A stretch of 64,000 bases of DNA, taken from Psychroflexus maritimus. Lineage in GTDB: Bacteria; Bacteroidota; Bacteroidia; Flavobacteriales; Flavobacteriaceae. Both the position numbers and the translations under genes were made by a program. Numbering within the stretch: the first letter of the stretch is position 1; each line of letters starts with the position of its first letter. The notes under the pieces were generated by a model. The model was given only the letters and a program-made list of their open reading frames with translations. It did no database searches and was not told the origin of the DNA. Positions 1 through 64,000 of the stretch are shown here, piece after piece. The stretch is from contig NZ_JAANAS010000061.1 in the NCBI RefSeq assembly GCF_011089875.1, forward strand, positions 62,001 to 126,000, given 5' to 3'.

Positions 1-1
1 T

Positions 2-712
2 AGTTGGCTCACAGAGCAAGGCTACAGTCCAGAATTACTCAGGAAGTACCGTAATAGTAATTGGTTAACATCCATAGGAACTGGAGCAATGATAAGGGAA
101 AATGACCAAGTTAATTATCTTGGTGCCATTTTCAGTCTTCAGCAGCAATTAGGTTTGAACATACATCCTGGAGCTAAAACAGCCTTATCGCTTCATGGAA
201 AAGCTCATTTTTTAGATTTTGCCCAGCAACAAGTTTACATATTTGGACATTCAAAGGAAAATTTACCCCGATGGTTTCAAAAGTATGATTGGGGAGTGAA
301 GGTAAATTATTATACCACTTCGTTTCTTCCTGCAGATGAAGGAATGACAACTATTCGTAAGGACAATTTTGAACTGAGCATATCATCACCTGCTCGTGGA
401 TTAATGGAATGTCTGTTTATAGCTCCGCAATCACAAGATTTGATGGAATGCCTTCAAATTATGCAAGGGCTTAATAACCTACATCCAAAACAGATACAGC
501 GAATGCTGGAACGATGCACCTCCGTGAAAGTGAAACGTTTATTCCTTTATTTAGCAGAAACTTGTGGACATACCTGGTTTAAATACTTAAATTTAGAACA
601 AATTGATTTAGGAAAAGGGAACAGAAGTCTAGTAAAAAATGGAGTTTATATACCAAAATATAGAATCACCGTTCCGCAAGAAATGCAAAAAGATGAGTCC
701 CCAGAATTATAA
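2..712 (+). CDS. AbiEi-type antitoxin of a type IV toxin-antitoxin system (5' partial)
   Basis: The reading frame is open from base 2, so the gene starts outside the window. At least 236 residues are present. An internal ATG at 89 would cut off the conserved N-terminal winged-helix segment that ends in NWLTSIGTGA just before it, so 89 is not the true start. The body matches the AbiEi antitoxin pattern: an aromatic/LQQQLGL stretch, then HPGAKTALSLHGKAHFL, then a beta-rich C-terminal half. In this family the antitoxin represses its own promoter through the N-terminal domain and neutralises the AbiEii nucleotidyltransferase without stable binding. The 3' end overlaps the next gene by 20 nt, the usual arrangement for this pair. 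The assignment rests on pattern recognition of the family and on the toxin-like neighbour. Confidence 0.8.
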   Translation, partial: SWLTEQGYSPELLRKYRNSNWLTSIGTGAMIRENDQVNYLGAIFSLQQQLGLNIHPGAKTALSLHGKAHFLDFAQQQVYIFGHSKENLPRWFQKYDWGVKVNYYTTSFLPADEGMTTIRKDNFELSISSPARGLMECLFIAPQSQDLMECLQIMQGLNNLHPKQIQRMLERCTSVKVKRLFLYLAETCGHTWFKYLNLEQIDLGKGNRSLVKNGVYIPKYRITVPQEMQKDESPEL

Positions 713-1619
713 AGCGCAAGTAGGTCTATTGTTAGCTGTTCTACCAGAAGTTGCAAAAGAAGATTGTTTTGCCTTACATGGTGGAACGGCCATCAACTTA
801 TTTAGTAGAAATATGCCTCGATTGTCGGTAGATATAGACCTGACCTACTTACCATTGGAAAATAGAAACGATGCATTACAAGGAATAAGCAAAGCCTTGT
901 TGCAGATTAAGAAAAATATTGAAGAAGCTTTCACCTTGTTCAAGGTTCAACATCTGGAGAACGAAGCTAAACTTTTGGTAAGCAGTAAAGATGCAACAAT
1001 CAAAATTGAAGTCAATCTAATTAAAAGAGGTTGCTATGCTCCTCCTCAGCAGTTTGCATTATGCGAAAAAGCGCAGGATGATTTTGAGGTTTACACACAG
1101 ATAGCAATTGTTGAACAAGGGCATTTATTTGGGGGTAAAATATGTGCAGCCTTAGACCGTCAGCATCCTCGTGATTTGTTCGATATTAAATACATGCTAG
1201 AGAAAGAAGGGTTTTCACCTGAAATAAAGAAAGGCTTTCTGTTCTATTTAATTAGCTCAAATAGACCTATTGTTGAAGTCTTGTTTCCTGTGTTTAAAGA
1301 TCAAAGTCTAGCATTTAGTAACCAATTTGAAGGAATGTCACAGGCTAAGTTTGATTATTCAGAATATGAAAAGACTAGAGAAGTCCTAGTACGTACTGTA
1401 AACTTAGCTTTAACAAAAGAAGATAAGACATTTTTAGCTAGCATAGAAGAAGGAGAACCTGATTGGAGCAGGTATGATTTTAGTCAATTCCCAGCTGTAC
1501 AGTGGAAATTACAAAATATCAATCTGCTAAAGAAGAAAAACCCAGCCAAGCACAAAAGACTTTATAAAAAACTTAAAATGGAGTTTTCCAAATTTGAAAA
1601 TAATAAAGACTTAAACTAA
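693..1619 (+). CDS. AbiEii/AbiGii-type nucleotidyltransferase toxin
   Basis: This is the toxin partner of the upstream gene, 308 residues from ATG 693. An upstream in-frame start at 639 would add a poorly conserved extension inside the antitoxin gene, so I prefer 693. The nucleotidyltransferase signature is clear: HGGTAINLF at residues 29-37, then the metal-binding pair in LSVDIDL (Asp47 and Asp49). A second basic strand (IKIEVNLIKRG) lies near residue 105, and a C-terminal block (DRQHPRDLFDIKYML) lies at about 160-180. Characterised members transfer nucleotides to tRNA acceptor ends or other targets and arrest growth, which gives abortive infection or plasmid stabilisation. All key residues are present, so the toxin looks intact. 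The actual substrate cannot be read from sequence. Confidence 0.88.
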   Translation: MSPQNYKAQVGLLLAVLPEVAKEDCFALHGGTAINLFSRNMPRLSVDIDLTYLPLENRNDALQGISKALLQIKKNIEEAFTLFKVQHLENEAKLLVSSKDATIKIEVNLIKRGCYAPPQQFALCEKAQDDFEVYTQIAIVEQGHLFGGKICAALDRQHPRDLFDIKYMLEKEGFSPEIKKGFLFYLISSNRPIVEVLFPVFKDQSLAFSNQFEGMSQAKFDYSEYEKTREVLVRTVNLALTKEDKTFLASIEEGEPDWSRYDFSQFPAVQWKLQNINLLKKKNPAKHKRLYKKLKMEFSKFENNKDLN

Positions 1620-1701
1620 ATAACGCAAAAACAATCTGTAATAATTCCGAGTTAGTCGCTGCGCTCCATTGCGAGTTTGCGCTTCGCTTTATTCCGAGTT
1701 A

Positions 1702-1810
1702 ACCCGCAACCCATAATAATGAACCCTTAATAAGAAAACCCGCAACCCGCAATAATGAACTCGCAATAAGAAAACCCGCAACCCGTAATAAAACAACCCG
1801 TGATAAGAAA
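1702..1810. repeat. three imperfect 36-37 bp tandem units
   Basis: Units begin at 1702, 1738 and 1774. Each starts ACCCGCAACCC and ends AATAAGAAA or GATAAGAAA. A decayed fourth piece (AAGCAATAAGAAAACTCG) follows. The units abut each other with no unique spacers, so this is a minisatellite-like array and not CRISPR. Confidence 0.75.
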
Positions 1811-1895
1811 CAAGCAATAAGAAAACTCGAAACCCTCACAAACTCACCGTCTCACCACTTCACTGCTTCACTGCCTCACCACCTCACCATTTCAC

Positions 1896-1936
1896 TCCCA
1901 CCATTCCATTCCCCCTTTAGGGGCTAGGGGGCTTCC
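1896..1936. repeat. 41-bp direct repeat, copy 1 (left of the ATPase gene)
   Basis: This element begins TCCCACCATTCCATTCCCCC and ends GGGGGCTTCC. It matches 3636-3676 in the same orientation with only two differences (1918 and 1919). A shorter relative lies at about 1949-1981. The two full copies bracket the ATPase gene and its promoter. Confidence 0.85.
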
Positions 1937-2032
1937 ACTTCTCTTTGTCATTGGTATTCCCCCTTTGGGGGCTAGGGGGCTTGACCACCTCACTGCTTCA
2001 CTTCGTCAGGGGGCGTTCTATGTTCATTTTTC

Positions 2033-2060
2033 TAACATCTAATGTCTAACATCTAATGTC
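2033..2060. repeat. 14-bp tandem duplication
   Basis: TAACATCTAATGTC occurs twice in direct succession at 2033-2046 and 2047-2060. The function is unknown. It lies just upstream of the promoter for the ATPase gene. Confidence 0.85.
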
Positions 2061-2083
2061 TCCCCAAGGCTAGGGGGCAAAGA

Positions 2084-2115
2084 TTTGCATTAAACCTTAA
2101 AGTACAGTATATTTG
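2084..2115 (+). promoter_or_regulatory. Bacteroidota-type promoter of the DUF234 ATPase gene
   Basis: TTTG at 2084-2087 is followed after 20 nt by TATATTTG at 2108-2115. This fits the Bacteroidota consensus of a TTG-type -33 box and a TAnnTTTG -7 box. Transcription would start near 2120, at the beginning of the palindromic block. Confidence 0.65.
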
Positions 2116-2116
2116 T

Positions 2117-2153
2117 TATCGTAATCTGGATTACAGTAATGAATATTACGATA
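2117..2153 (+). promoter_or_regulatory. operator-like nested palindromes before the ATPase start codon
   Basis: TATCGTAAT (2117-2125) and ATTACGATA (2145-2153) form a perfect 9-bp inverted repeat. Inside it GTAATC (2121-2126) and GATTAC (2129-2134) form a second palindrome, and GTAAT recurs at 2136-2140. The block lies exactly between the -7 box and the ATG at 2155. It could be a protein operator or a hairpin in the mRNA leader that covers the start region. Confidence 0.55.
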
Positions 2154-2154
2154 C

Positions 2155-3465
2155 ATGAAATTTTATAATAGAGAAAAAGAAATCTCCCTATTAAGGGAAG
2201 TAGCAGAGAACGCTACATCTTCAGCACAAATGACGTTTATGGTAGGCAGACGTCGCATTGGAAAGACCAGTTTAATGTTGGAAGTGTTCAAAGCAGAAAA
2301 CTATGTGTATTTATTCATCGCCAGGAAAAACGAAGCTGTGCTTTGTAATGAATTGATTTCAGAAATTCAATTAAAATTGGATCTTCCCATATATGGAGAA
2401 ATTAAATCGTTTAAACAAGTCTTTCAAATTCTCATGGATTATTCCAGGAGGCATAGCTTTACATTAATTATTGATGAGTTTCAGGAATTGCAAAACATCA
2501 ATCCGAGTATCTATTCAGATATGCAACATATATGGGATTCTACCAAAGAAAAAAGTAAAATCAATCTGTTGGTTTGTGGTTCCATCTATTCGATGATGAC
2601 CAGGATTTTTGAAAATTCCAAAGAGCCTTTATTTGGTCGTGCTACGCAGCGTATTCATTTAAAACCTTTCAATATTCATTGTTTAAAACAAATTCTCGGA
2701 GAGCAATATCCTACCTATACAGCAGAAGATCTATTAGCTTTTTATCTATTTACAGGAGGAGTCGCCAAATATGTAGAGCTCATCATACAGGCTAAAGCAT
2801 TTACAAAAGAGGCCATCATTGATGTGGTCTTAGCTGAAAACTCAATCTTCTTAGACGAGGGGAAAAATGTGTTGATTGAAGAATTAGGAAAAGAATATGG
2901 TAATTATTTTTCTATACTTTCACTTATAGCATCAGGTAAAACAAGTCGTGTCGAAATTGAATCGATTATGGAAATGCAAACTGGAGGGTTTTTAAAACGA
3001 TTGGAAAGTGAATATTATTTGGTAAAAAGGATAAGACCCATTTTAGCCAAACCCAATACACGTAAGTTGAAATACGCCATAGAAGATAATTTTTTATCCT
3101 TTTGGTTTCGTTTTATTTTTAAAAATAAGTCAGCAGTAGAAATGGGAAACCTTTCTTATATAAAAGAAGTCTTAGAACGTGATTATAAAACCTATAGTGG
3201 ATTAATTTTGGAAAAATATTTTACTGAAAAGTTGAGCCAAGAAAAGAAGTATAACCAGGTGGGTCGCTACTGGGAAAAAGCCAATCAAAATGAAATTGAT
3301 ATAGTAGCTGTGAATGATATAGAGAAAAAAGTGGTGTTTGCTGAAGTTAAAAGACAAAAAGGAAACATTAGTCTCTCAAAATTAAAAACCAAATCCTTGA
3401 AGTTACAGCAACAATTTAATGGATATACGTTTAGTTTTAAAGCTCTATCTTTAGAAGATATGTAA
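2155..3465 (+). CDS. ATPase with winged helix and DUF234/PD-(D/E)XK-like C-terminus
   Basis: This 436-residue protein belongs to the archaeal-type STAND ATPase/DUF234 group. Walker A is GRRRIGKTS at residues 31-39, and Walker B is LIIDEF, with Asp107-Glu108. A winged-helix segment (SILSLIASGKTSRVEIESI) follows at about 245-295. The C-terminal third holds NEIDIVAV (Asp382) and FAEVKRQ (Glu397, Lys399), the E/D...ExK pattern of PD-(D/E)XK nucleases. The family is widespread, often lost and gained, and its biochemical role is poorly known. A function as sensor, defence factor or toxin is inference. The gene stands alone, preceded by its own promoter and palindromes and flanked by direct repeats, which suggests a mobile or recently acquired unit. 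Confidence 0.85.
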   Translation: MKFYNREKEISLLREVAENATSSAQMTFMVGRRRIGKTSLMLEVFKAENYVYLFIARKNEAVLCNELISEIQLKLDLPIYGEIKSFKQVFQILMDYSRRHSFTLIIDEFQELQNINPSIYSDMQHIWDSTKEKSKINLLVCGSIYSMMTRIFENSKEPLFGRATQRIHLKPFNIHCLKQILGEQYPTYTAEDLLAFYLFTGGVAKYVELIIQAKAFTKEAIIDVVLAENSIFLDEGKNVLIEELGKEYGNYFSILSLIASGKTSRVEIESIMEMQTGGFLKRLESEYYLVKRIRPILAKPNTRKLKYAIEDNFLSFWFRFIFKNKSAVEMGNLSYIKEVLERDYKTYSGLILEKYFTEKLSQEKKYNQVGRYWEKANQNEIDIVAVNDIEKKVVFAEVKRQKGNISLSKLKTKSLKLQQQFNGYTFSFKALSLEDM

Positions 3466-3635
3466 TTACTAACGCCTCCCCCAGCCCCTCCCAAGCCTGT
3501 ACTGAGCGCAGTCGAAGTAGAGGGGAAAAGCCACTCCCGGCCCCTCTTCCCTCGAGGGAATCCCGAAGCTTCGGGAGAGATGGGTGTTTCACCAGTTTTC
3601 ATCATCTTCGTTTTTGTCTTCGTCAATGTCTTCAT

Positions 3636-3676
3636 TCCCACCATTCCATTCCCCCTTCGGGGGCTAGGGGGCTTCC
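3636..3676. repeat. 41-bp direct repeat, copy 2 (right of the ATPase gene)
   Basis: This is the direct repeat of 1896-1936 with 39 of 41 bases identical. The copies lie 1.74 kb apart in the same orientation and enclose the ATPase gene. Confidence 0.85.
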
Positions 3677-3764
3677 GCCTCAACATCTCACCACCTCACC
3701 GCTTGACCACCTCACTAGAAATTACTTTTTTAGATGTATAAGTATTCAAACAAGTATTTATTTA

Positions 3765-3772
3765 TATATTTG
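3765..3772 (+). promoter_or_regulatory. -7 box of the polysaccharide export operon
   Basis: TATATTTG fits TAnnTTTG and lies 44 nt before the ATG at 3817. No clear -33 TTTG is visible. Confidence 0.45.
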
Positions 3773-3816
3773 CCAAAAATAAAACCTATACATTTAAAGC
3801 AAAAAATAATACATAA

Positions 3817-6669
3817 ATGAAAAAATTCATAGCTATAGCTTTAATGCTATTTTCGCTAGTTTTAGCTGCACAAACGCCAACACAAGAATCTATGATTCGT
3901 GAACAAATCGAAAAACGCGGACTTACTGAAGCAGAAGTGCGTTCTAGATTAAGCGCGGAAGGTATTTCTATTGACTCTCCAGAGGATGCCATGAAAAACC
4001 AAGGAAAAATCAAAGCCATTTTAGATGAAATGGAAAAGGAGAAAAAAGGCGGTGATAATGCTAAAGCCTCAGCAAATAATTCTACCGAAGTATCTTCAGA
4101 TAGAGCCAGCATGATTGAAGCAATCGAAGCAGAGAAACGCACTACTGAAAACGAAGCGGAAAATGCCCAGGAAGCAGTAATGAAAACCGTGAATGACCGC
4201 AAGATATTTGGACGCAGTATATTTACCGACCAAGCCTTAGAGGTTTTTCGTACCACCGATGGAGCGCGCGCACCAGATAATTATATTCTTGGCGCAGGAG
4301 ATATTATACGGGTTACAATTTTTGGATCTTCTCAAGAAGATTTGCTTTTAGAAATCAATTCACAAGGCTTTGTACAACCTTCAGATTTACCTAAAATCTT
4401 TGTGCAGGGAATGGAACTTAGTGCCGCGCGTAAGCTGATTATACAGCGCTTATCTTCCTATTACACCTTCAATACCAACCAAATTTCAGTAACTATTCAA
4501 ACCGTACGCACCATTAATGTGAATATTTTTGGTGAAGTAGAAAGGGTAGGAGGCTTTAATGTATCGGCCCTTAATACCGCCCTAAATGCCCTCTCTGCAG
4601 CAGGGGGACCTACCGAAATAGGTTCGGTGCGGAACATCGAACTCATCAGTGGAAAAAAACGCCGAATCATTGATGTATATGCGGTGATGGACAATCCATC
4701 CGATATGTTTCAGTACGATTTGCAGCACAACGACATTATTTATGTACCTGTGGCGCAAAAATTGGTTACTCTAACAGGAGCGGTGAGACGGCCCATGCGC
4801 TATGAGCTCAAAGAAGGGGAGACACTAAAAGATTTAATTCGGTTTGCGGGCGGACTCCAGCCCAGGGCCTATCCAGAACTTGTGATTATTAGAAGTATAG
4901 ACAACGGAGAAGAAACCATTACGGAATACAACCTTCGTGAAGCCCTAGAAAGTAACAGCAGCATTCCGCTTAAAGACGGCGATCAAATCAGTATTCGTGA
5001 AATAGAAAAAGAATTGGAACGCTATGTCGAAATAGGAGGAGATGACGCAATTTTTTATCCCGGTCGCTATTCACTAGATCAAACACCCACTCTAAGAAGC
5101 TTAGTGGATAAAGCAGAGCTGCGTTCTCAGGCTGAAACTTCTTCTATGTTTATTGAACGAACCCGTGAAGACGAGGCCAAAAACCTGCTTGTAGTCAACT
5201 ACGACAGTTTGGTGAAACAAAACACCGATTTCGATTTACAAGGCTTGGATGTTGTTCGGGTGTTTACAGAAAAACGCTATGCGATTACTGATTCTATTAC
5301 GGTAGCTGGGGATGTGCGTCAGCCATTTAGTAAGTCATATCGATTTGACCAACGCCTCTCGATAGCCAATGCGTTGGCTTTTGCGGGTGGAACAAAACCT
5401 ACCGCTACCCAGCAAGCTTATGTGTTTAGAAAAAACATCGAAAATCCTGAAAAAATAACTCACATCCCCGTTAACCTCGTTGGCGACTGGGACTTTGAAT
5501 TGCAACCCGGCGATCGCCTTATGGTGTATAACGAGGCCCTGCGTACTCGCATTCCTCAACTTTCCGTTCAAGGGGAAGTAATTGAGCCTTTTACCACAGC
5601 TTTTGAGCCCGGTATTAGCCTTACCCAAGTTTTAAAAATGGCTGGTGGAGTAACTGAAAAAGCAAGTAGAGAGCGCGTAGAAGTATTTCGTGCCCTTATC
5701 GACGAAACCCAAGGGGTGCGTTTTGAACGAATTGTTTTAAAAGTAGATGAGGACATGAAGGTGTTGCAACCAGCAGGTTTTAACCTGCAGCCTTTTGATC
5801 AAGTAGTTGTTCGAAGCATACCGCAATACCAAATAGACCGAGCCGTTCAGATCAGTGGTGAAGTATTTTACCCTGGAACCTATCCGTTAGAATCAGGACG
5901 CTACCGCTTAAGCGACCTCATTAAAAAAGCGGGGGGGCTTACAGAACAAGCAGATAAAGAATTTGCTAACATCATGCGCGCACACGAAGGTCGAGGCCCT
6001 ATTGGGGTGAGTTTAAAAAAGGTAATGAACAACCAAGGCAACGATAGTTTTGATCCTGTTCTCTTTGAAGAGGATGTAATTACCATTCGCCGATTTGAAA
6101 ATGTCATCTCCATCAATATCTCAGCTACTCGCTTAGGACTTGCCAAGCGTCTAGCGGTAAAGGCTAATCAAAAAGAAATAAATCCTGATGAATTTGAATA
6201 CAACGAAGCAGAATTACAACTTTTAGACCAATTAAGGGAGCCTGATTTAGACCCAGGTACCTCAACCGAATTATTGCGTCAGCTGAATTTAGAGTTCATC
6301 AATAAGTTGGATTCAGAAGATTTACGTGAGCAAGAGCTTGAAACCAGAAATTATGTTTTTCGCGGAAAGCGTTCTGCCAATTGGTACATCAAAAATTATG
6401 CAGGAGGTTATGCTCGAAAAGCCGACCGAGGCAGTGTAACCGTTACCCTTCCGAACGGACAAGTAGTGGGGACGCGTGAATATTTTTGGGGCTTATGGAG
6501 AAATTATCCAGATGTGGTGCCTGGATCAGAAATTTCACTTGATTACAAACCTGAAAAGAAACCTAAACCAGCTTCCGAGAAAACCGATTGGGGAAGCATT
6601 GCAACCGGTATATCGCAGGCGCTTATTTCTGCAGTTACTTTAATTCTATTACTGCAAAATGCTAACTAA
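3817..6669 (+). CDS. Wza-like polysaccharide export protein with multiple SLBB domains
   Basis: This 950-residue envelope protein should form the outer-membrane pore for capsule or exopolysaccharide. A signal peptide (MKKFIAIALMLFSLVLAAQ) is followed by a charged, helix-prone segment. A poly-export domain at about 150-240 starts with APDNYILGAGDIIRVTIFG. Repeated SLBB-type modules follow up to about residue 770, recognisable by recurring GEV..PG.Y / L...GG phrases such as TGAVRRPMRYEL, AGDVRQPF and SGEVFYPGTYPL. A hydrophobic C-terminal helix at about 929-947 resembles the outer-membrane helix of Wza. There is no obvious lipobox Cys, unlike classical Wza. At roughly 2.5 times the length of Wza it fits the long Bacteroidota type. 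The next gene, 8 bp downstream, is the chain-length partner. Confidence 0.88.
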   Translation: MKKFIAIALMLFSLVLAAQTPTQESMIREQIEKRGLTEAEVRSRLSAEGISIDSPEDAMKNQGKIKAILDEMEKEKKGGDNAKASANNSTEVSSDRASMIEAIEAEKRTTENEAENAQEAVMKTVNDRKIFGRSIFTDQALEVFRTTDGARAPDNYILGAGDIIRVTIFGSSQEDLLLEINSQGFVQPSDLPKIFVQGMELSAARKLIIQRLSSYYTFNTNQISVTIQTVRTINVNIFGEVERVGGFNVSALNTALNALSAAGGPTEIGSVRNIELISGKKRRIIDVYAVMDNPSDMFQYDLQHNDIIYVPVAQKLVTLTGAVRRPMRYELKEGETLKDLIRFAGGLQPRAYPELVIIRSIDNGEETITEYNLREALESNSSIPLKDGDQISIREIEKELERYVEIGGDDAIFYPGRYSLDQTPTLRSLVDKAELRSQAETSSMFIERTREDEAKNLLVVNYDSLVKQNTDFDLQGLDVVRVFTEKRYAITDSITVAGDVRQPFSKSYRFDQRLSIANALAFAGGTKPTATQQAYVFRKNIENPEKITHIPVNLVGDWDFELQPGDRLMVYNEALRTRIPQLSVQGEVIEPFTTAFEPGISLTQVLKMAGGVTEKASRERVEVFRALIDETQGVRFERIVLKVDEDMKVLQPAGFNLQPFDQVVVRSIPQYQIDRAVQISGEVFYPGTYPLESGRYRLSDLIKKAGGLTEQADKEFANIMRAHEGRGPIGVSLKKVMNNQGNDSFDPVLFEEDVITIRRFENVISINISATRLGLAKRLAVKANQKEINPDEFEYNEAELQLLDQLREPDLDPGTSTELLRQLNLEFINKLDSEDLREQELETRNYVFRGKRSANWYIKNYAGGYARKADRGSVTVTLPNGQVVGTREYFWGLWRNYPDVVPGSEISLDYKPEKKPKPASEKTDWGSIATGISQALISAVTLILLLQNAN

Positions 6670-6677
6670 TTTAGGAC

Positions 6678-7835
6678 ATGGATAAAATGACCCACACCGA
6701 AGTACAAGAAGACGAGATTTCAATTGCAGAATTAATCCAAAAAGCGGCTAAATTTCTTTCCCGTATAAAGAAAGAAAAGCGATTTATAATCTACTGTTTG
6801 CTAATAACCATTCCAATAGGTTTGTTGCTGGCTTTTGGAAGCACCCCACAATACAGTGCGTCTATGCGAATAATGCCTTATCGCGCAGCAAGCTCAGGAG
6901 GCAACTTAGGGAATCTAGGCGGCTTAGCAGGGATGGCCGGGATTAAAATTCCAAGTAGGGGAGCAGAGGAAACCGTTCAGCCAGAAATGTATCCCGACAT
7001 AGCAGAGACCTTAGGTTTCAGAATTTCCATTGCAGAGACCCCTTTGTATTTTACTAGTTTAAATGACAGAATCTCGTCCGTTTCGTATTTTTCTGAATAT
7101 GCAGAACCTTCATTTGCAGATCAGGTAATGCGCTATACCATAGGCCTTCCTAAATTACTGCTTTCGTTTTTACTTTCAGAAAAAGAGCTGCCGGCAGTCC
7201 AAGGAGAAGACCCAACGCCTTACTTATTAAAATACAACACCAACTATTTGGAGCTCATCTCAAAAGTAGGAGAGAGCGTTACGGTAGAAACTGAGCAAAT
7301 TGAGAACTTTAGCACGGTTACTTCCTTGAAAATAGAAGCAGTAATGCCAGACCCGCAAGCCGCCGCAGGATTAGCCAAAGCGGCAGCAGACCAATTAATG
7401 GAATCGGTTATTAAGTTTGAAATACGCAAGATTGAAGATGAATTAGCTTATTTAGAGGAACACCATAACAATATGAAAGACAGGTATTTTAAAGCCCAAG
7501 AATCCCTTGCTGTTTTTCGAGATAAAACAAGAAACACAACATCCTCCTCCATTCAATCTGAAATGGAACGCTTACAAAACGAGTTTACCATGTCCTATGA
7601 TTTGTATCGCTCAGCTCGAGCAGAGCTGGAGCAAGCAAAAATTAAACTGAATAGAGATACGCCTGTTTTTACCATCCTAGAAAATGTGGTTGTACCTAAT
7701 CAAGCGATTTCTCCTCGTAAACTACGTGTGTTGTTTTTAGCACTTTTTCTAGGACTCTTTTTTGGAGTAGCCATTATAGGAGCTCGTGAATTTTGGGAAC
7801 AAATACACCTGGAAGGAAGTCCGAGTAAAGCTTAG
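6678..7835 (+). CDS. Wzz-like polysaccharide chain-length determinant
   Basis: This 385-residue inner-membrane protein of the polysaccharide co-polymerase family sets chain length and contacts the export pore. TM1 lies at about 36-55 (FIIYCLLITIPIGLLLAFG) and TM2 at about 350-368. The large periplasmic part between them contains a coiled-coil stretch at about 250-320. A Pro-rich phrase (VVVPNQAISPRK) precedes TM2, as is usual in Wzz proteins. No C-terminal tyrosine kinase domain is fused, so it is the short form. It is co-transcribed with the Wza-like gene. No flippase, polymerase or glycosyltransferase gene is nearby, so the glycan must be made from another locus. An ATG at 6687 is an alternative start. 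Confidence 0.85.
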   Translation: MDKMTHTEVQEDEISIAELIQKAAKFLSRIKKEKRFIIYCLLITIPIGLLLAFGSTPQYSASMRIMPYRAASSGGNLGNLGGLAGMAGIKIPSRGAEETVQPEMYPDIAETLGFRISIAETPLYFTSLNDRISSVSYFSEYAEPSFADQVMRYTIGLPKLLLSFLLSEKELPAVQGEDPTPYLLKYNTNYLELISKVGESVTVETEQIENFSTVTSLKIEAVMPDPQAAAGLAKAAADQLMESVIKFEIRKIEDELAYLEEHHNNMKDRYFKAQESLAVFRDKTRNTTSSSIQSEMERLQNEFTMSYDLYRSARAELEQAKIKLNRDTPVFTILENVVVPNQAISPRKLRVLFLALFLGLFFGVAIIGAREFWEQIHLEGSPSKA

Positions 7836-7926
7836 ATGAAACACAAATGCACAAATTTTTTTCACACAAGAGCATGTTTATACGTGAGGCATTTGACCAC
7901 TGAAAAGCAACTAATATAAACAGATG
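7836..7926 (+). repeat. 91-bp element with a 27-codon reading frame, copy A
   Basis: The element begins right after the wzz stop codon. It contains an ATG frame of 27 codons plus stop (7836-7919), starting MKHKCTNFFHT and ending in HLTTEKQLI, followed by ACAGATG. It aligns without gaps to 28761-28851, with 73 of 91 bases identical. I do not recognise it from any family. It could be a leader peptide, a small structured RNA or a mobile repeat. In this copy the trailing ATG opens only a 10-codon frame. Confidence 0.7.
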
Positions 7927-8048
7927 CAACGATGCTTGACTAGCAGGATGAGATAACTCTGCCGAATAAGTCTTAGAGGGAAGACAAACTCACTCTTTCA
8001 AACTGTTATTCCGTGAAAATTGTCTAAAGGAAATTTTATATTGAATCT

Positions 8049-8386
8049 CCTGTAACGAACAACAATGTCAGTTCGGTTGCTTTCAACGAATGTGACTTGA
8101 TTTGAAATTGTATCGAAGTGTCAGTTCGAGTTTTTTTTGAACGCTAAGTGAAAGAAAAAAGTATCGAGAACCTTTTGCAGCAGGACTCTCGATACAATTC
8201 CAATCTGTTTTTTTCACCAAAAACAAATCGGAATCACTCGAGCAGATAGTTGTATCGAAGTGCGGTCACTGAGTGATTTCAACAAACGCGAGTGGCGTTG
8301 AAATTGTATCTAAGTGTGGTCACTGAGTGATTGAATGTTTCATCAAAAAACATTCAATTGTATCGAAGTGAGCTCTCGATACATCT
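8049..8386. repeat. cluster of dispersed repeat modules (A and B)
   Basis: The 762-bp gap between wzz and der has no gene. After copy A of the 91-bp element and about 120 bp of unrecognised sequence comes this cluster. Module A (CCTGTAACGAACAACAATGT...) lies at 8049-8090. Module B (AATTGTATCTAAGTG...) lies at 8303-8344. Shortened B copies lie at 8106-8120, 8250-8278 and 8357-8371, and inverted TCGATACA pieces at about 8188 and 8378. Both 42-bp modules recur, inverted and adjacent, at 35765-35863 with 40 of 42 matches each. The rest up to 8567 shows nothing recognisable. Confidence 0.75.
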
Positions 8387-8567
8387 CGCTAACAAGATTC
8401 CAAATTCATTATCAACATCGTAAAAAGCGAGACACTCGAGCTGACACCCCACATCTTCAATGAAATAGAAATTTTTAATTTCGTAATTGAATTAATCCCG
8501 TGAGTGAAGCGATACGGAACAACACCAAACAAAAACCCGGCAATTAATTTTTGTCAGTTAAAAAGCC

Positions 8568-8575
8568 TAACTTTG
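8568..8575 (+). promoter_or_regulatory. -7 box of der
   Basis: TAACTTTG fits TAnnTTTG and lies 22 nt before the der ATG. TTTTTG upstream is at a shorter spacing than usual. Confidence 0.45.
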
Positions 8576-8597
8576 CACCCAAATTTGAATAAAAATT

Positions 8598-9902
8598 ATG
8601 GGAAGCATTGTTGCAATTGTAGGTCGTCCAAACGTAGGTAAATCAACCTTTTTCAATCGACTTATTCAACGTAGAGAAGCTATTGTTGATTCGGTAAGCG
8701 GAGTTACTAGAGACCGTCATTATGGGAAAACCGATTGGAATGGAAGAGAATTTTCGGTGATTGATACCGGAGGATACGTCATTGGAAGCGATGATGTTTT
8801 TGAAAAAGACATCGATAAACAAGTAGAATTAGCTATTGATGAAGCTGATGTAATCATTTTTGTAGTCGATGTTACTTCAGGAATTACTCCTGCAGATGAA
8901 GATGTAGCTAAACTTTTAAGAAAAGCGAACAAACCTACTTTAATTGCCGTAAACAAAGTAGATTCTAATAAAAACATGCTGGATGCTACCGAGTTTTATT
9001 CGTTAGGTTTAGGCGATTATTTCACCATTTCTGCCATTAATGGAAGCGGCTCTGGCGAGCTCCTAGACGCTGTTGTAGAAGCTTTACCTGAGGTAACCGA
9101 CGAAGAGGAAGAAGAATTACCCAAATTTGCAGTTGTTGGAAGACCTAACGCCGGAAAATCTTCATTCATTAACGCCTTAATTGGTGAAGAACGTTATATT
9201 GTAACCGACATTGCCGGAACTACAAGAGATTCTATAGACACTCGGTACAATCGTTTTGGTTTTGATTTTAAATTAGTAGATACCGCAGGAATTAGAAAAA
9301 AATCGAAAGTCAAAGAAAACCTTGAATTTTATTCGGTCATGCGAAGTGTTCGCGCCATTGAACATGCCGATGTGTGTATTTTGATTTTTGACGCCTCTAG
9401 AGGCTTTGATGGTCAAGTAGAGAATATTTTTTGGTTGGCAGAAAGAAACCGAAAAGGTATTGTGATTTTGGCTAATAAATGGGACAAAGTTGACAAAGAA
9501 ACCAACACCATTAAAGAGTATGAGAACGCCATTATAGAACGAATTAGACCTTTTGTAGATGTGCCTATTGTTTTTGTCTCAGTTCTTAACAAACAACGAA
9601 TTTTTAAGGCTATTGAAACGGCTGTTCAGGTGTATAAAAACAAAAGTACACGGATCAAAACTAAAGTTTTAAATGAAGTTTTACTGCCTGAAATTCTTAA
9701 AAATCCACCGCCAGCCATTAAAGGGAAATACGTAAAAATTAAATACATTACTCAATTACCCACACCTCAGCCACAGTTTGCCTTTTTTTGCAACTTGCCT
9801 CAATATGTAAAAGATTCATATAAACGATTTTTAGAAAATAAATTACGTGAGCACTTTGATTTAAACGGAGTTCCGGTTTCAATTTACATGCGTAAAAAAT
9901 AA
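8598..9902 (+). CDS. der: GTPase Der (EngA), 50S ribosome assembly
   Basis: This 434-residue protein has the double GTPase architecture unique to Der. The first P-loop is GRPNVGKST at residues 9-17, with DTGG as its G3 and NKVD as its G4. The second G domain begins near residue 175 with GRPNAGKSS, and its G4 is NKWD. The C-terminal KH-like domain occupies about 350-434. Der acts in late 50S maturation and is essential in most bacteria. The gene has its own promoter and stands apart from the parAB operon by 112 bp. Length and motifs are normal. Confidence 0.97.
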
Positions 9903-10014
9903 AAAGCCATTAAAATAGTTAATATGTTAATGCTTTGTTCATATCATTTAAAATAATTTTTTTTGTAATCCGTTATAAATTGTATTTTTACCAACTTTGA
10001 AACACGCTTAATAA

Positions 10015-10779
10015 ATGGGGAAAATAATTGCTATTGCTAATCAAAAAGGGGGCGTTGGAAAAACAACAACAGCGGTAAATTTATCGGCTGCTCTAGGTGT
10101 TCTTGAAAAAAAGGTCTTGCTCATTGATGCAGACCCCCAAGCCAATGCAACCTCTGGTCTGGGTATTGACTTAGATAACTTAAAAATAGGCACTTATCAA
10201 CTTTTAGAACATACCCAAAAAGCAGAAGACGCTATTATTTCTACCAATTCACCTAACTTAGAAATTATACCCGCGCACATTGATTTGGTGGCTATTGAAA
10301 TCGAATTGGTAGATCAAGAAAATAGAGAATACATGCTAAAAGAAGCTACTTCTCACCTAAAGGAAAAATACGATTACATTATTATAGATTGTGCCCCTTC
10401 GCTTGGTTTACTAACCTTAAACGCACTTACTGCTTCAGATTCAGTAATCATTCCTATTCAATGTGAATATTTTGCTTTAGAAGGGCTAGGTAAGCTGTTA
10501 AACACCATTAAAAGCGTGCAAAAAATACACAATGCGCAACTCGATTTTGAAGGCTTGCTTCTTACCATGTATGACTCAAGATTACGTCTTTCAAATCAAG
10601 TAGTTGAAGAAGTTGAAAAGCATTTTGAAGACATGGTCTTTAAAACTGTTATCCAACGAAATGTGAGATTAAGTGAAGCACCAAGTTACGGAGAAAGCAT
10701 TATTAAATATGACGCTTCTAGTAAAGGAGCAAATAATTATTTAAGCTTAGCTGAAGAAATCATTAAAAAGAATAATTAA
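10015..10779 (+). CDS. parA: chromosome partitioning ATPase ParA (Soj)
   Basis: This is a 254-residue deviant-Walker ATPase. KGGVGKTTT at residues 11-19 carries the signature lysine of the ParA/MinD superfamily, followed by LLIDADPQANATSGLG (switch I region) and DYIIIDCAPSLGLLT (Walker B). ParA dimerises with ATP, binds DNA nonspecifically and moves ParB-parS complexes during origin segregation. The stop codon overlaps the parB start by one base (TAATG), so the two are translationally coupled. Linkage to chromosomal genes (dapB, lepB) marks it as the chromosomal and not a plasmid copy. Confidence 0.96.
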   Translation: MGKIIAIANQKGGVGKTTTAVNLSAALGVLEKKVLLIDADPQANATSGLGIDLDNLKIGTYQLLEHTQKAEDAIISTNSPNLEIIPAHIDLVAIEIELVDQENREYMLKEATSHLKEKYDYIIIDCAPSLGLLTLNALTASDSVIIPIQCEYFALEGLGKLLNTIKSVQKIHNAQLDFEGLLLTMYDSRLRLSNQVVEEVEKHFEDMVFKTVIQRNVRLSEAPSYGESIIKYDASSKGANNYLSLAEEIIKKNN

Positions 10780-11687
10780 TGGCTAAAGCATCAAAAAAAA
10801 AGGCCCTTGGAAGAGGACTTTCGGCACTACTGAAAGACCCCGATAACGATATTCAGTCGGCTAAAGATAAAAATGCTGATAAAGTAGTTGGCAGTATTGT
10901 AGAATTAGAATTAGAGAGCATTGAAGTTAATCCTTTTCAACCGCGTTCTAGTTTTAACGAAGAAGCCTTAGAAGAATTAGCTTCTTCCATTAGAGAATTG
11001 GGGGTTATTCAACCTATTACCGTCAGAAAATTAGACTTTAATAAGTATCAATTGGTTTCTGGGGAACGCCGGTTTAGAGCTTCTAAGTTAGTTGGTCTAG
11101 AAACAATTCCCGCTTACATTAGAATTGCCAACGACCAAGAGTCTTTAGAAATGGCTTTGGTAGAAAATATTCAACGCCAAGATTTAGACCCTATTGAAAT
11201 TGCCCTTTCTTACCAACGATTAATTGATGAAATTGATTTAACACAAGAAGAGCTTAGTGACCGTATCGGAAAAAACCGATCAACCATTGCTAATTACCTA
11301 AGACTGCTAAAGTTAGATCCTATTGTTCAAACAGGTATGCGTGACGGTATTTTAAGCATGGGGCATGGAAGAACACTCATTGCTATTGAAGATGAAAACT
11401 CGCAAATTGAAGTATATCAAGAAATTATAAAAAACAAACTTTCTGTAAGAGAAACCGAAAAGCTAGTGAAGCAAGTTTTAAGCGGAAAAACACGTCAAAA
11501 TAAAACGAAAAAACCCATTGTTTCTGATGAAAAACAGAAAGCTATTAAGTCTATTTCTTCGGCTTTTGGCACTAAAGTAGAAATGAAATTAAGTAAAAAA
11601 GGCAATGGTAAATTAATTATACCCTTTTCATCGGATGAGGACTTTAACCGAATTCAACAATTAATTGAAGAGAACTTACATGATTAA
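10779..11687 (+). CDS. parB: chromosome partitioning protein ParB (Spo0J)
   Basis: This 302-residue protein begins KKKALGRGLSALLKD, typical of chromosomal ParB. The CTP-binding ParB/Srx domain contains NPFQPRSSF and GERRFRASK (arginine-rich box) at about 50-120. The central helix-turn-helix (LTQEELSDRIGKNRSTIANYLRLL) binds parS. The C-terminal part forms the dimer clamp. The product loads at parS sites near the origin as a CTP-gated clamp and stimulates ParA. No perfect classical parS palindrome (TGTTNCACGTGAAACA) was seen in this window by eye. Confidence 0.96.
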   Translation: MAKASKKKALGRGLSALLKDPDNDIQSAKDKNADKVVGSIVELELESIEVNPFQPRSSFNEEALEELASSIRELGVIQPITVRKLDFNKYQLVSGERRFRASKLVGLETIPAYIRIANDQESLEMALVENIQRQDLDPIEIALSYQRLIDEIDLTQEELSDRIGKNRSTIANYLRLLKLDPIVQTGMRDGILSMGHGRTLIAIEDENSQIEVYQEIIKNKLSVRETEKLVKQVLSGKTRQNKTKKPIVSDEKQKAIKSISSAFGTKVEMKLSKKGNGKLIIPFSSDEDFNRIQQLIEENLHD

Positions 11688-12270
11688 ATTCTTCTTTTGT
11701 GTATTATTCACCTTGAGCCTTCAATTTTCCTATGCGCAACAAGATACTTTATCGGTTGAAGAAAAAGAGTCGCTTATGCTTGAAGAATTAAAAAACACAG
11801 AAGATGAAGGTTTTGGCATTAACTTGTACGACCCACTAGCGCCATCAAAAGCCGCCTTCTATTCGGCTGTAGTACCTGGCTTAGGTCAAGTGTATAACCG
11901 CAGTTATTGGAAGGTCCCATTAGTTTATGCTGCTATAGGTACCACAGCGTATTTTTTTATTGACAACAACAAACAATACAACAGGTATAGAGACGCTTAT
12001 AAGCAGCGCTTAACAGGACAAATTGATGAGTTTGATGGAGTCTTGTCTAATCAAAACTTAATAGATGCCCAAAAGCAATTTAGAAGTAATCGGGATTTAT
12101 CCTTACTTTTGGTTTTTGGTGCCTACGTATTGAATATTGTTGATGCCAATGTTGATGCGCATTTACAACAATTTAATGTAACTGAAAATTTAAGTTTAAA
12201 ACCTGAAGCACAACAAAATTTTTTAACAGGTGGTTTAAATTTTGGCTTATCCTTAAATTTTAAGCTCTAA
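11680..12270 (+). CDS. DUF5683 membrane/envelope protein
   Basis: This 196-residue protein runs from ATG 11680. An upstream TTG start would only extend the signal peptide. The first 8 bases overlap the end of parB. A signal peptide (MIKFFFCVLFTLSLQFSYAQ) is followed by an acidic linker and the conserved block KAAFYSAVVPGLGQVYN, with a hydrophobic segment around YAAIGTTAYFFI. This is the DUF5683 family, conserved after parB in Flavobacteriaceae. The AAFYSAVVPGLGQ phrase resembles glycine-zipper membrane segments. Its function is unknown. The fixed position between partition and envelope genes suggests an envelope role, which is inference. Confidence 0.85.
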   Translation: MIKFFFCVLFTLSLQFSYAQQDTLSVEEKESLMLEELKNTEDEGFGINLYDPLAPSKAAFYSAVVPGLGQVYNRSYWKVPLVYAAIGTTAYFFIDNNKQYNRYRDAYKQRLTGQIDEFDGVLSNQNLIDAQKQFRSNRDLSLLLVFGAYVLNIVDANVDAHLQQFNVTENLSLKPEAQQNFLTGGLNFGLSLNFKL

Positions 12271-12336
12271 ATAACGTAACATTTATGCATGTTTACACAC
12301 CAATAAAAAGTAACTGCTGAAAATAAATACAAATCG

Positions 12337-13056
12337 ATGAAAATTGCATTGTTAGGTTACGGGAAAATGGGAAAAACCATTGAAAAGATTGCTTTAAATA
12401 GAGGTCATAAGATTTCATTAAAAGCCAATCAAACCCCAACAAGTGAAGAATTAAACGCTGTTGATGCGGCCATAGACTTTAGTGTACCTCATGCAGCATT
12501 TCAAAATCTAAGTGCTTGTTTTAAAAATCAAATTCCCGTAGCTTGCGGAACAACAGGTTGGTTAAACCAATACCAAGAAGCAGTAGAACTTTGTAAACAA
12601 CATAAGGCTAAATTTATATATGCTTCAAATTTTAGTCTTGGTGTAAATTTATTCTTTGAACTAAATGAAACCTTAGCCAAAATGATGCGTAAATTTGAAG
12701 CTTACCAAGTAGGAATGAAGGAAATTCATCATACGCAAAAATTAGATGCACCAAGCGGCACAGCTATTTCACTTGCAGAACAAATCATTGAAAACTCAAA
12801 TTACAGCAATTGGAAACATCCTGCAAAAAACCTAGCTAAAAACGAATTAGGTATTGAAGCCGAACGAATTGAAGACGTTAAAGGCACACACACCATAACC
12901 TATACCTCAGAAATCGATTCCATAGAAATAACACATAAAGCAAATTCTAGAGAGGGTTTTGCCTTAGGCGCAGTATTAGCTGCAGAATGGCTTGCTAACA
13001 AAAAAGAACCTGGTGTATATCAAATGAAAGATGTACTCAATACTTTGAAATCTTAA
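12337..13056 (+). CDS. dapB: 4-hydroxy-tetrahydrodipicolinate reductase DapB
   Basis: The 239-residue enzyme reduces 4-hydroxy-tetrahydrodipicolinate to tetrahydrodipicolinate with NAD(P)H in the diaminopimelate/lysine pathway. The nucleotide-binding motif is LLGYGKMGKTI at residues 4-14, CGTTGW is the conserved loop, and the catalytic and substrate-binding region is EIHHTQKLDAPSGTA. The protein is slightly shorter than the E. coli enzyme (about 273 residues), as is common in Bacteroidota. It lies 66 bp after the DUF5683 gene and 6 bp before lepB. Its pathway neighbour dapA is in this window at 23.8 kb, in a different operon. Confidence 0.96.
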   Translation: MKIALLGYGKMGKTIEKIALNRGHKISLKANQTPTSEELNAVDAAIDFSVPHAAFQNLSACFKNQIPVACGTTGWLNQYQEAVELCKQHKAKFIYASNFSLGVNLFFELNETLAKMMRKFEAYQVGMKEIHHTQKLDAPSGTAISLAEQIIENSNYSNWKHPAKNLAKNELGIEAERIEDVKGTHTITYTSEIDSIEITHKANSREGFALGAVLAAEWLANKKEPGVYQMKDVLNTLKS

Positions 13057-13062
13057 AAAACT

Positions 13063-14634
13063 ATGCTTACTTTTCTTAATCTTATTATCTTAATTTTAGT
13101 GGTTCAAGTAATTCACTTTGCAGGAACTTGGAAGTTGTATAAAAAAGCCGGTCAACCAGCTTGGAGTGCGGCTGTACCTATTTACAACGCAGTTGTACTC
13201 ACAAAAATAATGAAACGCCCAAATTGGTGGGTGATTTTACTTTTTATTCCTGTCATTAACTTAATTATGTTTCCTGTTTTTTGGGTAGAAACCATCAGAA
13301 GTTTCGGTAAAAACTCAAAACTTGATACCGCCCTAGTTGTGCTTACACTTGGTTTATATATCTATTACCTCAATTATTTTGATAAAAGTGAATACTTAGG
13401 AACGCGAGAACTTAAGGCGCAAAATAAAGCAGGGGAAACGCTGAGCTCTGTGCTTTTTGCTATTGTGGCTGCAACTATCGTGCATACCTACATCATGCAA
13501 CCTTTTACTATCCCAACTTCTTCTTTAGAAAAAACACTTTTGGTAGGCGACTTTTTGTTTGTTAGTAAATTTCATTACGGAGCTAAAACTCCTCAAACTC
13601 CTGTTGCTTTACCTATGGTTCACGATTCTATTCCATTAACGGGGGTGAAATCTTATGTAAGTAATATTCAGCTTCCTTATTTTAGATTGCCAGGTTTTCA
13701 GGAAATCAAACGAAATGATATTGTGGTTTTTAACTGGCCTACCGACACCGTTAGAATGTTTAGAGACAAGTCGGGTAAGCATTACCATAAGCCTATCGAC
13801 AAAAAATCGAATTACGTTAAAAGAGCCGTTGGTGTTGCAGGAGATAGCCTAAAAATTGAAAACGGCGTCATTTATATCAACGAAAAACCAGAACAATTAC
13901 CTGAACGTGCAGATATTCAATACTCGTATAAAGTTCAAGGAAAAGGAAAAGGCTTTGACCGCTATGAGCTATACAGTATTTACAACATTACTGATGGCGT
14001 TGGTATAGCTAACAGAGAACAAAAAATTTATCAGTTTCAAGCTATTTCAGAAAATACCTTAGAAGATTTTAAATACCACCCAAATGTGGCTTCAGCGGAA
14101 CCCATTATTATGAAAAAAGGGTATAAAGATGAAGCTATTTTTCCAAACAACGGGAAAGTAAATTGGAACAGAGACCAAATGGGAAGCATATACATCCCTA
14201 AAGAAGGCGATGTCATTCCTATGAATGAAAAAAACTTTTCCATCTATAGAAGACTCATTGAAGTCTATGAAGGCGAAGAAATGGGAGCTCAACAAGAGCT
14301 AAGCTTTGCTAATGGAAAAGTGCTTTTAAACGGAAAAGAAATTACCGAATACACCATCAAACAAAACTACTATTGGATGATGGGAGATAACCGTCACAAT
14401 AGTGAAGACAGCAGGTTTTGGGGCTTTGTTCCAGAAACACACATTGTTGGAAAACCCGTTTTTGTATGGATGAGTTGGGACAGCAATGCGTCTGGATTTA
14501 ACAAAGTACGTTGGAATAGATTATTTACGACCGTTGGCGGAGATGGAGAACCGGTTTCTTATTTTCCTTACTTTTTAATGCTTGTAGTATTAGGTCTAGG
14601 CTATCGCTTGTTCAAAAAACGCAAAGAAGCATAA
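13063..14634 (+). CDS. lepB: signal peptidase I LepB with N-terminal membrane domain
   Basis: This 523-residue S26 peptidase cleaves signal peptides at the periplasmic face of the inner membrane. The first about 110 residues form a DUF5684-like membrane domain with three to four hydrophobic segments (including AWSAAVPIYNAVVL). Another helix at about 127-145 leads into the catalytic serine box IPTSSLEKTL, with Ser154 in the catalytic position. The general-base lysine is Lys253 in NYVKRAVGVAGDSL. A long insert of about 150 residues follows before MMGDNRHNSEDSRFWG, the conserved box E. A final helix near residue 500 anchors the C-terminus. The length and insert are typical of Bacteroidota and well above E. 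coli LepB (324). Confidence 0.94.
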   Translation: MLTFLNLIILILVVQVIHFAGTWKLYKKAGQPAWSAAVPIYNAVVLTKIMKRPNWWVILLFIPVINLIMFPVFWVETIRSFGKNSKLDTALVVLTLGLYIYYLNYFDKSEYLGTRELKAQNKAGETLSSVLFAIVAATIVHTYIMQPFTIPTSSLEKTLLVGDFLFVSKFHYGAKTPQTPVALPMVHDSIPLTGVKSYVSNIQLPYFRLPGFQEIKRNDIVVFNWPTDTVRMFRDKSGKHYHKPIDKKSNYVKRAVGVAGDSLKIENGVIYINEKPEQLPERADIQYSYKVQGKGKGFDRYELYSIYNITDGVGIANREQKIYQFQAISENTLEDFKYHPNVASAEPIIMKKGYKDEAIFPNNGKVNWNRDQMGSIYIPKEGDVIPMNEKNFSIYRRLIEVYEGEEMGAQQELSFANGKVLLNGKEITEYTIKQNYYWMMGDNRHNSEDSRFWGFVPETHIVGKPVFVWMSWDSNASGFNKVRWNRLFTTVGGDGEPVSYFPYFLMLVVLGLGYRLFKKRKEA

Positions 14635-14638
14635 GTTT

Positions 14639-15265
14639 ATGGATGATAGTTGCTTACCACTTACTTATTTTGCTCCTATCGACTTAATTGCTCGGGCTCT
14701 AATTGCTGAGAACTGGATGTTTGAAGTCAACGAAAACTACCAAAAACAATCCTACCGAAGTCGGCAATACATTTATGGGGCTAATGGAAAATTACTATTA
14801 AATATTCCTATTAAACATCAAAAATCGGAAGTTAGAAAAAAGCAATTAATGAAAGAGGTAAAGATTGAAAACGATTTTCCTTGGCAGGATTTACATTGGA
14901 AATCCTTAGAAGTAGCTTATCGTTCTTCGCCTTATTTTGAGTTTTACGAAGATGATTTGCAACCCCTTTACGAAAAAAAATACACCTATTTAATTGATTT
15001 TAATTGGGCGTGTTGGCAAATTTTAATCGATTTTATGCAACTTGAAATTGTTCCTCAAAAAACCACTTCCTTTCATCTTAGTTATTCAGCTGAAATAAAT
15101 GATTTACGAGGTTTAGCTCAAGCAAAAAGAAAACATGAAACTGAAAACTTAAGGTATGCTCAGGTGTTTGAAGAAAAATTAGGTTTTATTCCTAATCTTA
15201 GTATTTTAGACTTACTTTTTAGCGAAGGGCCAAATACAAGTGCTATTTTAAGAGAATTAGAATAA
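14639..15265 (+). CDS. WbqC family protein
   Basis: This 208-residue protein belongs to the WbqC-like group: LPLTYFAPIDLIARAL near the start, YRSRQYIYGANGKLLLNIP at about 43-60, and HWKSLEVAYRSSPYFEFY at about 93-110. WbqC-like proteins are linked to O-antigen or other glycan loci in some bacteria, but the reaction is not established. The gene begins 4 bp after the lepB stop and ends the parA-parB-DUF5683-dapB-lepB-wbqC run, an order seen in many Flavobacteriaceae. It has no signal peptide and should be cytoplasmic. Confidence 0.85.
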   Translation: MDDSCLPLTYFAPIDLIARALIAENWMFEVNENYQKQSYRSRQYIYGANGKLLLNIPIKHQKSEVRKKQLMKEVKIENDFPWQDLHWKSLEVAYRSSPYFEFYEDDLQPLYEKKYTYLIDFNWACWQILIDFMQLEIVPQKTTSFHLSYSAEINDLRGLAQAKRKHETENLRYAQVFEEKLGFIPNLSILDLLFSEGPNTSAILRELE

Positions 15266-15333
15266 CCGAACTCAGAATTTTAAAATTTAATAAACTTAAA
15301 CAAATACGATTTTTATATCATCAAAAAATCACA

Positions 15334-16215
15334 TTAATCATCATAGCCAAACTGACGTAACTTTCTAGAATCATTTCGCCAATTTTTTTCTACTTTCACA
15401 TAAATATCAAGAAATATTTTCTTGCCAAAAAAACGCTCTAAATCCCTTCTAGCTTCAGAACCAATTCGAGTTAAACCTTTTCCTTTATGACCTATGAGGA
15501 TACCTTTTTGGCTTTCTCTTTCAGTCATAATAATACTCCTGATGTTAATGATGTTTTCTTCTTCTTCAAAAGACTCGGTATCAACTTCAACACTGTATGG
15601 AATTTCTTTCTTGTAGTGTTTAAGTATTTTTTCTCGAATGGCTTCATTTACGAAAAAGCGTTCTGGTTTGTCGGTAAGTTGGTCTTTGGGATAGAAAGCA
15701 GGTGAATCTGGTAAAAGTTCTACTATTCGTTTAAACACTTGTGGAACACCAAATTTCTGAGTAGCTGAAATAGCAAATATTTCAGCATTAGGCACTTGTT
15801 CTTGCCAATAATTTACCTGTTCTTCTAATACCCCTTCGTTGGCCAAATCTATTTTATTAAGCAAAAGTAAAACAGGCATTTCTGCAGCTTTAATCTTATG
15901 TAAAAAGTTTTCATCTTTTAAAGCTTTTTCGCCTATTTCAACTAAATAAATCAGCACATCGGCATCATCAAATGCAGATTTCACAAAATCCATCATAGCA
16001 TCTTGAAGCTGGTAAGCGGGTTTGATAATTCCCGGAGTATCAGAAAATATAGCTTGGAAATCCTCTCCATTTACTATCCCTAAAATTCGGTGTCTTGTTG
16101 TTTGTGCTTTAGCGTTTATAATAGAAAGCTCTTCGCCTACAAAAGCATTCATCAAAGTTGATTTGCCAACATTTGGATTTCCTACTATATTTATAAAACC
16201 TGCTTTATGCGCCAT
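15334..16215 (-). CDS. era: GTPase Era, 16S rRNA maturation
   Basis: This 293-residue GTPase binds the 3' end of 16S rRNA during 30S assembly. The P-loop is GNPNVGKST near the start, followed by KAQTTRHRI (switch I), FSDTPGII (G3) and LLNKIDL (G4). The C-terminal KH domain at about 200-290 includes ILIGHKGKGLTRIGSEARRDLE. The gene is on the opposite strand to its neighbours and converges on wbqC with a 68-bp gap. It has its own promoter at 16236-16243. All motifs are normal. Confidence 0.97.
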   Translation of the reverse strand: MAHKAGFINIVGNPNVGKSTLMNAFVGEELSIINAKAQTTRHRILGIVNGEDFQAIFSDTPGIIKPAYQLQDAMMDFVKSAFDDADVLIYLVEIGEKALKDENFLHKIKAAEMPVLLLLNKIDLANEGVLEEQVNYWQEQVPNAEIFAISATQKFGVPQVFKRIVELLPDSPAFYPKDQLTDKPERFFVNEAIREKILKHYKKEIPYSVEVDTESFEEEENIINIRSIIMTERESQKGILIGHKGKGLTRIGSEARRDLERFFGKKIFLDIYVKVEKNWRNDSRKLRQFGYDD

Positions 16216-16235
16216 AATTGAATACTAATTTTTGG

Positions 16236-16243
16236 CAAAGATA
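16236..16243 (-). promoter_or_regulatory. -7 box of era
   Basis: Read on the minus strand this is TATCTTTG, 21 nt before the era ATG. It is a perfect TAnnTTTG match. Confidence 0.6.
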
Positions 16244-16416
16244 AACTATATAAAGTTACAAGAATTAAAGTTAGCGATTTATACCAACTCAAACACTAAA
16301 TTTTGCTCTACTAACTACATTTAATTTTTAAATTAGTATTGTTCGCACACTAATCAATTCTTTAAATTATCTTTAAATTAAACTAATAAAAGTGAAAAAG
16401 GTACGCGCAAAAAAAA

Positions 16417-16424
16417 TATCTTTG
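16417..16424 (+). promoter_or_regulatory. -7 box of the outer-membrane protein gene
   Basis: TATCTTTG lies 14 nt before the ATG at 16439, which implies a very short A-rich leader. Confidence 0.6.
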
Positions 16425-16438
16425 CGTTAAATAAATCA

Positions 16439-16999
16439 ATGAAAATGAAAAATAAATTAATAATTTTAGCAGGCTTTATCTTAGGGTTTAATTCTATTGC
16501 TTTATCACAAAGTAAGGATTTAGAATATTCAAATGTGCTTAATCATGAAGTAAAAATTGATGGTTTATATTTGCTGTTAGGAAATATTGAAGCGAGTTAT
16601 GAAAGCCTTTTATCCAACGAATCTTCGGTAGGTCTAAGTTTGATGATTCCATTTGACAATTACGTTGATTGGAAAATTAAATTTGCTGCTACAGGCTATT
16701 ATCGTTTTCATTTTGGAGATAAATATGCCAATGGATTTTTTCTAGAAGGTTTTACTATGCTAAATAAAGTTGAAGACCGAGTTAAAAGAACAGGTACTTT
16801 TGGAGATTCGTTTAAAAAAGACAAAGAGATTACCGATTTAGCCTTAGGATTAGGAGCTGGTTACAAACTCATTTCTAGTAGTGGGGTGATTTTAGAATTC
16901 CATGCTGGAGTTGGTAGAAACCTTTTTAGTAGTGATAATGACGACCGAAATTTTAATTATATTTTTAGAGGAGGTGTAAATGTGGGGTATCGGTTTTAA
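16439..16999 (+). CDS. small secreted beta-barrel-like protein
   Basis: This 186-residue protein has a signal peptide (MKMKNKLIILAGFILGFNSIALSQS; the second Met is an alternative start). The mature part alternates hydrophobic and polar residues in strands with many Gly and aromatic residues, such as GLYLLLGNIEASYESLL, FAATGYYRFHFGDKY and GLGAGYKLISSSG, and it ends in aromatic VNVGYRF. This matches small outer-membrane beta-barrels of the DUF3575/OmpW-like kind found in Bacteroidota. The terminal Phe fits recognition by the Bam machinery. The specific role is unknown. It is a single-gene unit with its own promoter. Confidence 0.75.
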   Translation: MKMKNKLIILAGFILGFNSIALSQSKDLEYSNVLNHEVKIDGLYLLLGNIEASYESLLSNESSVGLSLMIPFDNYVDWKIKFAATGYYRFHFGDKYANGFFLEGFTMLNKVEDRVKRTGTFGDSFKKDKEITDLALGLGAGYKLISSSGVILEFHAGVGRNLFSSDNDDRNFNYIFRGGVNVGYRF

Positions 17000-17129
17000 A
17001 TGAAAGTCAATTAGAATTATATAAAACTCGTTTGAGTTTTAAAATTTTGGTTAAAGCTTCTTACTTCGCTGCATAAACCAAGATTTAATTTCTAGGATAG
17101 GTAATTATAGTAAATAAAAAATCTCAACT

Positions 17130-19133
17130 ATGGAAATTCCTTTACTGAAAGAAATAGTAATTGTAATGAGCATAGCTTTACCAATTATACTAATTTTTCA
17201 GAAAATTAAAATCCCTTCTATTTTAGGCTTTTTACTTGCTGGAATTATTGTTGGTCCTAGCGCATTTAACTTACTAAGTTCGCATCATGAAGTAGAATTA
17301 CTTTCAGAAATAGGCATTATTTTTCTTTTGTTTATTATAGGAATTGAGCTTTCTTTTAAAGGCCTAATTAGCATTTGGAAGACGGTATTTATAGGTGGCG
17401 GTTTGCAAGTTGGTGTTACTATTTTAATTACCGCACTTGTGGCTATGAGTTTTGGTTTACCCATCAATCAATCCGTGTTTTTAGGTTTTCTAATATCCTT
17501 AAGTTCAACAGCTATTGTGCTTAAAATTTTAAACGACCGGGGAGAAATTAAGTCGCCCCACGGAAGAATAGCCTTGGGAATATTAATTTTTCAGGACATT
17601 ATTGTAGTACCTATGATGTTGCTAACTCCAATACTTGCCGGAAAAGCAGATGATATTACAATGACACTTTTATTTATGCTTGCAAAATTAACAGGAGTGG
17701 GTATTGTGGTGTTTATTCTTCAACGTTATGTTGTTCCTTATGTGTTAGAAGTGGTCATCAAAACTAAAAACAAAGAGTTGTTTATTTTAACCGTAATACT
17801 ACTCTGTTTTGGTGTTGCTTGGTTAACTTCTGCTGTAGGTTTATCCTTAGCATTAGGGGCGTTTTTTGCGGGCTTAATTATTTCAGAATCAGAATATTCG
17901 CACCAAGCTACAGCCAATGTCCTTCCGTTTAGAGAAATCTTTATCAGTTTCTTTTTTATCTCGGTTGGTTCATTATTAGATTTAAGTTTTTTTAAAGATC
18001 ACTTTTTTGAAATCCTTGGTTTTGTGCTTGCGGTCTTTTTCATTAAAAAAATTATTGTTGTCCTCGTATCGGTAGCTTTAAAATACAAGGTGAAAACAGC
18101 ATTTATTGCGGGTTTCAATTTATTTCAAGTAGGTGAATTCTCTTTATTACTTTCAAGCGTAGGTATTCAAAATGAGATTTTAACTAGCGAAGTTTATCAA
18201 CTTTTTTTAGCCGTATCAATCATATCTATGGGTATTACTCCTTTTATGATGCAAAGTTCAGAAAGTTTTGCAAGTTGGTTAATTCGCGTACCTATTCCTA
18301 ATAAGGTAAAGAAACGCTTAGACAACAGAAATCAACATACTAATCACCCTGAAAATGATAGGTTTAACGATTTAGAAGACCACCTAGTTATCATAGGCTA
18401 CGGAATTAACGGAAAAAACATTGCTAGGGTAGCCGAAAACATGGACATACCTCACGCCATTATAGAGTTTGATGCAGAGTTGATGAAAGAAGCCAAAGCT
18501 GAAAATAAACATGTAGTCTTTGGAGACGCTGCTGAACAAGAAATTTTAAATTACGTTAATGCTCATAAAGCAAGAGTGGTGGTTATTGCTATTTCAGATC
18601 CGGAAGCCACACATCAAATCATTTTTAATTTAAGGCAATTTTCACAAACCACCCACATCATTGTGCGTACACGTTATGTAAAAGAAATTGAAGAAAACTT
18701 AAAAATAGGAGCAGATGAAGTTATTCCTGAAGAGTTTGAAACTTCAATTGAAATTTTTTCTAGAGTGCTAAAACAATACTTGGTTACTGAATCAAAAATT
18801 GGTGAAATTGTTGCGGAAATAAGAGCTTCTGACTACGAGCTGTTTTCCGCAGTTAAACCATTGAATAAAAAAGGTAGCTTTCAGCAATTCAATATTCCTA
18901 ATAAAGAATTAGCTACACTTCATGTACAACATAATAGAAACGATATTGTAGGCAAAAAATTAAGTGAAACAGGCTTAGCCAACAAGTATAAAGTGAATTT
19001 ATTAGCCATAAAAAGAGGAAAAAAATACCTCTCTACTATTGGCCCAGAAACCATGATTGAAATTGACGACCTCATCTACTTATTTGGGTCACCTAAACAA
19101 ATTGCACAATTAGATAAAGCAATTAAAATTTAA
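17130..19133 (+). CDS. CPA2-family cation:proton antiporter with RCK domains
   Basis: This 667-residue inner-membrane transporter has about 12 hydrophobic segments in residues 1-385, including ILGFLLAGIIVGPSAF and LSLALGAFFAGLIISESEY, the conserved Na/H exchanger core. A TrkA-N/RCK nucleotide-binding domain at about 420-535 starts LVIIGYGINGKNIARVAE. A TrkA-C domain occupies about 580-665. The architecture matches KefB/KefC/RosB-like K+ or Na+/H+ antiporters, in which the RCK part gates transport in response to nucleotides or conjugates. There is no adjacent KefF/KefG-like oxidoreductase, so glutathione-type control is not supported. Ion specificity is not readable from sequence. The gene stands alone. 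Confidence 0.92.
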   Translation: MEIPLLKEIVIVMSIALPIILIFQKIKIPSILGFLLAGIIVGPSAFNLLSSHHEVELLSEIGIIFLLFIIGIELSFKGLISIWKTVFIGGGLQVGVTILITALVAMSFGLPINQSVFLGFLISLSSTAIVLKILNDRGEIKSPHGRIALGILIFQDIIVVPMMLLTPILAGKADDITMTLLFMLAKLTGVGIVVFILQRYVVPYVLEVVIKTKNKELFILTVILLCFGVAWLTSAVGLSLALGAFFAGLIISESEYSHQATANVLPFREIFISFFFISVGSLLDLSFFKDHFFEILGFVLAVFFIKKIIVVLVSVALKYKVKTAFIAGFNLFQVGEFSLLLSSVGIQNEILTSEVYQLFLAVSIISMGITPFMMQSSESFASWLIRVPIPNKVKKRLDNRNQHTNHPENDRFNDLEDHLVIIGYGINGKNIARVAENMDIPHAIIEFDAELMKEAKAENKHVVFGDAAEQEILNYVNAHKARVVVIAISDPEATHQIIFNLRQFSQTTHIIVRTRYVKEIEENLKIGADEVIPEEFETSIEIFSRVLKQYLVTESKIGEIVAEIRASDYELFSAVKPLNKKGSFQQFNIPNKELATLHVQHNRNDIVGKKLSETGLANKYKVNLLAIKRGKKYLSTIGPETMIEIDDLIYLFGSPKQIAQLDKAIKI

Positions 19134-19186
19134 CCCAAAATTTGATAAATACCTTTTTTTAAAACACTTAAAACTAAAAAAAAAGC

Positions 19187-22100
19187 ATGAAAACTTGGAA
19201 AAAACTTCTTCTTTGGATTGTTATTTTGCCCCTACTTTTTTTTACTGCGGCTGGCTTATACTTAATCTCACAAAAGGATGAGCTTACACAAAAAGCCATT
19301 GCAGATTACAGCAAAACAATTCAAGGGAGAATTGAAGTAGCACACACAAAAATTTCACCTTTTGAAAATTTTCCTTACATCTCTATCGATTTACAAGACG
19401 TTTTGGTTTTTGAAAACAAAACTACAAACCAAGCCTTTGTCCAAATTGAAGACGCTTACATAGGATTAGACTTGCTTAAAATTATACGTGGAAAATTTGA
19501 CATTAAAGCTGTTAAATTAGCCAAAGGAGATCTTCAGATTATTCAAAATACTGAAAATGAATATAACGCTGTAACTGCTTTTGAAAGCTTAAATAATCAA
19601 GAAGAAACAAGCTCTGAAAATGAAAGCTTAGATTATCATCTCAAAAAAATTAAACTTGAAAAAATTCATTTAAGCAAGCTAAGCCTAAAAGATTCTTTGC
19701 AGCTAGACGCCCAAATTGAAACTGCAACATCCCAATTAAAATCATTAGACAATCAGATAAAAATACATTTGGATTCAGATTTAACATTTAATCTCATCAA
19801 CCAACAGGACACCAGTTTTATTAAGAACAAACAGATGGAGTTGCATACCGATTTTCTGTATGACCTAAAAGGTAGTAAAATTGATTTTGATAAAACGCAA
19901 GTAGAAGTAGAAAGTGGTGTTTTTGGAATGTCTGGTCACATCGACCTGGCAGATGAGGTAAATATGAACCTAAAATTTGAAGGCCAAAAAAGTAACTTCG
20001 ATTTGTTTATTGCACTTGCCCCTGAAGAAGTTTCAGAAGCTTTACAAATCTATGAAAATCAAGGAGATGTATTCTTTGAAGCAAGCATTAAAGGGAAGTC
20101 CATCAATGGAAATTTGCCTTTGGTTGAAGCTAGATTTGGCTGTAAAAATGGTTTTTTTGACAATATTGAAGAAAACAAAAAGCTAAGCGATTTAAATTTT
20201 TTAGGAAGCTTTACCAATGGAAGCGAGAGAAATATAAGAACCTCTGAAGTAAAAATCCAAAACTTTAGCGCCTCACCTGAAGCCGGTATCTTTAAAGGAA
20301 ATTTACGAATTACCAATTTTGAAAGTCCAGAAATAGACCTGGAATTAGATTCTGATTTCGATTTAAACTTTTTAACTGGCTTTTTTAATCTGAATGATTT
20401 GCGTAACCTAACCGGACAGGTTGATTTAAAGATGAAGTTTAAAGACATCATAGATTTAGAAAATCCAGAAAAAGCATTGGAAGAATTCAATCAAGCTTAT
20501 TTTGCCTCGCTTTCTATTAAAAATCTCAATTTCACTACAGATTCTTATCATCTACCTATTCAAAATTTGAACATCCAAGCAGAAATGGATGGTCAGCTAA
20601 CAACTATCGATTTCTTTAAGTTTCAATTAGGTTCTTCTGATTTATCCCTAAAAGGAAGTTTAACGCGACTCCCAGACATCATCCACCAAACCAATAAAGC
20701 GGTGGAAATGGATTTACAAATTGTTTCAGATTTTGTGAATTTTACAGAACTCACTTCTACTTCAGAAGAAGATGAAAACATATTTGATGAAGAAATTGAC
20801 GACTTTAAAACCAAATTTAAATTCCAAGGAAAAGCCAATACATTTCTAACTTCAGAAATTCTTCCCATAGGCACTTTTTATATTGAAGAACTCAATGGAA
20901 AATTCAAAAATTATCCCCACCAATTACACGATTTTTTTGCACGTATTTACATTGACAAAAACGATATAAAAATAGAAGATTTTAAAGGAATGCTAGATGA
21001 TTCTGATATACATTTCTCAGGAAATCTAACCAACTACCCCATCCTGATGAACAAAGAAAAAGAAGAAGGTGATGTAGTTTTTGATTTTGACTTAGACGCT
21101 AACTTAATTAGGTTAAAAGATGTATTTTCTTATGGAGAAGAAAACTATGTGCCGGAAGATTACAGAGAAGAAGTGCTTCGTGAAATAAGAGGTAAAGGAA
21201 GTATTGATTTACATTATAAAGATTCGCTTGTTTCTACCGATTTCAACTTAGATATATTAAAAGGGAGAATGCGTATTCATCCGCTTAAATTTAACGACTT
21301 CAAAGGGAATTTACACCTTGAAAATGAACAGTTAAGTTTTAGAAATTTTAGCGGTAAAATTGGAAAATCAAAATTTTCTGTTTCCGGGAATTATTACCTC
21401 GGTAAAGACAAGGATTTTCTTAAGAAAGGAGATATCATTAATTTTAAGGCTTCAGTCTTAGATCTTGATGAATTAACCAATTACAAAGAGCCTGAACCTG
21501 ACGAAGACGGAAAAGTAGATCATGACGATGTCTTCAATATTTTTGAAGTACCCTTTCGAAACATGAAAATAAATGCCGCTATTGGCAAACTTAATTACCA
21601 CAAATACTTAATTGATAATTTTTCTTCTGAGCTCAGAATGCAAGACGATCATTACATCTATGTAGAGGATATGCGCTTTGAGGCTGCCGGCGGAAAAGTA
21701 GCTTTAGCGGGCTATTTTAATGGTTCAAATCCCGATAGCATATACATGCATCCTGATTTAAAAATGCAAGAGGTTGATTTGGATCAGTTATTTTTTAAAT
21801 TCGATAATTTTGGGCAAGATCAAATGGTTTCTAACAATCTGCATGGCGTAATGACTGGTAGAATTAAAGGAAAAGTTTTGATGCATAAAGATTTAACCCC
21901 TTACATAGAAAAAAGTAATTTAACCATAGATGTTTCTGTAAAGAACGGAATGTTAGAAAACTTTGAGCCTATGCAAGCGCTTTCTGATTTTTTTAATGAT
22001 AAAAACCTTAATAAAGTCTTCTTTGGAAGTTTAGAAAATCGTTTAGAACTAAAAGACGGAAGTATTGTAATTCCAACTATGGTCATCAATTCTTCCTTGG

Positions 22101-22426
22101 GTTTTATGCAGTTATCAGGAAAACAAGGCTTAGACCTAGAAATGGATTATTACCTAAAAATCCCGCTTAAATTAGTCACCCAAGTAGCTTCAAGAAAATT
22201 ATTTGGCAGTAAAAAAGAAGAAATTGACCCAGAACAGGAAGATGAAATCATTGAAAAAGACCTGAGTAAAAAAACGAGTTATGTGAATGTAAGGATGAAA
22301 GGAAATCCTGAGGATTATAGTATTTCGCTTAAAAAAAACAGAAAAGAAGAAAAGGGAGCCAAAGCTTTTGAAAAAGATGCTGATTTTCTATTTGATGATA
22401 TTAAAATTAAAAAATTTAGTTTGTAG
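19187..22426 (+). CDS. large AsmA-like envelope protein
   Basis: This 1079-residue protein has an N-terminal membrane anchor at about 7-28 (LLLWIVILPLLFFTAAGLYL) and a very long periplasmic part rich in beta-strands. The N-terminal part carries AsmA features (IEVAHTKISPFENFPYISID), and the C-terminal 250 residues resemble the AsmA_2 domain (NNLHGVMTGRIKGKV, LSGKQGLDLEMDYYLKIPL). AsmA/TamB/YhdP-type proteins form hydrophobic grooves thought to carry phospholipids from inner to outer membrane. The sequence ends in a charged tail (KKNRKEEKGAKAFEKD). It lies 53 bp after the antiporter gene and 52 bp before a lipoprotein gene. No frameshift or missing part is seen. Confidence 0.85.
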   Translation: MKTWKKLLLWIVILPLLFFTAAGLYLISQKDELTQKAIADYSKTIQGRIEVAHTKISPFENFPYISIDLQDVLVFENKTTNQAFVQIEDAYIGLDLLKIIRGKFDIKAVKLAKGDLQIIQNTENEYNAVTAFESLNNQEETSSENESLDYHLKKIKLEKIHLSKLSLKDSLQLDAQIETATSQLKSLDNQIKIHLDSDLTFNLINQQDTSFIKNKQMELHTDFLYDLKGSKIDFDKTQVEVESGVFGMSGHIDLADEVNMNLKFEGQKSNFDLFIALAPEEVSEALQIYENQGDVFFEASIKGKSINGNLPLVEARFGCKNGFFDNIEENKKLSDLNFLGSFTNGSERNIRTSEVKIQNFSASPEAGIFKGNLRITNFESPEIDLELDSDFDLNFLTGFFNLNDLRNLTGQVDLKMKFKDIIDLENPEKALEEFNQAYFASLSIKNLNFTTDSYHLPIQNLNIQAEMDGQLTTIDFFKFQLGSSDLSLKGSLTRLPDIIHQTNKAVEMDLQIVSDFVNFTELTSTSEEDENIFDEEIDDFKTKFKFQGKANTFLTSEILPIGTFYIEELNGKFKNYPHQLHDFFARIYIDKNDIKIEDFKGMLDDSDIHFSGNLTNYPILMNKEKEEGDVVFDFDLDANLIRLKDVFSYGEENYVPEDYREEVLREIRGKGSIDLHYKDSLVSTDFNLDILKGRMRIHPLKFNDFKGNLHLENEQLSFRNFSGKIGKSKFSVSGNYYLGKDKDFLKKGDIINFKASVLDLDELTNYKEPEPDEDGKVDHDDVFNIFEVPFRNMKINAAIGKLNYHKYLIDNFSSELRMQDDHYIYVEDMRFEAAGGKVALAGYFNGSNPDSIYMHPDLKMQEVDLDQLFFKFDNFGQDQMVSNNLHGVMTGRIKGKVLMHKDLTPYIEKSNLTIDVSVKNGMLENFEPMQALSDFFNDKNLNKVFFGSLENRLELKDGSIVIPTMVINSSLGFMQLSGKQGLDLEMDYYLKIPLKLVTQVASRKLFGSKKEEIDPEQEDEIIEKDLSKKTSYVNVRMKGNPEDYSISLKKNRKEEKGAKAFEKDADFLFDDIKIKKFSL

Positions 22427-22449
22427 AATTTGAATTTGGATTATATTTG
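22420..22449 (+). promoter_or_regulatory. promoter of the acidic lipoprotein gene
   Basis: TTTG at 22420-22423, 18 nt spacer, TATATTTG at 22442-22449. The -33 box overlaps the stop region of the AsmA-like gene. The ATG follows 29 nt after the -7 box. Confidence 0.6.
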
Positions 22450-22478
22450 GATTATATAAATCTTAACAATTGATAACA

Positions 22479-23189
22479 ATGAAAAAACTTTTTTTATTAG
22501 CCTTATTAGGTATGTTTATGCTAACTGCAACTACCTCATGCAGTAGTGATGATGACCAACCAATCATTGAAAACCCAGATCCAAACGACCCAGGAAATGG
22601 TGATGAAAACGGTGATAATGACAATAACGAAGAAGCTCAAAATTTCTTTAGTTTAAACGGAGAAGAATACCCGCTTAAAACTGGATCTCTGGATTTTTGG
22701 GGAGAAGAAGAAGAGGGAGTTTACGCTTGGGATATTAGTTTGTTATCGTCAAATTTTACATTTAATTTTCAAAATGAAGACTTTCCAATTGAATTTGATG
22801 ATGACTTAGTAAGCAGTATTCTTATAGAATTAAATACAGATACCAGCCAAGGACTTCAAGTAGGCACTTACCAAATTGATGAAAATAATTTTACTCCCTT
22901 TGTTTGCTCATACTTTGACATTATGCTTCAATGTAATTATTCAGATTTAGAAGCTGATGAAGAGGAAGTATGCGAAGGCTTTTACTTTATTGAATCTATT
23001 GGCTCAGTAGAAATTGTGTCTATTGAAGATGAAGTTTACGAGCTAAAAATTGAAGGAGAAACAGAAGAAGGTTTTGATTTTGAAGCGCATTACAAAGGTG
23101 AGCTTTTAGACTTAGAAAGTGTTTTTGGAAGACCTAGTAAGGAAATTGAGTCCAATAAAAAATTCAACAGAAAACAACGTAGAAAGTAA
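22479..23189 (+). CDS. acidic surface lipoprotein, function unknown
   Basis: This 236-residue protein runs from ATG 22479; an in-frame TTG 9 bases upstream is less likely. Its lipoprotein signal peptide ends at LTATTSC, with Cys21 lipidated. The Cys is followed by SSDDDQ, an acidic stretch like the lipoprotein export signal that sends Bacteroidota lipoproteins to the cell surface. A low-complexity Asn/Asp/Gly linker (PDPNDPGNGDENGDNDNN) leads to a compact beta-rich domain with three cysteines in about 30 residues (CSYFDIMLQCNY, EEVCEGFYF). I recognise no family. The tail is basic (KKFNRKQRRK). It ends at a clear intrinsic terminator. Confidence 0.8.
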   Translation: MKKLFLLALLGMFMLTATTSCSSDDDQPIIENPDPNDPGNGDENGDNDNNEEAQNFFSLNGEEYPLKTGSLDFWGEEEEGVYAWDISLLSSNFTFNFQNEDFPIEFDDDLVSSILIELNTDTSQGLQVGTYQIDENNFTPFVCSYFDIMLQCNYSDLEADEEEVCEGFYFIESIGSVEIVSIEDEVYELKIEGETEEGFDFEAHYKGELLDLESVFGRPSKEIESNKKFNRKQRRK

Positions 23190-23218
23190 AACAATTTCTA
23201 TTGATATAGTATAAAATC

Positions 23219-23250
23219 AACCGATAGCTAATCAGTTATCGGTTTTTTTT
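23219..23250 (+). terminator. intrinsic terminator
   Basis: AACCGATA (23219-23226) pairs with TATCGGTT (23237-23244), followed by a run of T to 23250. It closes the lipoprotein gene unit. Confidence 0.85.
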
Positions 23251-23293
23251 CTTGAAAAAATATCGTTCTAGTTTACAATTGATTTCTAAAATG

Positions 23294-23301
23294 TAAATTT
23301 G
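23294..23301 (+). promoter_or_regulatory. -7 box before the DUF6913-dapA unit
   Basis: TAAATTTG matches TAnnTTTG and lies 30 nt before the TTG start at 23332. Confidence 0.45.
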
Positions 23302-23331
23302 CAATTGAGAATTTAAAACAAAAAAAAGAAT

Positions 23332-23832
23332 TTGATTAAAAAATTCGCCATAAAACACAAACTCAAAAAACACTTTAAATCAGGATTAGTTGCTGGAAGT
23401 TATAATGCTAAAGTTCTTTTCCTTTTAGAGGAAGGGAAATTTTGCAAAGAAGAAATCGCGGTTGCTTTTACAGAAAGTTTCGGTGAGGCATATAAGCTTC
23501 ACTTTATCAATTTTACTGAAGATCATAAAAAGAAAAAAGAATTTCCGCAGAACTATTTTACAAAAACTGATTTCAACTTGTTTGGTCAATTAAAAAATGA
23601 AGAAACAAAAACACTACTGAAGAAAGATTTTGAGTATTTGTTTCATTTTTATGAACAAGAAAACAATTACCTTAACTTAGTGGCAGCCCAAACCAAAGCT
23701 AATTTAAGAGTAGGAATAAACAAAGTGAAGCAAGATTTAGTTCATATTCAGTTAAACCTCAAAGAAAAAAACTTGCCCTTATATTTCAAAGAAGCATTTA
23801 AATATTTAGAAATCATAAAAAAATCGGCTTAA
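23332..23832 (+). CDS. DUF6913-type protein (TTG start)
   Basis: This 166-residue cytoplasmic protein is conserved beside dapA in Flavobacteriaceae; its function is unknown. It begins at TTG 23332 (translated [13 protein letters not shown]). No in-frame ATG lies near the N-terminus, and the basic N-terminal segment is family-like, so TTG is the best start. Recognisable parts are [34 protein letters not shown] and [22 protein letters not shown], the last being the most conserved block. The gene ends one base before the dapA ATG, so the two are co-transcribed. A structural or regulatory link with the diaminopimelate pathway is only implied by position. Confidence 0.75.
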
Positions 23833-23833
23833 A

Positions 23834-24712
23834 ATGAAGAATTTAAAAGGAACAGGGGTGGCACTAATCACGCCTTTTAAGGAAGATAAAAGCCTTGACG
23901 TGGAAGCCCTAGAAAACTTAGTGGAATACCAAATAGAAAACAATATAGATTACATTGTTGCCCTAGGAACAACAGCAGAAAGTGCAAGCTTAAGCAAGGA
24001 AGAAAAAGAACTTGTTAAAACTACTATTGTAGAAAAAACCGCAGGTAGAATTCCATTAGTTTTAGGAATGGGGTCTAACAATACAAAAGCTTTGGTTGAA
24101 GAAATTAAAACTACTAACTTTGACGGATTTGACGCTGTTTTATCGGTTTCACCTTATTACAACAAACCTACGCAAGAAGGTATTTACCAGCATTTTAAAG
24201 CCGTAGCAGAAGCCTGTGATTTGCCCATCATTTTATACAACGTGCCAGGAAGAACCTCATCTAATATGGAAGTAGCAACCGTAGCAAGCTTAGCTAAAGA
24301 TTTTGATAATATTATAGGCATTAAAGAAGCCAAAGGAGACTTAGTGCAAGCAATGCAAATGATTAAAGCAACCCCTGAAGGTTTTTTGGTAATTTCAGGC
24401 GATGATATGATAACCTTACCCATGGTTTTAGCTGGCGGTGCGGGAGTAATTTCGGTTATTGCAGAAGGATTCCCTAAAGCGTTTTCAACAATGGTTAATT
24501 TAGGTTTAGAACGTAAAGTTGATGAAGCCTATAAAATTCATTATCAAATGGCACCGGGCATTGAGCTTATTTTTGAAGAAGGAAACCCCGCGGGCATTAA
24601 ATCGGTTTTTGAACAAAAAGGACTTTGCAAAAACGAACTTAGGCTACCCTTAGTAAAAGCCTCAGAAAGCCTACAATTGAAACTGAAAGAATTTAGCGAA
24701 AATTTAAAGTAA
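23834..24712 (+). CDS. dapA: 4-hydroxy-tetrahydrodipicolinate synthase DapA
   Basis: The 292-residue TIM-barrel aldolase condenses pyruvate with aspartate semialdehyde, the first committed step of lysine/diaminopimelate synthesis. The Schiff-base lysine is Lys164 in [10 protein letters not shown]. The pyruvate-binding GTTAES, the [14 protein letters not shown] tyrosine region and NVPGRTSSN are all present. Length equals the family norm. It is co-transcribed with the upstream DUF6913 gene. The next enzyme but one relation (DapB) is encoded at 12.3 kb. Confidence 0.97.
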
Positions 24713-24801
24713 TTTTTTACTAAAACCTGCGTTTATATCCTACTGAAAATGAACAAGAAACTAGACTTGAAATCTAATTTTTTAATTCATTATATTATCA
24801 G

Positions 24802-24809
24802 TAGATTTG
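24802..24809 (+). promoter_or_regulatory. -7 box of the bamD operon
   Basis: TAGATTTG matches TAnnTTTG and lies 16 nt before the bamD ATG. No -33 TTTG is evident at the right distance. Confidence 0.5.
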
Positions 24810-24825
24810 CAACATATTTCAGCTT

Positions 24826-25650
24826 ATGAAAAAAATATATTTAATTGCCTTTAGTGTTTTACTTTTAGCTTCTTGTGGCAAGTACAACAAAGCTTTAAAA
24901 AGTGATGATGTAGATAAGAAATTCACCTTAGCTAAAGAATATTACGAAATTGGAATTCAAGAAGAAAAAAAGAGTAAGCTCAACAAAGCAATACGCCTTC
25001 TAGAGCAAATTCAACCTGCCTTGAAAGGTAAACCCCAAGATGAGGTGGTTTCTTACATGATTGCCAATGCTTATTACACCATTGGAGACCACTTTATTTC
25101 TGGCTATCGATTTGATCGTTACGCAAAATCCTTTCCAGATTCGCCTAAGATTGAAGAAGCCTTATATAAATCAGCCAATTCCTATTTTGAAGTTTCGCCA
25201 AAATACAGCTTAGATCAGGAAGACACTCACAAAGCCATAGACAAACTACAATTTTATGTAAATGCTTTTGAAGATGGTGAGTTTTTCAACAAAGCTAATG
25301 AACAATTAGCCGTTTTAAGAGACAAGCTAGAACGCAAAGATTATGAAGTAGCTAAGCAACTTCACCACCGAAGAATTTGGAGACCAGCCATTCACGCATT
25401 AGGTAATTTCATCGACAATCACCCTGGCTCTAAATACAATGAAAACGCCTACTTTTATAAATTTGAATCGCAGTATATCTACGCGGTGAATAGCTTTAGA
25501 GCAATTGAAAGAGAGCGATTAGAAAAAGCGGTAGAGTATTACAATGATTTTGTTTCAAAATACCCTGATAGCGAATTTATGGAACAAGCTGAATTACACA
25601 AAAAAGAAATTGACGACGAGTTATATTATTTAGAATTATTAGATCTATAA
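24826..25650 (+). CDS. bamD: outer membrane assembly lipoprotein BamD
   Basis: This 274-residue lipoprotein has its lipobox at LLLASC (Cys17). The rest is TPR-like helix pairs: KEYYEIGIQEEKKSKLNKAI, ANAYYTIGDHFISGYRFDRYAKSFPDSP, and a C-terminal EYYNDFVSKYPDSEFMEQAE. BamD is the essential partner of BamA in inserting outer-membrane beta-barrels. The gene opens a tight run bamD-rpoZ-coaBC-porD, with 4 bp before rpoZ, which is a standard Flavobacteriaceae order. Length and TPR spacing are normal. Confidence 0.93.
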   Translation: MKKIYLIAFSVLLLASCGKYNKALKSDDVDKKFTLAKEYYEIGIQEEKKSKLNKAIRLLEQIQPALKGKPQDEVVSYMIANAYYTIGDHFISGYRFDRYAKSFPDSPKIEEALYKSANSYFEVSPKYSLDQEDTHKAIDKLQFYVNAFEDGEFFNKANEQLAVLRDKLERKDYEVAKQLHHRRIWRPAIHALGNFIDNHPGSKYNENAYFYKFESQYIYAVNSFRAIERERLEKAVEYYNDFVSKYPDSEFMEQAELHKKEIDDELYYLELLDL

Positions 25651-25654
25651 AACC

Positions 25655-25990
25655 ATGAATACAAATTTAAAAGATTCAAATGCCGCCCTATCTACCAAAA
25701 CCTACAACAGAAATGAGGTAGATAAAAAAACAGATAACATTTATGAAGCCATTTCTATTGTTTCAAAAAGATCTGAGCAAATTAACAGCGAAGTAAAAAG
25801 AGAACTCATTGAGAAATTAGAAGAATTTGCTACGCATAATGACAGCTTAAATGAAGTCTTTGAAAACAAAGAACAAATTGAAGTTTCTAAGTTTTATGAG
25901 CGTTTACCAAAAGCTCACGCACTTGCTTTACAAGAGTGGCTTGAAGACAAAATTTACTACAGAAAAACAGATAGCGATTTAGAAGCTTAA
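25655..25990 (+). CDS. rpoZ: DNA-directed RNA polymerase omega subunit
   Basis: This 111-residue omega/Rpb6-type protein supports assembly of the RNA polymerase beta' subunit. The core (TDNIYEAISIVSKRSEQIN) matches the Bacteroidota omega pattern, which is divergent from E. coli RpoZ. A longer acidic C-terminal half follows (FYERLPKAHALALQEWLEDK). The stop codon overlaps the coaBC start by one base (TAATG). Assignment is by family pattern and by the conserved position between bamD and coaBC. Confidence 0.85.
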   Translation: MNTNLKDSNAALSTKTYNRNEVDKKTDNIYEAISIVSKRSEQINSEVKRELIEKLEEFATHNDSLNEVFENKEQIEVSKFYERLPKAHALALQEWLEDKIYYRKTDSDLEA

Positions 25991-27192
25991 TGTCTTTTTT
26001 TAAAAATAAAAAAGTAGTTTTAGGTGTAAGCGGTGGTATTGCCGCTTACAAATCTACTTTTTTAGTACGCTTACTTATAAAAGCAGGCGCTGAAGTAAAA
26101 GTGATTTTAACCCCAAGCGCTGAAGAATTTGTCACTCCCCTTAGCTTATCTACCCTCTCCAAAAACCCTGTTTTTTCAAGCTTTGCAGATGAAGAAAAAA
26201 CTTGGTATAATCACGTAAATATTGGTTTATGGGCAGATTTTATGATTATTGCTCCAGCTACAGCAAACACATTATCTAAGATGATTAACGGCCATGCAGA
26301 TAATTTTTTAATTACCTCCTACCTTTCTGCTAAATGCCCCGTTTATATTGCTCCAGCAATGGATTTAGATATGTATCAACACCCGAGCACTCAAGCCAAT
26401 TTAAACTTACTTGAAAAACGTGGAAACAAAATCATACCTGCCGAAAGTGGCGAATTAGCCAGTGGGTTAGCTGGTCAAGGAAGAATGGCAGAACCTGAGA
26501 ACATCATCAAATTTATTGCTTCAGATTTAAGCAAAAGCTTACCGCTGTATGGCAAAAAAATACTCATTACCGCAGGCCCAACCTATGAAGCCATAGACCC
26601 TGTTCGCTTTATTGGCAATCACTCTAGCGGAAAAATGGGCTATAAATTAGCTGAAACGGCACTTCAACTTGGCGCTGAAGTTGTTTTAGTTAGTGGACCA
26701 AGCCATGAACTACTAAATGACGCTAAACTTACACTAATTAAAGTTACTTCAGCTGAAGAAATGCTTCAAGCTTGCCAAATTCATTTTAAAGATACAGAGG
26801 TTTTTATTGCATCAGCAGCAGTTTCAGATTACCGGCCAAAACACATTTCAACTCAAAAAATAAAAAAATCGGATGCTGAAATTCAAATTGAATTAGTTAA
26901 AAATCCAGATATTCTTTTTGAAATGGGACAGCAGAAAAAAAATCAATTAGTTGTTGGTTTTGCGCTTGAAACTAATAACGAAATAGAAAATGCAACGAAA
27001 AAGCTTCAAAAGAAAAACTTAGATTTTATTGTATTAAATTCGCTTCAAGACCAAGGAGCTGGATTTCAAAAAGACACGAACTTAGTCAAAATAATAGATC
27101 GGGAAAATAATATTAATACCTATTCGTTAAAACCTAAAAGCGAAGTAGCCAAAGATATTTTTGAAGTACTTTTGAAAAAACTACAACTTTAA
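25990..27192 (+). CDS. coaBC: bifunctional CoaBC (phosphopantothenoylcysteine synthetase/decarboxylase)
   Basis: The 400-residue enzyme makes 4'-phosphopantetheine in coenzyme A synthesis. The N-terminal flavoprotein half (CoaC) starts KKVVLGVSGGIAAYKS, contains the histidine motif region WYNHVNIGLWADFMIIAPATANT, and has APAMDLDM, the Bacteroidota form of the PxMNxxMW motif. The C-terminal CoaB half starts at about residue 187 with ILITAGPTYEAIDPVRFIGN and has SGKMGYKLAE and the late KNPDIL motif. Start and stop overlap both neighbours by one base, a sign of coupled translation. Confidence 0.95.
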   Translation: MSFFKNKKVVLGVSGGIAAYKSTFLVRLLIKAGAEVKVILTPSAEEFVTPLSLSTLSKNPVFSSFADEEKTWYNHVNIGLWADFMIIAPATANTLSKMINGHADNFLITSYLSAKCPVYIAPAMDLDMYQHPSTQANLNLLEKRGNKIIPAESGELASGLAGQGRMAEPENIIKFIASDLSKSLPLYGKKILITAGPTYEAIDPVRFIGNHSSGKMGYKLAETALQLGAEVVLVSGPSHELLNDAKLTLIKVTSAEEMLQACQIHFKDTEVFIASAAVSDYRPKHISTQKIKKSDAEIQIELVKNPDILFEMGQQKKNQLVVGFALETNNEIENATKKLQKKNLDFIVLNSLQDQGAGFQKDTNLVKIIDRENNINTYSLKPKSEVAKDIFEVLLKKLQL

Positions 27193-28088
27193 TGAAGTAT
27201 TGGATTTACATAATTACACTTGTTTTTGGACTTTCAAACTTGAATGCCCAAGAGTTTGAATGCCAGGTAAAGGTTGATGCAGTGCAAACAGGTAAGCTTC
27301 AATTAACAATTTTTGATAACCTTGAACAATCGCTTACAGAGTTTGTGAATCAAAATTCATGGACTAACAATCGCAACCTAAAAGACCACCAAAAAATTAA
27401 ATGTAGTATGTTCGTTAATATTACATCCTATGAAGATAATTTTTTTGAAGCCAGTATTCAGTTTCAATCCTCTAGACCTGTTTTTGGGTCTGATATTTCT
27501 ACACCTATCTTAAATATTAACGACCGAAGCTTTAATTTTAATTATACAGAATTTCAGCCCTTAAACTTTAATCCAAATACCTTTGAAACAAATTTGATAT
27601 CGGTAGTGAGTTTTTATCTTTTAACTAGCTTAGGAATGGATGCAGATAGCTTTGAAAAATTTGGAGGAACCGAGTATTATCAACAAGCGCAACAAGTAGC
27701 AAGCGCAGGTCAATCGGCTAATGCTTCAGGATGGAGTAGCAGTGGTGGATCTGGAGATTTTAATCGCTTTAACTTGATAAGAGACTTAATTTCTCAAAAC
27801 TTTTCTCAATTTAGAGAAGCGCTTTATGTTTACCACAGAGAAGGTTTAGACCAGATGCATGAAGATGTTGAATTGGGGAAAGAAAATATTATTCAAGCTT
27901 TAGATTTACTTAAAGAAAACAACAAAGTACGCCCCAATTCTTTATTGGTGAGATCCTTCTTTGATGCCAAAGCCAATGAGGTGCAACTTATCTTAAATGG
28001 CGGTCCTGAAGCTGATGTAGCCGCGATAAAAGAATCGCTCTACAAAATGGCCCCCGGACAAAATAGAGTTTGGAAAGAGATTAAATAG
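27192..28088 (+). CDS. porD: PorD-like DUF4835 protein, type IX secretion accessory
   Basis: This 298-residue protein has a signal peptide (MKYWIYIITLVFGLSNLNAQ). Motifs FECQVKVDAVQTGKLQ, LKDHQKIKCSMFVNIT, FQSSRPVFGSDISTPI and VVSFYLLTSLGMDADSFEKFGGTEYY are those of DUF4835, which includes PorD, needed for type IX secretion and gliding in related bacteria. It is the last gene of the bamD operon. The DNA-repair gene recN, which commonly follows it in Flavobacteriaceae, is absent; a convergent folA comes instead. The protein should be periplasmic or membrane associated. Confidence 0.88.
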   Translation: MKYWIYIITLVFGLSNLNAQEFECQVKVDAVQTGKLQLTIFDNLEQSLTEFVNQNSWTNNRNLKDHQKIKCSMFVNITSYEDNFFEASIQFQSSRPVFGSDISTPILNINDRSFNFNYTEFQPLNFNPNTFETNLISVVSFYLLTSLGMDADSFEKFGGTEYYQQAQQVASAGQSANASGWSSSGGSGDFNRFNLIRDLISQNFSQFREALYVYHREGLDQMHEDVELGKENIIQALDLLKENNKVRPNSLLVRSFFDAKANEVQLILNGGPEADVAAIKESLYKMAPGQNRVWKEIK

Positions 28089-28141
28089 AGTTTATCCCTA
28101 TTTATGGTAATCAATGACAAAGATTTAGGAACCCTAAAGTT

Positions 28142-28627
28142 TTACTCGATTTTTTCGTAACGCTCGTAAGTAAAAGCATAATTATGTTTGTCGTCTTTTG
28201 GATGGAATTCAGAATTCACTAATTTCCATACAGACCTATCTATTTCAGGAAAAAAAGTATCGGCTTCAAAACTTCCATGCACTCTTGTTAATTCAATAGC
28301 ATCAGCCAAAGACATAGCTTGTTTGTAGATTTGTCCTCCTCCAATAATGTAAGGATTTTCATCAGCTTTTGCTTCATCAATAGCTTGGTTTAAAGAATAA
28401 ACCACTTTTCCACCCTCAGGAGAATAATTAGTATTTCGAGAAATAATTAAATGTGTGCGATTAGGAAGTGGTTTAGGAAAAGAATCAAAAGTCTTTCTTC
28501 CCATAATAATGTAATGCCCCGTAGTTAGGCTTTTAAAACGTTTAAAATCGTCTGGTAAATGCCAAACCAAATCGTTATCTTTTCCTAATTCATTTCCTTC
28601 ACCAACAGCGGCTATCATTGTGAGCAT
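28142..28627 (-). CDS. folA: dihydrofolate reductase
   Basis: The 161-residue enzyme reduces dihydrofolate with NADPH. Diagnostic residues are MIAAVGEGNELGKDNDLVWHLPDDF (substrate and cofactor loop, with the acid Asp in LPDD), GRKTFDSFPKPLPNR (NADPH phosphate binding) and IIGGGQIYKQA (GG loop). Length is normal for bacterial chromosomal DHFR. The start could be ATG 28627 or the Met three codons later. It converges on porD with a 53-bp gap. No thymidylate synthase gene is adjacent in this window, although the two are often linked. Confidence 0.96.
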   Translation of the reverse strand: MLTMIAAVGEGNELGKDNDLVWHLPDDFKRFKSLTTGHYIIMGRKTFDSFPKPLPNRTHLIISRNTNYSPEGGKVVYSLNQAIDEAKADENPYIIGGGQIYKQAMSLADAIELTRVHGSFEADTFFPEIDRSVWKLVNSEFHPKDDKHNYAFTYERYEKIE

Positions 28628-28760
28628 CGTAAAATTTTTGGTAAATATAATGCTTAATAACGAATTGAAATTGTAAAAATAAGATAAAACGAATATGAAA
28701 ATTTAAATCAAATTTTGAATAATCCTCTCGCTTGCATTATACATTTGTAAAAAAAGAAAG

Positions 28761-28851
28761 ATGAAACACGCATGTACAAATTTTCTACACACAGGAAGCT
28801 GATTATACGTGTTGCATCTGACCACTTATAAACAAATAAAATAAACAGATG
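28761..28851 (+). repeat. 91-bp element with a 27-codon reading frame, copy B, abutting osmC-like start
   Basis: This copy is the gap-free relative of 7836-7926 (73 of 91 bases identical). The frame starts MKHACTNFLHTGS, then has TGA where copy A has TGT (Cys), and continues LYVLHLTTYKQIK to a TAA at 28842-28844. Eighteen of 27 positions encode the same residue. The last three bases of the element are the ATG of the OsmC-like gene. ATGAAACACG (28761-28770) can pair with CGTGTTGCAT (28808-28817), with one mismatch. The element therefore sits in the mRNA leader of the OsmC-like gene. Confidence 0.7.
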
Positions 28852-29277
28852 AAAATTCAACTTCAGAAAGACCAAGGCTCAAGTCATTCGTTTACCGCTA
28901 AAAATGAACATGGTTTTGAGATCAAATTAAGTAATTCAAGTGCAGGAAAACCCACAGGACCGAGTCCTATGGAAACTGTACTAATGGCAGTAGCCGGTTG
29001 CAGCAGCATTGACATAGTACACATTTTAGAAAAACAAAATTTAACGATTGACCAACTAAATGTGAATGTGGAGGGAATGCGTAGGGATGAAATACCAAAA
29101 ATATTTACAGAAATCAAACTTCAAGTTCATTTAGATGGAGAGATTTCAGCCGCTAAGGCTTTACGTGCTTGTCAACTTTCATTTGAAAAATACTGTTCGG
29201 TTTCTCAAATGTTAGAGGGCAAAGTAGAAATTCTATACGACCTGATTTTAAATGGAAAAAAGGTAGAAAAACCTTAA
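28849..29277 (+). CDS. OsmC family peroxidase-like protein
   Basis: This 142-residue OsmC/Ohr superfamily protein carries the two thiol positions expected: Cys51 in LMAVAGCSSIDI and Cys116 in EKYCSVSQML. GKPTGPSPMETVLMAVAGCS is a typical family core. Members reduce organic hydroperoxides with lipoyl partners or take part in sulfur or redox protection; the YhfA/OsmC-like subgroup is the closest by feel. The start ATG at 28849 is the last three bases of the 91-bp repeat, so its leader is unusual. The stop codon overlaps that of the convergent namZ. Confidence 0.9.
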   Translation: MKIQLQKDQGSSHSFTAKNEHGFEIKLSNSSAGKPTGPSPMETVLMAVAGCSSIDIVHILEKQNLTIDQLNVNVEGMRRDEIPKIFTEIKLQVHLDGEISAAKALRACQLSFEKYCSVSQMLEGKVEILYDLILNGKKVEKP

Positions 29278-30470
29278 TTGAAGTCGTACAAAAGATAAGG
29301 CTGAATCATTTGCCGGTAATCCTTTAAATCACTCTGCCACTCGGCTTTAATTTCGTCGGCTGAAAATCCAGTTTCAATTTGCTGCTGAAGCTTTTTAGTT
29401 CCTGCTAATTTGGTAAAAAATGAATTAAAAAACGAGTTAGGTTGGTTAGTTTCTTGATACGCTAAAATTAGCCATTCTAAGTTCAAAGCATCTAGTTGAG
29501 GATGTTTACTCAATTCTTTTCCGTAGCATAATTCGTTTTCAAATTTTGGATATTTAGCCCCAGGCTTGGAAACAGGAGTGTAAGAATAGTTAAATACATC
29601 TTCATTTAAATAAGGCGAACCAAAAACCTGAAATTGTAAATTTGTTCCTCTTCCAGCATTTACCTTCGTGCCTTCAAAAAAACATAAACTTGGATACAAA
29701 TTAACCGATTGCGCATTGGGTAAGTTTGGAGAAGGAGGAACGGGTAAATCATATTCCATTTCTTTGTTGTAATTTTTCATTGGAATTACAAAAAGTTCGG
29801 CTTCGTCTTTTTGATTCAGCCAGCCTTCGCCATTAATCATTCGCGCGTATTCAGCTATGGTTAAGCCGTGTACTACGGGAATAGGATGCATTCCAACAAA
29901 ACTTTGGTGCTCAAGTTCTAAAACAGGACCGTCTATGTAATGCCCGTTAGGGTTAGGTCGGTCTAATACAAGTATAGGAATTTGATGTGTTGCACAAGCT
30001 TGCATTACGTAATGTAAGGTAGAAATATAGGTGTAAAATCTAGCGCCCACATCTTGAATATCAAAAACTATAAAATCTAAATCCTTCATTTGCTCAGGCG
30101 TTGGTTTTTTGTTAGTTCCGTAGAGCGAAACCACAGGAATTCCTGTTTTAGCGTCTTTTCCATCTTGAATTTGTTCGCCTGCATCAGCGGTTCCTCTAAA
30201 TCCATGTTCAGGAGCAAAAGCGCGTTCAACTTCAATATGATTATTCAAAAGTAAATCAACAAGATGAATGCTTTCTTGGTCATTCAGTAAAACAGAAGTT
30301 TGATTGCCTACAACGCCTACTTTTTTCCCTACAAGCAAAGGTAAATACTGTTCAATTTGTTCAATTCCTAAAACTAATTGTTGGTCTTGTGCTTTAGTTT
30401 GACAACCTCCCAACAAAAAGCTTGTTAATACTAAAATTATTAATGTATTTTTGAAACCAGAATAAAACAT
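29274..30470 (-). CDS. namZ: NamZ-type exo-beta-N-acetylmuramidase (DUF1343) lipoprotein
   Basis: This 398-residue lipoprotein has its lipobox at SFLLGGC (Cys23). The core has the DUF1343 signatures GKKVGVVGNQTSVL, RAFAPEHGFRGTADAGE, DIQDVGARFYTYISTL, LDRPNPNGHYIDGPVLE and EGTKVNAGRGTNLQFQVFG. The NamZ subfamily releases terminal N-acetylmuramic acid from peptidoglycan fragments, acting in cell-wall recycling. The lipid anchor places it at the periplasmic or outer membrane face. Its start lies only 5 bp from the divergent GTG start of the LolC/E-like gene. Stop codons of this gene and the OsmC-like gene overlap. Confidence 0.9.
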   Translation of the reverse strand: MFYSGFKNTLIILVLTSFLLGGCQTKAQDQQLVLGIEQIEQYLPLLVGKKVGVVGNQTSVLLNDQESIHLVDLLLNNHIEVERAFAPEHGFRGTADAGEQIQDGKDAKTGIPVVSLYGTNKKPTPEQMKDLDFIVFDIQDVGARFYTYISTLHYVMQACATHQIPILVLDRPNPNGHYIDGPVLELEHQSFVGMHPIPVVHGLTIAEYARMINGEGWLNQKDEAELFVIPMKNYNKEMEYDLPVPPSPNLPNAQSVNLYPSLCFFEGTKVNAGRGTNLQFQVFGSPYLNEDVFNYSYTPVSKPGAKYPKFENELCYGKELSKHPQLDALNLEWLILAYQETNQPNSFFNSFFTKLAGTKKLQQQIETGFSADEIKAEWQSDLKDYRQMIQPYLLYDFN

Positions 30471-30475
30471 ACTAA

Positions 30476-31708
30476 GTGAATTTCGAATTTTTTATTTCTC
30501 AACGGCTAATATCGGAAAAGAATACTAAAAACAGTATCTCTGGACCTATTATTAAGATTGCTATAATTGCCATTAGCTTAGGAATTAGTATGATGCTTAT
30601 TGCTTTTGCTACAGGCATGGGACTTCAGGACAAAATAAGAGAAAAGATTACCGCTTTTAATGGCGACATCAACATTACAAAATTTAGCAGCAATCAATCT
30701 AAAATAAGTCTTGACCCAATTTCTACCGAACAAGATTTCTATCCTACATTTAATCACCCAGAAGTAAGCCACATACAAGCCGTAGCCACTAAGTTTGGTA
30801 TTGTGAGAACAGAAAACGATTTTGAGGCTATTATTACTAAAGGGGTTGAAGAAAATTACGAATGGCGTTATTTTAAAGAATACTTAGTAGAAGGTAGAAT
30901 ACCGAATTATACAGGTAAAATAAGTAAAGAAATACTCATTTCGGAATACTTGGCCAATCGCCTTCACTTTAAAATGGGCGATCAAGTGGTGGTGTATTTT
31001 CTAAAAGACGAAAACTCTGAACGGCCTAGAATGATTGCCTTTGACATTGTTGGAATTTATAATTCTGGCTTTGAGGAATTTGACAAAAGCTTTTTGATTG
31101 CTGATTTAAAACAATTACGACGCATCAACAAATGGAATAAAGACGAAGTTGGTTACTTTGAAATTTTAGTCAAGGATTTTGAAAATATTGGCCCTATTTC
31201 TGAAGACGTTTATCAACAAATTACTTCAGAATTAGATGTAGAGAATATTCTTCAAAAATACCCTAACATTTTTGAATGGTTGAGTATGTTTGATATGAAT
31301 ATCATTATCATCATCTCCTTAATGATTATTGTTGCGGGAATTAATATGATTACTGCACTGCTAGTTTTAATCTTAGAAAGAACCCCTATGATTGGAATAC
31401 TAAAAGCCTTAGGAGCTAATAATTGGAAAATCAGAAAAATATTTTTAATCAATGCTAGTTATATTATATTAAAAGGAATATTTTTTGGTAATTTAATAGG
31501 ATTAGGCTTATTGTTGATTCAAAAATACGTTCAACCTATCAAATTAGACCCTAGGTCGTATTATGTAACTGAAGTGCCTGTTTATATAGACTTCTCCTAC
31601 ATTGCCTTTGTCAATCTTGGTACGCTCATACTTTGTTTATTATTTTTAATTATTCCTTCTATCATCGTTACTAAAATTAGCCCTGTAAAGGCAATTAAGT
31701 TTGATTAA
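30476..31708 (+). CDS. LolC/LolE-type ABC transporter permease (GTG start)
   Basis: This 410-residue permease of the MacB/FtsX superfamily matches lipoprotein-releasing system components. TM1 lies at about 25-47 (IIKIAIIAISLGISMMLIAF). The MacB-type periplasmic domain follows to about 265. Three TM segments follow at about 275-300, 320-345 and 370-395, and the family motif MIGILKALGANNWKIRKIF lies in the first cytoplasmic loop. Translation starts at GTG 30476: an in-frame TAA lies just before it and the next Met codon is at residue 39, inside TM1. The ATPase partner (LolD) is not adjacent. Its promoter must lie within the opposing namZ gene. Confidence 0.88.
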   Translation: MNFEFFISQRLISEKNTKNSISGPIIKIAIIAISLGISMMLIAFATGMGLQDKIREKITAFNGDINITKFSSNQSKISLDPISTEQDFYPTFNHPEVSHIQAVATKFGIVRTENDFEAIITKGVEENYEWRYFKEYLVEGRIPNYTGKISKEILISEYLANRLHFKMGDQVVVYFLKDENSERPRMIAFDIVGIYNSGFEEFDKSFLIADLKQLRRINKWNKDEVGYFEILVKDFENIGPISEDVYQQITSELDVENILQKYPNIFEWLSMFDMNIIIIISLMIIVAGINMITALLVLILERTPMIGILKALGANNWKIRKIFLINASYIILKGIFFGNLIGLGLLLIQKYVQPIKLDPRSYYVTEVPVYIDFSYIAFVNLGTLILCLLFLIIPSIIVTKISPVKAIKFD

Positions 31709-31733
31709 TACCTTCTTTTTTTATAGTTTTTTC

Positions 31734-31741
31734 TACATTTG
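31734..31741 (+). promoter_or_regulatory. -7 box of the two-component operon
   Basis: TACATTTG matches TAnnTTTG, 57 nt before the histidine kinase ATG. The spacing to any TTTG upstream is not ideal. Confidence 0.4.
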
Positions 31742-31798
31742 TTAAAATGTTAATTTTTTGATTAATAAAAATCAATTTCAATAGATAACTGCAAGAAG

Positions 31799-33643
31799 AT
31801 GACTAAAAAACTATTCCCTCTGTTACTTTTATTAATTCTCGCTCAATTTAAAGCTGCAGGACAGTTTCAAGAGTTTGAAAATTACCTTACATTTAGACAA
31901 CTTGAAAAAGCCAAGGAGCTCATTCAATCTGAAGAGCTTTCAGCCTTAGACAAAAAAATTCTACAAGGAAAATTTTATATTGAAAACTACCAAATTGATT
32001 CTGCTTTTATAAGTTTGTTAGAAGTAGATACACTTCAGCTTAATCAAGAACAGAAAGCCTATTATTCATACTATTTAGCAGATGCTTACGACCAAACTTC
32101 AGAATATAGTCTTGCCGTTGATTTTATGACACAAGCGCAAAGCTTATATGAAGACTTAGGCCTGAAAAACGAAGCCAACGAAATGAACTTAAAAATTTAT
32201 CTCACTTTGCTTTCTTCTCCGTTTTTTAAAGGTGGGGATATTTCTTACTTAGAAAATTTTTACGAAAAAGCTAAAGAATTAGAAAATTATAATCAACTTT
32301 CTAGAGCAGAAATTAATCTAGCCTTCGAAAATTTTAATCCAGAAAACCCTTTTGAAATAATTGATTATTTTGATCGAGCATTTGAACTAAGTAAGAAATC
32401 TGACAATAAATTAGACCAAGCTAGAGTGCTGAATTATTATGGAATGATTTACGGTGAAAGTTTTGGTATAACTGATTCTGCCGAGAAATATTACAACCAA
32501 GCCTTAAAAATTTACGAAGAATTTGACGACAACTATAAGAAAAAACCTATTTATATTCTAAAATCTAATCTAGCTAGGGCAAAAGGAGATTATAAAGAGT
32601 CTATACGTATGCTGAAAATTGCCGATAGTATTCCAACTTATACTTACAAAAATGAAATGAACGTTAGCATTTATCAAAACCTAGCTAATGATTATAAGGA
32701 TTTAGAAATGGTTGATTCTGCTTATTTTTACATGCTTCGTTACAATGAAGCTAGAGATGAGATTAATTATCAAAAGCAAAACGTAAATTTAGCGCGTTTT
32801 GAAGCTGAGAAAAAAGAAAAAGAAAACCTTATTTTAAATCAACGAAATGAGCGTAACAGAAACCTATTGTTTGGCATGGGAGGCTTGTTAATTGGTTTTT
32901 CTTTAATCTCTTATTTACTCTACATTAACAACAAAAAAAAACAACTTATATTTGAACAGAAAGAAGAAGTAAACCATCAAAAAACACAAGGTTTGCTTAA
33001 CCAAATTAAAATGACTACAATTGAGGGAGTTTTAAAAGGGCAAGAGCAAGAAAGGAAGAAAATCGCTAGCGATTTACACGATAATTTAGGGGCTAGATTA
33101 ACTGCACTTCGCATGAATTTTAAACATTTAAAAGATCAATGTGTCAACAATTCTGAACTTCAAAATCCGCTAGAAAAAACAGAACAACTCCTAGAAGAAA
33201 CTTACCATGACATTAGGCGAATGTCGCATATACAAAACTCAGGAATCCTGGCCAAAGAAGGTTTGATTCCGGCCATTGAAAAGTTTGTTGAAGCGATAAA
33301 TTCTGATCAACTAAATATTGAAGTTTCTCATTTTGATAAGGATGAAAAATTAAGTAATAATCTTGAAATTAACCTATTTAGAATTATTCAGGAATTAACA
33401 ACTAACATTACAAAACACGCAAAAGCCTCAGAAGCTAGTATAAACATTACAAATCATGAAGACTCAATTAATATTATGATTGAAGACAACGGAGTAGGAT
33501 TTGATACTTCAAAAATCAAACCTCACGCTGGTATAGGCTTATCTAGTATAAAAGAAAAAGTAGAAGACCTAAATGGTAGTTTGGCAATTGATAGCTATCC
33601 AGGAAAAGGAACCACCATAATCATAGACCTCCCAATACAATAA
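31799..33643 (+). CDS. TPR-containing sensor histidine kinase
   Basis: This 614-residue sensor has a signal peptide (MTKKLFPLLLLLILAQFKAAG), a periplasmic array of TPR-like helix pairs at about 25-325 (such as ARVLNYYGMIYGESFGITDSAEKYYNQAL), a TM segment at about 356-376, then a cytoplasmic HisKA_3 dimerisation domain with the phosphoacceptor His427 in IASDLHDNLGARL. The HATPase_c domain ends with GIGLSSIKEKVEDL and SYPGKGTTIIIDLP. This is the NarL/DesK-type kinase class. It pairs with the response regulator 2 bp downstream. The signal is unknown; periplasmic TPR sensors often respond to peptides or envelope proteins, which is inference here. Confidence 0.92.
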   Translation: MTKKLFPLLLLLILAQFKAAGQFQEFENYLTFRQLEKAKELIQSEELSALDKKILQGKFYIENYQIDSAFISLLEVDTLQLNQEQKAYYSYYLADAYDQTSEYSLAVDFMTQAQSLYEDLGLKNEANEMNLKIYLTLLSSPFFKGGDISYLENFYEKAKELENYNQLSRAEINLAFENFNPENPFEIIDYFDRAFELSKKSDNKLDQARVLNYYGMIYGESFGITDSAEKYYNQALKIYEEFDDNYKKKPIYILKSNLARAKGDYKESIRMLKIADSIPTYTYKNEMNVSIYQNLANDYKDLEMVDSAYFYMLRYNEARDEINYQKQNVNLARFEAEKKEKENLILNQRNERNRNLLFGMGGLLIGFSLISYLLYINNKKKQLIFEQKEEVNHQKTQGLLNQIKMTTIEGVLKGQEQERKKIASDLHDNLGARLTALRMNFKHLKDQCVNNSELQNPLEKTEQLLEETYHDIRRMSHIQNSGILAKEGLIPAIEKFVEAINSDQLNIEVSHFDKDEKLSNNLEINLFRIIQELTTNITKHAKASEASINITNHEDSINIMIEDNGVGFDTSKIKPHAGIGLSSIKEKVEDLNGSLAIDSYPGKGTTIIIDLPIQ

Positions 33644-33645
33644 AT

Positions 33646-34266
33646 ATGATAAGATTAGCTATAGCAGACGACCATCAATCTCTTGTAGATGGTATTAAAT
33701 TAATTATAGAACCTATTGAAGATATTGAAGTGGTAGCAACTGCTAACAACGGTAAAGATTTGATTGAGCTCGTGAAATTAAAAAAACCTGATGTCATTTT
33801 AACCGACATTAAAATGCCGCTCATGGATGGTTATGAAGTAGCCGAACAGGTAAAATCTGCTTGGCCAAAAATTAAAGTAATTGCTTTTTCAATGTTTGAC
33901 GACCAACATGCTATTAATAAAATGAAGACGGCAGGAGCAAAAGCTTATCTGTTAAAAAATTCTCCACTTGAAACCATAAAAAATGTAATTTATAAAGTGC
34001 ATGAAGGAGAATCTTACTTTGAAGAACAAAGTATTAAACCTATTAAACGAGTGAGCAAGGAAATGAATTTCACCAAGCTCACAAAAACCGAACGTGAGAT
34101 TTTAGAATTAATTGCTCAAGGTAAATCAACTAGGGAAATTGCTGAAATTAGAGGCTCAGCAGAATCTACAGTAGATAAACACAGAAAAAATATGATGCGT
34201 AAATTAAACCTAAACGGCAAAGGAGAATTGGTTAAATATGCCTACGGTGTAAGATACGAACTCTAA
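33646..34266 (+). CDS. NarL/LuxR-type response regulator
   Basis: This 206-residue regulator has an N-terminal receiver domain with acidic pocket Asp8-Asp9, phosphoacceptor Asp54 in VILTDIKMP, a conserved Thr/Ser region at IAFSMF, and a Lys in YLLKNSP. The C-terminal LuxR-type helix-turn-helix spans about 145-206 (LTKTEREILELIAQGKSTREIAE, then STVDKHRKNMMRKL). It is the cognate partner of the kinase immediately upstream. The genes it regulates are not indicated by the sequence. Confidence 0.94.
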   Translation: MIRLAIADDHQSLVDGIKLIIEPIEDIEVVATANNGKDLIELVKLKKPDVILTDIKMPLMDGYEVAEQVKSAWPKIKVIAFSMFDDQHAINKMKTAGAKAYLLKNSPLETIKNVIYKVHEGESYFEEQSIKPIKRVSKEMNFTKLTKTEREILELIAQGKSTREIAEIRGSAESTVDKHRKNMMRKLNLNGKGELVKYAYGVRYEL

Positions 34267-34275
34267 ATAATATGT

Positions 34276-35202
34276 ATGTCGATTGCCCTTTTTATTCAAC
34301 ATCGGTTTTCAGAGCGATGGAAAGACCACCTAAGTCAACTATTACCTACTACAAAAATTGAAATTTATCCTGAAATTGAAAAGCCAGACGAAGTAAGTTA
34401 CGCTATTAGTTGGAAGCATGACTTAGGGGTGTTTAATCAATTTAAAAACCTGAAAGTTATTGCTAGTTTAGGCGCTGGCGTACATCACATTTTAAAAGAT
34501 GAATCGATTCCTGAAAGTATTCAAATTACAAGAATAGTTGATGAGCAACTTCAGAAAGACATGGCTAGCTTTGTATTAACGCAATGCTTAAATGTAAATC
34601 GAAATATATTTCAATACCTGCGTCAACAAGAACAAAAAGAGTGGAAATTGAATACCTATAAAACTCCTGAAGAAACCAAAGTAGGTATTTTAGGAATGGG
34701 TGTTTTAGGTAAATCAGCTGGAGAATTACTCCACCAAAACGGATTTCAAGTGATGGGCTGGTCAAGGTCTAAAAAACAAATTGATTACATTGAAACTTAC
34801 GAAGCTTCAGCACTTAATCAATTTCTTTCAAAAACAGATATTTTAGTATGTTTGCTTCCTATTACTAAAGCCACTATTGGGCTTGTGAATTGCAAAATGT
34901 TTAATCAATTGCCTAAAAATAGTAGTTTTATTAATGTAGCTCGTGGCGAATTAGTGGAGGATGCCGATTTACTTAAAGCATTAAATAATAATCGATTAAA
35001 ATGGGCTGTATTAGACGTATTTAAAGAAGAGCCACTTTCTAAAAACCATCTGTATTGGTCACACCCAAAAGTGATTATAACACCACATTCGGCTAGTTTA
35101 ACCAACCCAAAAACTGCTTCCAAGCAATTGGCAGCTAATTATTTGCGCTTAACGGAAGAAAAAGAGCTCCACAATTTGGTTGATCGTGAAAGAGGTTATT
35201 AA
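34276..35202 (+). CDS. GhrA-like 2-hydroxyacid dehydrogenase
   Basis: This 308-residue NAD(P)-dependent dehydrogenase resembles glyoxylate/hydroxypyruvate reductase A. VGILGMGVLGKSAGELL is the Rossmann motif at about 137-153. NVARGELVEDADLL contains the substrate-binding Arg, KEEPLSKNHLYW the catalytic acid region, and VIITPHSAS the catalytic His. The N-terminal catalytic lobe begins MSIALFIQHRFSERW. It lies 9 bp after the response regulator and may be co-transcribed. A shifted upstream ATG at 34272 is out of frame. The true substrate could be another 2-keto acid. Confidence 0.9.
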   Translation: MSIALFIQHRFSERWKDHLSQLLPTTKIEIYPEIEKPDEVSYAISWKHDLGVFNQFKNLKVIASLGAGVHHILKDESIPESIQITRIVDEQLQKDMASFVLTQCLNVNRNIFQYLRQQEQKEWKLNTYKTPEETKVGILGMGVLGKSAGELLHQNGFQVMGWSRSKKQIDYIETYEASALNQFLSKTDILVCLLPITKATIGLVNCKMFNQLPKNSSFINVARGELVEDADLLKALNNNRLKWAVLDVFKEEPLSKNHLYWSHPKVIITPHSASLTNPKTASKQLAANYLRLTEEKELHNLVDRERGY

Positions 35203-35430
35203 GCTTAACAAATTTTTCTGGTATTAATCCTTATCCTTGTTATTTTGTACAGAAGAAACTTATCTTTATTTCAAAAATTGAGGTCTTAAAATCAATAAAA
35301 TTTAGTGTTAAATCTTACCTTTCTACCTAGAGGTAGTATCTTAGTAAAATGGGAAAAATTAATATTTTGGAGGAGGAAGACTTTCTGTATAATCAATTAT
35401 TTGTAGAAAATTAGGCTACTTAAATTAACA

Positions 35431-35463
35431 AAAAAAAGCCTCCGCGTAGGAAGCTTTTTTTTA
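35431..35463. terminator. bidirectional intrinsic terminator
   Basis: AAAGCCTCC pairs imperfectly with GGAAGCTTT around a GCGTA loop. A-rich sequence before and a T run after allow use on both strands. It separates the ghrA-like gene from the convergent lipoprotein gene. Confidence 0.7.
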
Positions 35464-35475
35464 GAAGCAATTAAT

Positions 35476-35745
35476 TTAGTTGCAAGTAGCACCAAGGGCT
35501 TCTATTCCAGAAATATAATCTGAAAATGAATTACCTTCTAAATCAACGGTTTCTTCTTGACCCATAGAGATTACAGTTACTGTACCGTCTCCATTATCAC
35601 AATACTCGGTGCTTGTTGCTTGTCCAAGTAATTCCAAGTCACAAACTAAACAATCGTTAGCAGATGAAGAATCATCGTCTGAAGAACATGAGGTAAAAGC
35701 AAAAAAAGCTGCTAGAAGTGATACTGATAATAATAATTTTTTCAT
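35476..35745 (-). CDS. small surface-type lipoprotein
   Basis: This 89-residue lipoprotein runs from ATG 35745. A 12-residue upstream extension of the frame lies inside repeat DNA and is rejected. The signal peptide is MKKLLLSVSLLAAFFAFTSC, with Cys20 lipidated, followed by SSDDDSS, an acidic export-type stretch. The mature domain has four cysteines, including NDCLVCDLELLG, one near YCDNGDG and the C-terminal GATCN, which could form disulfides. No family is recognised. Its 5' flank is the dispersed repeat copy at 35765-35863, so its promoter may lie in that repeat. Confidence 0.75.
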   Translation of the reverse strand: MKKLLLSVSLLAAFFAFTSCSSDDDSSSANDCLVCDLELLGQATSTEYCDNGDGTVTVISMGQEETVDLEGNSFSDYISGIEALGATCN

Positions 35746-35764
35746 TATAATTGAATTTTTTTTA

Positions 35765-35863
35765 ATGAAACATTCAATCACTCAGTGACCCCACTTCGAT
35801 ACAATTCCAACTCCACTTACGTTCGTTGGAAGCAACCGAACTGACATTGTTTTTCGTTACAGG
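35765..35863 (-). repeat. dispersed repeat, modules B and A adjacent and inverted
   Basis: On the minus strand, module A (35822-35863) matches 8049-8090 at 40 of 42 bases, and module B (35765-35806) matches 8303-8344 at 40 of 42. They are separated by 15 bp here but by 212 bp at the first site. The element lies between divergent genes. Confidence 0.85.
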
Positions 35864-35913
35864 GATATTCCGTATAATTTTTTTAAGTCAATATTTCCTG
35901 CTAAATTTACCCC

Positions 35914-36423
35914 ATGAATTCAGTTAAATCCATAGCTGTTGATGCTCCTATCGAGCTTCGTGTGCGTTTTACCCGCTTTTCTGCTAAATCAGCTGAAGAT
36001 TTAGTCAAGCTAATCAATCTGTGGAAAAGCGACAAAAACTTTCCTTATCCAATAAAACAAATAGACGAGCATATTTGGATAGAGATTCCTAAGAAGCATA
36101 AAAAAATGCATTCGCCTTACCTGCATTTAGAATTGTTCCCTAAAAAGGAAGGGACTGAAGTAGCTGGTCTTTTTGGTCCTGACCCAAGCCTATGGACTAT
36201 GTTTATGTTTTTGCATTTCTTTCTAGCTTTAGTTTTTATTATTCTTGGAATTTGGGGCTATAGCAGCTGGAGTTTGGGTAAGGAATACCTGCCTCAATTT
36301 CTTATTATGGGGGTAATCGGGTTGATTTGGGTAGGCCTATATTTCTTTGCCCGCTACAACAGAAACAAAGGGAAAGCCCAAGCTAAAGAACTAGAAAGAA
36401 TAATGAATCAGCTACTCAATTAA
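35914..36423 (+). CDS. conserved two-TM membrane protein, function unknown
   Basis: This 169-residue protein has a cytoplasmic-type N-terminal domain of about 95 residues (SIAVDAPIELRVRFTRFSAKSA, then IDEHIWIEIPKKHKKMHSPYLHLEL). Two hydrophobic helices follow at about 97-117 (MFMFLHFFLALVFIILGIWG) and 127-147 (FLIMGVIGLIWVGLYFFA), then a basic tail. The N-terminal part resembles START-like or polyketide-cyclase-like folds only vaguely. I do not assign a function. The gene stands alone between a repeat element and the aconitase promoter region. Confidence 0.75.
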   Translation: MNSVKSIAVDAPIELRVRFTRFSAKSAEDLVKLINLWKSDKNFPYPIKQIDEHIWIEIPKKHKKMHSPYLHLELFPKKEGTEVAGLFGPDPSLWTMFMFLHFFLALVFIILGIWGYSSWSLGKEYLPQFLIMGVIGLIWVGLYFFARYNRNKGKAQAKELERIMNQLLN

Positions 36424-36743
36424 GGCATTATCCTACTTTTTTATCAAAATTTTTTAATAGGTGTTAATTAAATTTCCTTTTGGTTATTAAGTTGCTTTAT
36501 TGTTCAGAATGTTATCTAAAATCATTCTAAATTAAAGCTTTAGGGATTGTTGAATGACTTTTGTGCGTGTTGGTATTGAGAATTTGATAATTTGCCTTAT
36601 TATAAAATTTGTTTTTCGTAATTTCATTATCAAAAAGCCTTGACTTGCTAATTTTTTTTTAATGTTTTTTGATAAATTATGCTTATTTTTAAAACTGCAA
36701 TCGTTTTAGTACTTTTGTGCAAGTTTAATAAAAATACGAAATT
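36424..36743 (+). promoter_or_regulatory. 320-bp upstream region of aconitase with four TTTGATAA boxes
   Basis: There is no gene here. The octamer TTTGATAA or its complement TTATCAAA occurs at 36441-36448 (minus), 36583-36590 (plus), 36627-36634 (minus) and 36668-36675 (plus). The middle two extend to a 9-bp inverted repeat (TTTGATAAT/ATTATCAAA). The -7 box TACTTTTG lies at 36710-36717, 26 nt before the ATG. The boxes may be regulator sites, though the AT-rich background raises chance matches. Confidence 0.45.
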
Positions 36744-39008
36744 ATGGCCTTTGATATTGATATGATTAAAAAGGTGTATGAACAAATGGACAGCCGAATT
36801 AAAAAGGCACGTGAAGTTGTTGACACACCACTTACTTTAGCAGAAAAGATTCTATATACCCATTTATGGGATGGAGACCCTGCCACAAAATACGAACGCG
36901 GAAAAGATTACGTCAATTTTTCTCCAGATCGTATAGCATGTCAAGATGCCACTGCACAAATGGCCTTGCTTCAGTTTATGCAAGCTGGAAAAGAACAAGT
37001 GGCTGTGCCTACAACCGTTCATTGTGATCACTTAATTCAAGCAAAAGACGGAGCAAAGAAAGATTTAAAAAGCGCTAATGATGCCTCTAGTGAAGTTTTT
37101 GACTTCCTAGAATCCGTTTCTAATAAATATGGTATAGGTTTCTGGAAACCTGGAGCGGGTATTATTCACCAAGTGGTTTTAGAAAATTATGCATTCCCAG
37201 GAGGAATGATGATTGGAACCGATTCACACACCGTAAACGCTGGCGGATTAGGAATGGTGGCCGTTGGAGTAGGAGGTGCTGATGCCGTTGACGTAATGGC
37301 TGGTATGCCGTGGGAACTTAAATTCCCTAAACTAATTGGAGTGAAACTAACAGGTGAACCTCAGGGTTGGACAGCTGCTAAAGATGTAATTCTTAAGGTT
37401 GCTGAAATTCTTACCGTAAAAGGAGGAACAGGAAGTATTGTAGAATATTTTGGCCCTGGAGCTCAAAATCTTTCGTGTACAGGAAAAGGAACCATCTGTA
37501 ATATGGGAGCTGAAATTGGTGCAACCACTTCTACTTTTGGTTACGATCTTTCCATGGAGCGCTTCTTAAGAGCAACCGATAGAAATGATGTTGCTGATGA
37601 AGCCAACAAAATAAAAGATCACTTAACGGGTGACCCAGAAGTGTATGCTAACCCAGAAAAATACTTCGACCAAGTTATAGAAATTGACCTTTCTACTTTA
37701 CGTCCCCACTTAAATGGACCTTTTACTCCAGATTTAGCTACTCCGGTAGGCGAATTAGGAGCTAAAGCCAAAGAGAATGATTGGCCAATTAAAGTAGATT
37801 GGGGATTAATTGGTTCTTGTACCAACTCTTCTTACGAAGATTTAACAAGAGCCGCTTCCATAGCCCAACAAGCAATTGATAAGAAGCTAAAACCAAAATC
37901 TGATTTTGGAATTAACCCAGGTTCTGAACAAATTAGATTCACCGCAGAAAGAGACGGTCTTTTAAAAGTGTTTGAAGACCTTGGCGCAACTATATTTACC
38001 AATGCTTGTGGACCATGTATTGGTCAGTGGGATAGAAGTGACCGAAAAGGAGATGAGAAAAACACCATTGTACACTCGTTTAACAGAAACTTTTCTAAAC
38101 GTGCCGATGGTAACCCAAATACACATGCTTTTGTTGGTTCGCCAGAAATGGTAGCGGCTATCGCAATATCTGGTCGATTAGACTTTGACCCAATGAACGA
38201 TACCCTAATTAATGAAGATGGCGAAGAAGTAAAATTAGATATGCCTAACGGTATTGAATTACCACCACAAGGTTTTGAGGTTGAAGATAATGGTTACTTA
38301 GCGCCTAAAGAAGATGGAAGTAGCGTTGAGGTAAAAGTTGCTGAAGATTCTAATCGTCTTCAACTGCTTGAACCATTTGATCCTTGGGATGGTAAGAATT
38401 TAATGGATGCTAAATTGCTTATTAAAGCTCACGGAAAGTGTACTACAGACCATATTTCCATGGCTGGTCCTTGGTTGAAATACCGAGGTCATTTAGATAA
38501 CATTTCAGATAACTGTTTAATTGGTGCTGTAAACGCTTTTAACAAGCAAACTAACTTTGTGAAAAGTCAAATTACAGGCGAATATGATGCTGTACCTAAA
38601 ACGCAACGTCAGTATAAAGCTGAAGGAATTCCTACTGTAGTGGTAGGCGACCATAACTACGGTGAAGGTTCTTCAAGAGAACACGCCGCTATGGAGCCAA
38701 GACACTTAGGTGTTCGTGTTGTATTAGTAAAATCTTTTGCAAGAATTCACGAAACTAACTTGAAAAAACAAGGTATGTTAGGAATTACATTTGCTAATGA
38801 AGATGACTACGATTTAATTCAGGAAGATGATACTTTTAACTTTGTTGACCTTGAAGGCTTTGCACCAGATAAGCCATTGACTATTGAACTCGTTCATGGC
38901 GACGGTTCAAAAGATACTATTAAGGCAAATCATACTTATAATGAAACGCAAATAGGATGGTATAAAGAAGGTTCAGCTTTGAATATGATTAAAAAAATGA
39001 ATCAGTAA
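36744..39008 (+). CDS. acn: aconitate hydratase
   Basis: The 754-residue enzyme isomerises citrate and isocitrate in the TCA cycle. It is the mitochondrial-type aconitase usual in Bacteroidota. The [4Fe-4S] ligands are Cys359 (GSCTNSS), Cys422 and Cys425 (ACGPCIG). Substrate-binding phrases [13 protein letters not shown] and [17 protein letters not shown] (catalytic Ser region in the swivelling domain) are intact. It has a strong -7 box 26 nt upstream and a terminator downstream, so it is a single-gene unit. No citrate synthase or isocitrate dehydrogenase gene is adjacent. Confidence 0.97.
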
Positions 39009-39038
39009 GCTTTTTGCTATATCAATATATTAGTGAGA

Positions 39039-39071
39039 AGAGGGTTAACTTTTAAGTTGCCCTCTTTTTTT
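39039..39071 (+). terminator. intrinsic terminator of aconitase
   Basis: AGAGGG pairs with CCCTCT, and the inner AACTT pairs with AAGTT, followed by seven T. It is a strong rho-independent signal. Confidence 0.88.
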
Positions 39072-39146
39072 GTCTTACTTTTTTATCATTTTTGAATAAT
39101 GTACTACTGGTTCACTATAAATTGAATTAATTCAAGCCTATTTCTT

Positions 39147-39154
39147 TATCTTTG
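39147..39154 (+). promoter_or_regulatory. -7 box directly before the rhomboid start
   Basis: TATCTTTG ends only 4 nt before the ATG at 39159, with TTG at 39122-39124. Transcription would begin at or next to the start codon, which points to a leaderless mRNA. Confidence 0.55.
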
Positions 39155-39158
39155 AATT

Positions 39159-39923
39159 ATGAAAACGTCGAGCTCTTATAAAATCAGTTTTTCTTGGGAG
39201 GTCTTGCTGTATCCTATTCTTTTTCTTTTGGTGATTTGGTTGGTGTTTTGGTTGGAAACAAATTTTGCTTATAACTTCAATGAATTTGGTGTCTTTCCAA
39301 GGAAAATAAGTGGTTTGATAGGTGTTTTTGTAAGTCCCGTTATCCACTCTGGCCTAGAACATTTGTATCAAAATTCAGCTCCTCTAGTGGTTTTGTCGGC
39401 TGCTTTATTTTATTTCTATAAGCCAATTGCCTGGAAGGTGTTTATTATCGGTTATTTAGCCTCTGGACTACTTCTTTGGACAATAGGAAGACCTTCTTAC
39501 CACATTGGCGCAAGTGGAATAATTTATTTCTTATTCGGTTTTCTTTTTTTTAAAGGACTGCTTTCTGGATATTTCAGATTAATTGCCTTATCCTTGGCAG
39601 TTGTATTTTTATACGGTAGCTTAGTTTGGGGTATTTTTCCTACAAAACCAAATGTTTCATGGGAAGGACATTTAGCAGGTCTTAGTGTTGGTTTAGTTAT
39701 TGCTTTATTGTATAGAAAATTTACGATTTCATCAACTTACGATCGCTATAAACAACCTATCTTAAAAGATTCCCCCAATGATCCTTTTTTGCAGCAATTT
39801 GATGAAGAAGGTAATTTTATTGATGCGAAAGATTTGGTAGAAGATCAACCAAATTTACAAACTACGGAAGAGGCATCGGTTGAAATAGAATACCATTTTA
39901 CTCCCAAAAAATCAGATAAATAA
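39159..39923 (+). CDS. rhomboid family intramembrane serine protease
   Basis: This 254-residue membrane protein has about six hydrophobic helices in residues 12-190. The catalytic dyad is Ser119 in HIGASGIIYFLFG and His171 in WEGHLAGLSVG. Rhomboids cut transmembrane substrates near the membrane surface. The Asn/His-rich loop SGLEHLYQNSAPL at about 67-80 matches the HxxxN region of TM2. A charged cytoplasmic tail of about 60 residues follows. Substrates are unknown. The implied leader is extremely short or absent. Confidence 0.9.
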   Translation: MKTSSSYKISFSWEVLLYPILFLLVIWLVFWLETNFAYNFNEFGVFPRKISGLIGVFVSPVIHSGLEHLYQNSAPLVVLSAALFYFYKPIAWKVFIIGYLASGLLLWTIGRPSYHIGASGIIYFLFGFLFFKGLLSGYFRLIALSLAVVFLYGSLVWGIFPTKPNVSWEGHLAGLSVGLVIALLYRKFTISSTYDRYKQPILKDSPNDPFLQQFDEEGNFIDAKDLVEDQPNLQTTEEASVEIEYHFTPKKSDK

Positions 39924-39942
39924 TTTTTCCATTGGTTTTAAA

Positions 39943-40689
39943 CTAGTCTTCTAAATTTCTTCGGAGAAGTTCATAAAGAATAACCCCACAGGCTACTGAA
40001 ACATTTAATGAGCCAGTTTTACCTAGCATTGGAAGTTTTATACTTTTATCTGCGGCTTTAAGAACTTGTTTAGAGATTCCCTTGCCTTCATCCCCCATAA
40101 CTAAGGCTAGTGGTCCTTTTTCTACTGAAGTTTCATAAATAGTCTTAGAGGCCTTCTCTGAAGCAGTAAACACTTTAATGCCGCTAGCTTGTAGGTAGTA
40201 AACCGCATCCAATAAATGATTGACTCTAACTATAGGTAAATTGTAAACAGCACCAGAAGAGGTTTTTACTGTTTCGTTGTTAATAGGAGCAGAGTTATTT
40301 ATAGGAATGATTACACAGCCTATTCCCGTTGCTTCCGCAGTTCTTATAATGCCTCCTAAGTTTCTAACATCGGTTACACCATCTAATAGCAAAAACCTTG
40401 CGGTATTTGAATTTTCTAAGCTTTTTTCAACTTCTTCTTCAAGGTCTGCATAGCTTATTGGACTTACAAAAGCGATACATTCTTGGTGGTTTAGATGAGC
40501 GTATTTTCTAAATTTTTGCGGAGGAACAAAACTTACTTTTATGCTCTGTTCTTTGGCTAAATCAATAATTCCATGATATTCTTTAGATTTATTGTTTTTG
40601 CTTAACCAAATGCTTTCAATTTGAGAGTCTTCATTTTTTAGAGCTTCTTTTATACCATGAATTCCAAATACTACCTCCTTATTACTCAT
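39943..40689 (-). CDS. rlmB: 23S rRNA 2'-O-ribose G2251 methyltransferase RlmB
   Basis: The 248-residue SpoU/TrmH-type methyltransferase starts at ATG 40689 (MSNKEVVFGIHGIKEAL). A longer frame back to 40764 would run through the terminator of the next operon and is rejected. The N-terminal substrate-binding domain is followed by the knotted SPOUT core with LLLDGVTDVRNLGGIIRTAE, LALVMGDEGKGIS and LPMLGKTGSLNVSVACGV, the three SpoU motifs. It methylates the peptidyl-transferase P-loop nucleotide of 23S rRNA. TrmH-like tRNA activity is a less likely alternative. Confidence 0.93.
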   Translation of the reverse strand: MSNKEVVFGIHGIKEALKNEDSQIESIWLSKNNKSKEYHGIIDLAKEQSIKVSFVPPQKFRKYAHLNHQECIAFVSPISYADLEEEVEKSLENSNTARFLLLDGVTDVRNLGGIIRTAEATGIGCVIIPINNSAPINNETVKTSSGAVYNLPIVRVNHLLDAVYYLQASGIKVFTASEKASKTIYETSVEKGPLALVMGDEGKGISKQVLKAADKSIKLPMLGKTGSLNVSVACGVILYELLRRNLED

Positions 40690-40702
40690 TCTATTTTTTT
40701 TG

Positions 40703-40710
40703 CAAATATA
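40703..40710 (-). promoter_or_regulatory. -7 box of rlmB
   Basis: Read on the minus strand this is TATATTTG, 13 nt before the ATG. It supports the start at 40689. Confidence 0.6.
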
Positions 40711-40744
40711 GTTTTCTCTTTTTGTTTTCACTCTTGTTTTACCC

Positions 40745-40779
40745 CATAAAAAAAACACCGCCAATAAAAGGCGGTGTTT
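40745..40779 (-). terminator. intrinsic terminator of the susCD-like operon
   Basis: AAACACCGCC pairs perfectly with GGCGGTGTTT around a 7-nt loop. On the minus strand a run of T follows. It lies 27 bp after the last gene of the operon. Confidence 0.9.
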
Positions 40780-40805
40780 AATAATTACTATTACTTAACT
40801 AATGA

Positions 40806-41666
40806 TTAGTCAATAGGTGTTAAAATTACATCTAAAGGCTCACTAGTAGAAGTAAACGCATTTTGCTCTAAGGTGTATTCAATCACCTGAGTTTCGCCAT
40901 CTATAAAGCCGCTCCCACCTGGAAACACTCTTACTGGCTCTTCTTCCTCACCTTCTGGTTGTGTTAATGATAAATCAGAACTCTCAGCATCAATTTGAGT
41001 TGTTAAAGCAGCATTACCGCTTACATATACCAAGTTGCCTGGGTAAGCTACTGGTAAATCTGTACCCCACAAAGAGATGAATGATATGCTTCTGTTTTCT
41101 ATATCTTCCTCAGTAATATCCTTAGTAAATTGAGAGACAAGACTACCATCTAAAAAGACATCTCCTGTATAACTACCAATTAGATTCTTAACTGTTAAAG
41201 TAAACTCTTTAGATTCATTGATTACCTCATAGTCTTCACCTTCAACTCCTACAGAAATCTTATCACTATCAACACTTAATAATGTAAATTTAACACTGTA
41301 ATCATCTTGGATGCTCTTGTCTATTTTGAAAGGAATTGAAGACTCTAAAGTATTTGCTGGTACTTCAACAGTTTTCTGACCTTCGTCAATAGTTACATTT
41401 CCTTCCATCAATTCTACAGAATACGTATAAGAGTAACCATTGCGGTTAGTAGATACTTCTTGTAGAACTGGAATTTGGATTAAATCATCACCATCCAAAT
41501 TTTGATCTGCAAAATTTGAAAAAGCATAACCTACATCTTGAGGAAATTCAATCCAACCTGATTCAAGATCTCTTGGACTAAAATCACTATCGTTATAATC
41601 ATTACATGATGTAAATAGAGCTAGCACAAAGACTATAACTGATATTTGTTTAAATATATCTTTCAT
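40806..41666 (-). CDS. SusCD-linked lipoprotein, second
   Basis: This 286-residue lipoprotein has its lipobox at VLALFTSC (Cys21). The mature part is beta-rich and acidic. Residues from about 30 to 150 resemble a Calx-beta or DUF1735/DUF4843-like immunoglobulin fold (YSVELMEGNVTIDEGQKTVE, SSIPFKIDKSI). The C-terminal half (GSYTGDVFLDGSL) forms another beta domain. Proteins in this position are often surface substrate-binding lipoproteins that complement SusD. The sequence gives no substrate. It is the last gene of the four-gene operon, 10 bp after the previous one. Confidence 0.75.
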   Translation of the reverse strand: MKDIFKQISVIVFVLALFTSCNDYNDSDFSPRDLESGWIEFPQDVGYAFSNFADQNLDGDDLIQIPVLQEVSTNRNGYSYTYSVELMEGNVTIDEGQKTVEVPANTLESSIPFKIDKSIQDDYSVKFTLLSVDSDKISVGVEGEDYEVINESKEFTLTVKNLIGSYTGDVFLDGSLVSQFTKDITEEDIENRSISFISLWGTDLPVAYPGNLVYVSGNAALTTQIDAESSDLSLTQPEGEEEEPVRVFPGGSGFIDGETQVIEYTLEQNAFTSTSEPLDVILTPID

Positions 41667-41676
41667 TTTTTTTATT

Positions 41677-42540
41677 TTATTGTTTAGTTAAAACAAATTC
41701 TACATCAAGTGGATACCCATCGCATCCACCATCATTTTGTCCTTCTTGCATAATTATGGTAAACTCACTATCGTCTGATGGATCAATTACAGCGCGATCA
41801 CCAATAGGTCCACCAAATGTAATTACGCCTGCATCTTGGTCACATAATAGTGAGGTTCCCATATCGTCATCTGGAACAATTGTACCACACGAAATATCAA
41901 AAACTATATTTGTAGCGGGTTGTCCTATACCTAAGTATTCTAGATAAACGGCTTCAAATTGTCTGCTTGTTGACCTTCCTTCTACAAGTTCAAGAGTAAC
42001 TATACCGCCAAAAGCTGGTTCAGCAGTTTCAGGTACTTGCGTAATTAGGTAGTCACCAACAAAACTTGCACTGTCTAATTGACATACTAACCTCATTTGC
42101 ATCTCAACCTGCTTAAGATCTCCGTTGATATCAGAATTATCACTTGAACCAACAATTTCAAAAACAAATAATTCGTTAGAAGTGGTTAATTCATCAACGT
42201 TAAAACCAGTCACTGTAAAAGAACCTGTATAATTCTCTTCGCCATCAACCGAAGCAGGTATAGTTACTGTGGTTGGAAATTCAACAGAAGATGCGTCGAT
42301 TGTAGAACTAACAAGTTCAATATCGTAAGTTCTATCTTCACTAGAAGTTTCTGTAGAAACTACGTTTACGGTTACATCATTACTTACTAAATCTCCATTA
42401 TCATCTATAATTACCTCTAAGGTAGCCGATGACCGATCAAAATTCACCATTCTTCTCTGTCCATCATAAATTGTATCTGATGTTTTGCTACAAGAAAAAA
42501 CGGTAAGTATAACTGCAAAAATTGCGATTATTTTCTTCAT
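41677..42540 (-). CDS. SusCD-linked lipoprotein, first
   Basis: This 287-residue lipoprotein has its lipobox at VILTVFSC (Cys17). The N-terminal half (RRMVNFDRSSATLEVIIDDNGD, then TVTIPASVDGEENYTGSFTV) resembles Ig-like or BT_3987/DUF1735-type N-terminal domains found behind susCD. The second half begins at SASFVGDYLITQVPETAEP and contains three cysteines (ISCGTI, LLCDQD, GGCDGYP). It is likely exposed on the cell surface next to the SusCD complex. The ligand is unknown. The gap to the SusD gene is 29 bp. Confidence 0.75.
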   Translation of the reverse strand: MKKIIAIFAVILTVFSCSKTSDTIYDGQRRMVNFDRSSATLEVIIDDNGDLVSNDVTVNVVSTETSSEDRTYDIELVSSTIDASSVEFPTTVTIPASVDGEENYTGSFTVTGFNVDELTTSNELFVFEIVGSSDNSDINGDLKQVEMQMRLVCQLDSASFVGDYLITQVPETAEPAFGGIVTLELVEGRSTSRQFEAVYLEYLGIGQPATNIVFDISCGTIVPDDDMGTSLLCDQDAGVITFGGPIGDRAVIDPSDDSEFTIIMQEGQNDGGCDGYPLDVEFVLTKQ

Positions 42541-42569
42541 TTCTTTATAATTTTTTAATTATCGTATTA

Positions 42570-43967
42570 TTAGTTTTGCTCCATGTTAGGATTACCATTT
42601 AATTCCGATATTGGAATTGGGAATATCCATCTACTATCATTTACAGGAATTCCTGGGTTAAACCCACCTTCAATATCTCTAGGGTCTCTAGTTAAACCTT
42701 CGTTTAAGATATTTCTATATCTACCAAGGTCTTTGTAACGGTGTCCTTCAAAACATAGCTCCAGTCTTCTCTCCTTAGCAATATCACCTATTGCTTCAGT
42801 CAATGAAGCATAAGCGCTTGCAGATCCTGAAGAACCTCTCCTAGCATTTTTCACTGCTTGCACATCATTTACTGCCAATTGAAAATCTGGCGTTGTGCTT
42901 CTAGCATAAGCTTCAGCCCTCATTAAGTAGGCTTCAGAAATTCTCATTGCTTTAAATGAGTTGATAAACTGACCCGCTGATCCTGGATATTTCCAAATTT
43001 GATATTCTTCGTTTTCTACCCCTTCTGGACCTACGTTTACAAATCTTCTTACATCTCCATTTTGAAGTGCTTCTTGGTCAAGTAAATCAAATAACTCATA
43101 ACTTACCTCGAAGAAGTTACCTAAGGTTCCTGTAAATATCCAAATGTTTGCATAGTTTGGGTTTGAGCCCAAAACTGCATTTCTTTGATAAATTACTTCT
43201 GTAGTATCTTCACCATCAAACATATTTACATACTGCTCTTGATTGGCTAAATCATACTTAGCTATTAATTCGCTAGTAAAAGTAATTAAGTCTTCCCAAT
43301 CCTGTGTTGCTAGAGCAAGTCTAGCTCTTGTAAATGTTACAAAATCAAGCGTTGGAAAATTGATATCGGTTGCCCCTGAAGGGATTAAACCTTCAGCTAA
43401 ATCTAAGTCAGCTTTGATAAGTTCTACTGTTTCTTCCGTTGTAGGACGTGAGGGCGTATCCGTAGTTTCTACCGAATTCTGATAAGGAACACCTAAGGCA
43501 CTTGGGTCTGTAGGGTCCTGTCCATAATAATTTAAAAGTTCATAGTGAGCATAAGCTCTTAAGGCGTAAGTACGTCCTAAGATTAAATCAAATTCATCTT
43601 GTTCACCTTCTTCTAAATTTATTAATTCTGAAGCTGCTAAAACACGATTGGCACGGTTTGCCATTTGGTATCTACTACCCCAGATTCCTCCAGAGTTGTT
43701 TTGAGCGTCTAAGATATTGTTGAATAGACCTAAGCCTTGTCCACCAGAATCTTTACCTACTCTCACGTTGTCTGTAAAAAGTGAATTAAATCTGATAATA
43801 TCAAATTGAGTAAATCCACCCATGACACCATTTAATCCAGCTTCTAAGTCTGCTAAAGTTTCAAAAGCTGTTTCATCTACTAATGAATCATTAGGAGTTC
43901 TATCAAGCTGATCTTCACAGCTTGAAAATACAATAGCTAATATTAATATTGATATATATTTTTTCAT
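42570..43967 (-). CDS. SusD/RagB-type nutrient-binding outer-membrane lipoprotein
   Basis: This 465-residue lipoprotein has its lipobox at AIVFSSC (Cys17). It is the lid component of a SusCD transporter. Typical features are EDQLDRTPNDSLVDETAFET after the Cys, TPR-like helices around GRTYALRAYAHYELLNYYGQDP (residues 130-155), and the C-terminal SusD signature RISEAYLMRAEAYAR and KERRLELCFEGHRYKDLGRY. It lies 11 bp after the SusC gene. The ligand may be a glycan, peptide or other oligomer; no enzyme is linked. Confidence 0.95.
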   Translation of the reverse strand: MKKYISILILAIVFSSCEDQLDRTPNDSLVDETAFETLADLEAGLNGVMGGFTQFDIIRFNSLFTDNVRVGKDSGGQGLGLFNNILDAQNNSGGIWGSRYQMANRANRVLAASELINLEEGEQDEFDLILGRTYALRAYAHYELLNYYGQDPTDPSALGVPYQNSVETTDTPSRPTTEETVELIKADLDLAEGLIPSGATDINFPTLDFVTFTRARLALATQDWEDLITFTSELIAKYDLANQEQYVNMFDGEDTTEVIYQRNAVLGSNPNYANIWIFTGTLGNFFEVSYELFDLLDQEALQNGDVRRFVNVGPEGVENEEYQIWKYPGSAGQFINSFKAMRISEAYLMRAEAYARSTTPDFQLAVNDVQAVKNARRGSSGSASAYASLTEAIGDIAKERRLELCFEGHRYKDLGRYRNILNEGLTRDPRDIEGGFNPGIPVNDSRWIFPIPISELNGNPNMEQN

Positions 43968-43978
43968 TGTTCCTTTAA

Positions 43979-46900
43979 TTAAAATGTTATATCTACACCT
44001 GCTGAAACTTCCATAGCTGCAGGGAATGTGAAAAAGTCATTTAACACACTTGTTTCTGGGTCAAATCCTCTCCACTTTGAAAAGGTAAGTAAATTTGTTC
44101 CTTGAACAAAAAATCTCAACCCATTGATGAAACCAAGACGTTCTAATTGCGTTTGATCAAATGTGTAAGCTAGATTTACATTTCTTAAGCGTAAGAAAGA
44201 GGCATCTTCTAAATACCGATCACCATCTTGAAAACGCAATCCACCAAATCTTGGAGCAGGAATACCTGTTACATCACCTGGTTCAGACCAAGAGTTCAAT
44301 AAGCTTCGGTTGTTGTTTGCAAAGGCTGCTGTACTCAAATCTTCCGTTAATGCATAAGTTCCATTCACTCTCCACGCATCATATTGCCAAGTCCAAAGTG
44401 TGTTTAAACTTAATTGTTTCCAAGAAGCTTTTAAACCGAAACCACCTTGCCATACGGGATCAAATTGTTTACCTGTGTAAACACCATGGGCATCTCTGTC
44501 GTAGTCAGTAGTTAATTCGCCATCTGCTGTTAAGTATAATGGGCGACCATCAGCTGGATTAACCCCTGCCCAACGCTGCATAAAGTAGGTATAAGCGCGT
44601 TCACCTTCTTGAATACGTGCTCTTGAGCCACCTTCAACAAAACCTTGTTCATTGTCTATATTGGTAACTTCATTTTCATTCCAGGCTACGTTTGCATACA
44701 CATTCAAAGACCAGTCGCTTGTAGCAGATTTTCTTAGAATATCATAAGCCAACTGTACTTCAAGACCTGTATTTGTCATATCACCAACATTAGTGCTTGT
44801 ACTTCCAAATCCTGTACCAGCGGTAGATAAGTTTCTGCCGAAGAAAAGGTCTTCAGTTTCTTTCTTATACACATCTAACGCACCCGTAAGTTTATTATTC
44901 CATAGGCCAAAGTCCACACCTAAGTTAAACATCTTTGTTGTTTCCCATTGAACCTGAGTATCTGCTAATCCAGAAGCTACTAACTGCTGATTATTTTGAT
45001 ATCCTGGTCCACCAGCATACTGTTGATAGCCAGGGAAAAAGTTAGGTAATACTAAGTTTTGTGGCGCGCCACCAGCTGATCCACCCGTAATATTTTGGTT
45101 ACCAGTTTCACCATAAGAAGCTCTTAGTTTTAAAGCATCTACCCAGTCAACATCCTCCATAAACTCTTCTGTATCAATATTCCATCTACCTCCTACAGAG
45201 TAAAAGTTACCCCATCGGTAGTCATCTTGAAATCTTGAAGTACCATCTCTACGTATAGTTAAATCAGCACCAAATCTTCCATCATAATCATAGCTTACAT
45301 TGGTAAAGTAAGATAAGATAGCAAAATCTGTTTCTAACGAATTCAAGTTAGGTACGAAAGGATAAGTTTCCTCTCCTTCATCTAAAATAGTTGTTCTTGG
45401 ATCTACAAATCCAGTTGAAGAACCTGGGAATTTTGGATTTAAACCAAATGCATCAAAACTTGCAAACTGAACATTTTGGTAGAAAAATTCTGTAAATAAA
45501 CCAGCGCTTAAGCTGTGTTTTTCTTCAGCACCAAAACGGTCGTTGTATCTAATATTACCCACTGCATTAAAAGAAAAGTCTCTAAAGTAGCCTTCTCTTT
45601 GAAATCCTCCAAATTCTTCTTCTGCCGCTTGTTGGTTTGGACTAAGGAGTCCTCTTAAAGAGTTTGGTGCATCAATTTGTAATTGTTGCGTGCTGATGTA
45701 GTCAATATTAGCATTACCTCCAATTTGGAATTTGTCACTAATTTTATAGTTTAAATTACCACCTACTAAAGCTCTAATTTCATTTTCTTGGTCGGTGTTT
45801 AAACTTTGAGTGTTTAAAGCTAAGTAAGGTGTGTTCAAGAATCCATTAGCACCGCTTACACTTAGTGAGCCATCAGGATTTAAAGCTCCAGACCTTCTTG
45901 TTCCTACAATATTTAATGAGCCATCAGCATTTCTTGGGTTTAACCATGGCATACCTAGGAAAGGAACAATAAACGGGTTGTCTAACTGTCCACCTGTGTT
46001 TCCTCCTCGAGTTGCATCAACAACAAAATCTGATCTAGAAAAAGTTAATTGAACATTAGTTCCCCAATTAAATTTATCATCACCACCTTCTATGTTATTT
46101 CTAAAAGAAAAACGTTGTAATTTTGATCTCAAGGTAGTCCCTTCTTGCTCAAAATATTGTAAAGATGTAAATGAAGAAAGGTTTTCACCACCTTGTTGTA
46201 AGTTTACCTCGTGAGATTCTGTTTTTCCAGTTTGGAATAAGATATCACCCCAATTGGTGTTAGTTTGATTTGCAATAGCGTTGATTCTTTGATCAGATAA
46301 ACCTGAACCAAAACCAGAACCTACTACATCTCTACTAAAAAACATTTTTTCTTGGGCGTTCATCATTCTGAAATTGGCATCAGGATTTTGACGTTGCCCG
46401 TAGAAACCACGGTACTTAATCTGAAGCCCAGAATTTCTCTTTGCATTTTTGGTGGTTACAATAATAACCCCTGCTGCACCACGATTACCATAAATAGCCG
46501 TACCTGCTGCATCTTTTAAAACGTTAACCGACTCAATGTCGTTAGGGTTAATTGCTCTAAAGTTACGCTCGTTAATTGGCATACCATCTACCACATAAAG
46601 CGGAGATGTATTACCATTCAACGATGTTCTACCACGAATAATAGTTGTAGCAGCTTGTCCTGGTTGACCAGAGGCTGCTCTAATGTTTGCTCCAGCTACC
46701 TGACCTTGTAAAATTTGATCTACCGAAGCAAAAGGAATTTGCTCAAGGGCTTCAGATTTTACGGTAGATACCGCTGAAATCACATCTTTTCCCTTTAAAA
46801 TTCCACCGTAAGCCGTTACTACTACATCTTCTAGTACTTCTGTATCTGAAACTAGATTTGCATTAATGGTAGTATTGTTACCCACGGCTACCTCTTGCGT

Positions 46901-47137
46901 TTGAAACCCAAGATACTTAAAAACTAATACGTCACTAGGTGACACTTCAATGGTGTATTTTCCATCGAAATCAGTTTGCGTCCCACGGTCGGTTCCTTTA
47001 ACAATAACGTCAACTCCCGGTAGGGGAATTGCATTATCGTCGGCTACCAATCCGCTGACTGTTTTTTCTTGTGCAAAAGTAAGTTGCACTACGAACACTA
47101 ATACCAGTGTAAGAATTCCACTAAATTTTGTTCTCAT
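43979..47137 (-). CDS. SusC/RagA-type TonB-linked outer-membrane transporter
   Basis: This 1052-residue transporter has a signal peptide (MRTKFSGILTLVLVFVVQLTF...AQ), a carboxypeptidase-regulatory-like domain at about 25-105 (VSGLVADDNAIPLPGVDVIV), the TonB-interaction segment EDVVVTAYGG, and a plug domain with QILQGQVAGANIRAASGQPG and SPLYVVDGMPI at about 135-220. The rest is a 22-strand barrel ending in AGVDITF with a terminal Phe. It forms the channel that imports oligomers captured by the SusD lid. Length and domain order are normal. It is the first gene of the operon, with a promoter candidate at 47174-47181. Confidence 0.96.
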   Translation of the reverse strand: MRTKFSGILTLVLVFVVQLTFAQEKTVSGLVADDNAIPLPGVDVIVKGTDRGTQTDFDGKYTIEVSPSDVLVFKYLGFQTQEVAVGNNTTINANLVSDTEVLEDVVVTAYGGILKGKDVISAVSTVKSEALEQIPFASVDQILQGQVAGANIRAASGQPGQAATTIIRGRTSLNGNTSPLYVVDGMPINERNFRAINPNDIESVNVLKDAAGTAIYGNRGAAGVIIVTTKNAKRNSGLQIKYRGFYGQRQNPDANFRMMNAQEKMFFSRDVVGSGFGSGLSDQRINAIANQTNTNWGDILFQTGKTESHEVNLQQGGENLSSFTSLQYFEQEGTTLRSKLQRFSFRNNIEGGDDKFNWGTNVQLTFSRSDFVVDATRGGNTGGQLDNPFIVPFLGMPWLNPRNADGSLNIVGTRRSGALNPDGSLSVSGANGFLNTPYLALNTQSLNTDQENEIRALVGGNLNYKISDKFQIGGNANIDYISTQQLQIDAPNSLRGLLSPNQQAAEEEFGGFQREGYFRDFSFNAVGNIRYNDRFGAEEKHSLSAGLFTEFFYQNVQFASFDAFGLNPKFPGSSTGFVDPRTTILDEGEETYPFVPNLNSLETDFAILSYFTNVSYDYDGRFGADLTIRRDGTSRFQDDYRWGNFYSVGGRWNIDTEEFMEDVDWVDALKLRASYGETGNQNITGGSAGGAPQNLVLPNFFPGYQQYAGGPGYQNNQQLVASGLADTQVQWETTKMFNLGVDFGLWNNKLTGALDVYKKETEDLFFGRNLSTAGTGFGSTSTNVGDMTNTGLEVQLAYDILRKSATSDWSLNVYANVAWNENEVTNIDNEQGFVEGGSRARIQEGERAYTYFMQRWAGVNPADGRPLYLTADGELTTDYDRDAHGVYTGKQFDPVWQGGFGLKASWKQLSLNTLWTWQYDAWRVNGTYALTEDLSTAAFANNNRSLLNSWSEPGDVTGIPAPRFGGLRFQDGDRYLEDASFLRLRNVNLAYTFDQTQLERLGFINGLRFFVQGTNLLTFSKWRGFDPETSVLNDFFTFPAAMEVSAGVDITF

Positions 47138-47173
47138 TTTGTATATTTATTTGAATTAGCCAACGCCAAAAAT

Positions 47174-47181
47174 CAAAATTA
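47174..47181 (-). promoter_or_regulatory. -7 box candidate of the susCD-like operon
   Basis: Read on the minus strand this is TAATTTTG, 36 nt before the SusC ATG. It matches TAnnTTTG. Confidence 0.45.
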
Positions 47182-47258
47182 AAAGTTAATTACGCAACTT
47201 TTTTGGTCTTTAATTTAATTTTTTAGTGTTAAATGTTTAGTTAAACTTTATTTTAACA

Positions 47259-48929
47259 TTAAAAAAATGTGTTCAAACTGAGGTGAACTTGGGTGTTTTG
47301 AAAATTGAATTTCTGTTGGCTAGACCTACCGTTAGCAAAGATTAAGCGCAATAATCCACCCTTAGTATTAAGCCCTATTCCAAAACCAAAACTCACCAAG
47401 TTTTCTTTAAGGTTAACCAACTCATTTTGGTAGTAACCATAGTCTAAAACTGAATTTACATACAAATCTGAGCTTAAAAAGTACCTTATTTCGGTTTGAA
47501 GGCTGTAAAAAGACGAAGCAATAAGGCTGTTTTCTTCAAATCCTCGCATGCTTCTTAATCCTCCTAACCTATATAATTCATTATTTAGGTATTGATCCGA
47601 ATCTATTATTTGCACAACAGAAGCCAAGTTTAGGTAGGTGTTTTTTAGTATTTTTTGTAGTGTTTCGCCGTAAAATTCTAATCTTAGTTGTTGTAAATTT
47701 TTATTTAAGCTTTTTCTTCTACCTTGAAGAATCCTTAATTTTATCAAGTCTTGATGTACAATTTGGCCAATATTCTTTTTTCGGTTTAAGAATCGAGTAC
47801 TTACTCCGTAAAAGTTACTTTTATAATCACCTATAGTTGATGTACTTGTAGGTTTTTCTTCATTAGCTAATAAATTACTTGAATTTACCGCTTCTAAATC
47901 TGTGGCAATACTCCATTGGTGGTTTATATGATATCCCAGTTTTAGTTCTTGCGTGCTTCTTGAAAAAGTTGAATCTTGCCTGAATAGTTCAATACCTGCC
48001 TCGGGTGTAAATCTGCTATTAAATATAAAGGGCAGTACAAGTCTTGATTGAAAGATTTGTTGTTCTTGGCCATCGTTTTTGTACTGAATAATTAATGTTT
48101 CGCCTAAGTTCAGGTTGTTTTTTAAGACTACATCTAGATAGCCGTTTAAATCTAGGCCACTCCCTTCATCTTCATTACTAAAGCCAATAAATCCATCAAA
48201 CGAATTAATTTTTCTTTTCTCTAAATAAAGAAAAACATTGACAGAATCTTTGCTGAATTGTACTTCTGGGTTTTTAATTTCATTGACAAAATCTAAATTC
48301 TGAATTGTTTTTGTTCTTTGTTTTAGCTTTTTTTCTGTGTAAATTTCACCCTTCCTTATTCTAATATGATGCTTTTTGAAGCTTTTGGGAAATTGCTTAT
48401 AGCCTTTTATGTAAACGCGGTTGTATTTTTTTAATTCATTTACTTCTACCGCCAGCTTTGCGAACAGGTAATTACCATGCACTGAAACAGGTGAGTATTT
48501 CACTTTAGCAAAGTCATAGCCATTTGTCCTAAGATTATTTATAAGTACTTCTTGAAACTTTTTCCATTCCTCAAATTTTATCTTTATTTTTTTTCTAGTG
48601 TCCTTTATATAAGTTGCGTATTTTTCAGGGACGTCTATAAAGATACTATCTATTCGTTGATTTAGGCTGATGTATTGTTGGATTGAGTTTTTATTTGAAA
48701 TTAAGCTATCTACTTTTAGATGGATATACCCTAATTCCCAAAGTGAATTGATTTCTTCTTTCTTAAATGTTTCTAATTCTTTTATTGAATTGAATTTCTT
48801 GCTTATATTCTTCGGAGCTTGTTTTGTGCTATCATTAATAATAAGGCGGTACTCAATTTCTTGTGCAATTGAGTTTAGTGTTCCAAAAAGGAAAATTACC
48901 CATACAATGTTTAGCCTTGTTTTAGTCAT
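47259..48929 (-). CDS. Omp85-superfamily outer-membrane protein with POTRA-like N-terminus
   Basis: This 556-residue protein runs from ATG 48929, where a good signal peptide begins (MTKTRLNIVWVIFLFGTLNS). A longer frame to 49007 adds no signal-like sequence. The N-terminal 200 residues contain POTRA-like repeats (FEEWKKFQEVLINNLRTNGYDFAKVKY, KHHIRIRKGEIYTEKKL). The C-terminal 300 residues form a beta-barrel with LYRLGGLRSMRGFEENSL, the VRGY/F-like loop-6 motif of Omp85 proteins, and end LSLNTFF. It could act in outer-membrane insertion, lipid handling or secretion. It is not the main BamA, being too short and outside the bam gene cluster. Confidence 0.82.
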   Translation of the reverse strand: MTKTRLNIVWVIFLFGTLNSIAQEIEYRLIINDSTKQAPKNISKKFNSIKELETFKKEEINSLWELGYIHLKVDSLISNKNSIQQYISLNQRIDSIFIDVPEKYATYIKDTRKKIKIKFEEWKKFQEVLINNLRTNGYDFAKVKYSPVSVHGNYLFAKLAVEVNELKKYNRVYIKGYKQFPKSFKKHHIRIRKGEIYTEKKLKQRTKTIQNLDFVNEIKNPEVQFSKDSVNVFLYLEKRKINSFDGFIGFSNEDEGSGLDLNGYLDVVLKNNLNLGETLIIQYKNDGQEQQIFQSRLVLPFIFNSRFTPEAGIELFRQDSTFSRSTQELKLGYHINHQWSIATDLEAVNSSNLLANEEKPTSTSTIGDYKSNFYGVSTRFLNRKKNIGQIVHQDLIKLRILQGRRKSLNKNLQQLRLEFYGETLQKILKNTYLNLASVVQIIDSDQYLNNELYRLGGLRSMRGFEENSLIASSFYSLQTEIRYFLSSDLYVNSVLDYGYYQNELVNLKENLVSFGFGIGLNTKGGLLRLIFANGRSSQQKFNFQNTQVHLSLNTFF

Positions 48930-49133
48930 GGAATAGTTAGCATTTCGACATAACGAAATTGCATTTAAACAATTCGTTACTTTTTGCTTTTCTTTTTTAA
49001 ACACCAAAGTAGGCTAAAAATTGCTAATTGTACAAAAGATTGTTTAAAGACTTTTTGTTCTGTTTGTTTTTTTAAATTGATTTTGCTTTCTTTTAATCAT
49101 TTACGATTTTTTACTATACATTGTTTATCAAAA

Positions 49134-49163
49134 AAAAAGTCGCTTCTTATGAAGCGACTTTTT
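49134..49163. terminator. bidirectional intrinsic terminator
   Basis: AAAAGTCGCTTC pairs with GAAGCGACTTTT around TTAT, with A run before and T run after. It terminates the minus-strand gene at 49180 and can work on both strands. Confidence 0.85.
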
Positions 49164-49179
49164 GTAAGTTTTGGTTAAC

Positions 49180-49920
49180 TTAGATTATTTCTAAGTAGTA
49201 ATTAACAAGTTGCCTGATTTGATCTTCTTTTTCTGAAGCATTCCCTCTAAACTTTAATTTATTTTTTTTGATAAATTTTTTAATATCGTTTTGCACTTCC
49301 TTTGGGAAATTATTTTTTGCTCTTCTTTTATGTGTTTCAATCTCAAAGTAATCGCCATTAATGGCTAAATAGTAAGCAGTCTTGTCTTTTAACTCAGCTG
49401 GTCTTCCTGTATCGTATGAGCTCTCACTTTTTTGTTCAGGCATAAAAATTTGATAATAACGTTTTAAAATTTGTGCCTTATTTCCATCATTTTCAAGTTC
49501 ATCAACAATTACTAAATAACCATTTGGCGCGCCTCCTTTTTCAAAGAGAACACTTGGGCTGTGAAAATACTTGAAGCGTTCTCCTTCAAGCTCAAAGCCT
49601 AATTGGTTAGTTTTAATTACCGGGCCAGCTTTAGAGCGATCATTTTCCATTAGAAGTTCAAACTGGTCTTTGTAGATATTGTAGCGAATTTCGCCTTCCA
49701 TCATCTCTCCACCTTTCTTTTCTTCTATAATTTTTCCAGTTTTAAAATCATTGTAAAGTAAAGGACTGCCATTTATTTTACTCAAATCAATTTGCTTGCC
49801 ATTAAAATTCATTTGATTTAAGACAGTTAAATCTTTCCAGTCGCTCATTGAATTCATATTAATTTGCGCATAAGAAAAACTTATTGAAAAAGTAAGTAGG
49901 AATAACATTTTTGTTTTCAT
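49180..49920 (-). CDS. secreted protein of unknown family (intact paralog)
   Basis: This 246-residue protein runs from ATG 49920 with a signal peptide (MKTKMLFLLTFSISFSYAQ). An extended frame to 49974 lacks support. Recognisable text includes YDTGRPAELKDKTAYYLAINGDYFEI and a basic C-terminal third with KKFIKKNKLKFRGNASEKEDQIRQL. The same architecture occurs in the neighbour at 50040-50784, so it is a tandem duplicate. No known family is recognised. Its aromatic and charged pattern resembles small periplasmic proteins common in Flavobacteriaceae. A function is not assigned. Confidence 0.8.
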   Translation of the reverse strand: MKTKMLFLLTFSISFSYAQINMNSMSDWKDLTVLNQMNFNGKQIDLSKINGSPLLYNDFKTGKIIEEKKGGEMMEGEIRYNIYKDQFELLMENDRSKAGPVIKTNQLGFELEGERFKYFHSPSVLFEKGGAPNGYLVIVDELENDGNKAQILKRYYQIFMPEQKSESSYDTGRPAELKDKTAYYLAINGDYFEIETHKRRAKNNFPKEVQNDIKKFIKKNKLKFRGNASEKEDQIRQLVNYYLEII

Positions 49921-50039
49921 AATATATTTTTTTAATTGTGGAACAATGATAAATAAAGTTTGTTTTACTGCCAAAGATTAATTAAGCTTTCAATTTAATT
50001 GATCCAAGATTTAGCTTTTTTTGTGCTTATTTTTTAGTT

Positions 50040-50784
50040 TTATTGAGATAAAATTAAGAAGTTCATTAGTTGTTTTAATTCAGTTTCTTGTTCGGCTTCA
50101 CTTCCTCTAAATTTAATTTTATTTTTTTTCATGTACTTTTTTACCTTGTCTTGGTGGGCTTCAGGAAAGTCTTTGTAGGCTTTTCGTTTATGTGGAGTAA
50201 TTTTAAAATAATCATCATCTACTTTTGCATAATAAGCTACGCCAGACTTGAAGCTAGCGGGACTGCCAGAATCGTATGAACTTGTAGGTTTTTGTTCAGG
50301 TTCAAACTTTTTGTGGTAAGGTTTCAAAAGTGTGTTTTCTTTATTGCTAATTTCATTTTCATCTACTACTACAAGGTAGCCATTGACAGAGTTGTCGTAT
50401 TCAAATAAAATACGAGGCCCAGAAAAATACTTAAACTCTTCTCCTCTTAATTCAAAACTCAATAGGTTGTTTTTATCAAGGGTTCCAATTTCGTTTTTGT
50501 TATCATCAGTTTTAATTTCAAAAACGTCCTTATATATTGTAGCGAATATTTGCAGTAAGGCTTTTGTCTTCCTTAACTTGCTTAACTTCGCCAGGAAGAA
50601 AATCTTCATACAATAAAGGAGTTCCTTTCACTGTGTTCAAATCTATTTGTTTTCCTTCAATATTCATTCTAGTGTATAAATCAGCATCAACCCAGCTGTT
50701 CATCATTCCCATGTTTAGTTGAGCGTAAGAGTGAGATACAAAAGCACAAAATAAAAAACTTACAATAATTTTTTTAAGCTTCAT
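50040..50784 (-). pseudogene. frameshifted paralog of the adjacent secreted protein
   Basis: The sequence is split into two frames. The first (50784 to 50530) encodes a signal peptide MKLKKIIVSFLFCAFVSHSYAQ and continues to ANIRYNI, then meets TAA. The second, in another frame, resumes at IYKDVFEIK and continues to 50040. The intact paralog reads EIRYNIYKDQFEL at the joint, so the join is exact and the reading frame is lost by 2 bases (or +1) inside a TA repeat at about 50531-50537. Everything else aligns over the whole length. It may be a decaying pseudogene, a phase-variable gene switched off, or a sequencing error. Confidence 0.85.
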
Positions 50785-51144
50785 ACTACGTTTATATATT
50801 TAGATTCTCACGAATTTACAAATTATTAATCATTCACACTTACTTCATAACGTTTTTTGATTTTTATAGTGTTGCTCCATGATAACTTATTCTAGTCAAG
50901 TTTAGGTTATCATTTTTTTGTTTACAAACAAGATTTATTTATGAAACTTGTAGTAAACGGAGATTTATTTCATTCATGATTACAAATAAAAACTAGGTTT
51001 AACTATAGCTAGCATAAGTGATTAGTTTAGGAGTTAAATTAACTTTCAGAAAATTAATTATTTATAATTTGCTTGTTTAAAATTAATTACTACTTTTGCA
51101 ACTCCTAAAAATTAGGGTTATTAAATTAATATTTGTAGAATAAT
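50785..51144. other. 360-bp region before rpsL
   Basis: There is no gene. ATGATAAC (50879-50886) and GTTATCAT (50906-50913) form an inverted repeat followed by seven T, a terminator-like hairpin on the plus strand with no upstream plus-strand gene. The remainder is AT-rich, and the rpsL promoter lies at 51068-51098. Confidence 0.6.
51068..51098 (+). promoter_or_regulatory. promoter of the str-S10-spc superoperon
   Basis: TTTG (51068-51071), 19-nt spacer, TACTTTTG (51091-51098). This is a full-consensus Bacteroidota promoter 46 nt before the rpsL ATG. Confidence 0.75.
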
Positions 51145-51519
51145 ATGCCAACAATTTCACAATTAGTTAGAAAAGGAAGACGTACTATAACTAAGAAGAG
51201 TAAATCGGCTGCTTTGGATTCTTGTCCTCAGAGACGTGGAGTTTGTACACGTGTTTACACTACTACACCAAAAAAACCTAACTCAGCAATGCGTAAAGTT
51301 GCTCGTGTAAGGTTAACAAATGGTAAAGAGGTGAACGCATACATTCCCGGGGAAGGACACAATCTTCAAGAGCACTCGATAGTATTAGTTAGAGGCGGGA
51401 GAGTAAAAGACTTACCAGGGGTAAGGTACCACATTGTAAGGGGTGCTTTAGATACTGCTGGAGTAGAAGGTAGATTGCAACGTAGAAGTAAGTACGGTGC
51501 TAAACGTCCAAAAAAATAA
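51145..51519 (+). CDS. rpsL: 30S ribosomal protein S12
   Basis: This 124-residue protein controls decoding fidelity at the ribosomal A site. [18 protein letters not shown] and [19 protein letters not shown] hold the two lysine positions at which streptomycin resistance mutations usually arise; both lysines are the wild-type residue here. It is the first gene of the ribosomal superoperon, with rpsG 24 bp downstream. Length is normal. Confidence 0.98.
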
Positions 51520-51543
51520 GTTGAATACGTTTAAAGTAAAGAC

Positions 51544-52020
51544 ATGAGAAAAAGACAGGCAAAAGCAAGACCTATACTTCCAGACCCAAAGTTCAATGAT
51601 CAATTAGTTACACGTTTTGTGAACATGTTGATGTGGGACGGTAAGAAGTCAATTGCTTTTAAAATCTTCTATGATGCAATGGATATTGTAGAGGAAAAGA
51701 AACAAGAAGAAGAAAAGACAGCATTAGAGGTGTGGAAAGAAGCGCTTTCTAATGTAATGCCTCACGTAGAAGTGAGAAGTAGAAGAGTTGGAGGGGCTAC
51801 TTTCCAAATCCCTACACCTATCCGTCCGGATAGAAAGATCTCTACAGCAATGAAGTGGTTGATTAATTTTTCTAGAAAGAGAAATGAAAAATCAATGGCC
51901 GCAAAGTTAGCTGCTGAAGTTTTAGCTGCTGCAAAAGAAGAAGGTGCTGCGGTTAAAAAGCGTGTGGATACACACCGTATGGCAGAAGCAAACAAAGCAT
52001 TTTCACACTTTAGATTCTAA
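51544..52020 (+). CDS. rpsG: 30S ribosomal protein S7
   Basis: This 158-residue protein nucleates assembly of the 30S head by binding 16S rRNA. The start [17 protein letters not shown] is family typical, as are [20 protein letters not shown] and the C-terminal [17 protein letters not shown]. In many bacteria S7 represses translation of the str operon; a matching leader structure was not identified here. It is followed by fusA after 5 bp. Confidence 0.98.
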
Positions 52021-52025
52021 GAGCA

Positions 52026-54137
52026 ATGGCACAAAGAGATTTAAAATTTACAAGAAATATTGGTATTGCTGCGCATATTGATGCAGGTAAAACCACTACT
52101 ACAGAGCGTATCCTGTACTATACCGGAGTAAGTCATAAAATAGGAGAGGTGCACGATGGTGCAGCAACTATGGACTGGATGGAGCAAGAGCAGGAACGTG
52201 GTATCACAATTACTTCGGCAGCTACGCATTGTAAGTGGCCTTACAGAGATCATGAATATACAGTGAACATTATTGATACCCCAGGTCACGTTGATTTTAC
52301 GGTAGAGGTAGAGCGTTCACTTCGTGTATTAGATGGTGTTGTAGCTTTGTTTAGTGCGGTTGATGGTGTTGAGCCACAGTCGGAAACTGTTTGGAGACAA
52401 GCCGATAAATATAAAGTTCCGCGTTTAGGTTTTGTGAACAAAATGGACCGTCAGGGTGCTAATTTCTTTAACGTGTGTAATCAAGTTAGAGAAATGCTAG
52501 GTGGTAATCCAGTTCCATTACAAGTGCCTATTGGTGATGAAATTGACTTCAAAGGTGTAGTTGATTTGATTTCAAAGAAAGCGATTGTATGGAATGATGA
52601 GGATATGGGGATGACTTATGAAGTTATCGATATTCCTGCTGAATTGGAGGAAGATGTAACTAAATATAGAACTGAATTAGTAGAAGCAGTAGCAGAATAC
52701 GACGAAGAATTAATGGAAAAATTCTTTGAAGATGAAGATTCTATTACTGAAGATGAAATTATTGCAGCCTTGCGCGCAGCTACTATCGATATGTCTATCA
52801 TTCCTATGATGTGTGGTTCTGCGTTTAAAAATAAAGGAGTTCAAGCCATGCTTGACGCTGTAATGAGATACTTACCATCTCCTGTAGATGTGGAAGCTAT
52901 TGAAGGAGAAAATCCATCTACGGGTGAAATGGAAACGAGAAAACCTAATGTTGATTCTCCGTTTTCTGCCCTAGCTTTTAAAATTGCTACCGACCCTTTT
53001 GTTGGTCGTTTAGCATTCTTTAGAACCTATTCAGGTACGTTAGATGCAGGTTCTTATGTGTTAAATAATCGTTCTGGAAAAAAGGAACGTATTTCTAGAA
53101 TGTATCAAATGCATTCTAATAAACAGCAACCAATTGATAAAATTGAAGCTGGAGATATCGGAGCAGCAGTAGGTTTTAAAGATATTAAAACCGGAGATAC
53201 GCTAACCGACATGAACAATCCTATTGTGCTTGAATCCATGTCTTTCCCTGACCCAGTTATTGGTATTGCTGTAGAGCCAAAGACCAAAGCTGATGTTGAG
53301 AAAATGGGTACAGCTTTAGCTAAATTAGCTGAAGAAGATCCTACGTTCGTTGTTAAGACAGATGAAGCTTCAGGGCAAACTGTTATTTCTGGAATGGGTG
53401 AGCTACACTTAGATATCTTAATTGACCGTATGAAGCGTGAATTTAAGGTTGAAGTAAACGTGGGTGAACCTCAGGTAGAGTATAAAGAAACAGTTAAGAA
53501 AGCTGCCGACCACAGAGAAACTTATAAGAAACAAACTGGTGGTCGTGGTAAATTTGCTGATATCGTATTTGAGATGGGTCCTGTTGATGAGGATTTTGAA
53601 GAAACAGGTTTACAGTTTATTGATCAAATTAAAGGGGGTAGAGTTCCTAAAGAATTTATTCCTTCAGTTAAATCTGGATTTGAAGCTGCAATGAAAGTTG
53701 GTCCTCTAGCTGGTTTCCAAATGGATACTTTAAAAGTTACTTTAAAAGATGGTTCTTTCCACCCCGTGGATTCAGATCAATTATCTTTTGAGTTAGCAGC
53801 TAAATTAGGGTTTAAATCGGCGGCTAAGAAAGCTGGTGCTGTAGTTCTAGAGCCTATGATGAAAGTGGAGGTAGTTACTCCAGAAGAAAATATGGGAGAC
53901 ATTGTTGGTGATTTGAATAGAAGACGTGGGCAAGTAAACGATATGTCAGACCGTTCAGGAGCAAAAGTAGTGAAGGCAATTGTTCCATTATCAGAAATGT
54001 TTGGTTACGTAACTACGTTAAGAACATTATCTTCAGGTAGAGCAACTTCAACTATGGAGTTTTCACACTATGAAGAAACACCAAGCAATATTTCAGAGCA
54101 AGTAATCGCTGCGGCGAAAGGAGAAACAAACGAGTAA
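52026..54137 (+). CDS. fusA: elongation factor G
   Basis: This 703-residue GTPase translocates tRNA and mRNA on the ribosome and helps recycle ribosomes. The P-loop [12 protein letters not shown] starts at residue 16. [11 protein letters not shown] (switch II region precursor), DTPGHVDF (G3) and NKMD (G4) follow. Domains II to V continue, including [15 protein letters not shown] and the C-terminal [20 protein letters not shown]. Length and motifs fit canonical EF-G and not the EF-G2 paralog. It lies in the standard str order rpsL-rpsG-fusA, but rpsJ follows in place of tuf, which must be elsewhere. Confidence 0.98.
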
Positions 54138-54149
54138 TAAGAACTTATC

Positions 54150-54455
54150 ATGAGTCAGAAAATAAGAATCAAACTTAAATCTTACGATCACAACTTGGTT
54201 GATAAGTCAGCTGAAAAAATCGTAAAAACTGTAAAAACAACTGGAGCTGTAGTTACTGGTCCAATACCCTTACCTACCAAAAAGAAAATTTTTACTGTTT
54301 TACGTTCTCCTCACGTAAATAAGAAATCACGTGAGCAGTTTGAGCTGAATTCATTCAAGCGCCTATTAGATATCTATAGTTCTTCATCAAAAACAATTGA
54401 TGCTTTGATGAAGTTAGAGTTGCCTAGTGGGGTAGAAGTAGAGATCAAGGTTTAA
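54150..54455 (+). CDS. rpsJ: 30S ribosomal protein S10
   Basis: This 101-residue protein of the 30S head also joins transcription antitermination through NusB/NusG. The start [20 protein letters not shown] is family typical, and [28 protein letters not shown] is the conserved central part. It lies 12 bp after fusA, linking the str and S10 groups, but is separated from rplC by a terminator-like hairpin. Confidence 0.98.
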
Positions 54456-54484
54456 TTACAACGATTAATAAAAGAAAAAGAAAT

Positions 54485-54516
54485 AAGTGCGGTAAACTTA
54501 CTGCACTTCTTTTTTA
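54485..54516 (+). terminator. terminator-like hairpin between rpsJ and rplC
   Basis: AAGTGC (54485-54490) pairs with GCACTT (54503-54508), with inner GTAA/TTAC pairs, followed by CTTTTTT. It is a good intrinsic terminator or attenuator in the middle of the ribosomal superoperon. Only 28 bp then remain before the rplC start. Confidence 0.8.
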
Positions 54517-54544
54517 ATGTTTAAATAAATTAATAACAATAAAT

Positions 54545-55159
54545 ATGTCTGGGTTAATAGGAAAGAAAATTGGCATGACCAGCATCTTTGATGAAAATGG
54601 AAAGAACATTCCATGTACAGTAATTGAAGCTGGCCCATGTGTAGTTACCCAAGTCAGAACCGCTGAGGTTGACGGGTACAAAGCCCTTCAACTTGGTTTC
54701 GATGACAAATCAGACAAGAATGCTAGTTTAGCTGCTCAAGGGCACTTTAAGAAAGCTGGTACTTCAGTCAAAAGAAAAGTCGTAGAATTCCAAGGATTTG
54801 AAGGAGAACACAAATTAGGTGAACACATCACTGTAGATTTGTTTAAAGAAGGAGAATTTGTTGATGTAGCAGGAACCTCTAAAGGGAAAGGATTTCAAGG
54901 GGTTGTTAAACGCCATGGATTTGCAGGTTCAGAGAGAACCCACGGTCAACAAAGTATGTTAAGAGCACCTGGTTCTGTAGGTGCAGCTTCTGATCCATCA
55001 AGAGTATTCAAAGGGATGCGAATGGCTGGTCAGACTGGAAATTCAAAAGTGAAAGTTCAAAATCTTAGAGTGTTAAAAGTTGTTCCTGAGAAAAATCTTT
55101 TAGTTGTAAAAGGTTGTGTACCAGGGCATACTAACGCTTATGTAACTATTGAGAAGTAA
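54545..55159 (+). CDS. rplC: 50S ribosomal protein L3
   Basis: This 204-residue early-assembly protein lies near the peptidyl-transferase centre. The start [20 protein letters not shown] and the core [20 protein letters not shown] are typical; the Gln in the HGQQ region is the site often methylated in other bacteria. Its stop codon overlaps the rplD ATG by one base (TAATG). The 89-bp gap upstream holds the terminator-like hairpin and no clear TAnnTTTG promoter. Confidence 0.98.
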
Positions 55160-55788
55160 TGAAGTTAGCAGTTTTAGATATAAACGGAAAAGAAACAGGG
55201 AAGGAAGTTACACTTTCTGATGCTGTTTTTGGTATTGAACCTAATGAGCATGCAATTTACTTAGATGTGAAGCAACACCTTGCCAATAAAAGACAAGGGA
55301 CGCATAAAGCTAAGGAGCGTGCCGAAATTAAGGGATCAACTAGAAAAATCAAAAAACAAAAAGGAACAGGTACTGCCCGTGCAGGTAGTATTAAGTCTCC
55401 AGTTTTTAGAGGAGGTGGTAGAATTTTTGGCCCAAGACCAAGAGATTATCATTTCAAATTGAACAAAAAGCTGAAACGCTTAGCGCGTAAATCAGCTTTA
55501 GCACAAAAAGCAAAAGCGAATCAAATTATCATTCTTGATAACCTAACCATTGAGCAACCAAAAACTAAAGAGTTTAAGCAAGTGCTTAGCAATTTGGGAG
55601 TTGCCGACAAAAAATCTGTTTTTGTGTTGGATGTGTCAAATAAAAATGTATATTTGTCTTCGCGAAATTTAGAAGAGTCTAGAGTTGTAACTGCTTCAGG
55701 ATTAAACACTTATAACATTTTAAACAATGGAGTTCTTGTGTTGTCTGAAGCTGCTTTGACGTCTTTAGAGAGTAACTTAACAAAATAA
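55159..55788 (+). CDS. rplD: 50S ribosomal protein L4
   Basis: This 209-residue protein lines the exit tunnel and in E. coli represses the S10 operon. The tunnel loop contains KGSTRKIKKQKGTGTARAGS and the conserved PVFRGGGRIFGPRPRDY. It follows rplC with a one-base overlap and precedes rplW by 9 bp. Macrolide-relevant loop residues look unremarkable. Confidence 0.98.
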   Translation: MKLAVLDINGKETGKEVTLSDAVFGIEPNEHAIYLDVKQHLANKRQGTHKAKERAEIKGSTRKIKKQKGTGTARAGSIKSPVFRGGGRIFGPRPRDYHFKLNKKLKRLARKSALAQKAKANQIIILDNLTIEQPKTKEFKQVLSNLGVADKKSVFVLDVSNKNVYLSSRNLEESRVVTASGLNTYNILNNGVLVLSEAALTSLESNLTK

Positions 55789-55797
55789 GCTAGTATA

Positions 55798-56088
55798 ATG
55801 AGTATTTTATTGAAACCTATAATTACAGAGAAGGCTACTCAAGATAGTGAGTTGAAGAACACATTTTGGTTTGAGGTGCAGCCTTCAGCGAACAAGGTTC
55901 AGATTAAAAATGCCATAGAGCAAGCTTATGGTGTTAATGTTGAAAGTGTTCGCACAATGAATGTGTATCCGAAGGTGAAGAGCCGTTTTACAAAAACAGG
56001 AGTGGTAGTTGGTAGAAAGAAATTTACCAAAAAAGCAATTGTTACTGTAACGGATGGAGAAACAATAGATTTATATAGTAATCTTTAA
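55798..56088 (+). CDS. rplW: 50S ribosomal protein L23
   Basis: This 96-residue protein at the exit-tunnel rim is the docking site for trigger factor and the signal recognition particle. SILLKPIITEKATQ and YGVNVESVRTMNVYPKVKSR are family blocks. It sits in the standard order rplC-rplD-rplW-rplB. Confidence 0.97.
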   Translation: MSILLKPIITEKATQDSELKNTFWFEVQPSANKVQIKNAIEQAYGVNVESVRTMNVYPKVKSRFTKTGVVVGRKKFTKKAIVTVTDGETIDLYSNL

Positions 56089-56097
56089 CAAAAAACA

Positions 56098-56925
56098 ATG
56101 TCGGTAAGAAAATTAAAACCTATTACCCCAGGTCAGCGTTTTAGAGTTGTTAATGGTTTCGACGCCATTACAACTGATAAGCCGGAGAAGTCATTACTTG
56201 CTCCGAAAAAACGATCCGGTGGTAGAAACAATCAAGGTAGGATGACTATGCGCTATATTGGTGGTGGTCATAAAAAAAGGTATCGTGTTGTTGACTTTAA
56301 GCGTGACATCTTTGATGTTCCTGCAGAAGTAAAGTCAATTGAATACGACCCTAACAGAACTGCCTTTATTGCGTTATTACAGTATGAAAATGGAGAGAAG
56401 CGATATATCATCGCTCCTAACGGTTTGAAGGTAGGTGAGAAGTTAGTTTCTTCAAGAAATGGTGCACCAATTGAGGTGGGTAACGCTATGCCTTTATCTA
56501 AAATTCCATTTGGAACGATTATCTCCTGTGTAGAGCTTAGGCCAGAACAAGGCGCCAATATGGCGCGTAGTGCGGGTACTTTTGCTCAGTTAATGGCTAA
56601 AGACGGGAAGTATGTAACGATTAAGTTGCCTTCTGGAGAAACTCGGTTGGTTTTAGCAGATTGTATGGCTATGGTTGGTGCTGTTTCAAACAGTGACCAC
56701 CAATTGCTTGTATCTGGTAAAGCGGGTAGAAGTAGATGGCTTGGTAGAAGACCTAGAACTAGAGCGGTAGTAATGAATCCAGTAGATCACCCAATGGGTG
56801 GTGGTGAAGGTAGAGCTTCCGGTGGTCATCCAAGATCAAGAAATGGAATTCCTGCTAAAGGCTTTAAGACAAGGTCTAAGAAGAAGTCGAGTAATAAGCA
56901 TATTGTAGAACGTAGAAAAAAATAA
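56098..56925 (+). CDS. rplB: 50S ribosomal protein L2
   Basis: This 275-residue protein is needed for subunit association and peptidyl transfer. The C-terminal [20 protein letters not shown] contains the conserved His and Gly region, and [19 protein letters not shown] is the N-terminal rRNA-binding block. It is followed by rpsS after 3 bp. Length is normal. Confidence 0.98.
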
Positions 56926-56928
56926 GAT

Positions 56929-57207
56929 ATGGCACGTTCATTAAAAAAGGGACCTTTCGTACATTATAAATTAGAGAGAAAAGTTGCTCAAAGCGTTGAT
57001 TCTGGCAAAAAGTCGGTTATCAAAACTTGGTCAAGAGCTTCAATGATTACTCCAGATTTTGTAGGTCAAACGATTGGTGTACACAACGGAAAACAATTTG
57101 TACCAGTTTTTGTAACAGAAAACATGGTAGGACATAAATTAGGTGAATTTTCTCCTACAAGAACTTTTAGAGGGCATACAGGTCCTAAAAATAAAGGAAA
57201 AAAATAA
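56929..57207 (+). CDS. rpsS: 30S ribosomal protein S19
   Basis: This 92-residue protein of the 30S head pairs with S13 at the inter-subunit bridge. [15 protein letters not shown] and [16 protein letters not shown] are diagnostic. It sits between rplB and rplV, the standard order. Confidence 0.97.
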
Positions 57208-57214
57208 CTAAGCG

Positions 57215-57622
57215 ATGGGAGTACGTAAAAGAAACAAAGCTGAAGAGCTTAAAGAGGCAAAAATGAGTGTAGCGTTTGCTAAACTTAATAATTGTCCCAC
57301 TTCTCCAAGAAAGATGCGTTTAGTTGCTGATCTTGTAAGAGGGAAAGATATTGAGCAAGCCTTGCAAATCTTAAGATTTACAACAAAAGAGGCGGCTAGA
57401 AGACTAGAAAAGTTATTGTTATCGGCTATTGCTAATTGGCAAAATAAAAATCCAGAAGCTTCAATTGAAGATGCTTCTTTGTTTATTGCTGAAATTAAAG
57501 TAGATAGTGCAAGTGCGCTTAAGCGTTTGCGTCCTGCCCCACAAGGTAGAGCGCATCGTATTAGAAAGCGTTCTAATCACGTGACTATAACATTAGGAGA
57601 AAGAAATAACACAGAAAGCTAA
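57215..57622 (+). CDS. rplV: 50S ribosomal protein L22
   Basis: This 135-residue exit-tunnel protein has an N-terminal extension ([17 protein letters not shown]) typical of Bacteroidota, so the first ATG at 57215 is preferred over the Met at residue 17. [18 protein letters not shown] is the rRNA-binding start of the core, and [20 protein letters not shown] is the tunnel hairpin end. Confidence 0.96.
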
Positions 57623-57630
57623 GATAAACG

Positions 57631-58344
57631 ATGGGACAAAAAACAAATCCAATAGGTATTAGATTGGGAATCATCAAAGGTTGGGAATCTAACTGGTATG
57701 GTGGAAGAGACTATGGAAACAATCTAGCTGAGGACGACAAAATACGTAAGTATATATTTGCACGTTTATCAAAAGCTAGTGTTTCAAGAGTAATTATTGA
57801 GCGTACTTTAAAGCTTGTAACCGTTACTATCACTACTGCTAGACCTGGTATCATCATCGGGAAAGGTGGGCAAGAGGTAGACAAGCTTAAGGAGGAGCTT
57901 AAGAATATTACAAATAAGGAGGTTCAGGTAAACATCCACGAGATTAAACGTCCTGAACTAGACGCTCACCTTGTTGCTACAAGTATTGCAAGGCAAGTTG
58001 AAAACAGAATTTCCTATAGACGTGCCATTAAAATGGCTATTGCTGCAACTATGCGAATGAATGCAGAAGGAATTAAAATTCAAATTTCTGGTCGTTTAAA
58101 TGGTGCAGAAATGGCACGTTCAGAATCTTATAAAGAAGGAAGAATTCCGTTGTCAACTTTCAGAGCAGATATTGATTATGCTTTAGTTGAAGCTCATACT
58201 ACCTATGGTAGATTGGGAATTAAAGTGTGGATCATGAAAGGTGAAGTTTACGGAAAAAGAGAGCTCTCTCCTCTCGTAGGTCTTTCCAAAGGAGAAAGAA
58301 AAGGTAGTAAAGGAAGACGTCCCAACAAACGTCGTAAAAAGTAA
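57631..58344 (+). CDS. rpsC: 30S ribosomal protein S3
   Basis: This 237-residue protein at the mRNA entry site helps unwind mRNA. The type II KH domain includes [20 protein letters not shown]. The C-terminal domain has [20 protein letters not shown] and a basic tail ([14 protein letters not shown]). It is placed between rplV and rplP as usual. Confidence 0.98.
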
Positions 58345-58359
58345 TTTAAATCGTAAGAA

Positions 58360-58779
58360 ATGTTACAACCTAAAAGAACGAAGCATCGTAAACAGCAGAA
58401 AGGCAGAATGAAAGGGAACTCGCAAAGAGGTCACCGTTTATCTAACGGAACTTTCGGACTTAAATCTTTAGATTCCTCATTTGTGAATTCTAGACAGATA
58501 GAGGCTGCCCGTATTGCTGCAACACGTTACATGAAGAGAGAAGGGTCGTTATGGATTAAAATCTTTCCCGATAAGCCTATTACAAAGAAACCTTTAGAGG
58601 TGCGTATGGGTAAAGGAAAAGGTGCCATAGACCACTACGCTGCAGTAGTTAAGTCAGGAAGAATTATGTTTGAAATTGGAGGCGTTCCTTTGAGCGTTGC
58701 TAAAGAAGCATTAAGACTTGCGGCTCAAAAATTGCCAGTGAGAACTAAATTCGTAGTAGCTAGAGATTATCAAGAATAA
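58360..58779 (+). CDS. rplP: 50S ribosomal protein L16
   Basis: This 139-residue protein contacts the A-site t[22 protein letters not shown] and [20 protein letters not shown] are the family signatures. The [10 protein letters not shown] loop lies near the elbow of A-site tRNA. It is followed by rpmC after 5 bp. Confidence 0.98.
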
Positions 58780-58784
58780 AAATT

Positions 58785-58976
58785 ATGAAACAGTCAGAGA
58801 TTAAAGAATTATCTGTAGCAGATTTACGCGAAGAACTTGATAAGACTCGTCAAGAGTTATCAAATCTTAAGATGACTCATGCTATTAGTCCTCTTGAAAA
58901 CCCAATGCAAATTAGAGTTGCAAGGAAGGCTATAGCAAGATTAGCTACAGAAATCACTAAAAGAGAATTAGATTAA
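58785..58976 (+). CDS. rpmC: 50S ribosomal protein L29
   Basis: This 63-residue helical-hairpin protein lies near the exit tunnel. [20 protein letters not shown] and the [16 protein letters not shown] block identify it. It sits between rplP and rpsQ. Confidence 0.96.
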
Positions 58977-58987
58977 TTCTGCTTACA

Positions 58988-59245
58988 ATGGAAAAAAGAA
59001 ATTTAAGAAAAGAGCGTGTCGGCGTTGTGACTAGCAATAAAATGCAAAAGTCAATAGTTGTTTCAGAAACAAAAAAGATGAAGCACCCTAAGTATGGTAA
59101 GTTCGTAATGAAGACCAAAAAGTATGTTGCTCATGATGAAAACAACGACTGTAACGAAGGAGACACTGTAAGAATTATGGAAACTAGACCACTTAGCAAG
59201 AACAAATGCTGGAGGTTGGTTGATGTAATAGAAAGAGCTAAATAA
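58988..59245 (+). CDS. rpsQ: 30S ribosomal protein S17
   Basis: This 85-residue OB-fold primary 16S binder starts [20 protein letters not shown] and ends with the MRI-type [19 protein letters not shown] block. Length and motifs are normal. rplN follows after 2 bp. Confidence 0.97.
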
Positions 59246-59247
59246 TT

Positions 59248-59616
59248 ATGGTACAACAAGAATCAAGATTAAGAGTAGCCGATAATACCGGAGCCAAGCA
59301 AGTACTTGTTATACGTGTTTTGGGCGGTACTAAGAAGCGTTATGCTTCAGTTGGCGATAAAGTTGTGGTAAGTGTTAAAGAAGCTACCCCTAATGGAAAC
59401 ATTAAGAAAGGAGCTGTATCTACTGCCGTAGTTGTGAGAACAAACAAAGAAGTAAGAAGGCCTGATGGCTCTTACATTCGCTTTGATGATAACGCATGTG
59501 TGCTTTTAACGGGTACTGGAGAAATGCGTGGAACTCGTGTTTTTGGTCCTGTGGCTAAAGAATTACGCGATAATCAATTCATGAAAATTGTTTCACTTGC
59601 ACCTGAGGTGCTTTAA
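59248..59616 (+). CDS. rplN: 50S ribosomal protein L14
   Basis: This 122-residue protein is part of the inter-subunit bridge and the binding site of the silencing factor Rsf[21 protein letters not shown] and [17 protein letters not shown] are signatures. rplX starts 10 bp downstream at ATG 59627. Confidence 0.98.
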
Positions 59617-59626
59617 ATTTATAACG

Positions 59627-59938
59627 ATGAGTAAAATTAAACTTAAAGTAGGAGATCAGGTAAGAGTACTTGCTGGTGAAAGCAAAGGCAAAGAGGGAAG
59701 AATTTTGAAAATTTCAAAAGATAAAACTCGAGCTATTGTTGAAGGTGCAAATCTTGTTAAGAAACACCAAAAGCCAAGCGCTACAAACCCACAAGGAGGA
59801 ATCAAAGAAATGGAAGCTACTTTGCATATTTCTAATCTTTCATTATTAACTAAAGACGGGAAAACTACACGTGTTGGTTATCAAATGCAGGAAGGAAAAA
59901 AAGTTAGAATATCCAAAAAAACGAATGAAGTAATTTAA
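59627..59938 (+). CDS. rplX: 50S ribosomal protein L24
   Basis: This 103-residue assembly initiator starts at ATG 59627 ([20 protein letters not shown]). A longer frame reaching back into rplN (59588) encodes nothing family-like. The KOW motif [19 protein letters not shown] is intact, as is [19 protein letters not shown]. Confidence 0.96.
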
Positions 59939-59940
59939 TT

Positions 59941-60492
59941 ATGAGTTACGTACCTAGATTAAAAGAAGAATATTCAAATAAAGTACTTCCTGCATTAATG
60001 GAAGAATTTGGATATAAGAACACCATGCAAGCGCCAAGATTGAAAAAAATTGTGCTTAGCCGTGGTGTAGGTGAAGCTATTGCTGATAAAAAGTTGATTG
60101 ACCATGCGGTTAATGAATTAACGCAAATTACTGGTCAAAAGGCTATTGCTACTAAATCTAAAAAAGATGTGGCTAATTTCAAATTAAGGAAAGGAATGCC
60201 TATTGGAGCTATGGTAACATTACGCGGCGATAGAATGTATGAATTTTTAGATCGATTAATTACTTCTGCGCTTCCACGTGTTAGAGATTTTAACGGTATT
60301 AAAGCGAATGGCTTTGATGGTCGTGGAAATTATAACCTTGGAGTAACAGAACAAATTATTTTTCCAGAAATTGATATTGATAAAGTGAACCGTATTTCAG
60401 GAATGGATATTACTTTTGTAACCAATGCTGAAACAGATAAAGAAGCAAAGTCTTTATTAACTGAATTAGGATTACCCTTTAAAAAGAATTAA
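59941..60492 (+). CDS. rplE: 50S ribosomal protein L5
   Basis: This 183-residue protein binds 5S rRNA and contacts P-site t[38 protein letters not shown] and [20 protein letters not shown] are family signatures. The order rplX-rplE-rpsN-rpsH is standard. Confidence 0.98.
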
Positions 60493-60494
60493 TT

Positions 60495-60764
60495 ATGGCA
60501 AAGGAATCAATGAAAGCACGTGAAGTAAAACGTGAAAAAACAGTAGATAAATACGCTGAAAAGCGCAAAGCTTTAAAAGAAGCTGGCGACTATGAGGCTC
60601 TTCAAAAATTGCCTAAAAACGCGTCTCCAGTAAGAATGCACAACAGATGTAAGCTTACAGGAAGACCTAAAGGGTATATGAGACAATTTGGAATTTCTCG
60701 CGTTATGTTTAGAGAAATGGCGAATAAGGGGCTTATTCCAGGAGTTAAAAAGGCAAGTTGGTAA
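60495..60764 (+). CDS. rpsN: 30S ribosomal protein S14
   Basis: This 89-residue protein is the long, zinc-free C- type: the zinc CxxC pairs are absent, and [20 protein letters not shown] is the conserved block. The length and the lack of the zinc pairs match the Bacteroidota form. It is followed by rpsH. Confidence 0.97.
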
Positions 60765-60782
60765 TTTTTAAAAAAAGGAATA

Positions 60783-61181
60783 ATGAATATTGATCCTGTA
60801 TCAGATTATTTAACAAGAGTTAGAAATGCCGTAGCGGCTTCTCACAGAGTGGTTGAAATACCAGCTTCTAACTTGAAAAAAGAATTAACTAAGATATTAT
60901 TCGATCAAGGATATATCTTGAGTTATAAGTTTATTGATGACAATAAACAAGGAACTATTAAAATTGCACTGAAATACGATAAATTGGAAAATGATCCAGT
61001 AATTAAAAAATTACAGCGTATTTCAAAACCAGGTTTACGAAAGTATGCTTCTGCTAAAGATTTACCAAGAATCTTAAATGGCCTTGGTATTGCTATTGTT
61101 TCAACTTCTAAAGGAGTGATGACCGATAAGCAGGCAAGAAGCGAAAACGTAGGTGGTGAAGTGCTTTGTTACGTATATTAA
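60783..61181 (+). CDS. rpsH: 30S ribosomal protein S8
   Basis: This 132-residue primary 16S binder starts [17 protein letters not shown] and ends with [19 protein letters not shown] and GGEVLCYVY. In E. coli it represses the spc operon by binding a site in the rplE region; no such site was established here. Confidence 0.98.
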
Positions 61182-61202
61182 TTATTTTAAGACTAGTATA
61201 AA

Positions 61203-61745
61203 ATGTCAAGAATAGGAAATAGTCCAGTAAGCATTCCCGAAGGAGTAACTGTATCTGTGAAAGACAACACAATTACGGTGAAGGGTAAATTAGGGGAGCT
61301 TACTCAAGAATTTAGCGATATTGAAATTCGCGTAGAAGAGAACGAAGTAATCTTAGAACGATCTTCAGAAAAGAAAAACATAAAGTCTAAACACGGACTT
61401 TATAGATCCTTAATTAATAACATGGTTGAAGGTGTTGCTAACGGATTTACTAAAGAATTAGAATTAGTAGGTGTTGGTTATAGAGCTTCAAATCAAGGTC
61501 AAAAACTTGATTTAGCTATTGGATTCTCACACAATATAGTGATTGAGTTAGCACCAGAGGTTAAAGTAGAAACGGTATCAGAAAAAGGTAAAAATCCAAT
61601 TATAAAATTATCTTCTTTTGATAACCAGTTAGTATCACAAGTAGCTGCTAAAATTCGCTCATTTAGACGACCTGAACCTTACAAAGGTAAAGGAATCAAG
61701 TATGTAGGTGAATACATTAGAAGAAAAGCAGGTAAATCAGCTTAA
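61203..61745 (+). CDS. rplF: 50S ribosomal protein L6
   Basis: This 180-residue two-domain protein lies at the factor-binding base of the stalk. [20 protein letters not shown] starts it, and [20 protein letters not shown] is the rRNA-binding end. Length is normal. Confidence 0.98.
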
Positions 61746-61756
61746 TAATTAAGACT

Positions 61757-62113
61757 ATGGCATTTTCTAAACAAAAGAGAAGATTAAAAATTAGAAAGCG
61801 TATCAGAAGAACAATCTCTGGTACTGCGGAAAGACCTAGACTTTCTATTTATAGAAGTAATAAGGCAATATATGCACAAATCGTAAATGATGTGGATGGA
61901 GTAACTTTAACGTCAACTTCTAGCTTTCATTTAGGAAAAGAGGCAGAAGGTAAAACCAAAGTAGAGCAATCTATCTTAGTTGGTAAATCTATTGCAGAGA
62001 AAGCATTGAAACTTGGTGTTGAACATGTTTGTTTTGACCGAGGCGGATACCTTTATCACGGAAGAGTTAAATCATTAGCAGAAGGAGCTCGTGAGGGCGG
62101 ACTAAAATTTTAA
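61757..62113 (+). CDS. rplR: 50S ribosomal protein L18
   Basis: This 118-residue protein binds 5S rRNA together with L5. [20 protein letters not shown] and [20 protein letters not shown] are the N- and C-terminal signatures. Confidence 0.97.
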
Positions 62114-62119
62114 GAAGTT

Positions 62120-62644
62120 ATGTATCAGAATTATAAAAACGTAGAAATTGTTAAACCTGGTGGATTAGATCTTAAAGATCGTTTAGTAGGTGTTCAGCGT
62201 GTTACTAAAGTAACAAAAGGTGGTAGAGCTTTTGGTTTTTCTGCTATTGTTGTTGTTGGTGATGAAAATGGAGTTGTAGGCCATGGTTTAGGAAAATCTA
62301 AAGAAGTTGCTGATGCAATTTCTAAAGCCGTGGAAGACGCTAAGAAAAACTTGGTTAGAATACCGCTTCATAAAGGTACTTTACCGCATGAGCAAAAAGG
62401 AAAATATGGTGGAGCTAGAGTTTTGTTGATTCCTGCATCTCCTGGTACTGGAGTGATAGCTGGTGGTCCTGCACGTGTAGTTTTAGAATCGGTTGGAGTA
62501 CATGATGTACTTTCCAAAAACCAAGGTTCTAACAACCCGCATAATGTTGTAAAAGCAACTTTTGATGCTCTTTTACAATTAAGAAGTGCTGAAACCGTTG
62601 CTAAGCAAAGAGGAATTACTTTAGATAAACTTTTTAACGGATAA
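62120..62644 (+). CDS. rpsE: 30S ribosomal protein S5
   Basis: This 174-residue protein takes part in decoding fidelity. The dsRNA-binding-like N-terminal half has [19 protein letters not shown] and the C-terminal half has [19 protein letters not shown]. The residues around VTKVTKGGR, where spectinomycin resistance mutations usually arise, look ordinary. Confidence 0.97.
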
Positions 62645-62655
62645 AATATTAGGTA

Positions 62656-62838
62656 ATGGCAAAAATTAAAGTTACTAAAGTCAAAAGTGCAATCAAAAAG
62701 CCTAAGCGTCAGAAGCTTACTTTAGAGGCACTAGGACTAAGCAAAATAGGTCAATCTGTTGAACATACAGATACACCTAATATTGTAGGAATGATAAACA
62801 AGGTTAAACACTTAGTTTCTGTTGAAGAAATAAAATAA
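62656..62838 (+). CDS. rpmD: 50S ribosomal protein L30
   Basis: This 60-residue protein starts [20 protein letters not shown] and has [20 protein letters not shown], the family core. L30 is absent from some bacteria, so its presence here is informative. It sits between rpsE and rplO. Confidence 0.95.
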
Positions 62839-62844
62839 TAACTT

Positions 62845-63297
62845 ATGGAATTACACAATTTAAAACCAGCTAAAGGTTCTTCCAAAACTAAAAGTAAACG
62901 TTTAGGTAGAGGAGAGGCCACAGGTACTGGTGGTACATCAGGAAGAGGTCATAAAGGGGCTAAGTCTCGTTCAGGATATTCAAGAAAAATTGGATTTGAA
63001 GGAGGGCAGATGCCTTTACAAAGACGTGTTCCTAAGTTTGGATTTACTAATCCTAATCGCGTAGCATACAAAGGAGTTAATTTGGATGTCTTACAAGATT
63101 TAGTTGATCAGGGAAAAATTACAGACGAAGTGAGCTACACTACTTTAGTTGACCTTAATGTAGTTAAGAAAAACGACTTGGTAAAAATCTTAGGAAGAGG
63201 TGAACTAAAAGCAAAGCTTAAAGTTACCGCACACAAATTTACAAAAAGTGCTCAAGATTCAATTACTGGAGCTGGAGGAGAAGTAATAACACTATAA
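62845..63297 (+). CDS. rplO: 50S ribosomal protein L15
   Basis: This 150-residue late-assembly protein has the glycine-rich start [20 protein letters not shown] followed by [20 protein letters not shown]. The C-terminal half has [20 protein letters not shown]. It precedes secY by 10 bp. Confidence 0.98.
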
Positions 63298-63307
63298 ACC
63301 GTCTTTT

Positions 63308-64000
63308 ATGAAGATTTTTGAGACCTTAAAAAATATCTGGAAAATTGAAGAGTTAAAAAACAGAATCTTATTAACACTAGGTTTGTTACTTGTTTATCGT
63401 TTCGGTGCTCAAGTAGTTCTTCCAGGTATTGATTCTGCAGAGCTTGCAAATCTTTCTAGTCAAACAGATGGTGGTTTACTAGGTTTACTAAACGCATTTA
63501 CCGGCGGGGCATTTTCTAATGCCTCGGTTTTTGCGCTTGGAATAATGCCCTATATATCTGCATCAATTGTTGTTCAATTAATGACAATTGCAATTCCTTA
63601 TTTGCAGAAACTTCAAAAAGAAGGAGAGAGTGGAAGAAAAAAAATTACACAGATTACTCGATGGTTAACTATTGGTATCACCTTGGTTCAAGGTCCTGGT
63701 TATATCTATAATTTGTACAATATCCTTCCTTCTTCTGCATTTATGATTGATAGTTCGTTCACCTTTGTCGCTTCCTCAGTTATTATTTTAGCTACGGGTT
63801 GTATTTTTGCTATGTGGCTAGGTGAAAAAATCACCGATAAAGGAATAGGTAACGGTATATCATTACTTATTATGGTTGGTATTATTGCCACTTTGCCTCA
63901 AGCATTCTTACAAGAATTTGATTCTAGATTGACAGAATCTAATGGAGGTCTTATTTTAATCCTTATCGAGCTCGCTATTTGGTTCCTTATTATCCTTGCA
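63308..64000 (+). CDS. secY: protein translocase subunit SecY (3' end outside window)
   Basis: The frame is open from ATG 63308 to the window edge, giving 231 residues of the inner-membrane channel. It begins MKIFETLKNIWKIEELKNR. The first transmembrane segment is ILLTLGLLLVYRFGAQVVLPG, then the GIMPYISASIVVQLM plug and lateral gate region, LQKEGESGRKKITQITRW, and GEKITDKGIGNGISLLIMVG. These are typical of SecY. It is the last gene of the spc group seen here. Confidence 0.97.
   Translation, partial: MKIFETLKNIWKIEELKNRILLTLGLLLVYRFGAQVVLPGIDSAELANLSSQTDGGLLGLLNAFTGGAFSNASVFALGIMPYISASIVVQLMTIAIPYLQKLQKEGESGRKKITQITRWLTIGITLVQGPGYIYNLYNILPSSAFMIDSSFTFVASSVIILATGCIFAMWLGEKITDKGIGNGISLLIMVGIIATLPQAFLQEFDSRLTESNGGLILILIELAIWFLIILA

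Follow-up and report, generated by a model that had tools for sequence, protein, structure and literature searches.

The 91-bp sequence that occurs twice in the 64-kb stretch of DNA analysed here (the window) belongs to a dispersed family that recurs across numerous genomes within a single bacterial phylum. With a probability of about 0.77, it is a non-autonomous mobile element that targets start codons and is laid out like the ends of IS200/IS605-type transposons. Its copies are dispersed and also form tandem arrays, sister species have empty sites, landing is mostly on gene starts, and two helices covary. We propose that an element of about 88-90 bp inserts 3' of NTGAA where the target can be told, this being ATGAAA in nearly all copies of the host's own family. 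By carrying ATGAA as its own 3' end, the element would provide the host gene with a replacement start while the protein is kept. The old start would then open a short upstream frame of 4-30 codons, and the gene would gain a new leader. Insertions inside genes would be lost, while those at start codons would survive.

Aligned without gaps, positions 7836-7926 (copy A) and 28761-28851 (copy B) were identical at 73 of 91 bases, as claimed in a preliminary description of this DNA. A 24-base core pattern allowing up to 3 mismatches matched only these two copies in the window, and two matches were obtained in 0 of 100 shuffles. Also confirmed were the 27-codon frame of copy A, the TGA that cuts the frame of copy B to 13 codons, and the two roles of the trailing ATG, which is the OsmC-like start in copy B and opens only a 10-codon frame in copy A. 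The repeat is thus real, but 88 bp lying 3' of the left ATGAA describe its unit better (Table 1), a boundary choice based on copies from a distant genome, G476. At copy A, a downstream gene may have been lost, as had been suggested, or the element may have entered an ATGAAA that was never a start.

Table 1. Positions in the window of the two element copies and associated features.
Feature	Position	Strand	Remarks
Left flank ATGAA, copy A	7836..7840	+	Directly 3' of the TAG of a Wzz/GNVR gene (6678-7835)
27-codon frame, copy A	7836..7919	+	Open; the usual stop reads TGT here
Copy A of the element, 88 bp	7841..7928	+	Right end ATGCA; family-model match 90.3 bits, E 2.9e-14
TACATTTG, promoter-like box upstream of copy B	28740..28747	+	Also present at the empty site of G002
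Left flank ATGAA, copy B	28761..28765	+	Now opens a 13-codon frame; sister genome G002 reads ...TTTACATTTGTAAAAAAAGTAAA joined directly to ATGAAAATTCAACTT, without insert
13-codon upstream frame with TGA, copy B	28761..28802	+	No conservation at the peptide level
Copy B of the element, 88 bp, AC... to ...CAGATGAA	28766..28853	+	Family alignments; boundaries transferred from the copies in G476 and from the empty site at murF
Helix 1, copy B: 28766-28770 with 28808-28812	28766..28812	+	Two-sided changes in the family at 3 of 5 pairs; RNA-fold pair probabilities 0.97-0.98
Helix 2, copy B: CATCTG 28815-28820 with CAGATG 28846-28851	28815..28851	+	Contains the present OsmC start codon
OsmC-like gene	28849..29277	+	Pfam OsmC, E 2.9e-20; present start codon is the element 3' end

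Both copies are genuine, but to treat them as a pair understates the repeat, since the host's own 2.6-Mb genome (genus Psychroflexus) holds 17 full copies at E up to 3.7e-12, and a family-model search of it gave 21 matches at E up to 4.3e-7. Of 299 genomes sampled from the family, 129 contained a match. In G032, 8 dispersed copies were 100% identical over 98 bases, and G174 carried two identical copies together with others at 98-99%. Plasmid and phage records, searched with one query each, gave no match at E 0.01, and pattern scans of viral contigs found no copy. Rfam returned 0 matches in the window, and when six copy-bearing loci were searched with a cutoff of E 10, none of the listed matches attained its family's gathering score. 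Searches of open-licence PMC papers turned up no description of such an element, in agreement with the earlier remark that no described family was known for it.

Nearly every copy spans ATGAAA to ATGAAA. Orthologues of osmC were matched in 21 of 27 genomes of the genus, and their starts were read in the host genome and in two sister species, G002 and G015, both of which have an empty site, indicating an insertion rather than an ancestral leader. By this model, the left ATGAA of copy B would be the original osmC start. For murF, matched in 31 genomes with starts read in G476, its congener G677 and one genome of another genus (L376), the empty site of G677 reads TTGAA followed directly by AAGGGT, while the filled site of G476 reads TTGAA, 87 nt and then CAGAGT. 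Here the element swapped the original start codon for its own ATG. Among 10 of the 11 listed matches in G476, the left end was ATGAA in 7 and GTGAA, TTGAA and CTGAA in 1 each, and the right end was ATGAA in all 10. This variable left and constant right end, together with the empty TTGAA site of G677, indicates that insertion in this distant genome takes place 3' of NTGAA and that the element brings its own ATG, with the short target kept 5' of the left end and not duplicated.

The sixth base differed between the flanks in 7 of these 10 G476 copies, and a six-base target duplication was rejected for that genome. In the host's own family, 126 of 128 copies had the same sixth base in both flanks, so a 6-bp duplication is possible there. 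The right end was ATGAA in 145 of 148 copies counted, all found with a model that includes both ends and so biases end counts.

The second ATGAAA usually starts a gene, and these genes are unrelated to one another (osmC, kdsB, dut, ham1-like, argG and murF). The right ATG opened a frame of at least 57 codons in 48 of the 55 family-sample copies that lie outside arrays and in 14 of 17 copies of the host genome; the corresponding counts were 19/27 in G032, 18/20 in G190 and 8/10 in G476. In G529, 2 of the 5 copies that do not precede another copy opened a long frame. The window itself contains 16 ATGAAA at or near starts, including one that copy B created; a further 11 lie in other places outside genes, and two of these are left ends of the element. 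The preference for starts is therefore only modestly above expectation. Under the proposed model it would be explained in large part by the frequency of ATGAAA at gene starts, where an insertion re-creates the start.

Two helices were picked by eye and then tested with controls, a discovery that was not blind. Their covariation score was 0.282, compared to 0.108 in shuffles, while slid pairings scored no higher than 0.093; two-sided changes affected 119 of 1100 pair cells. In a larger alignment, 4 pairs had any two-sided change vs 4.2 in shuffles, which is no excess, and RNAalifold predicted no pairing from the first 40 copies. Across the family, 97.2% of helix 2 cells were paired, and its middle pair alternates between C-G, G-C and U-A. 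Mismatches in 83 rows were more often G.T (28) than A.C (8; p 0.0012), which supports the gene-sense strand as the folding strand, as does a tandem G.A motif seen in 17 rows. Conserved segments also lie outside the helices, including an A-rich segment at the 3' side. The GAAAC-stem-GUC of the element resembles a hammerhead motif, but this candidate was dropped, since the covarying CASATG stands where the CUGANGA strand of a hammerhead would be needed.

Such a fold could also be expected of a structured RNA leader acting in cis, spread and kept for regulation, for example if helix 2 masked the start codon and so controlled translation. The conserved covarying fold, the conserved segments outside it and the folding of the sense strand would suit this explanation, one of two kinds of regulatory leader suggested in the preliminary description. 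The Bacteroidota -7 promoter consensus is TAnnTTTG, and copy B is indeed placed downstream of a promoter-like box and just ahead of the OsmC start. No preferred downstream gene emerged; the genes after copies were unrelated across the genomes checked. No long frame follows 7 of the 55 family copies or 8 of the 27 in G032, and identical recent copies exist. When copy B was folded as RNA with its flanks (200 nt), helix 2 had a pair probability of 0.12, which weakens start-codon hiding; the OsmC AUG was mostly paired elsewhere. Taken by itself, helix 2 has an energy of -4.3 to -5.4 kcal/mol. We therefore consider a regulatory leader improbable. A Cys-containing leader peptide, the other function proposed earlier, is scarcely credible. 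The left ATG opens a frame in nearly all copies and the frames of the host genome mostly end near codon 13, but across 100 distinct copies drawn from the host and further genomes an early stop was the norm (4 codons in 31, 5 in 15, 13 in 23 and 27 in one), and frames ranged from 4 to 30 codons. Element lengths of 85 to 91 followed no multiple-of-three pattern, and at osmC the left ATG is the old start. A codon-constraint check on 11 copies of the host genome found 36 of 43 changed codons non-synonymous and 7 synonymous, and changes fell on the three codon positions 21, 18 and 14 times. These results refute a conserved leader peptide.

A mobile element would still need an enzyme, and the layout of its ends resembles that of IS200/IS605, on which basis we give about even odds that it moves as a single DNA strand with the help of an HUH/Y1-type enzyme. 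The link between Y1 transposases and the element is one of association. As raw counts at a threshold of E 1e-5, uncorrected for phylogeny or general transposon load, PF01797 was present in 21 of 31 genomes with at least 10 element matches vs 48 of 170 without a match. In a comparison of 15 genomes chosen by hand, each carrying 3 to 27 copies, closest-copy identity was 0.89-1.0 in ten PF01797-positive genomes vs 0.81-0.94 in five negative ones (p 0.008). An element copy was found in 4 of 46 Y1 loci (about 1.5 kb on each side), with none seen framing the gene (L358 read). No autonomous element with matching ends was found, and the one IS200 type of G032 whose ends were read (L103, L118) ends differently. 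It is also conceivable, though unlikely, that the same target is used by a different enzyme, such as a reverse transcriptase, an RNA-guided IS110-type enzyme or a site-specific recombinase with a TGAA core. In favour of this, 10 of the 31 high-copy genomes had no PF01797 match at that threshold and the folding strand is the gene-sense strand; the conserved A-rich 3' segment and absent inverted repeats would suit RNA-mediated copying. The layout with TGAA as left target and right terminus is, however, that described for single-strand transposons in excerpts of PMC6006769.

Compared to IS200/IS605, the element likewise lacks inverted terminal repeats, has a short target on its left flank with an equivalent short sequence (TGAA) ending it on the right, has a hairpin near its left end and appears to have one active strand. 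In IS200/IS605, each end has a subterminal hairpin of about 20-25 nt; in the element, helix 1 near the left end covaries, whereas the right end instead pairs via helix 2 over a long A-rich loop. A further resemblance is that the internal CATSTG can pair with CASATG at the right terminus. According to excerpts of PMC6006769, the guide of IS200/IS605 ends lies just 5' of the hairpin foot; by contrast, when the folding strand is read, CATSTG comes on the 3' side of helix 1, not 5'. The element also differs in being concentrated on gene starts, donating an ATG and totalling about 90 bp, and no transposase with its ends was found among the loci examined.

REP/REPIN sequences resemble the element in being small, folded, multi-copy and possibly Y1-dependent, and RAYT-like genes occur in several carrier genomes. 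In excerpts of Quentin et al. 2018 (PMC6006769), REPs are hairpins of 21-65 nt with a 5' tetranucleotide foot, and TnpA-REP (RAYT) subclass 2.6 in Bacteroidetes has atypical flanking structures with genomic copies elsewhere. Read by eye, the consensus of 100 distinct copies had no GTAG-type 5' foot or other tetranucleotide foot, which speaks against membership. A DDE-type MITE would similarly be small, non-autonomous, dispersed and often beside genes, but the element begins with AC... and finishes with ...CAGATGAA, which do not form inverted repeats, and the sixth-base differences in G476 also count against this candidate. Structured-RNA surveys list mobile or repeat candidates that are structured, multi-copy, thought selfish and in some cases near transposases (PMC11109978, excerpts). 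Within those excerpts no Bacteroidota or start-codon-targeted motif appears, and in the paper's text 'Flavobacteri' and 'Bacteroid' occur 0 times.

More tentatively, and with somewhat more doubt than confidence, we suggest a phylum-wide class of start-codon-donating transposons with a partner enzyme that is as yet unrecognised. The internal CAT of the folded strand would pair both with the ATG at that strand's end and with the ATG of a target start codon, permitting entry only where insertion restores itself, converting GTG and TTG starts to ATG and building leader arrays. If true, this would be a mobile element with the start codon as its safe harbour. The mRNAs of this phylum are described in PMC6847099 as being without Shine-Dalgarno sequences, and such a phylum may tolerate a foreign A-rich leader. 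The element can mislead gene-start annotation and RNA-motif searches. In individual genomes, core genes such as murF, glutamate racemase, dut, kdsB and argG have acquired a changed leader and upstream frame, and in some cases a changed start codon as well.

The preliminary description had proposed a duplicated element at two sites of the window, and this stands, since 73 of 91 positions are identical, which is beyond chance. A BLAST search with copy B against the P. maritimus assembly (G000; 2.59 Mb, 126 contigs) gave matches at 17 places (E <= 3.7e-12), besides others that are partial or in tandem. Nearly all full copies start with ATGAAAC and finish with CA[G/C]ATGAA (L008, L091, L012, L017 and L256 are among the exceptions), and share the segments CATG, ACACA, ATGATTA, CAT.TGACC and an A-rich stretch finishing in ATAAACA. 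Using strict filters and about 14 scored candidates per genome, we detected the element in 129 of 299 family genomes and 111 of 236 genera (E <= 0.001). In a draw from the phylum, 28 of 345 genomes were positive at E <= 1e-4 (18 from the family, 5 from its order, 4 from its class and 1 from beyond), and no match was found in plasmid and phage records. As set out below, the element is real, widespread, structured, mobile and targeted to start codons.

Element copies, helices and neighboring features
Feature	Location	Description
Copy A	window 7841-7928	
Copy B	window 28766-28853	
Helix 1		bases just inside the left end with bases ahead of CATSTG
Helix 2		CATSTG with terminal CASATG
Direct repeats	window 8078-8386, 3' of copy A	repeats with TTGTATCGAAGTG, and a 15-nt inverted pair; located in the gap ahead of an EngA-like GTPase gene
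Tandem array	G000:C52:424-693	three element copies ahead of one gene; first and third with the same unusual interior, an ordinary copy between
Y1 (IS200-like) domain inside a ~1200-codon open frame	L115 (genome G019); G000:C31:52589-52939	at L115, flanked on both sides by segments of an Eco57I/MmeI-type restriction-modification enzyme

Mobility is evident from empty sites. The sequence upstream of osmC matches in the sister species G002 at 169 of 203 aligned columns, TTTACATTTGTAAAAAAAG included; there this upstream sequence runs directly into ATGAAAATTCAACTT, and the site likewise lacks an insert in the sister species G015, whereas 88 bp intervene in P. maritimus. Among 128 copies from the family (12 duplicates removed), the left flank is ATGAA in 121 and the right in 125, with sixth bases alike in 126, leaving the insertion boundary ambiguous within an ATGAAA repeat. 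This ambiguity was resolved by G476, a genome from another class, because its left ends vary (ATGAA 7, GTGAA 1, TTGAA 1, CTGAA 1) while its right ends are ATGAA in 10 of 10 copies, counting 10 of the 11 matches listed; the sixth bases differ in 7 of the 10. Its filled murF site reads ...AAAGTTGAA[87 nt]CAGAGTGACTTT, compared to ...GTATTTGAAAAGGGTAACTTT, without an insert, in the congener G677. Together, the end variation and the empty murF site indicate that the left NTGAA is the host target and the right ATGAA the element's own. The murF target seems to have been a TTG start that overlaps the TGA closing the preceding frame, and murF of G476 has received its ATG from the element. Ahead of the left ATG, A peaks at position -12, as would be expected had that ATG once been a gene start.

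Most copies lie at gene starts. From 60 copies in other family genomes, taken in score order, 5 that precede another copy (judged by sequence) were set aside, and the right ATG opens a frame that runs for at least 57 codons in 48 of the remaining 55. The same holds for 14 of 17 copies in P. maritimus, the exceptions being copy A, L012 (followed by another copy) and L016 (ending a few bases before a start); L004, L006 and L012 lie in similar duplicated loci and are thus not independent counts. These three loci carry a small gene family (MKKSQQIFTV..., DAMGGFEDNVNDVPIN) that seems to have been duplicated along with its element copies. Such frames follow 19 of 27 copies in genome G032, 18 of 20 in G190 and 8 of 10 in G476, but only 2 of the 5 in G529 that lack a following copy. 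Downstream products checked were KdsB, dUTPase, a Ham1/RdgB-type protein, nucleotide sugar dehydrogenase, argininosuccinate synthase, YidD, glutamate racemase, MurF and a TrkA_N protein. Of the 96 ATGAAA sites in the window, a crude gene call places 69 within genes, 16 at starts or close to them and 11 in other positions; start preference beyond expectation is small, because an ATGAAA-specific element lost from coding sequence would already lie mostly at starts.

The preliminary description had called for a covariation test, and the two helices do covary above shuffled and slid controls. In 100 distinct copies, aligned to fit the structure and hence biased in its favor, pairing occurred in 91.2% of 1100 cells (80.6% in shuffles), two-sided changes in 119 cells (40.7; 0 of 500 shuffles as high) and further pair types numbered 20 (15.5; none as high), with a covariation score of 0.282 versus 0.108 in shuffles and <= 0.093 in slid pairings; pairs with any two-sided change (4) were not above the shuffles (4.2). 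An earlier MAFFT alignment of 40 copies, built without structure, scored 0.189 versus 0.085 and <= 0.069, with 24 two-sided cells versus 6.3, 4 pairs with two-sided change versus 2.8 (29/500 shuffles as high) and 10 further pair types versus 9.3 (213/500). It omitted seven copies (L016, L074, L081, L082, L094, L099 and L102), L097, which lacked a BLAST match, and identical rows. Both helices are predicted for the isolated consensus, as DNA and as RNA, although some other subfamily consensus sequences are not predicted to form both; for copy B as RNA with flanks, predicted probabilities were 0.97-0.98 for helix 1 and only 0.12 for helix 2. Once 17 rows whose helix 1 carries a tandem G.A motif are excluded, mismatched cells on the gene-sense strand comprised 28 G.T, 8 A.C (p 0.0012, from cells of related, non-independent copies) and 28 others. 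This G.T excess suggests that the gene-sense strand folds, since folding of the opposite strand should give an A.C excess. An extra GC-richer hairpin of ~25-40 nt lies near the CAT.TGAC segment in L174 (G032), L074, L081, L094, L020 and L040 (for example CCTGCACTGAGC...GTCGAAG or CCTGCC...GGCGGG), as though the element had been invaded by a REP-like hairpin.

The Cys-containing leader peptide of the preliminary description was not borne out, as the left frame shows no conservation as peptide. An effect on translation is possible; position -3 at the element's 3' end is C, and PMC6847099 gives A as the favorable base there. The element works similarly to a derivative of IS200/IS605 ends, but one defining feature of those ends, the guide position, does not hold in it; for this reason, and because a transposase is not proven, we keep it outside that group. 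The candidate mobilizer, a Y1 (IS200-type) transposase (PF01797), matches in 105 of the 299 genomes sampled from the family (E <= 1e-5). It is present in 57 of the 129 that carry the element versus 48 of the 170 others, and in 21 of 31 genomes with ten or more element matches. Closest-copy identity was 0.81-0.94 in five high-copy genomes without PF01797 and 0.89-1.0 in ten with it (3 to 27 copies per genome, genomes not randomly chosen). These links to copy number and copy identity are suggestive, no more. The IS200-type genes of P. maritimus are broken or partial, and genome G247 contains only a RAYT-like gene.

Tandem copies have one ATGAA in common, and 17 of 109 left flanks resemble another copy's right end. 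Insertions ahead of the dUTPase and TrkA_N genes are present in both P. maritimus and G002 and are therefore older, while G032 carries eight 98-base copies at 100% identity.
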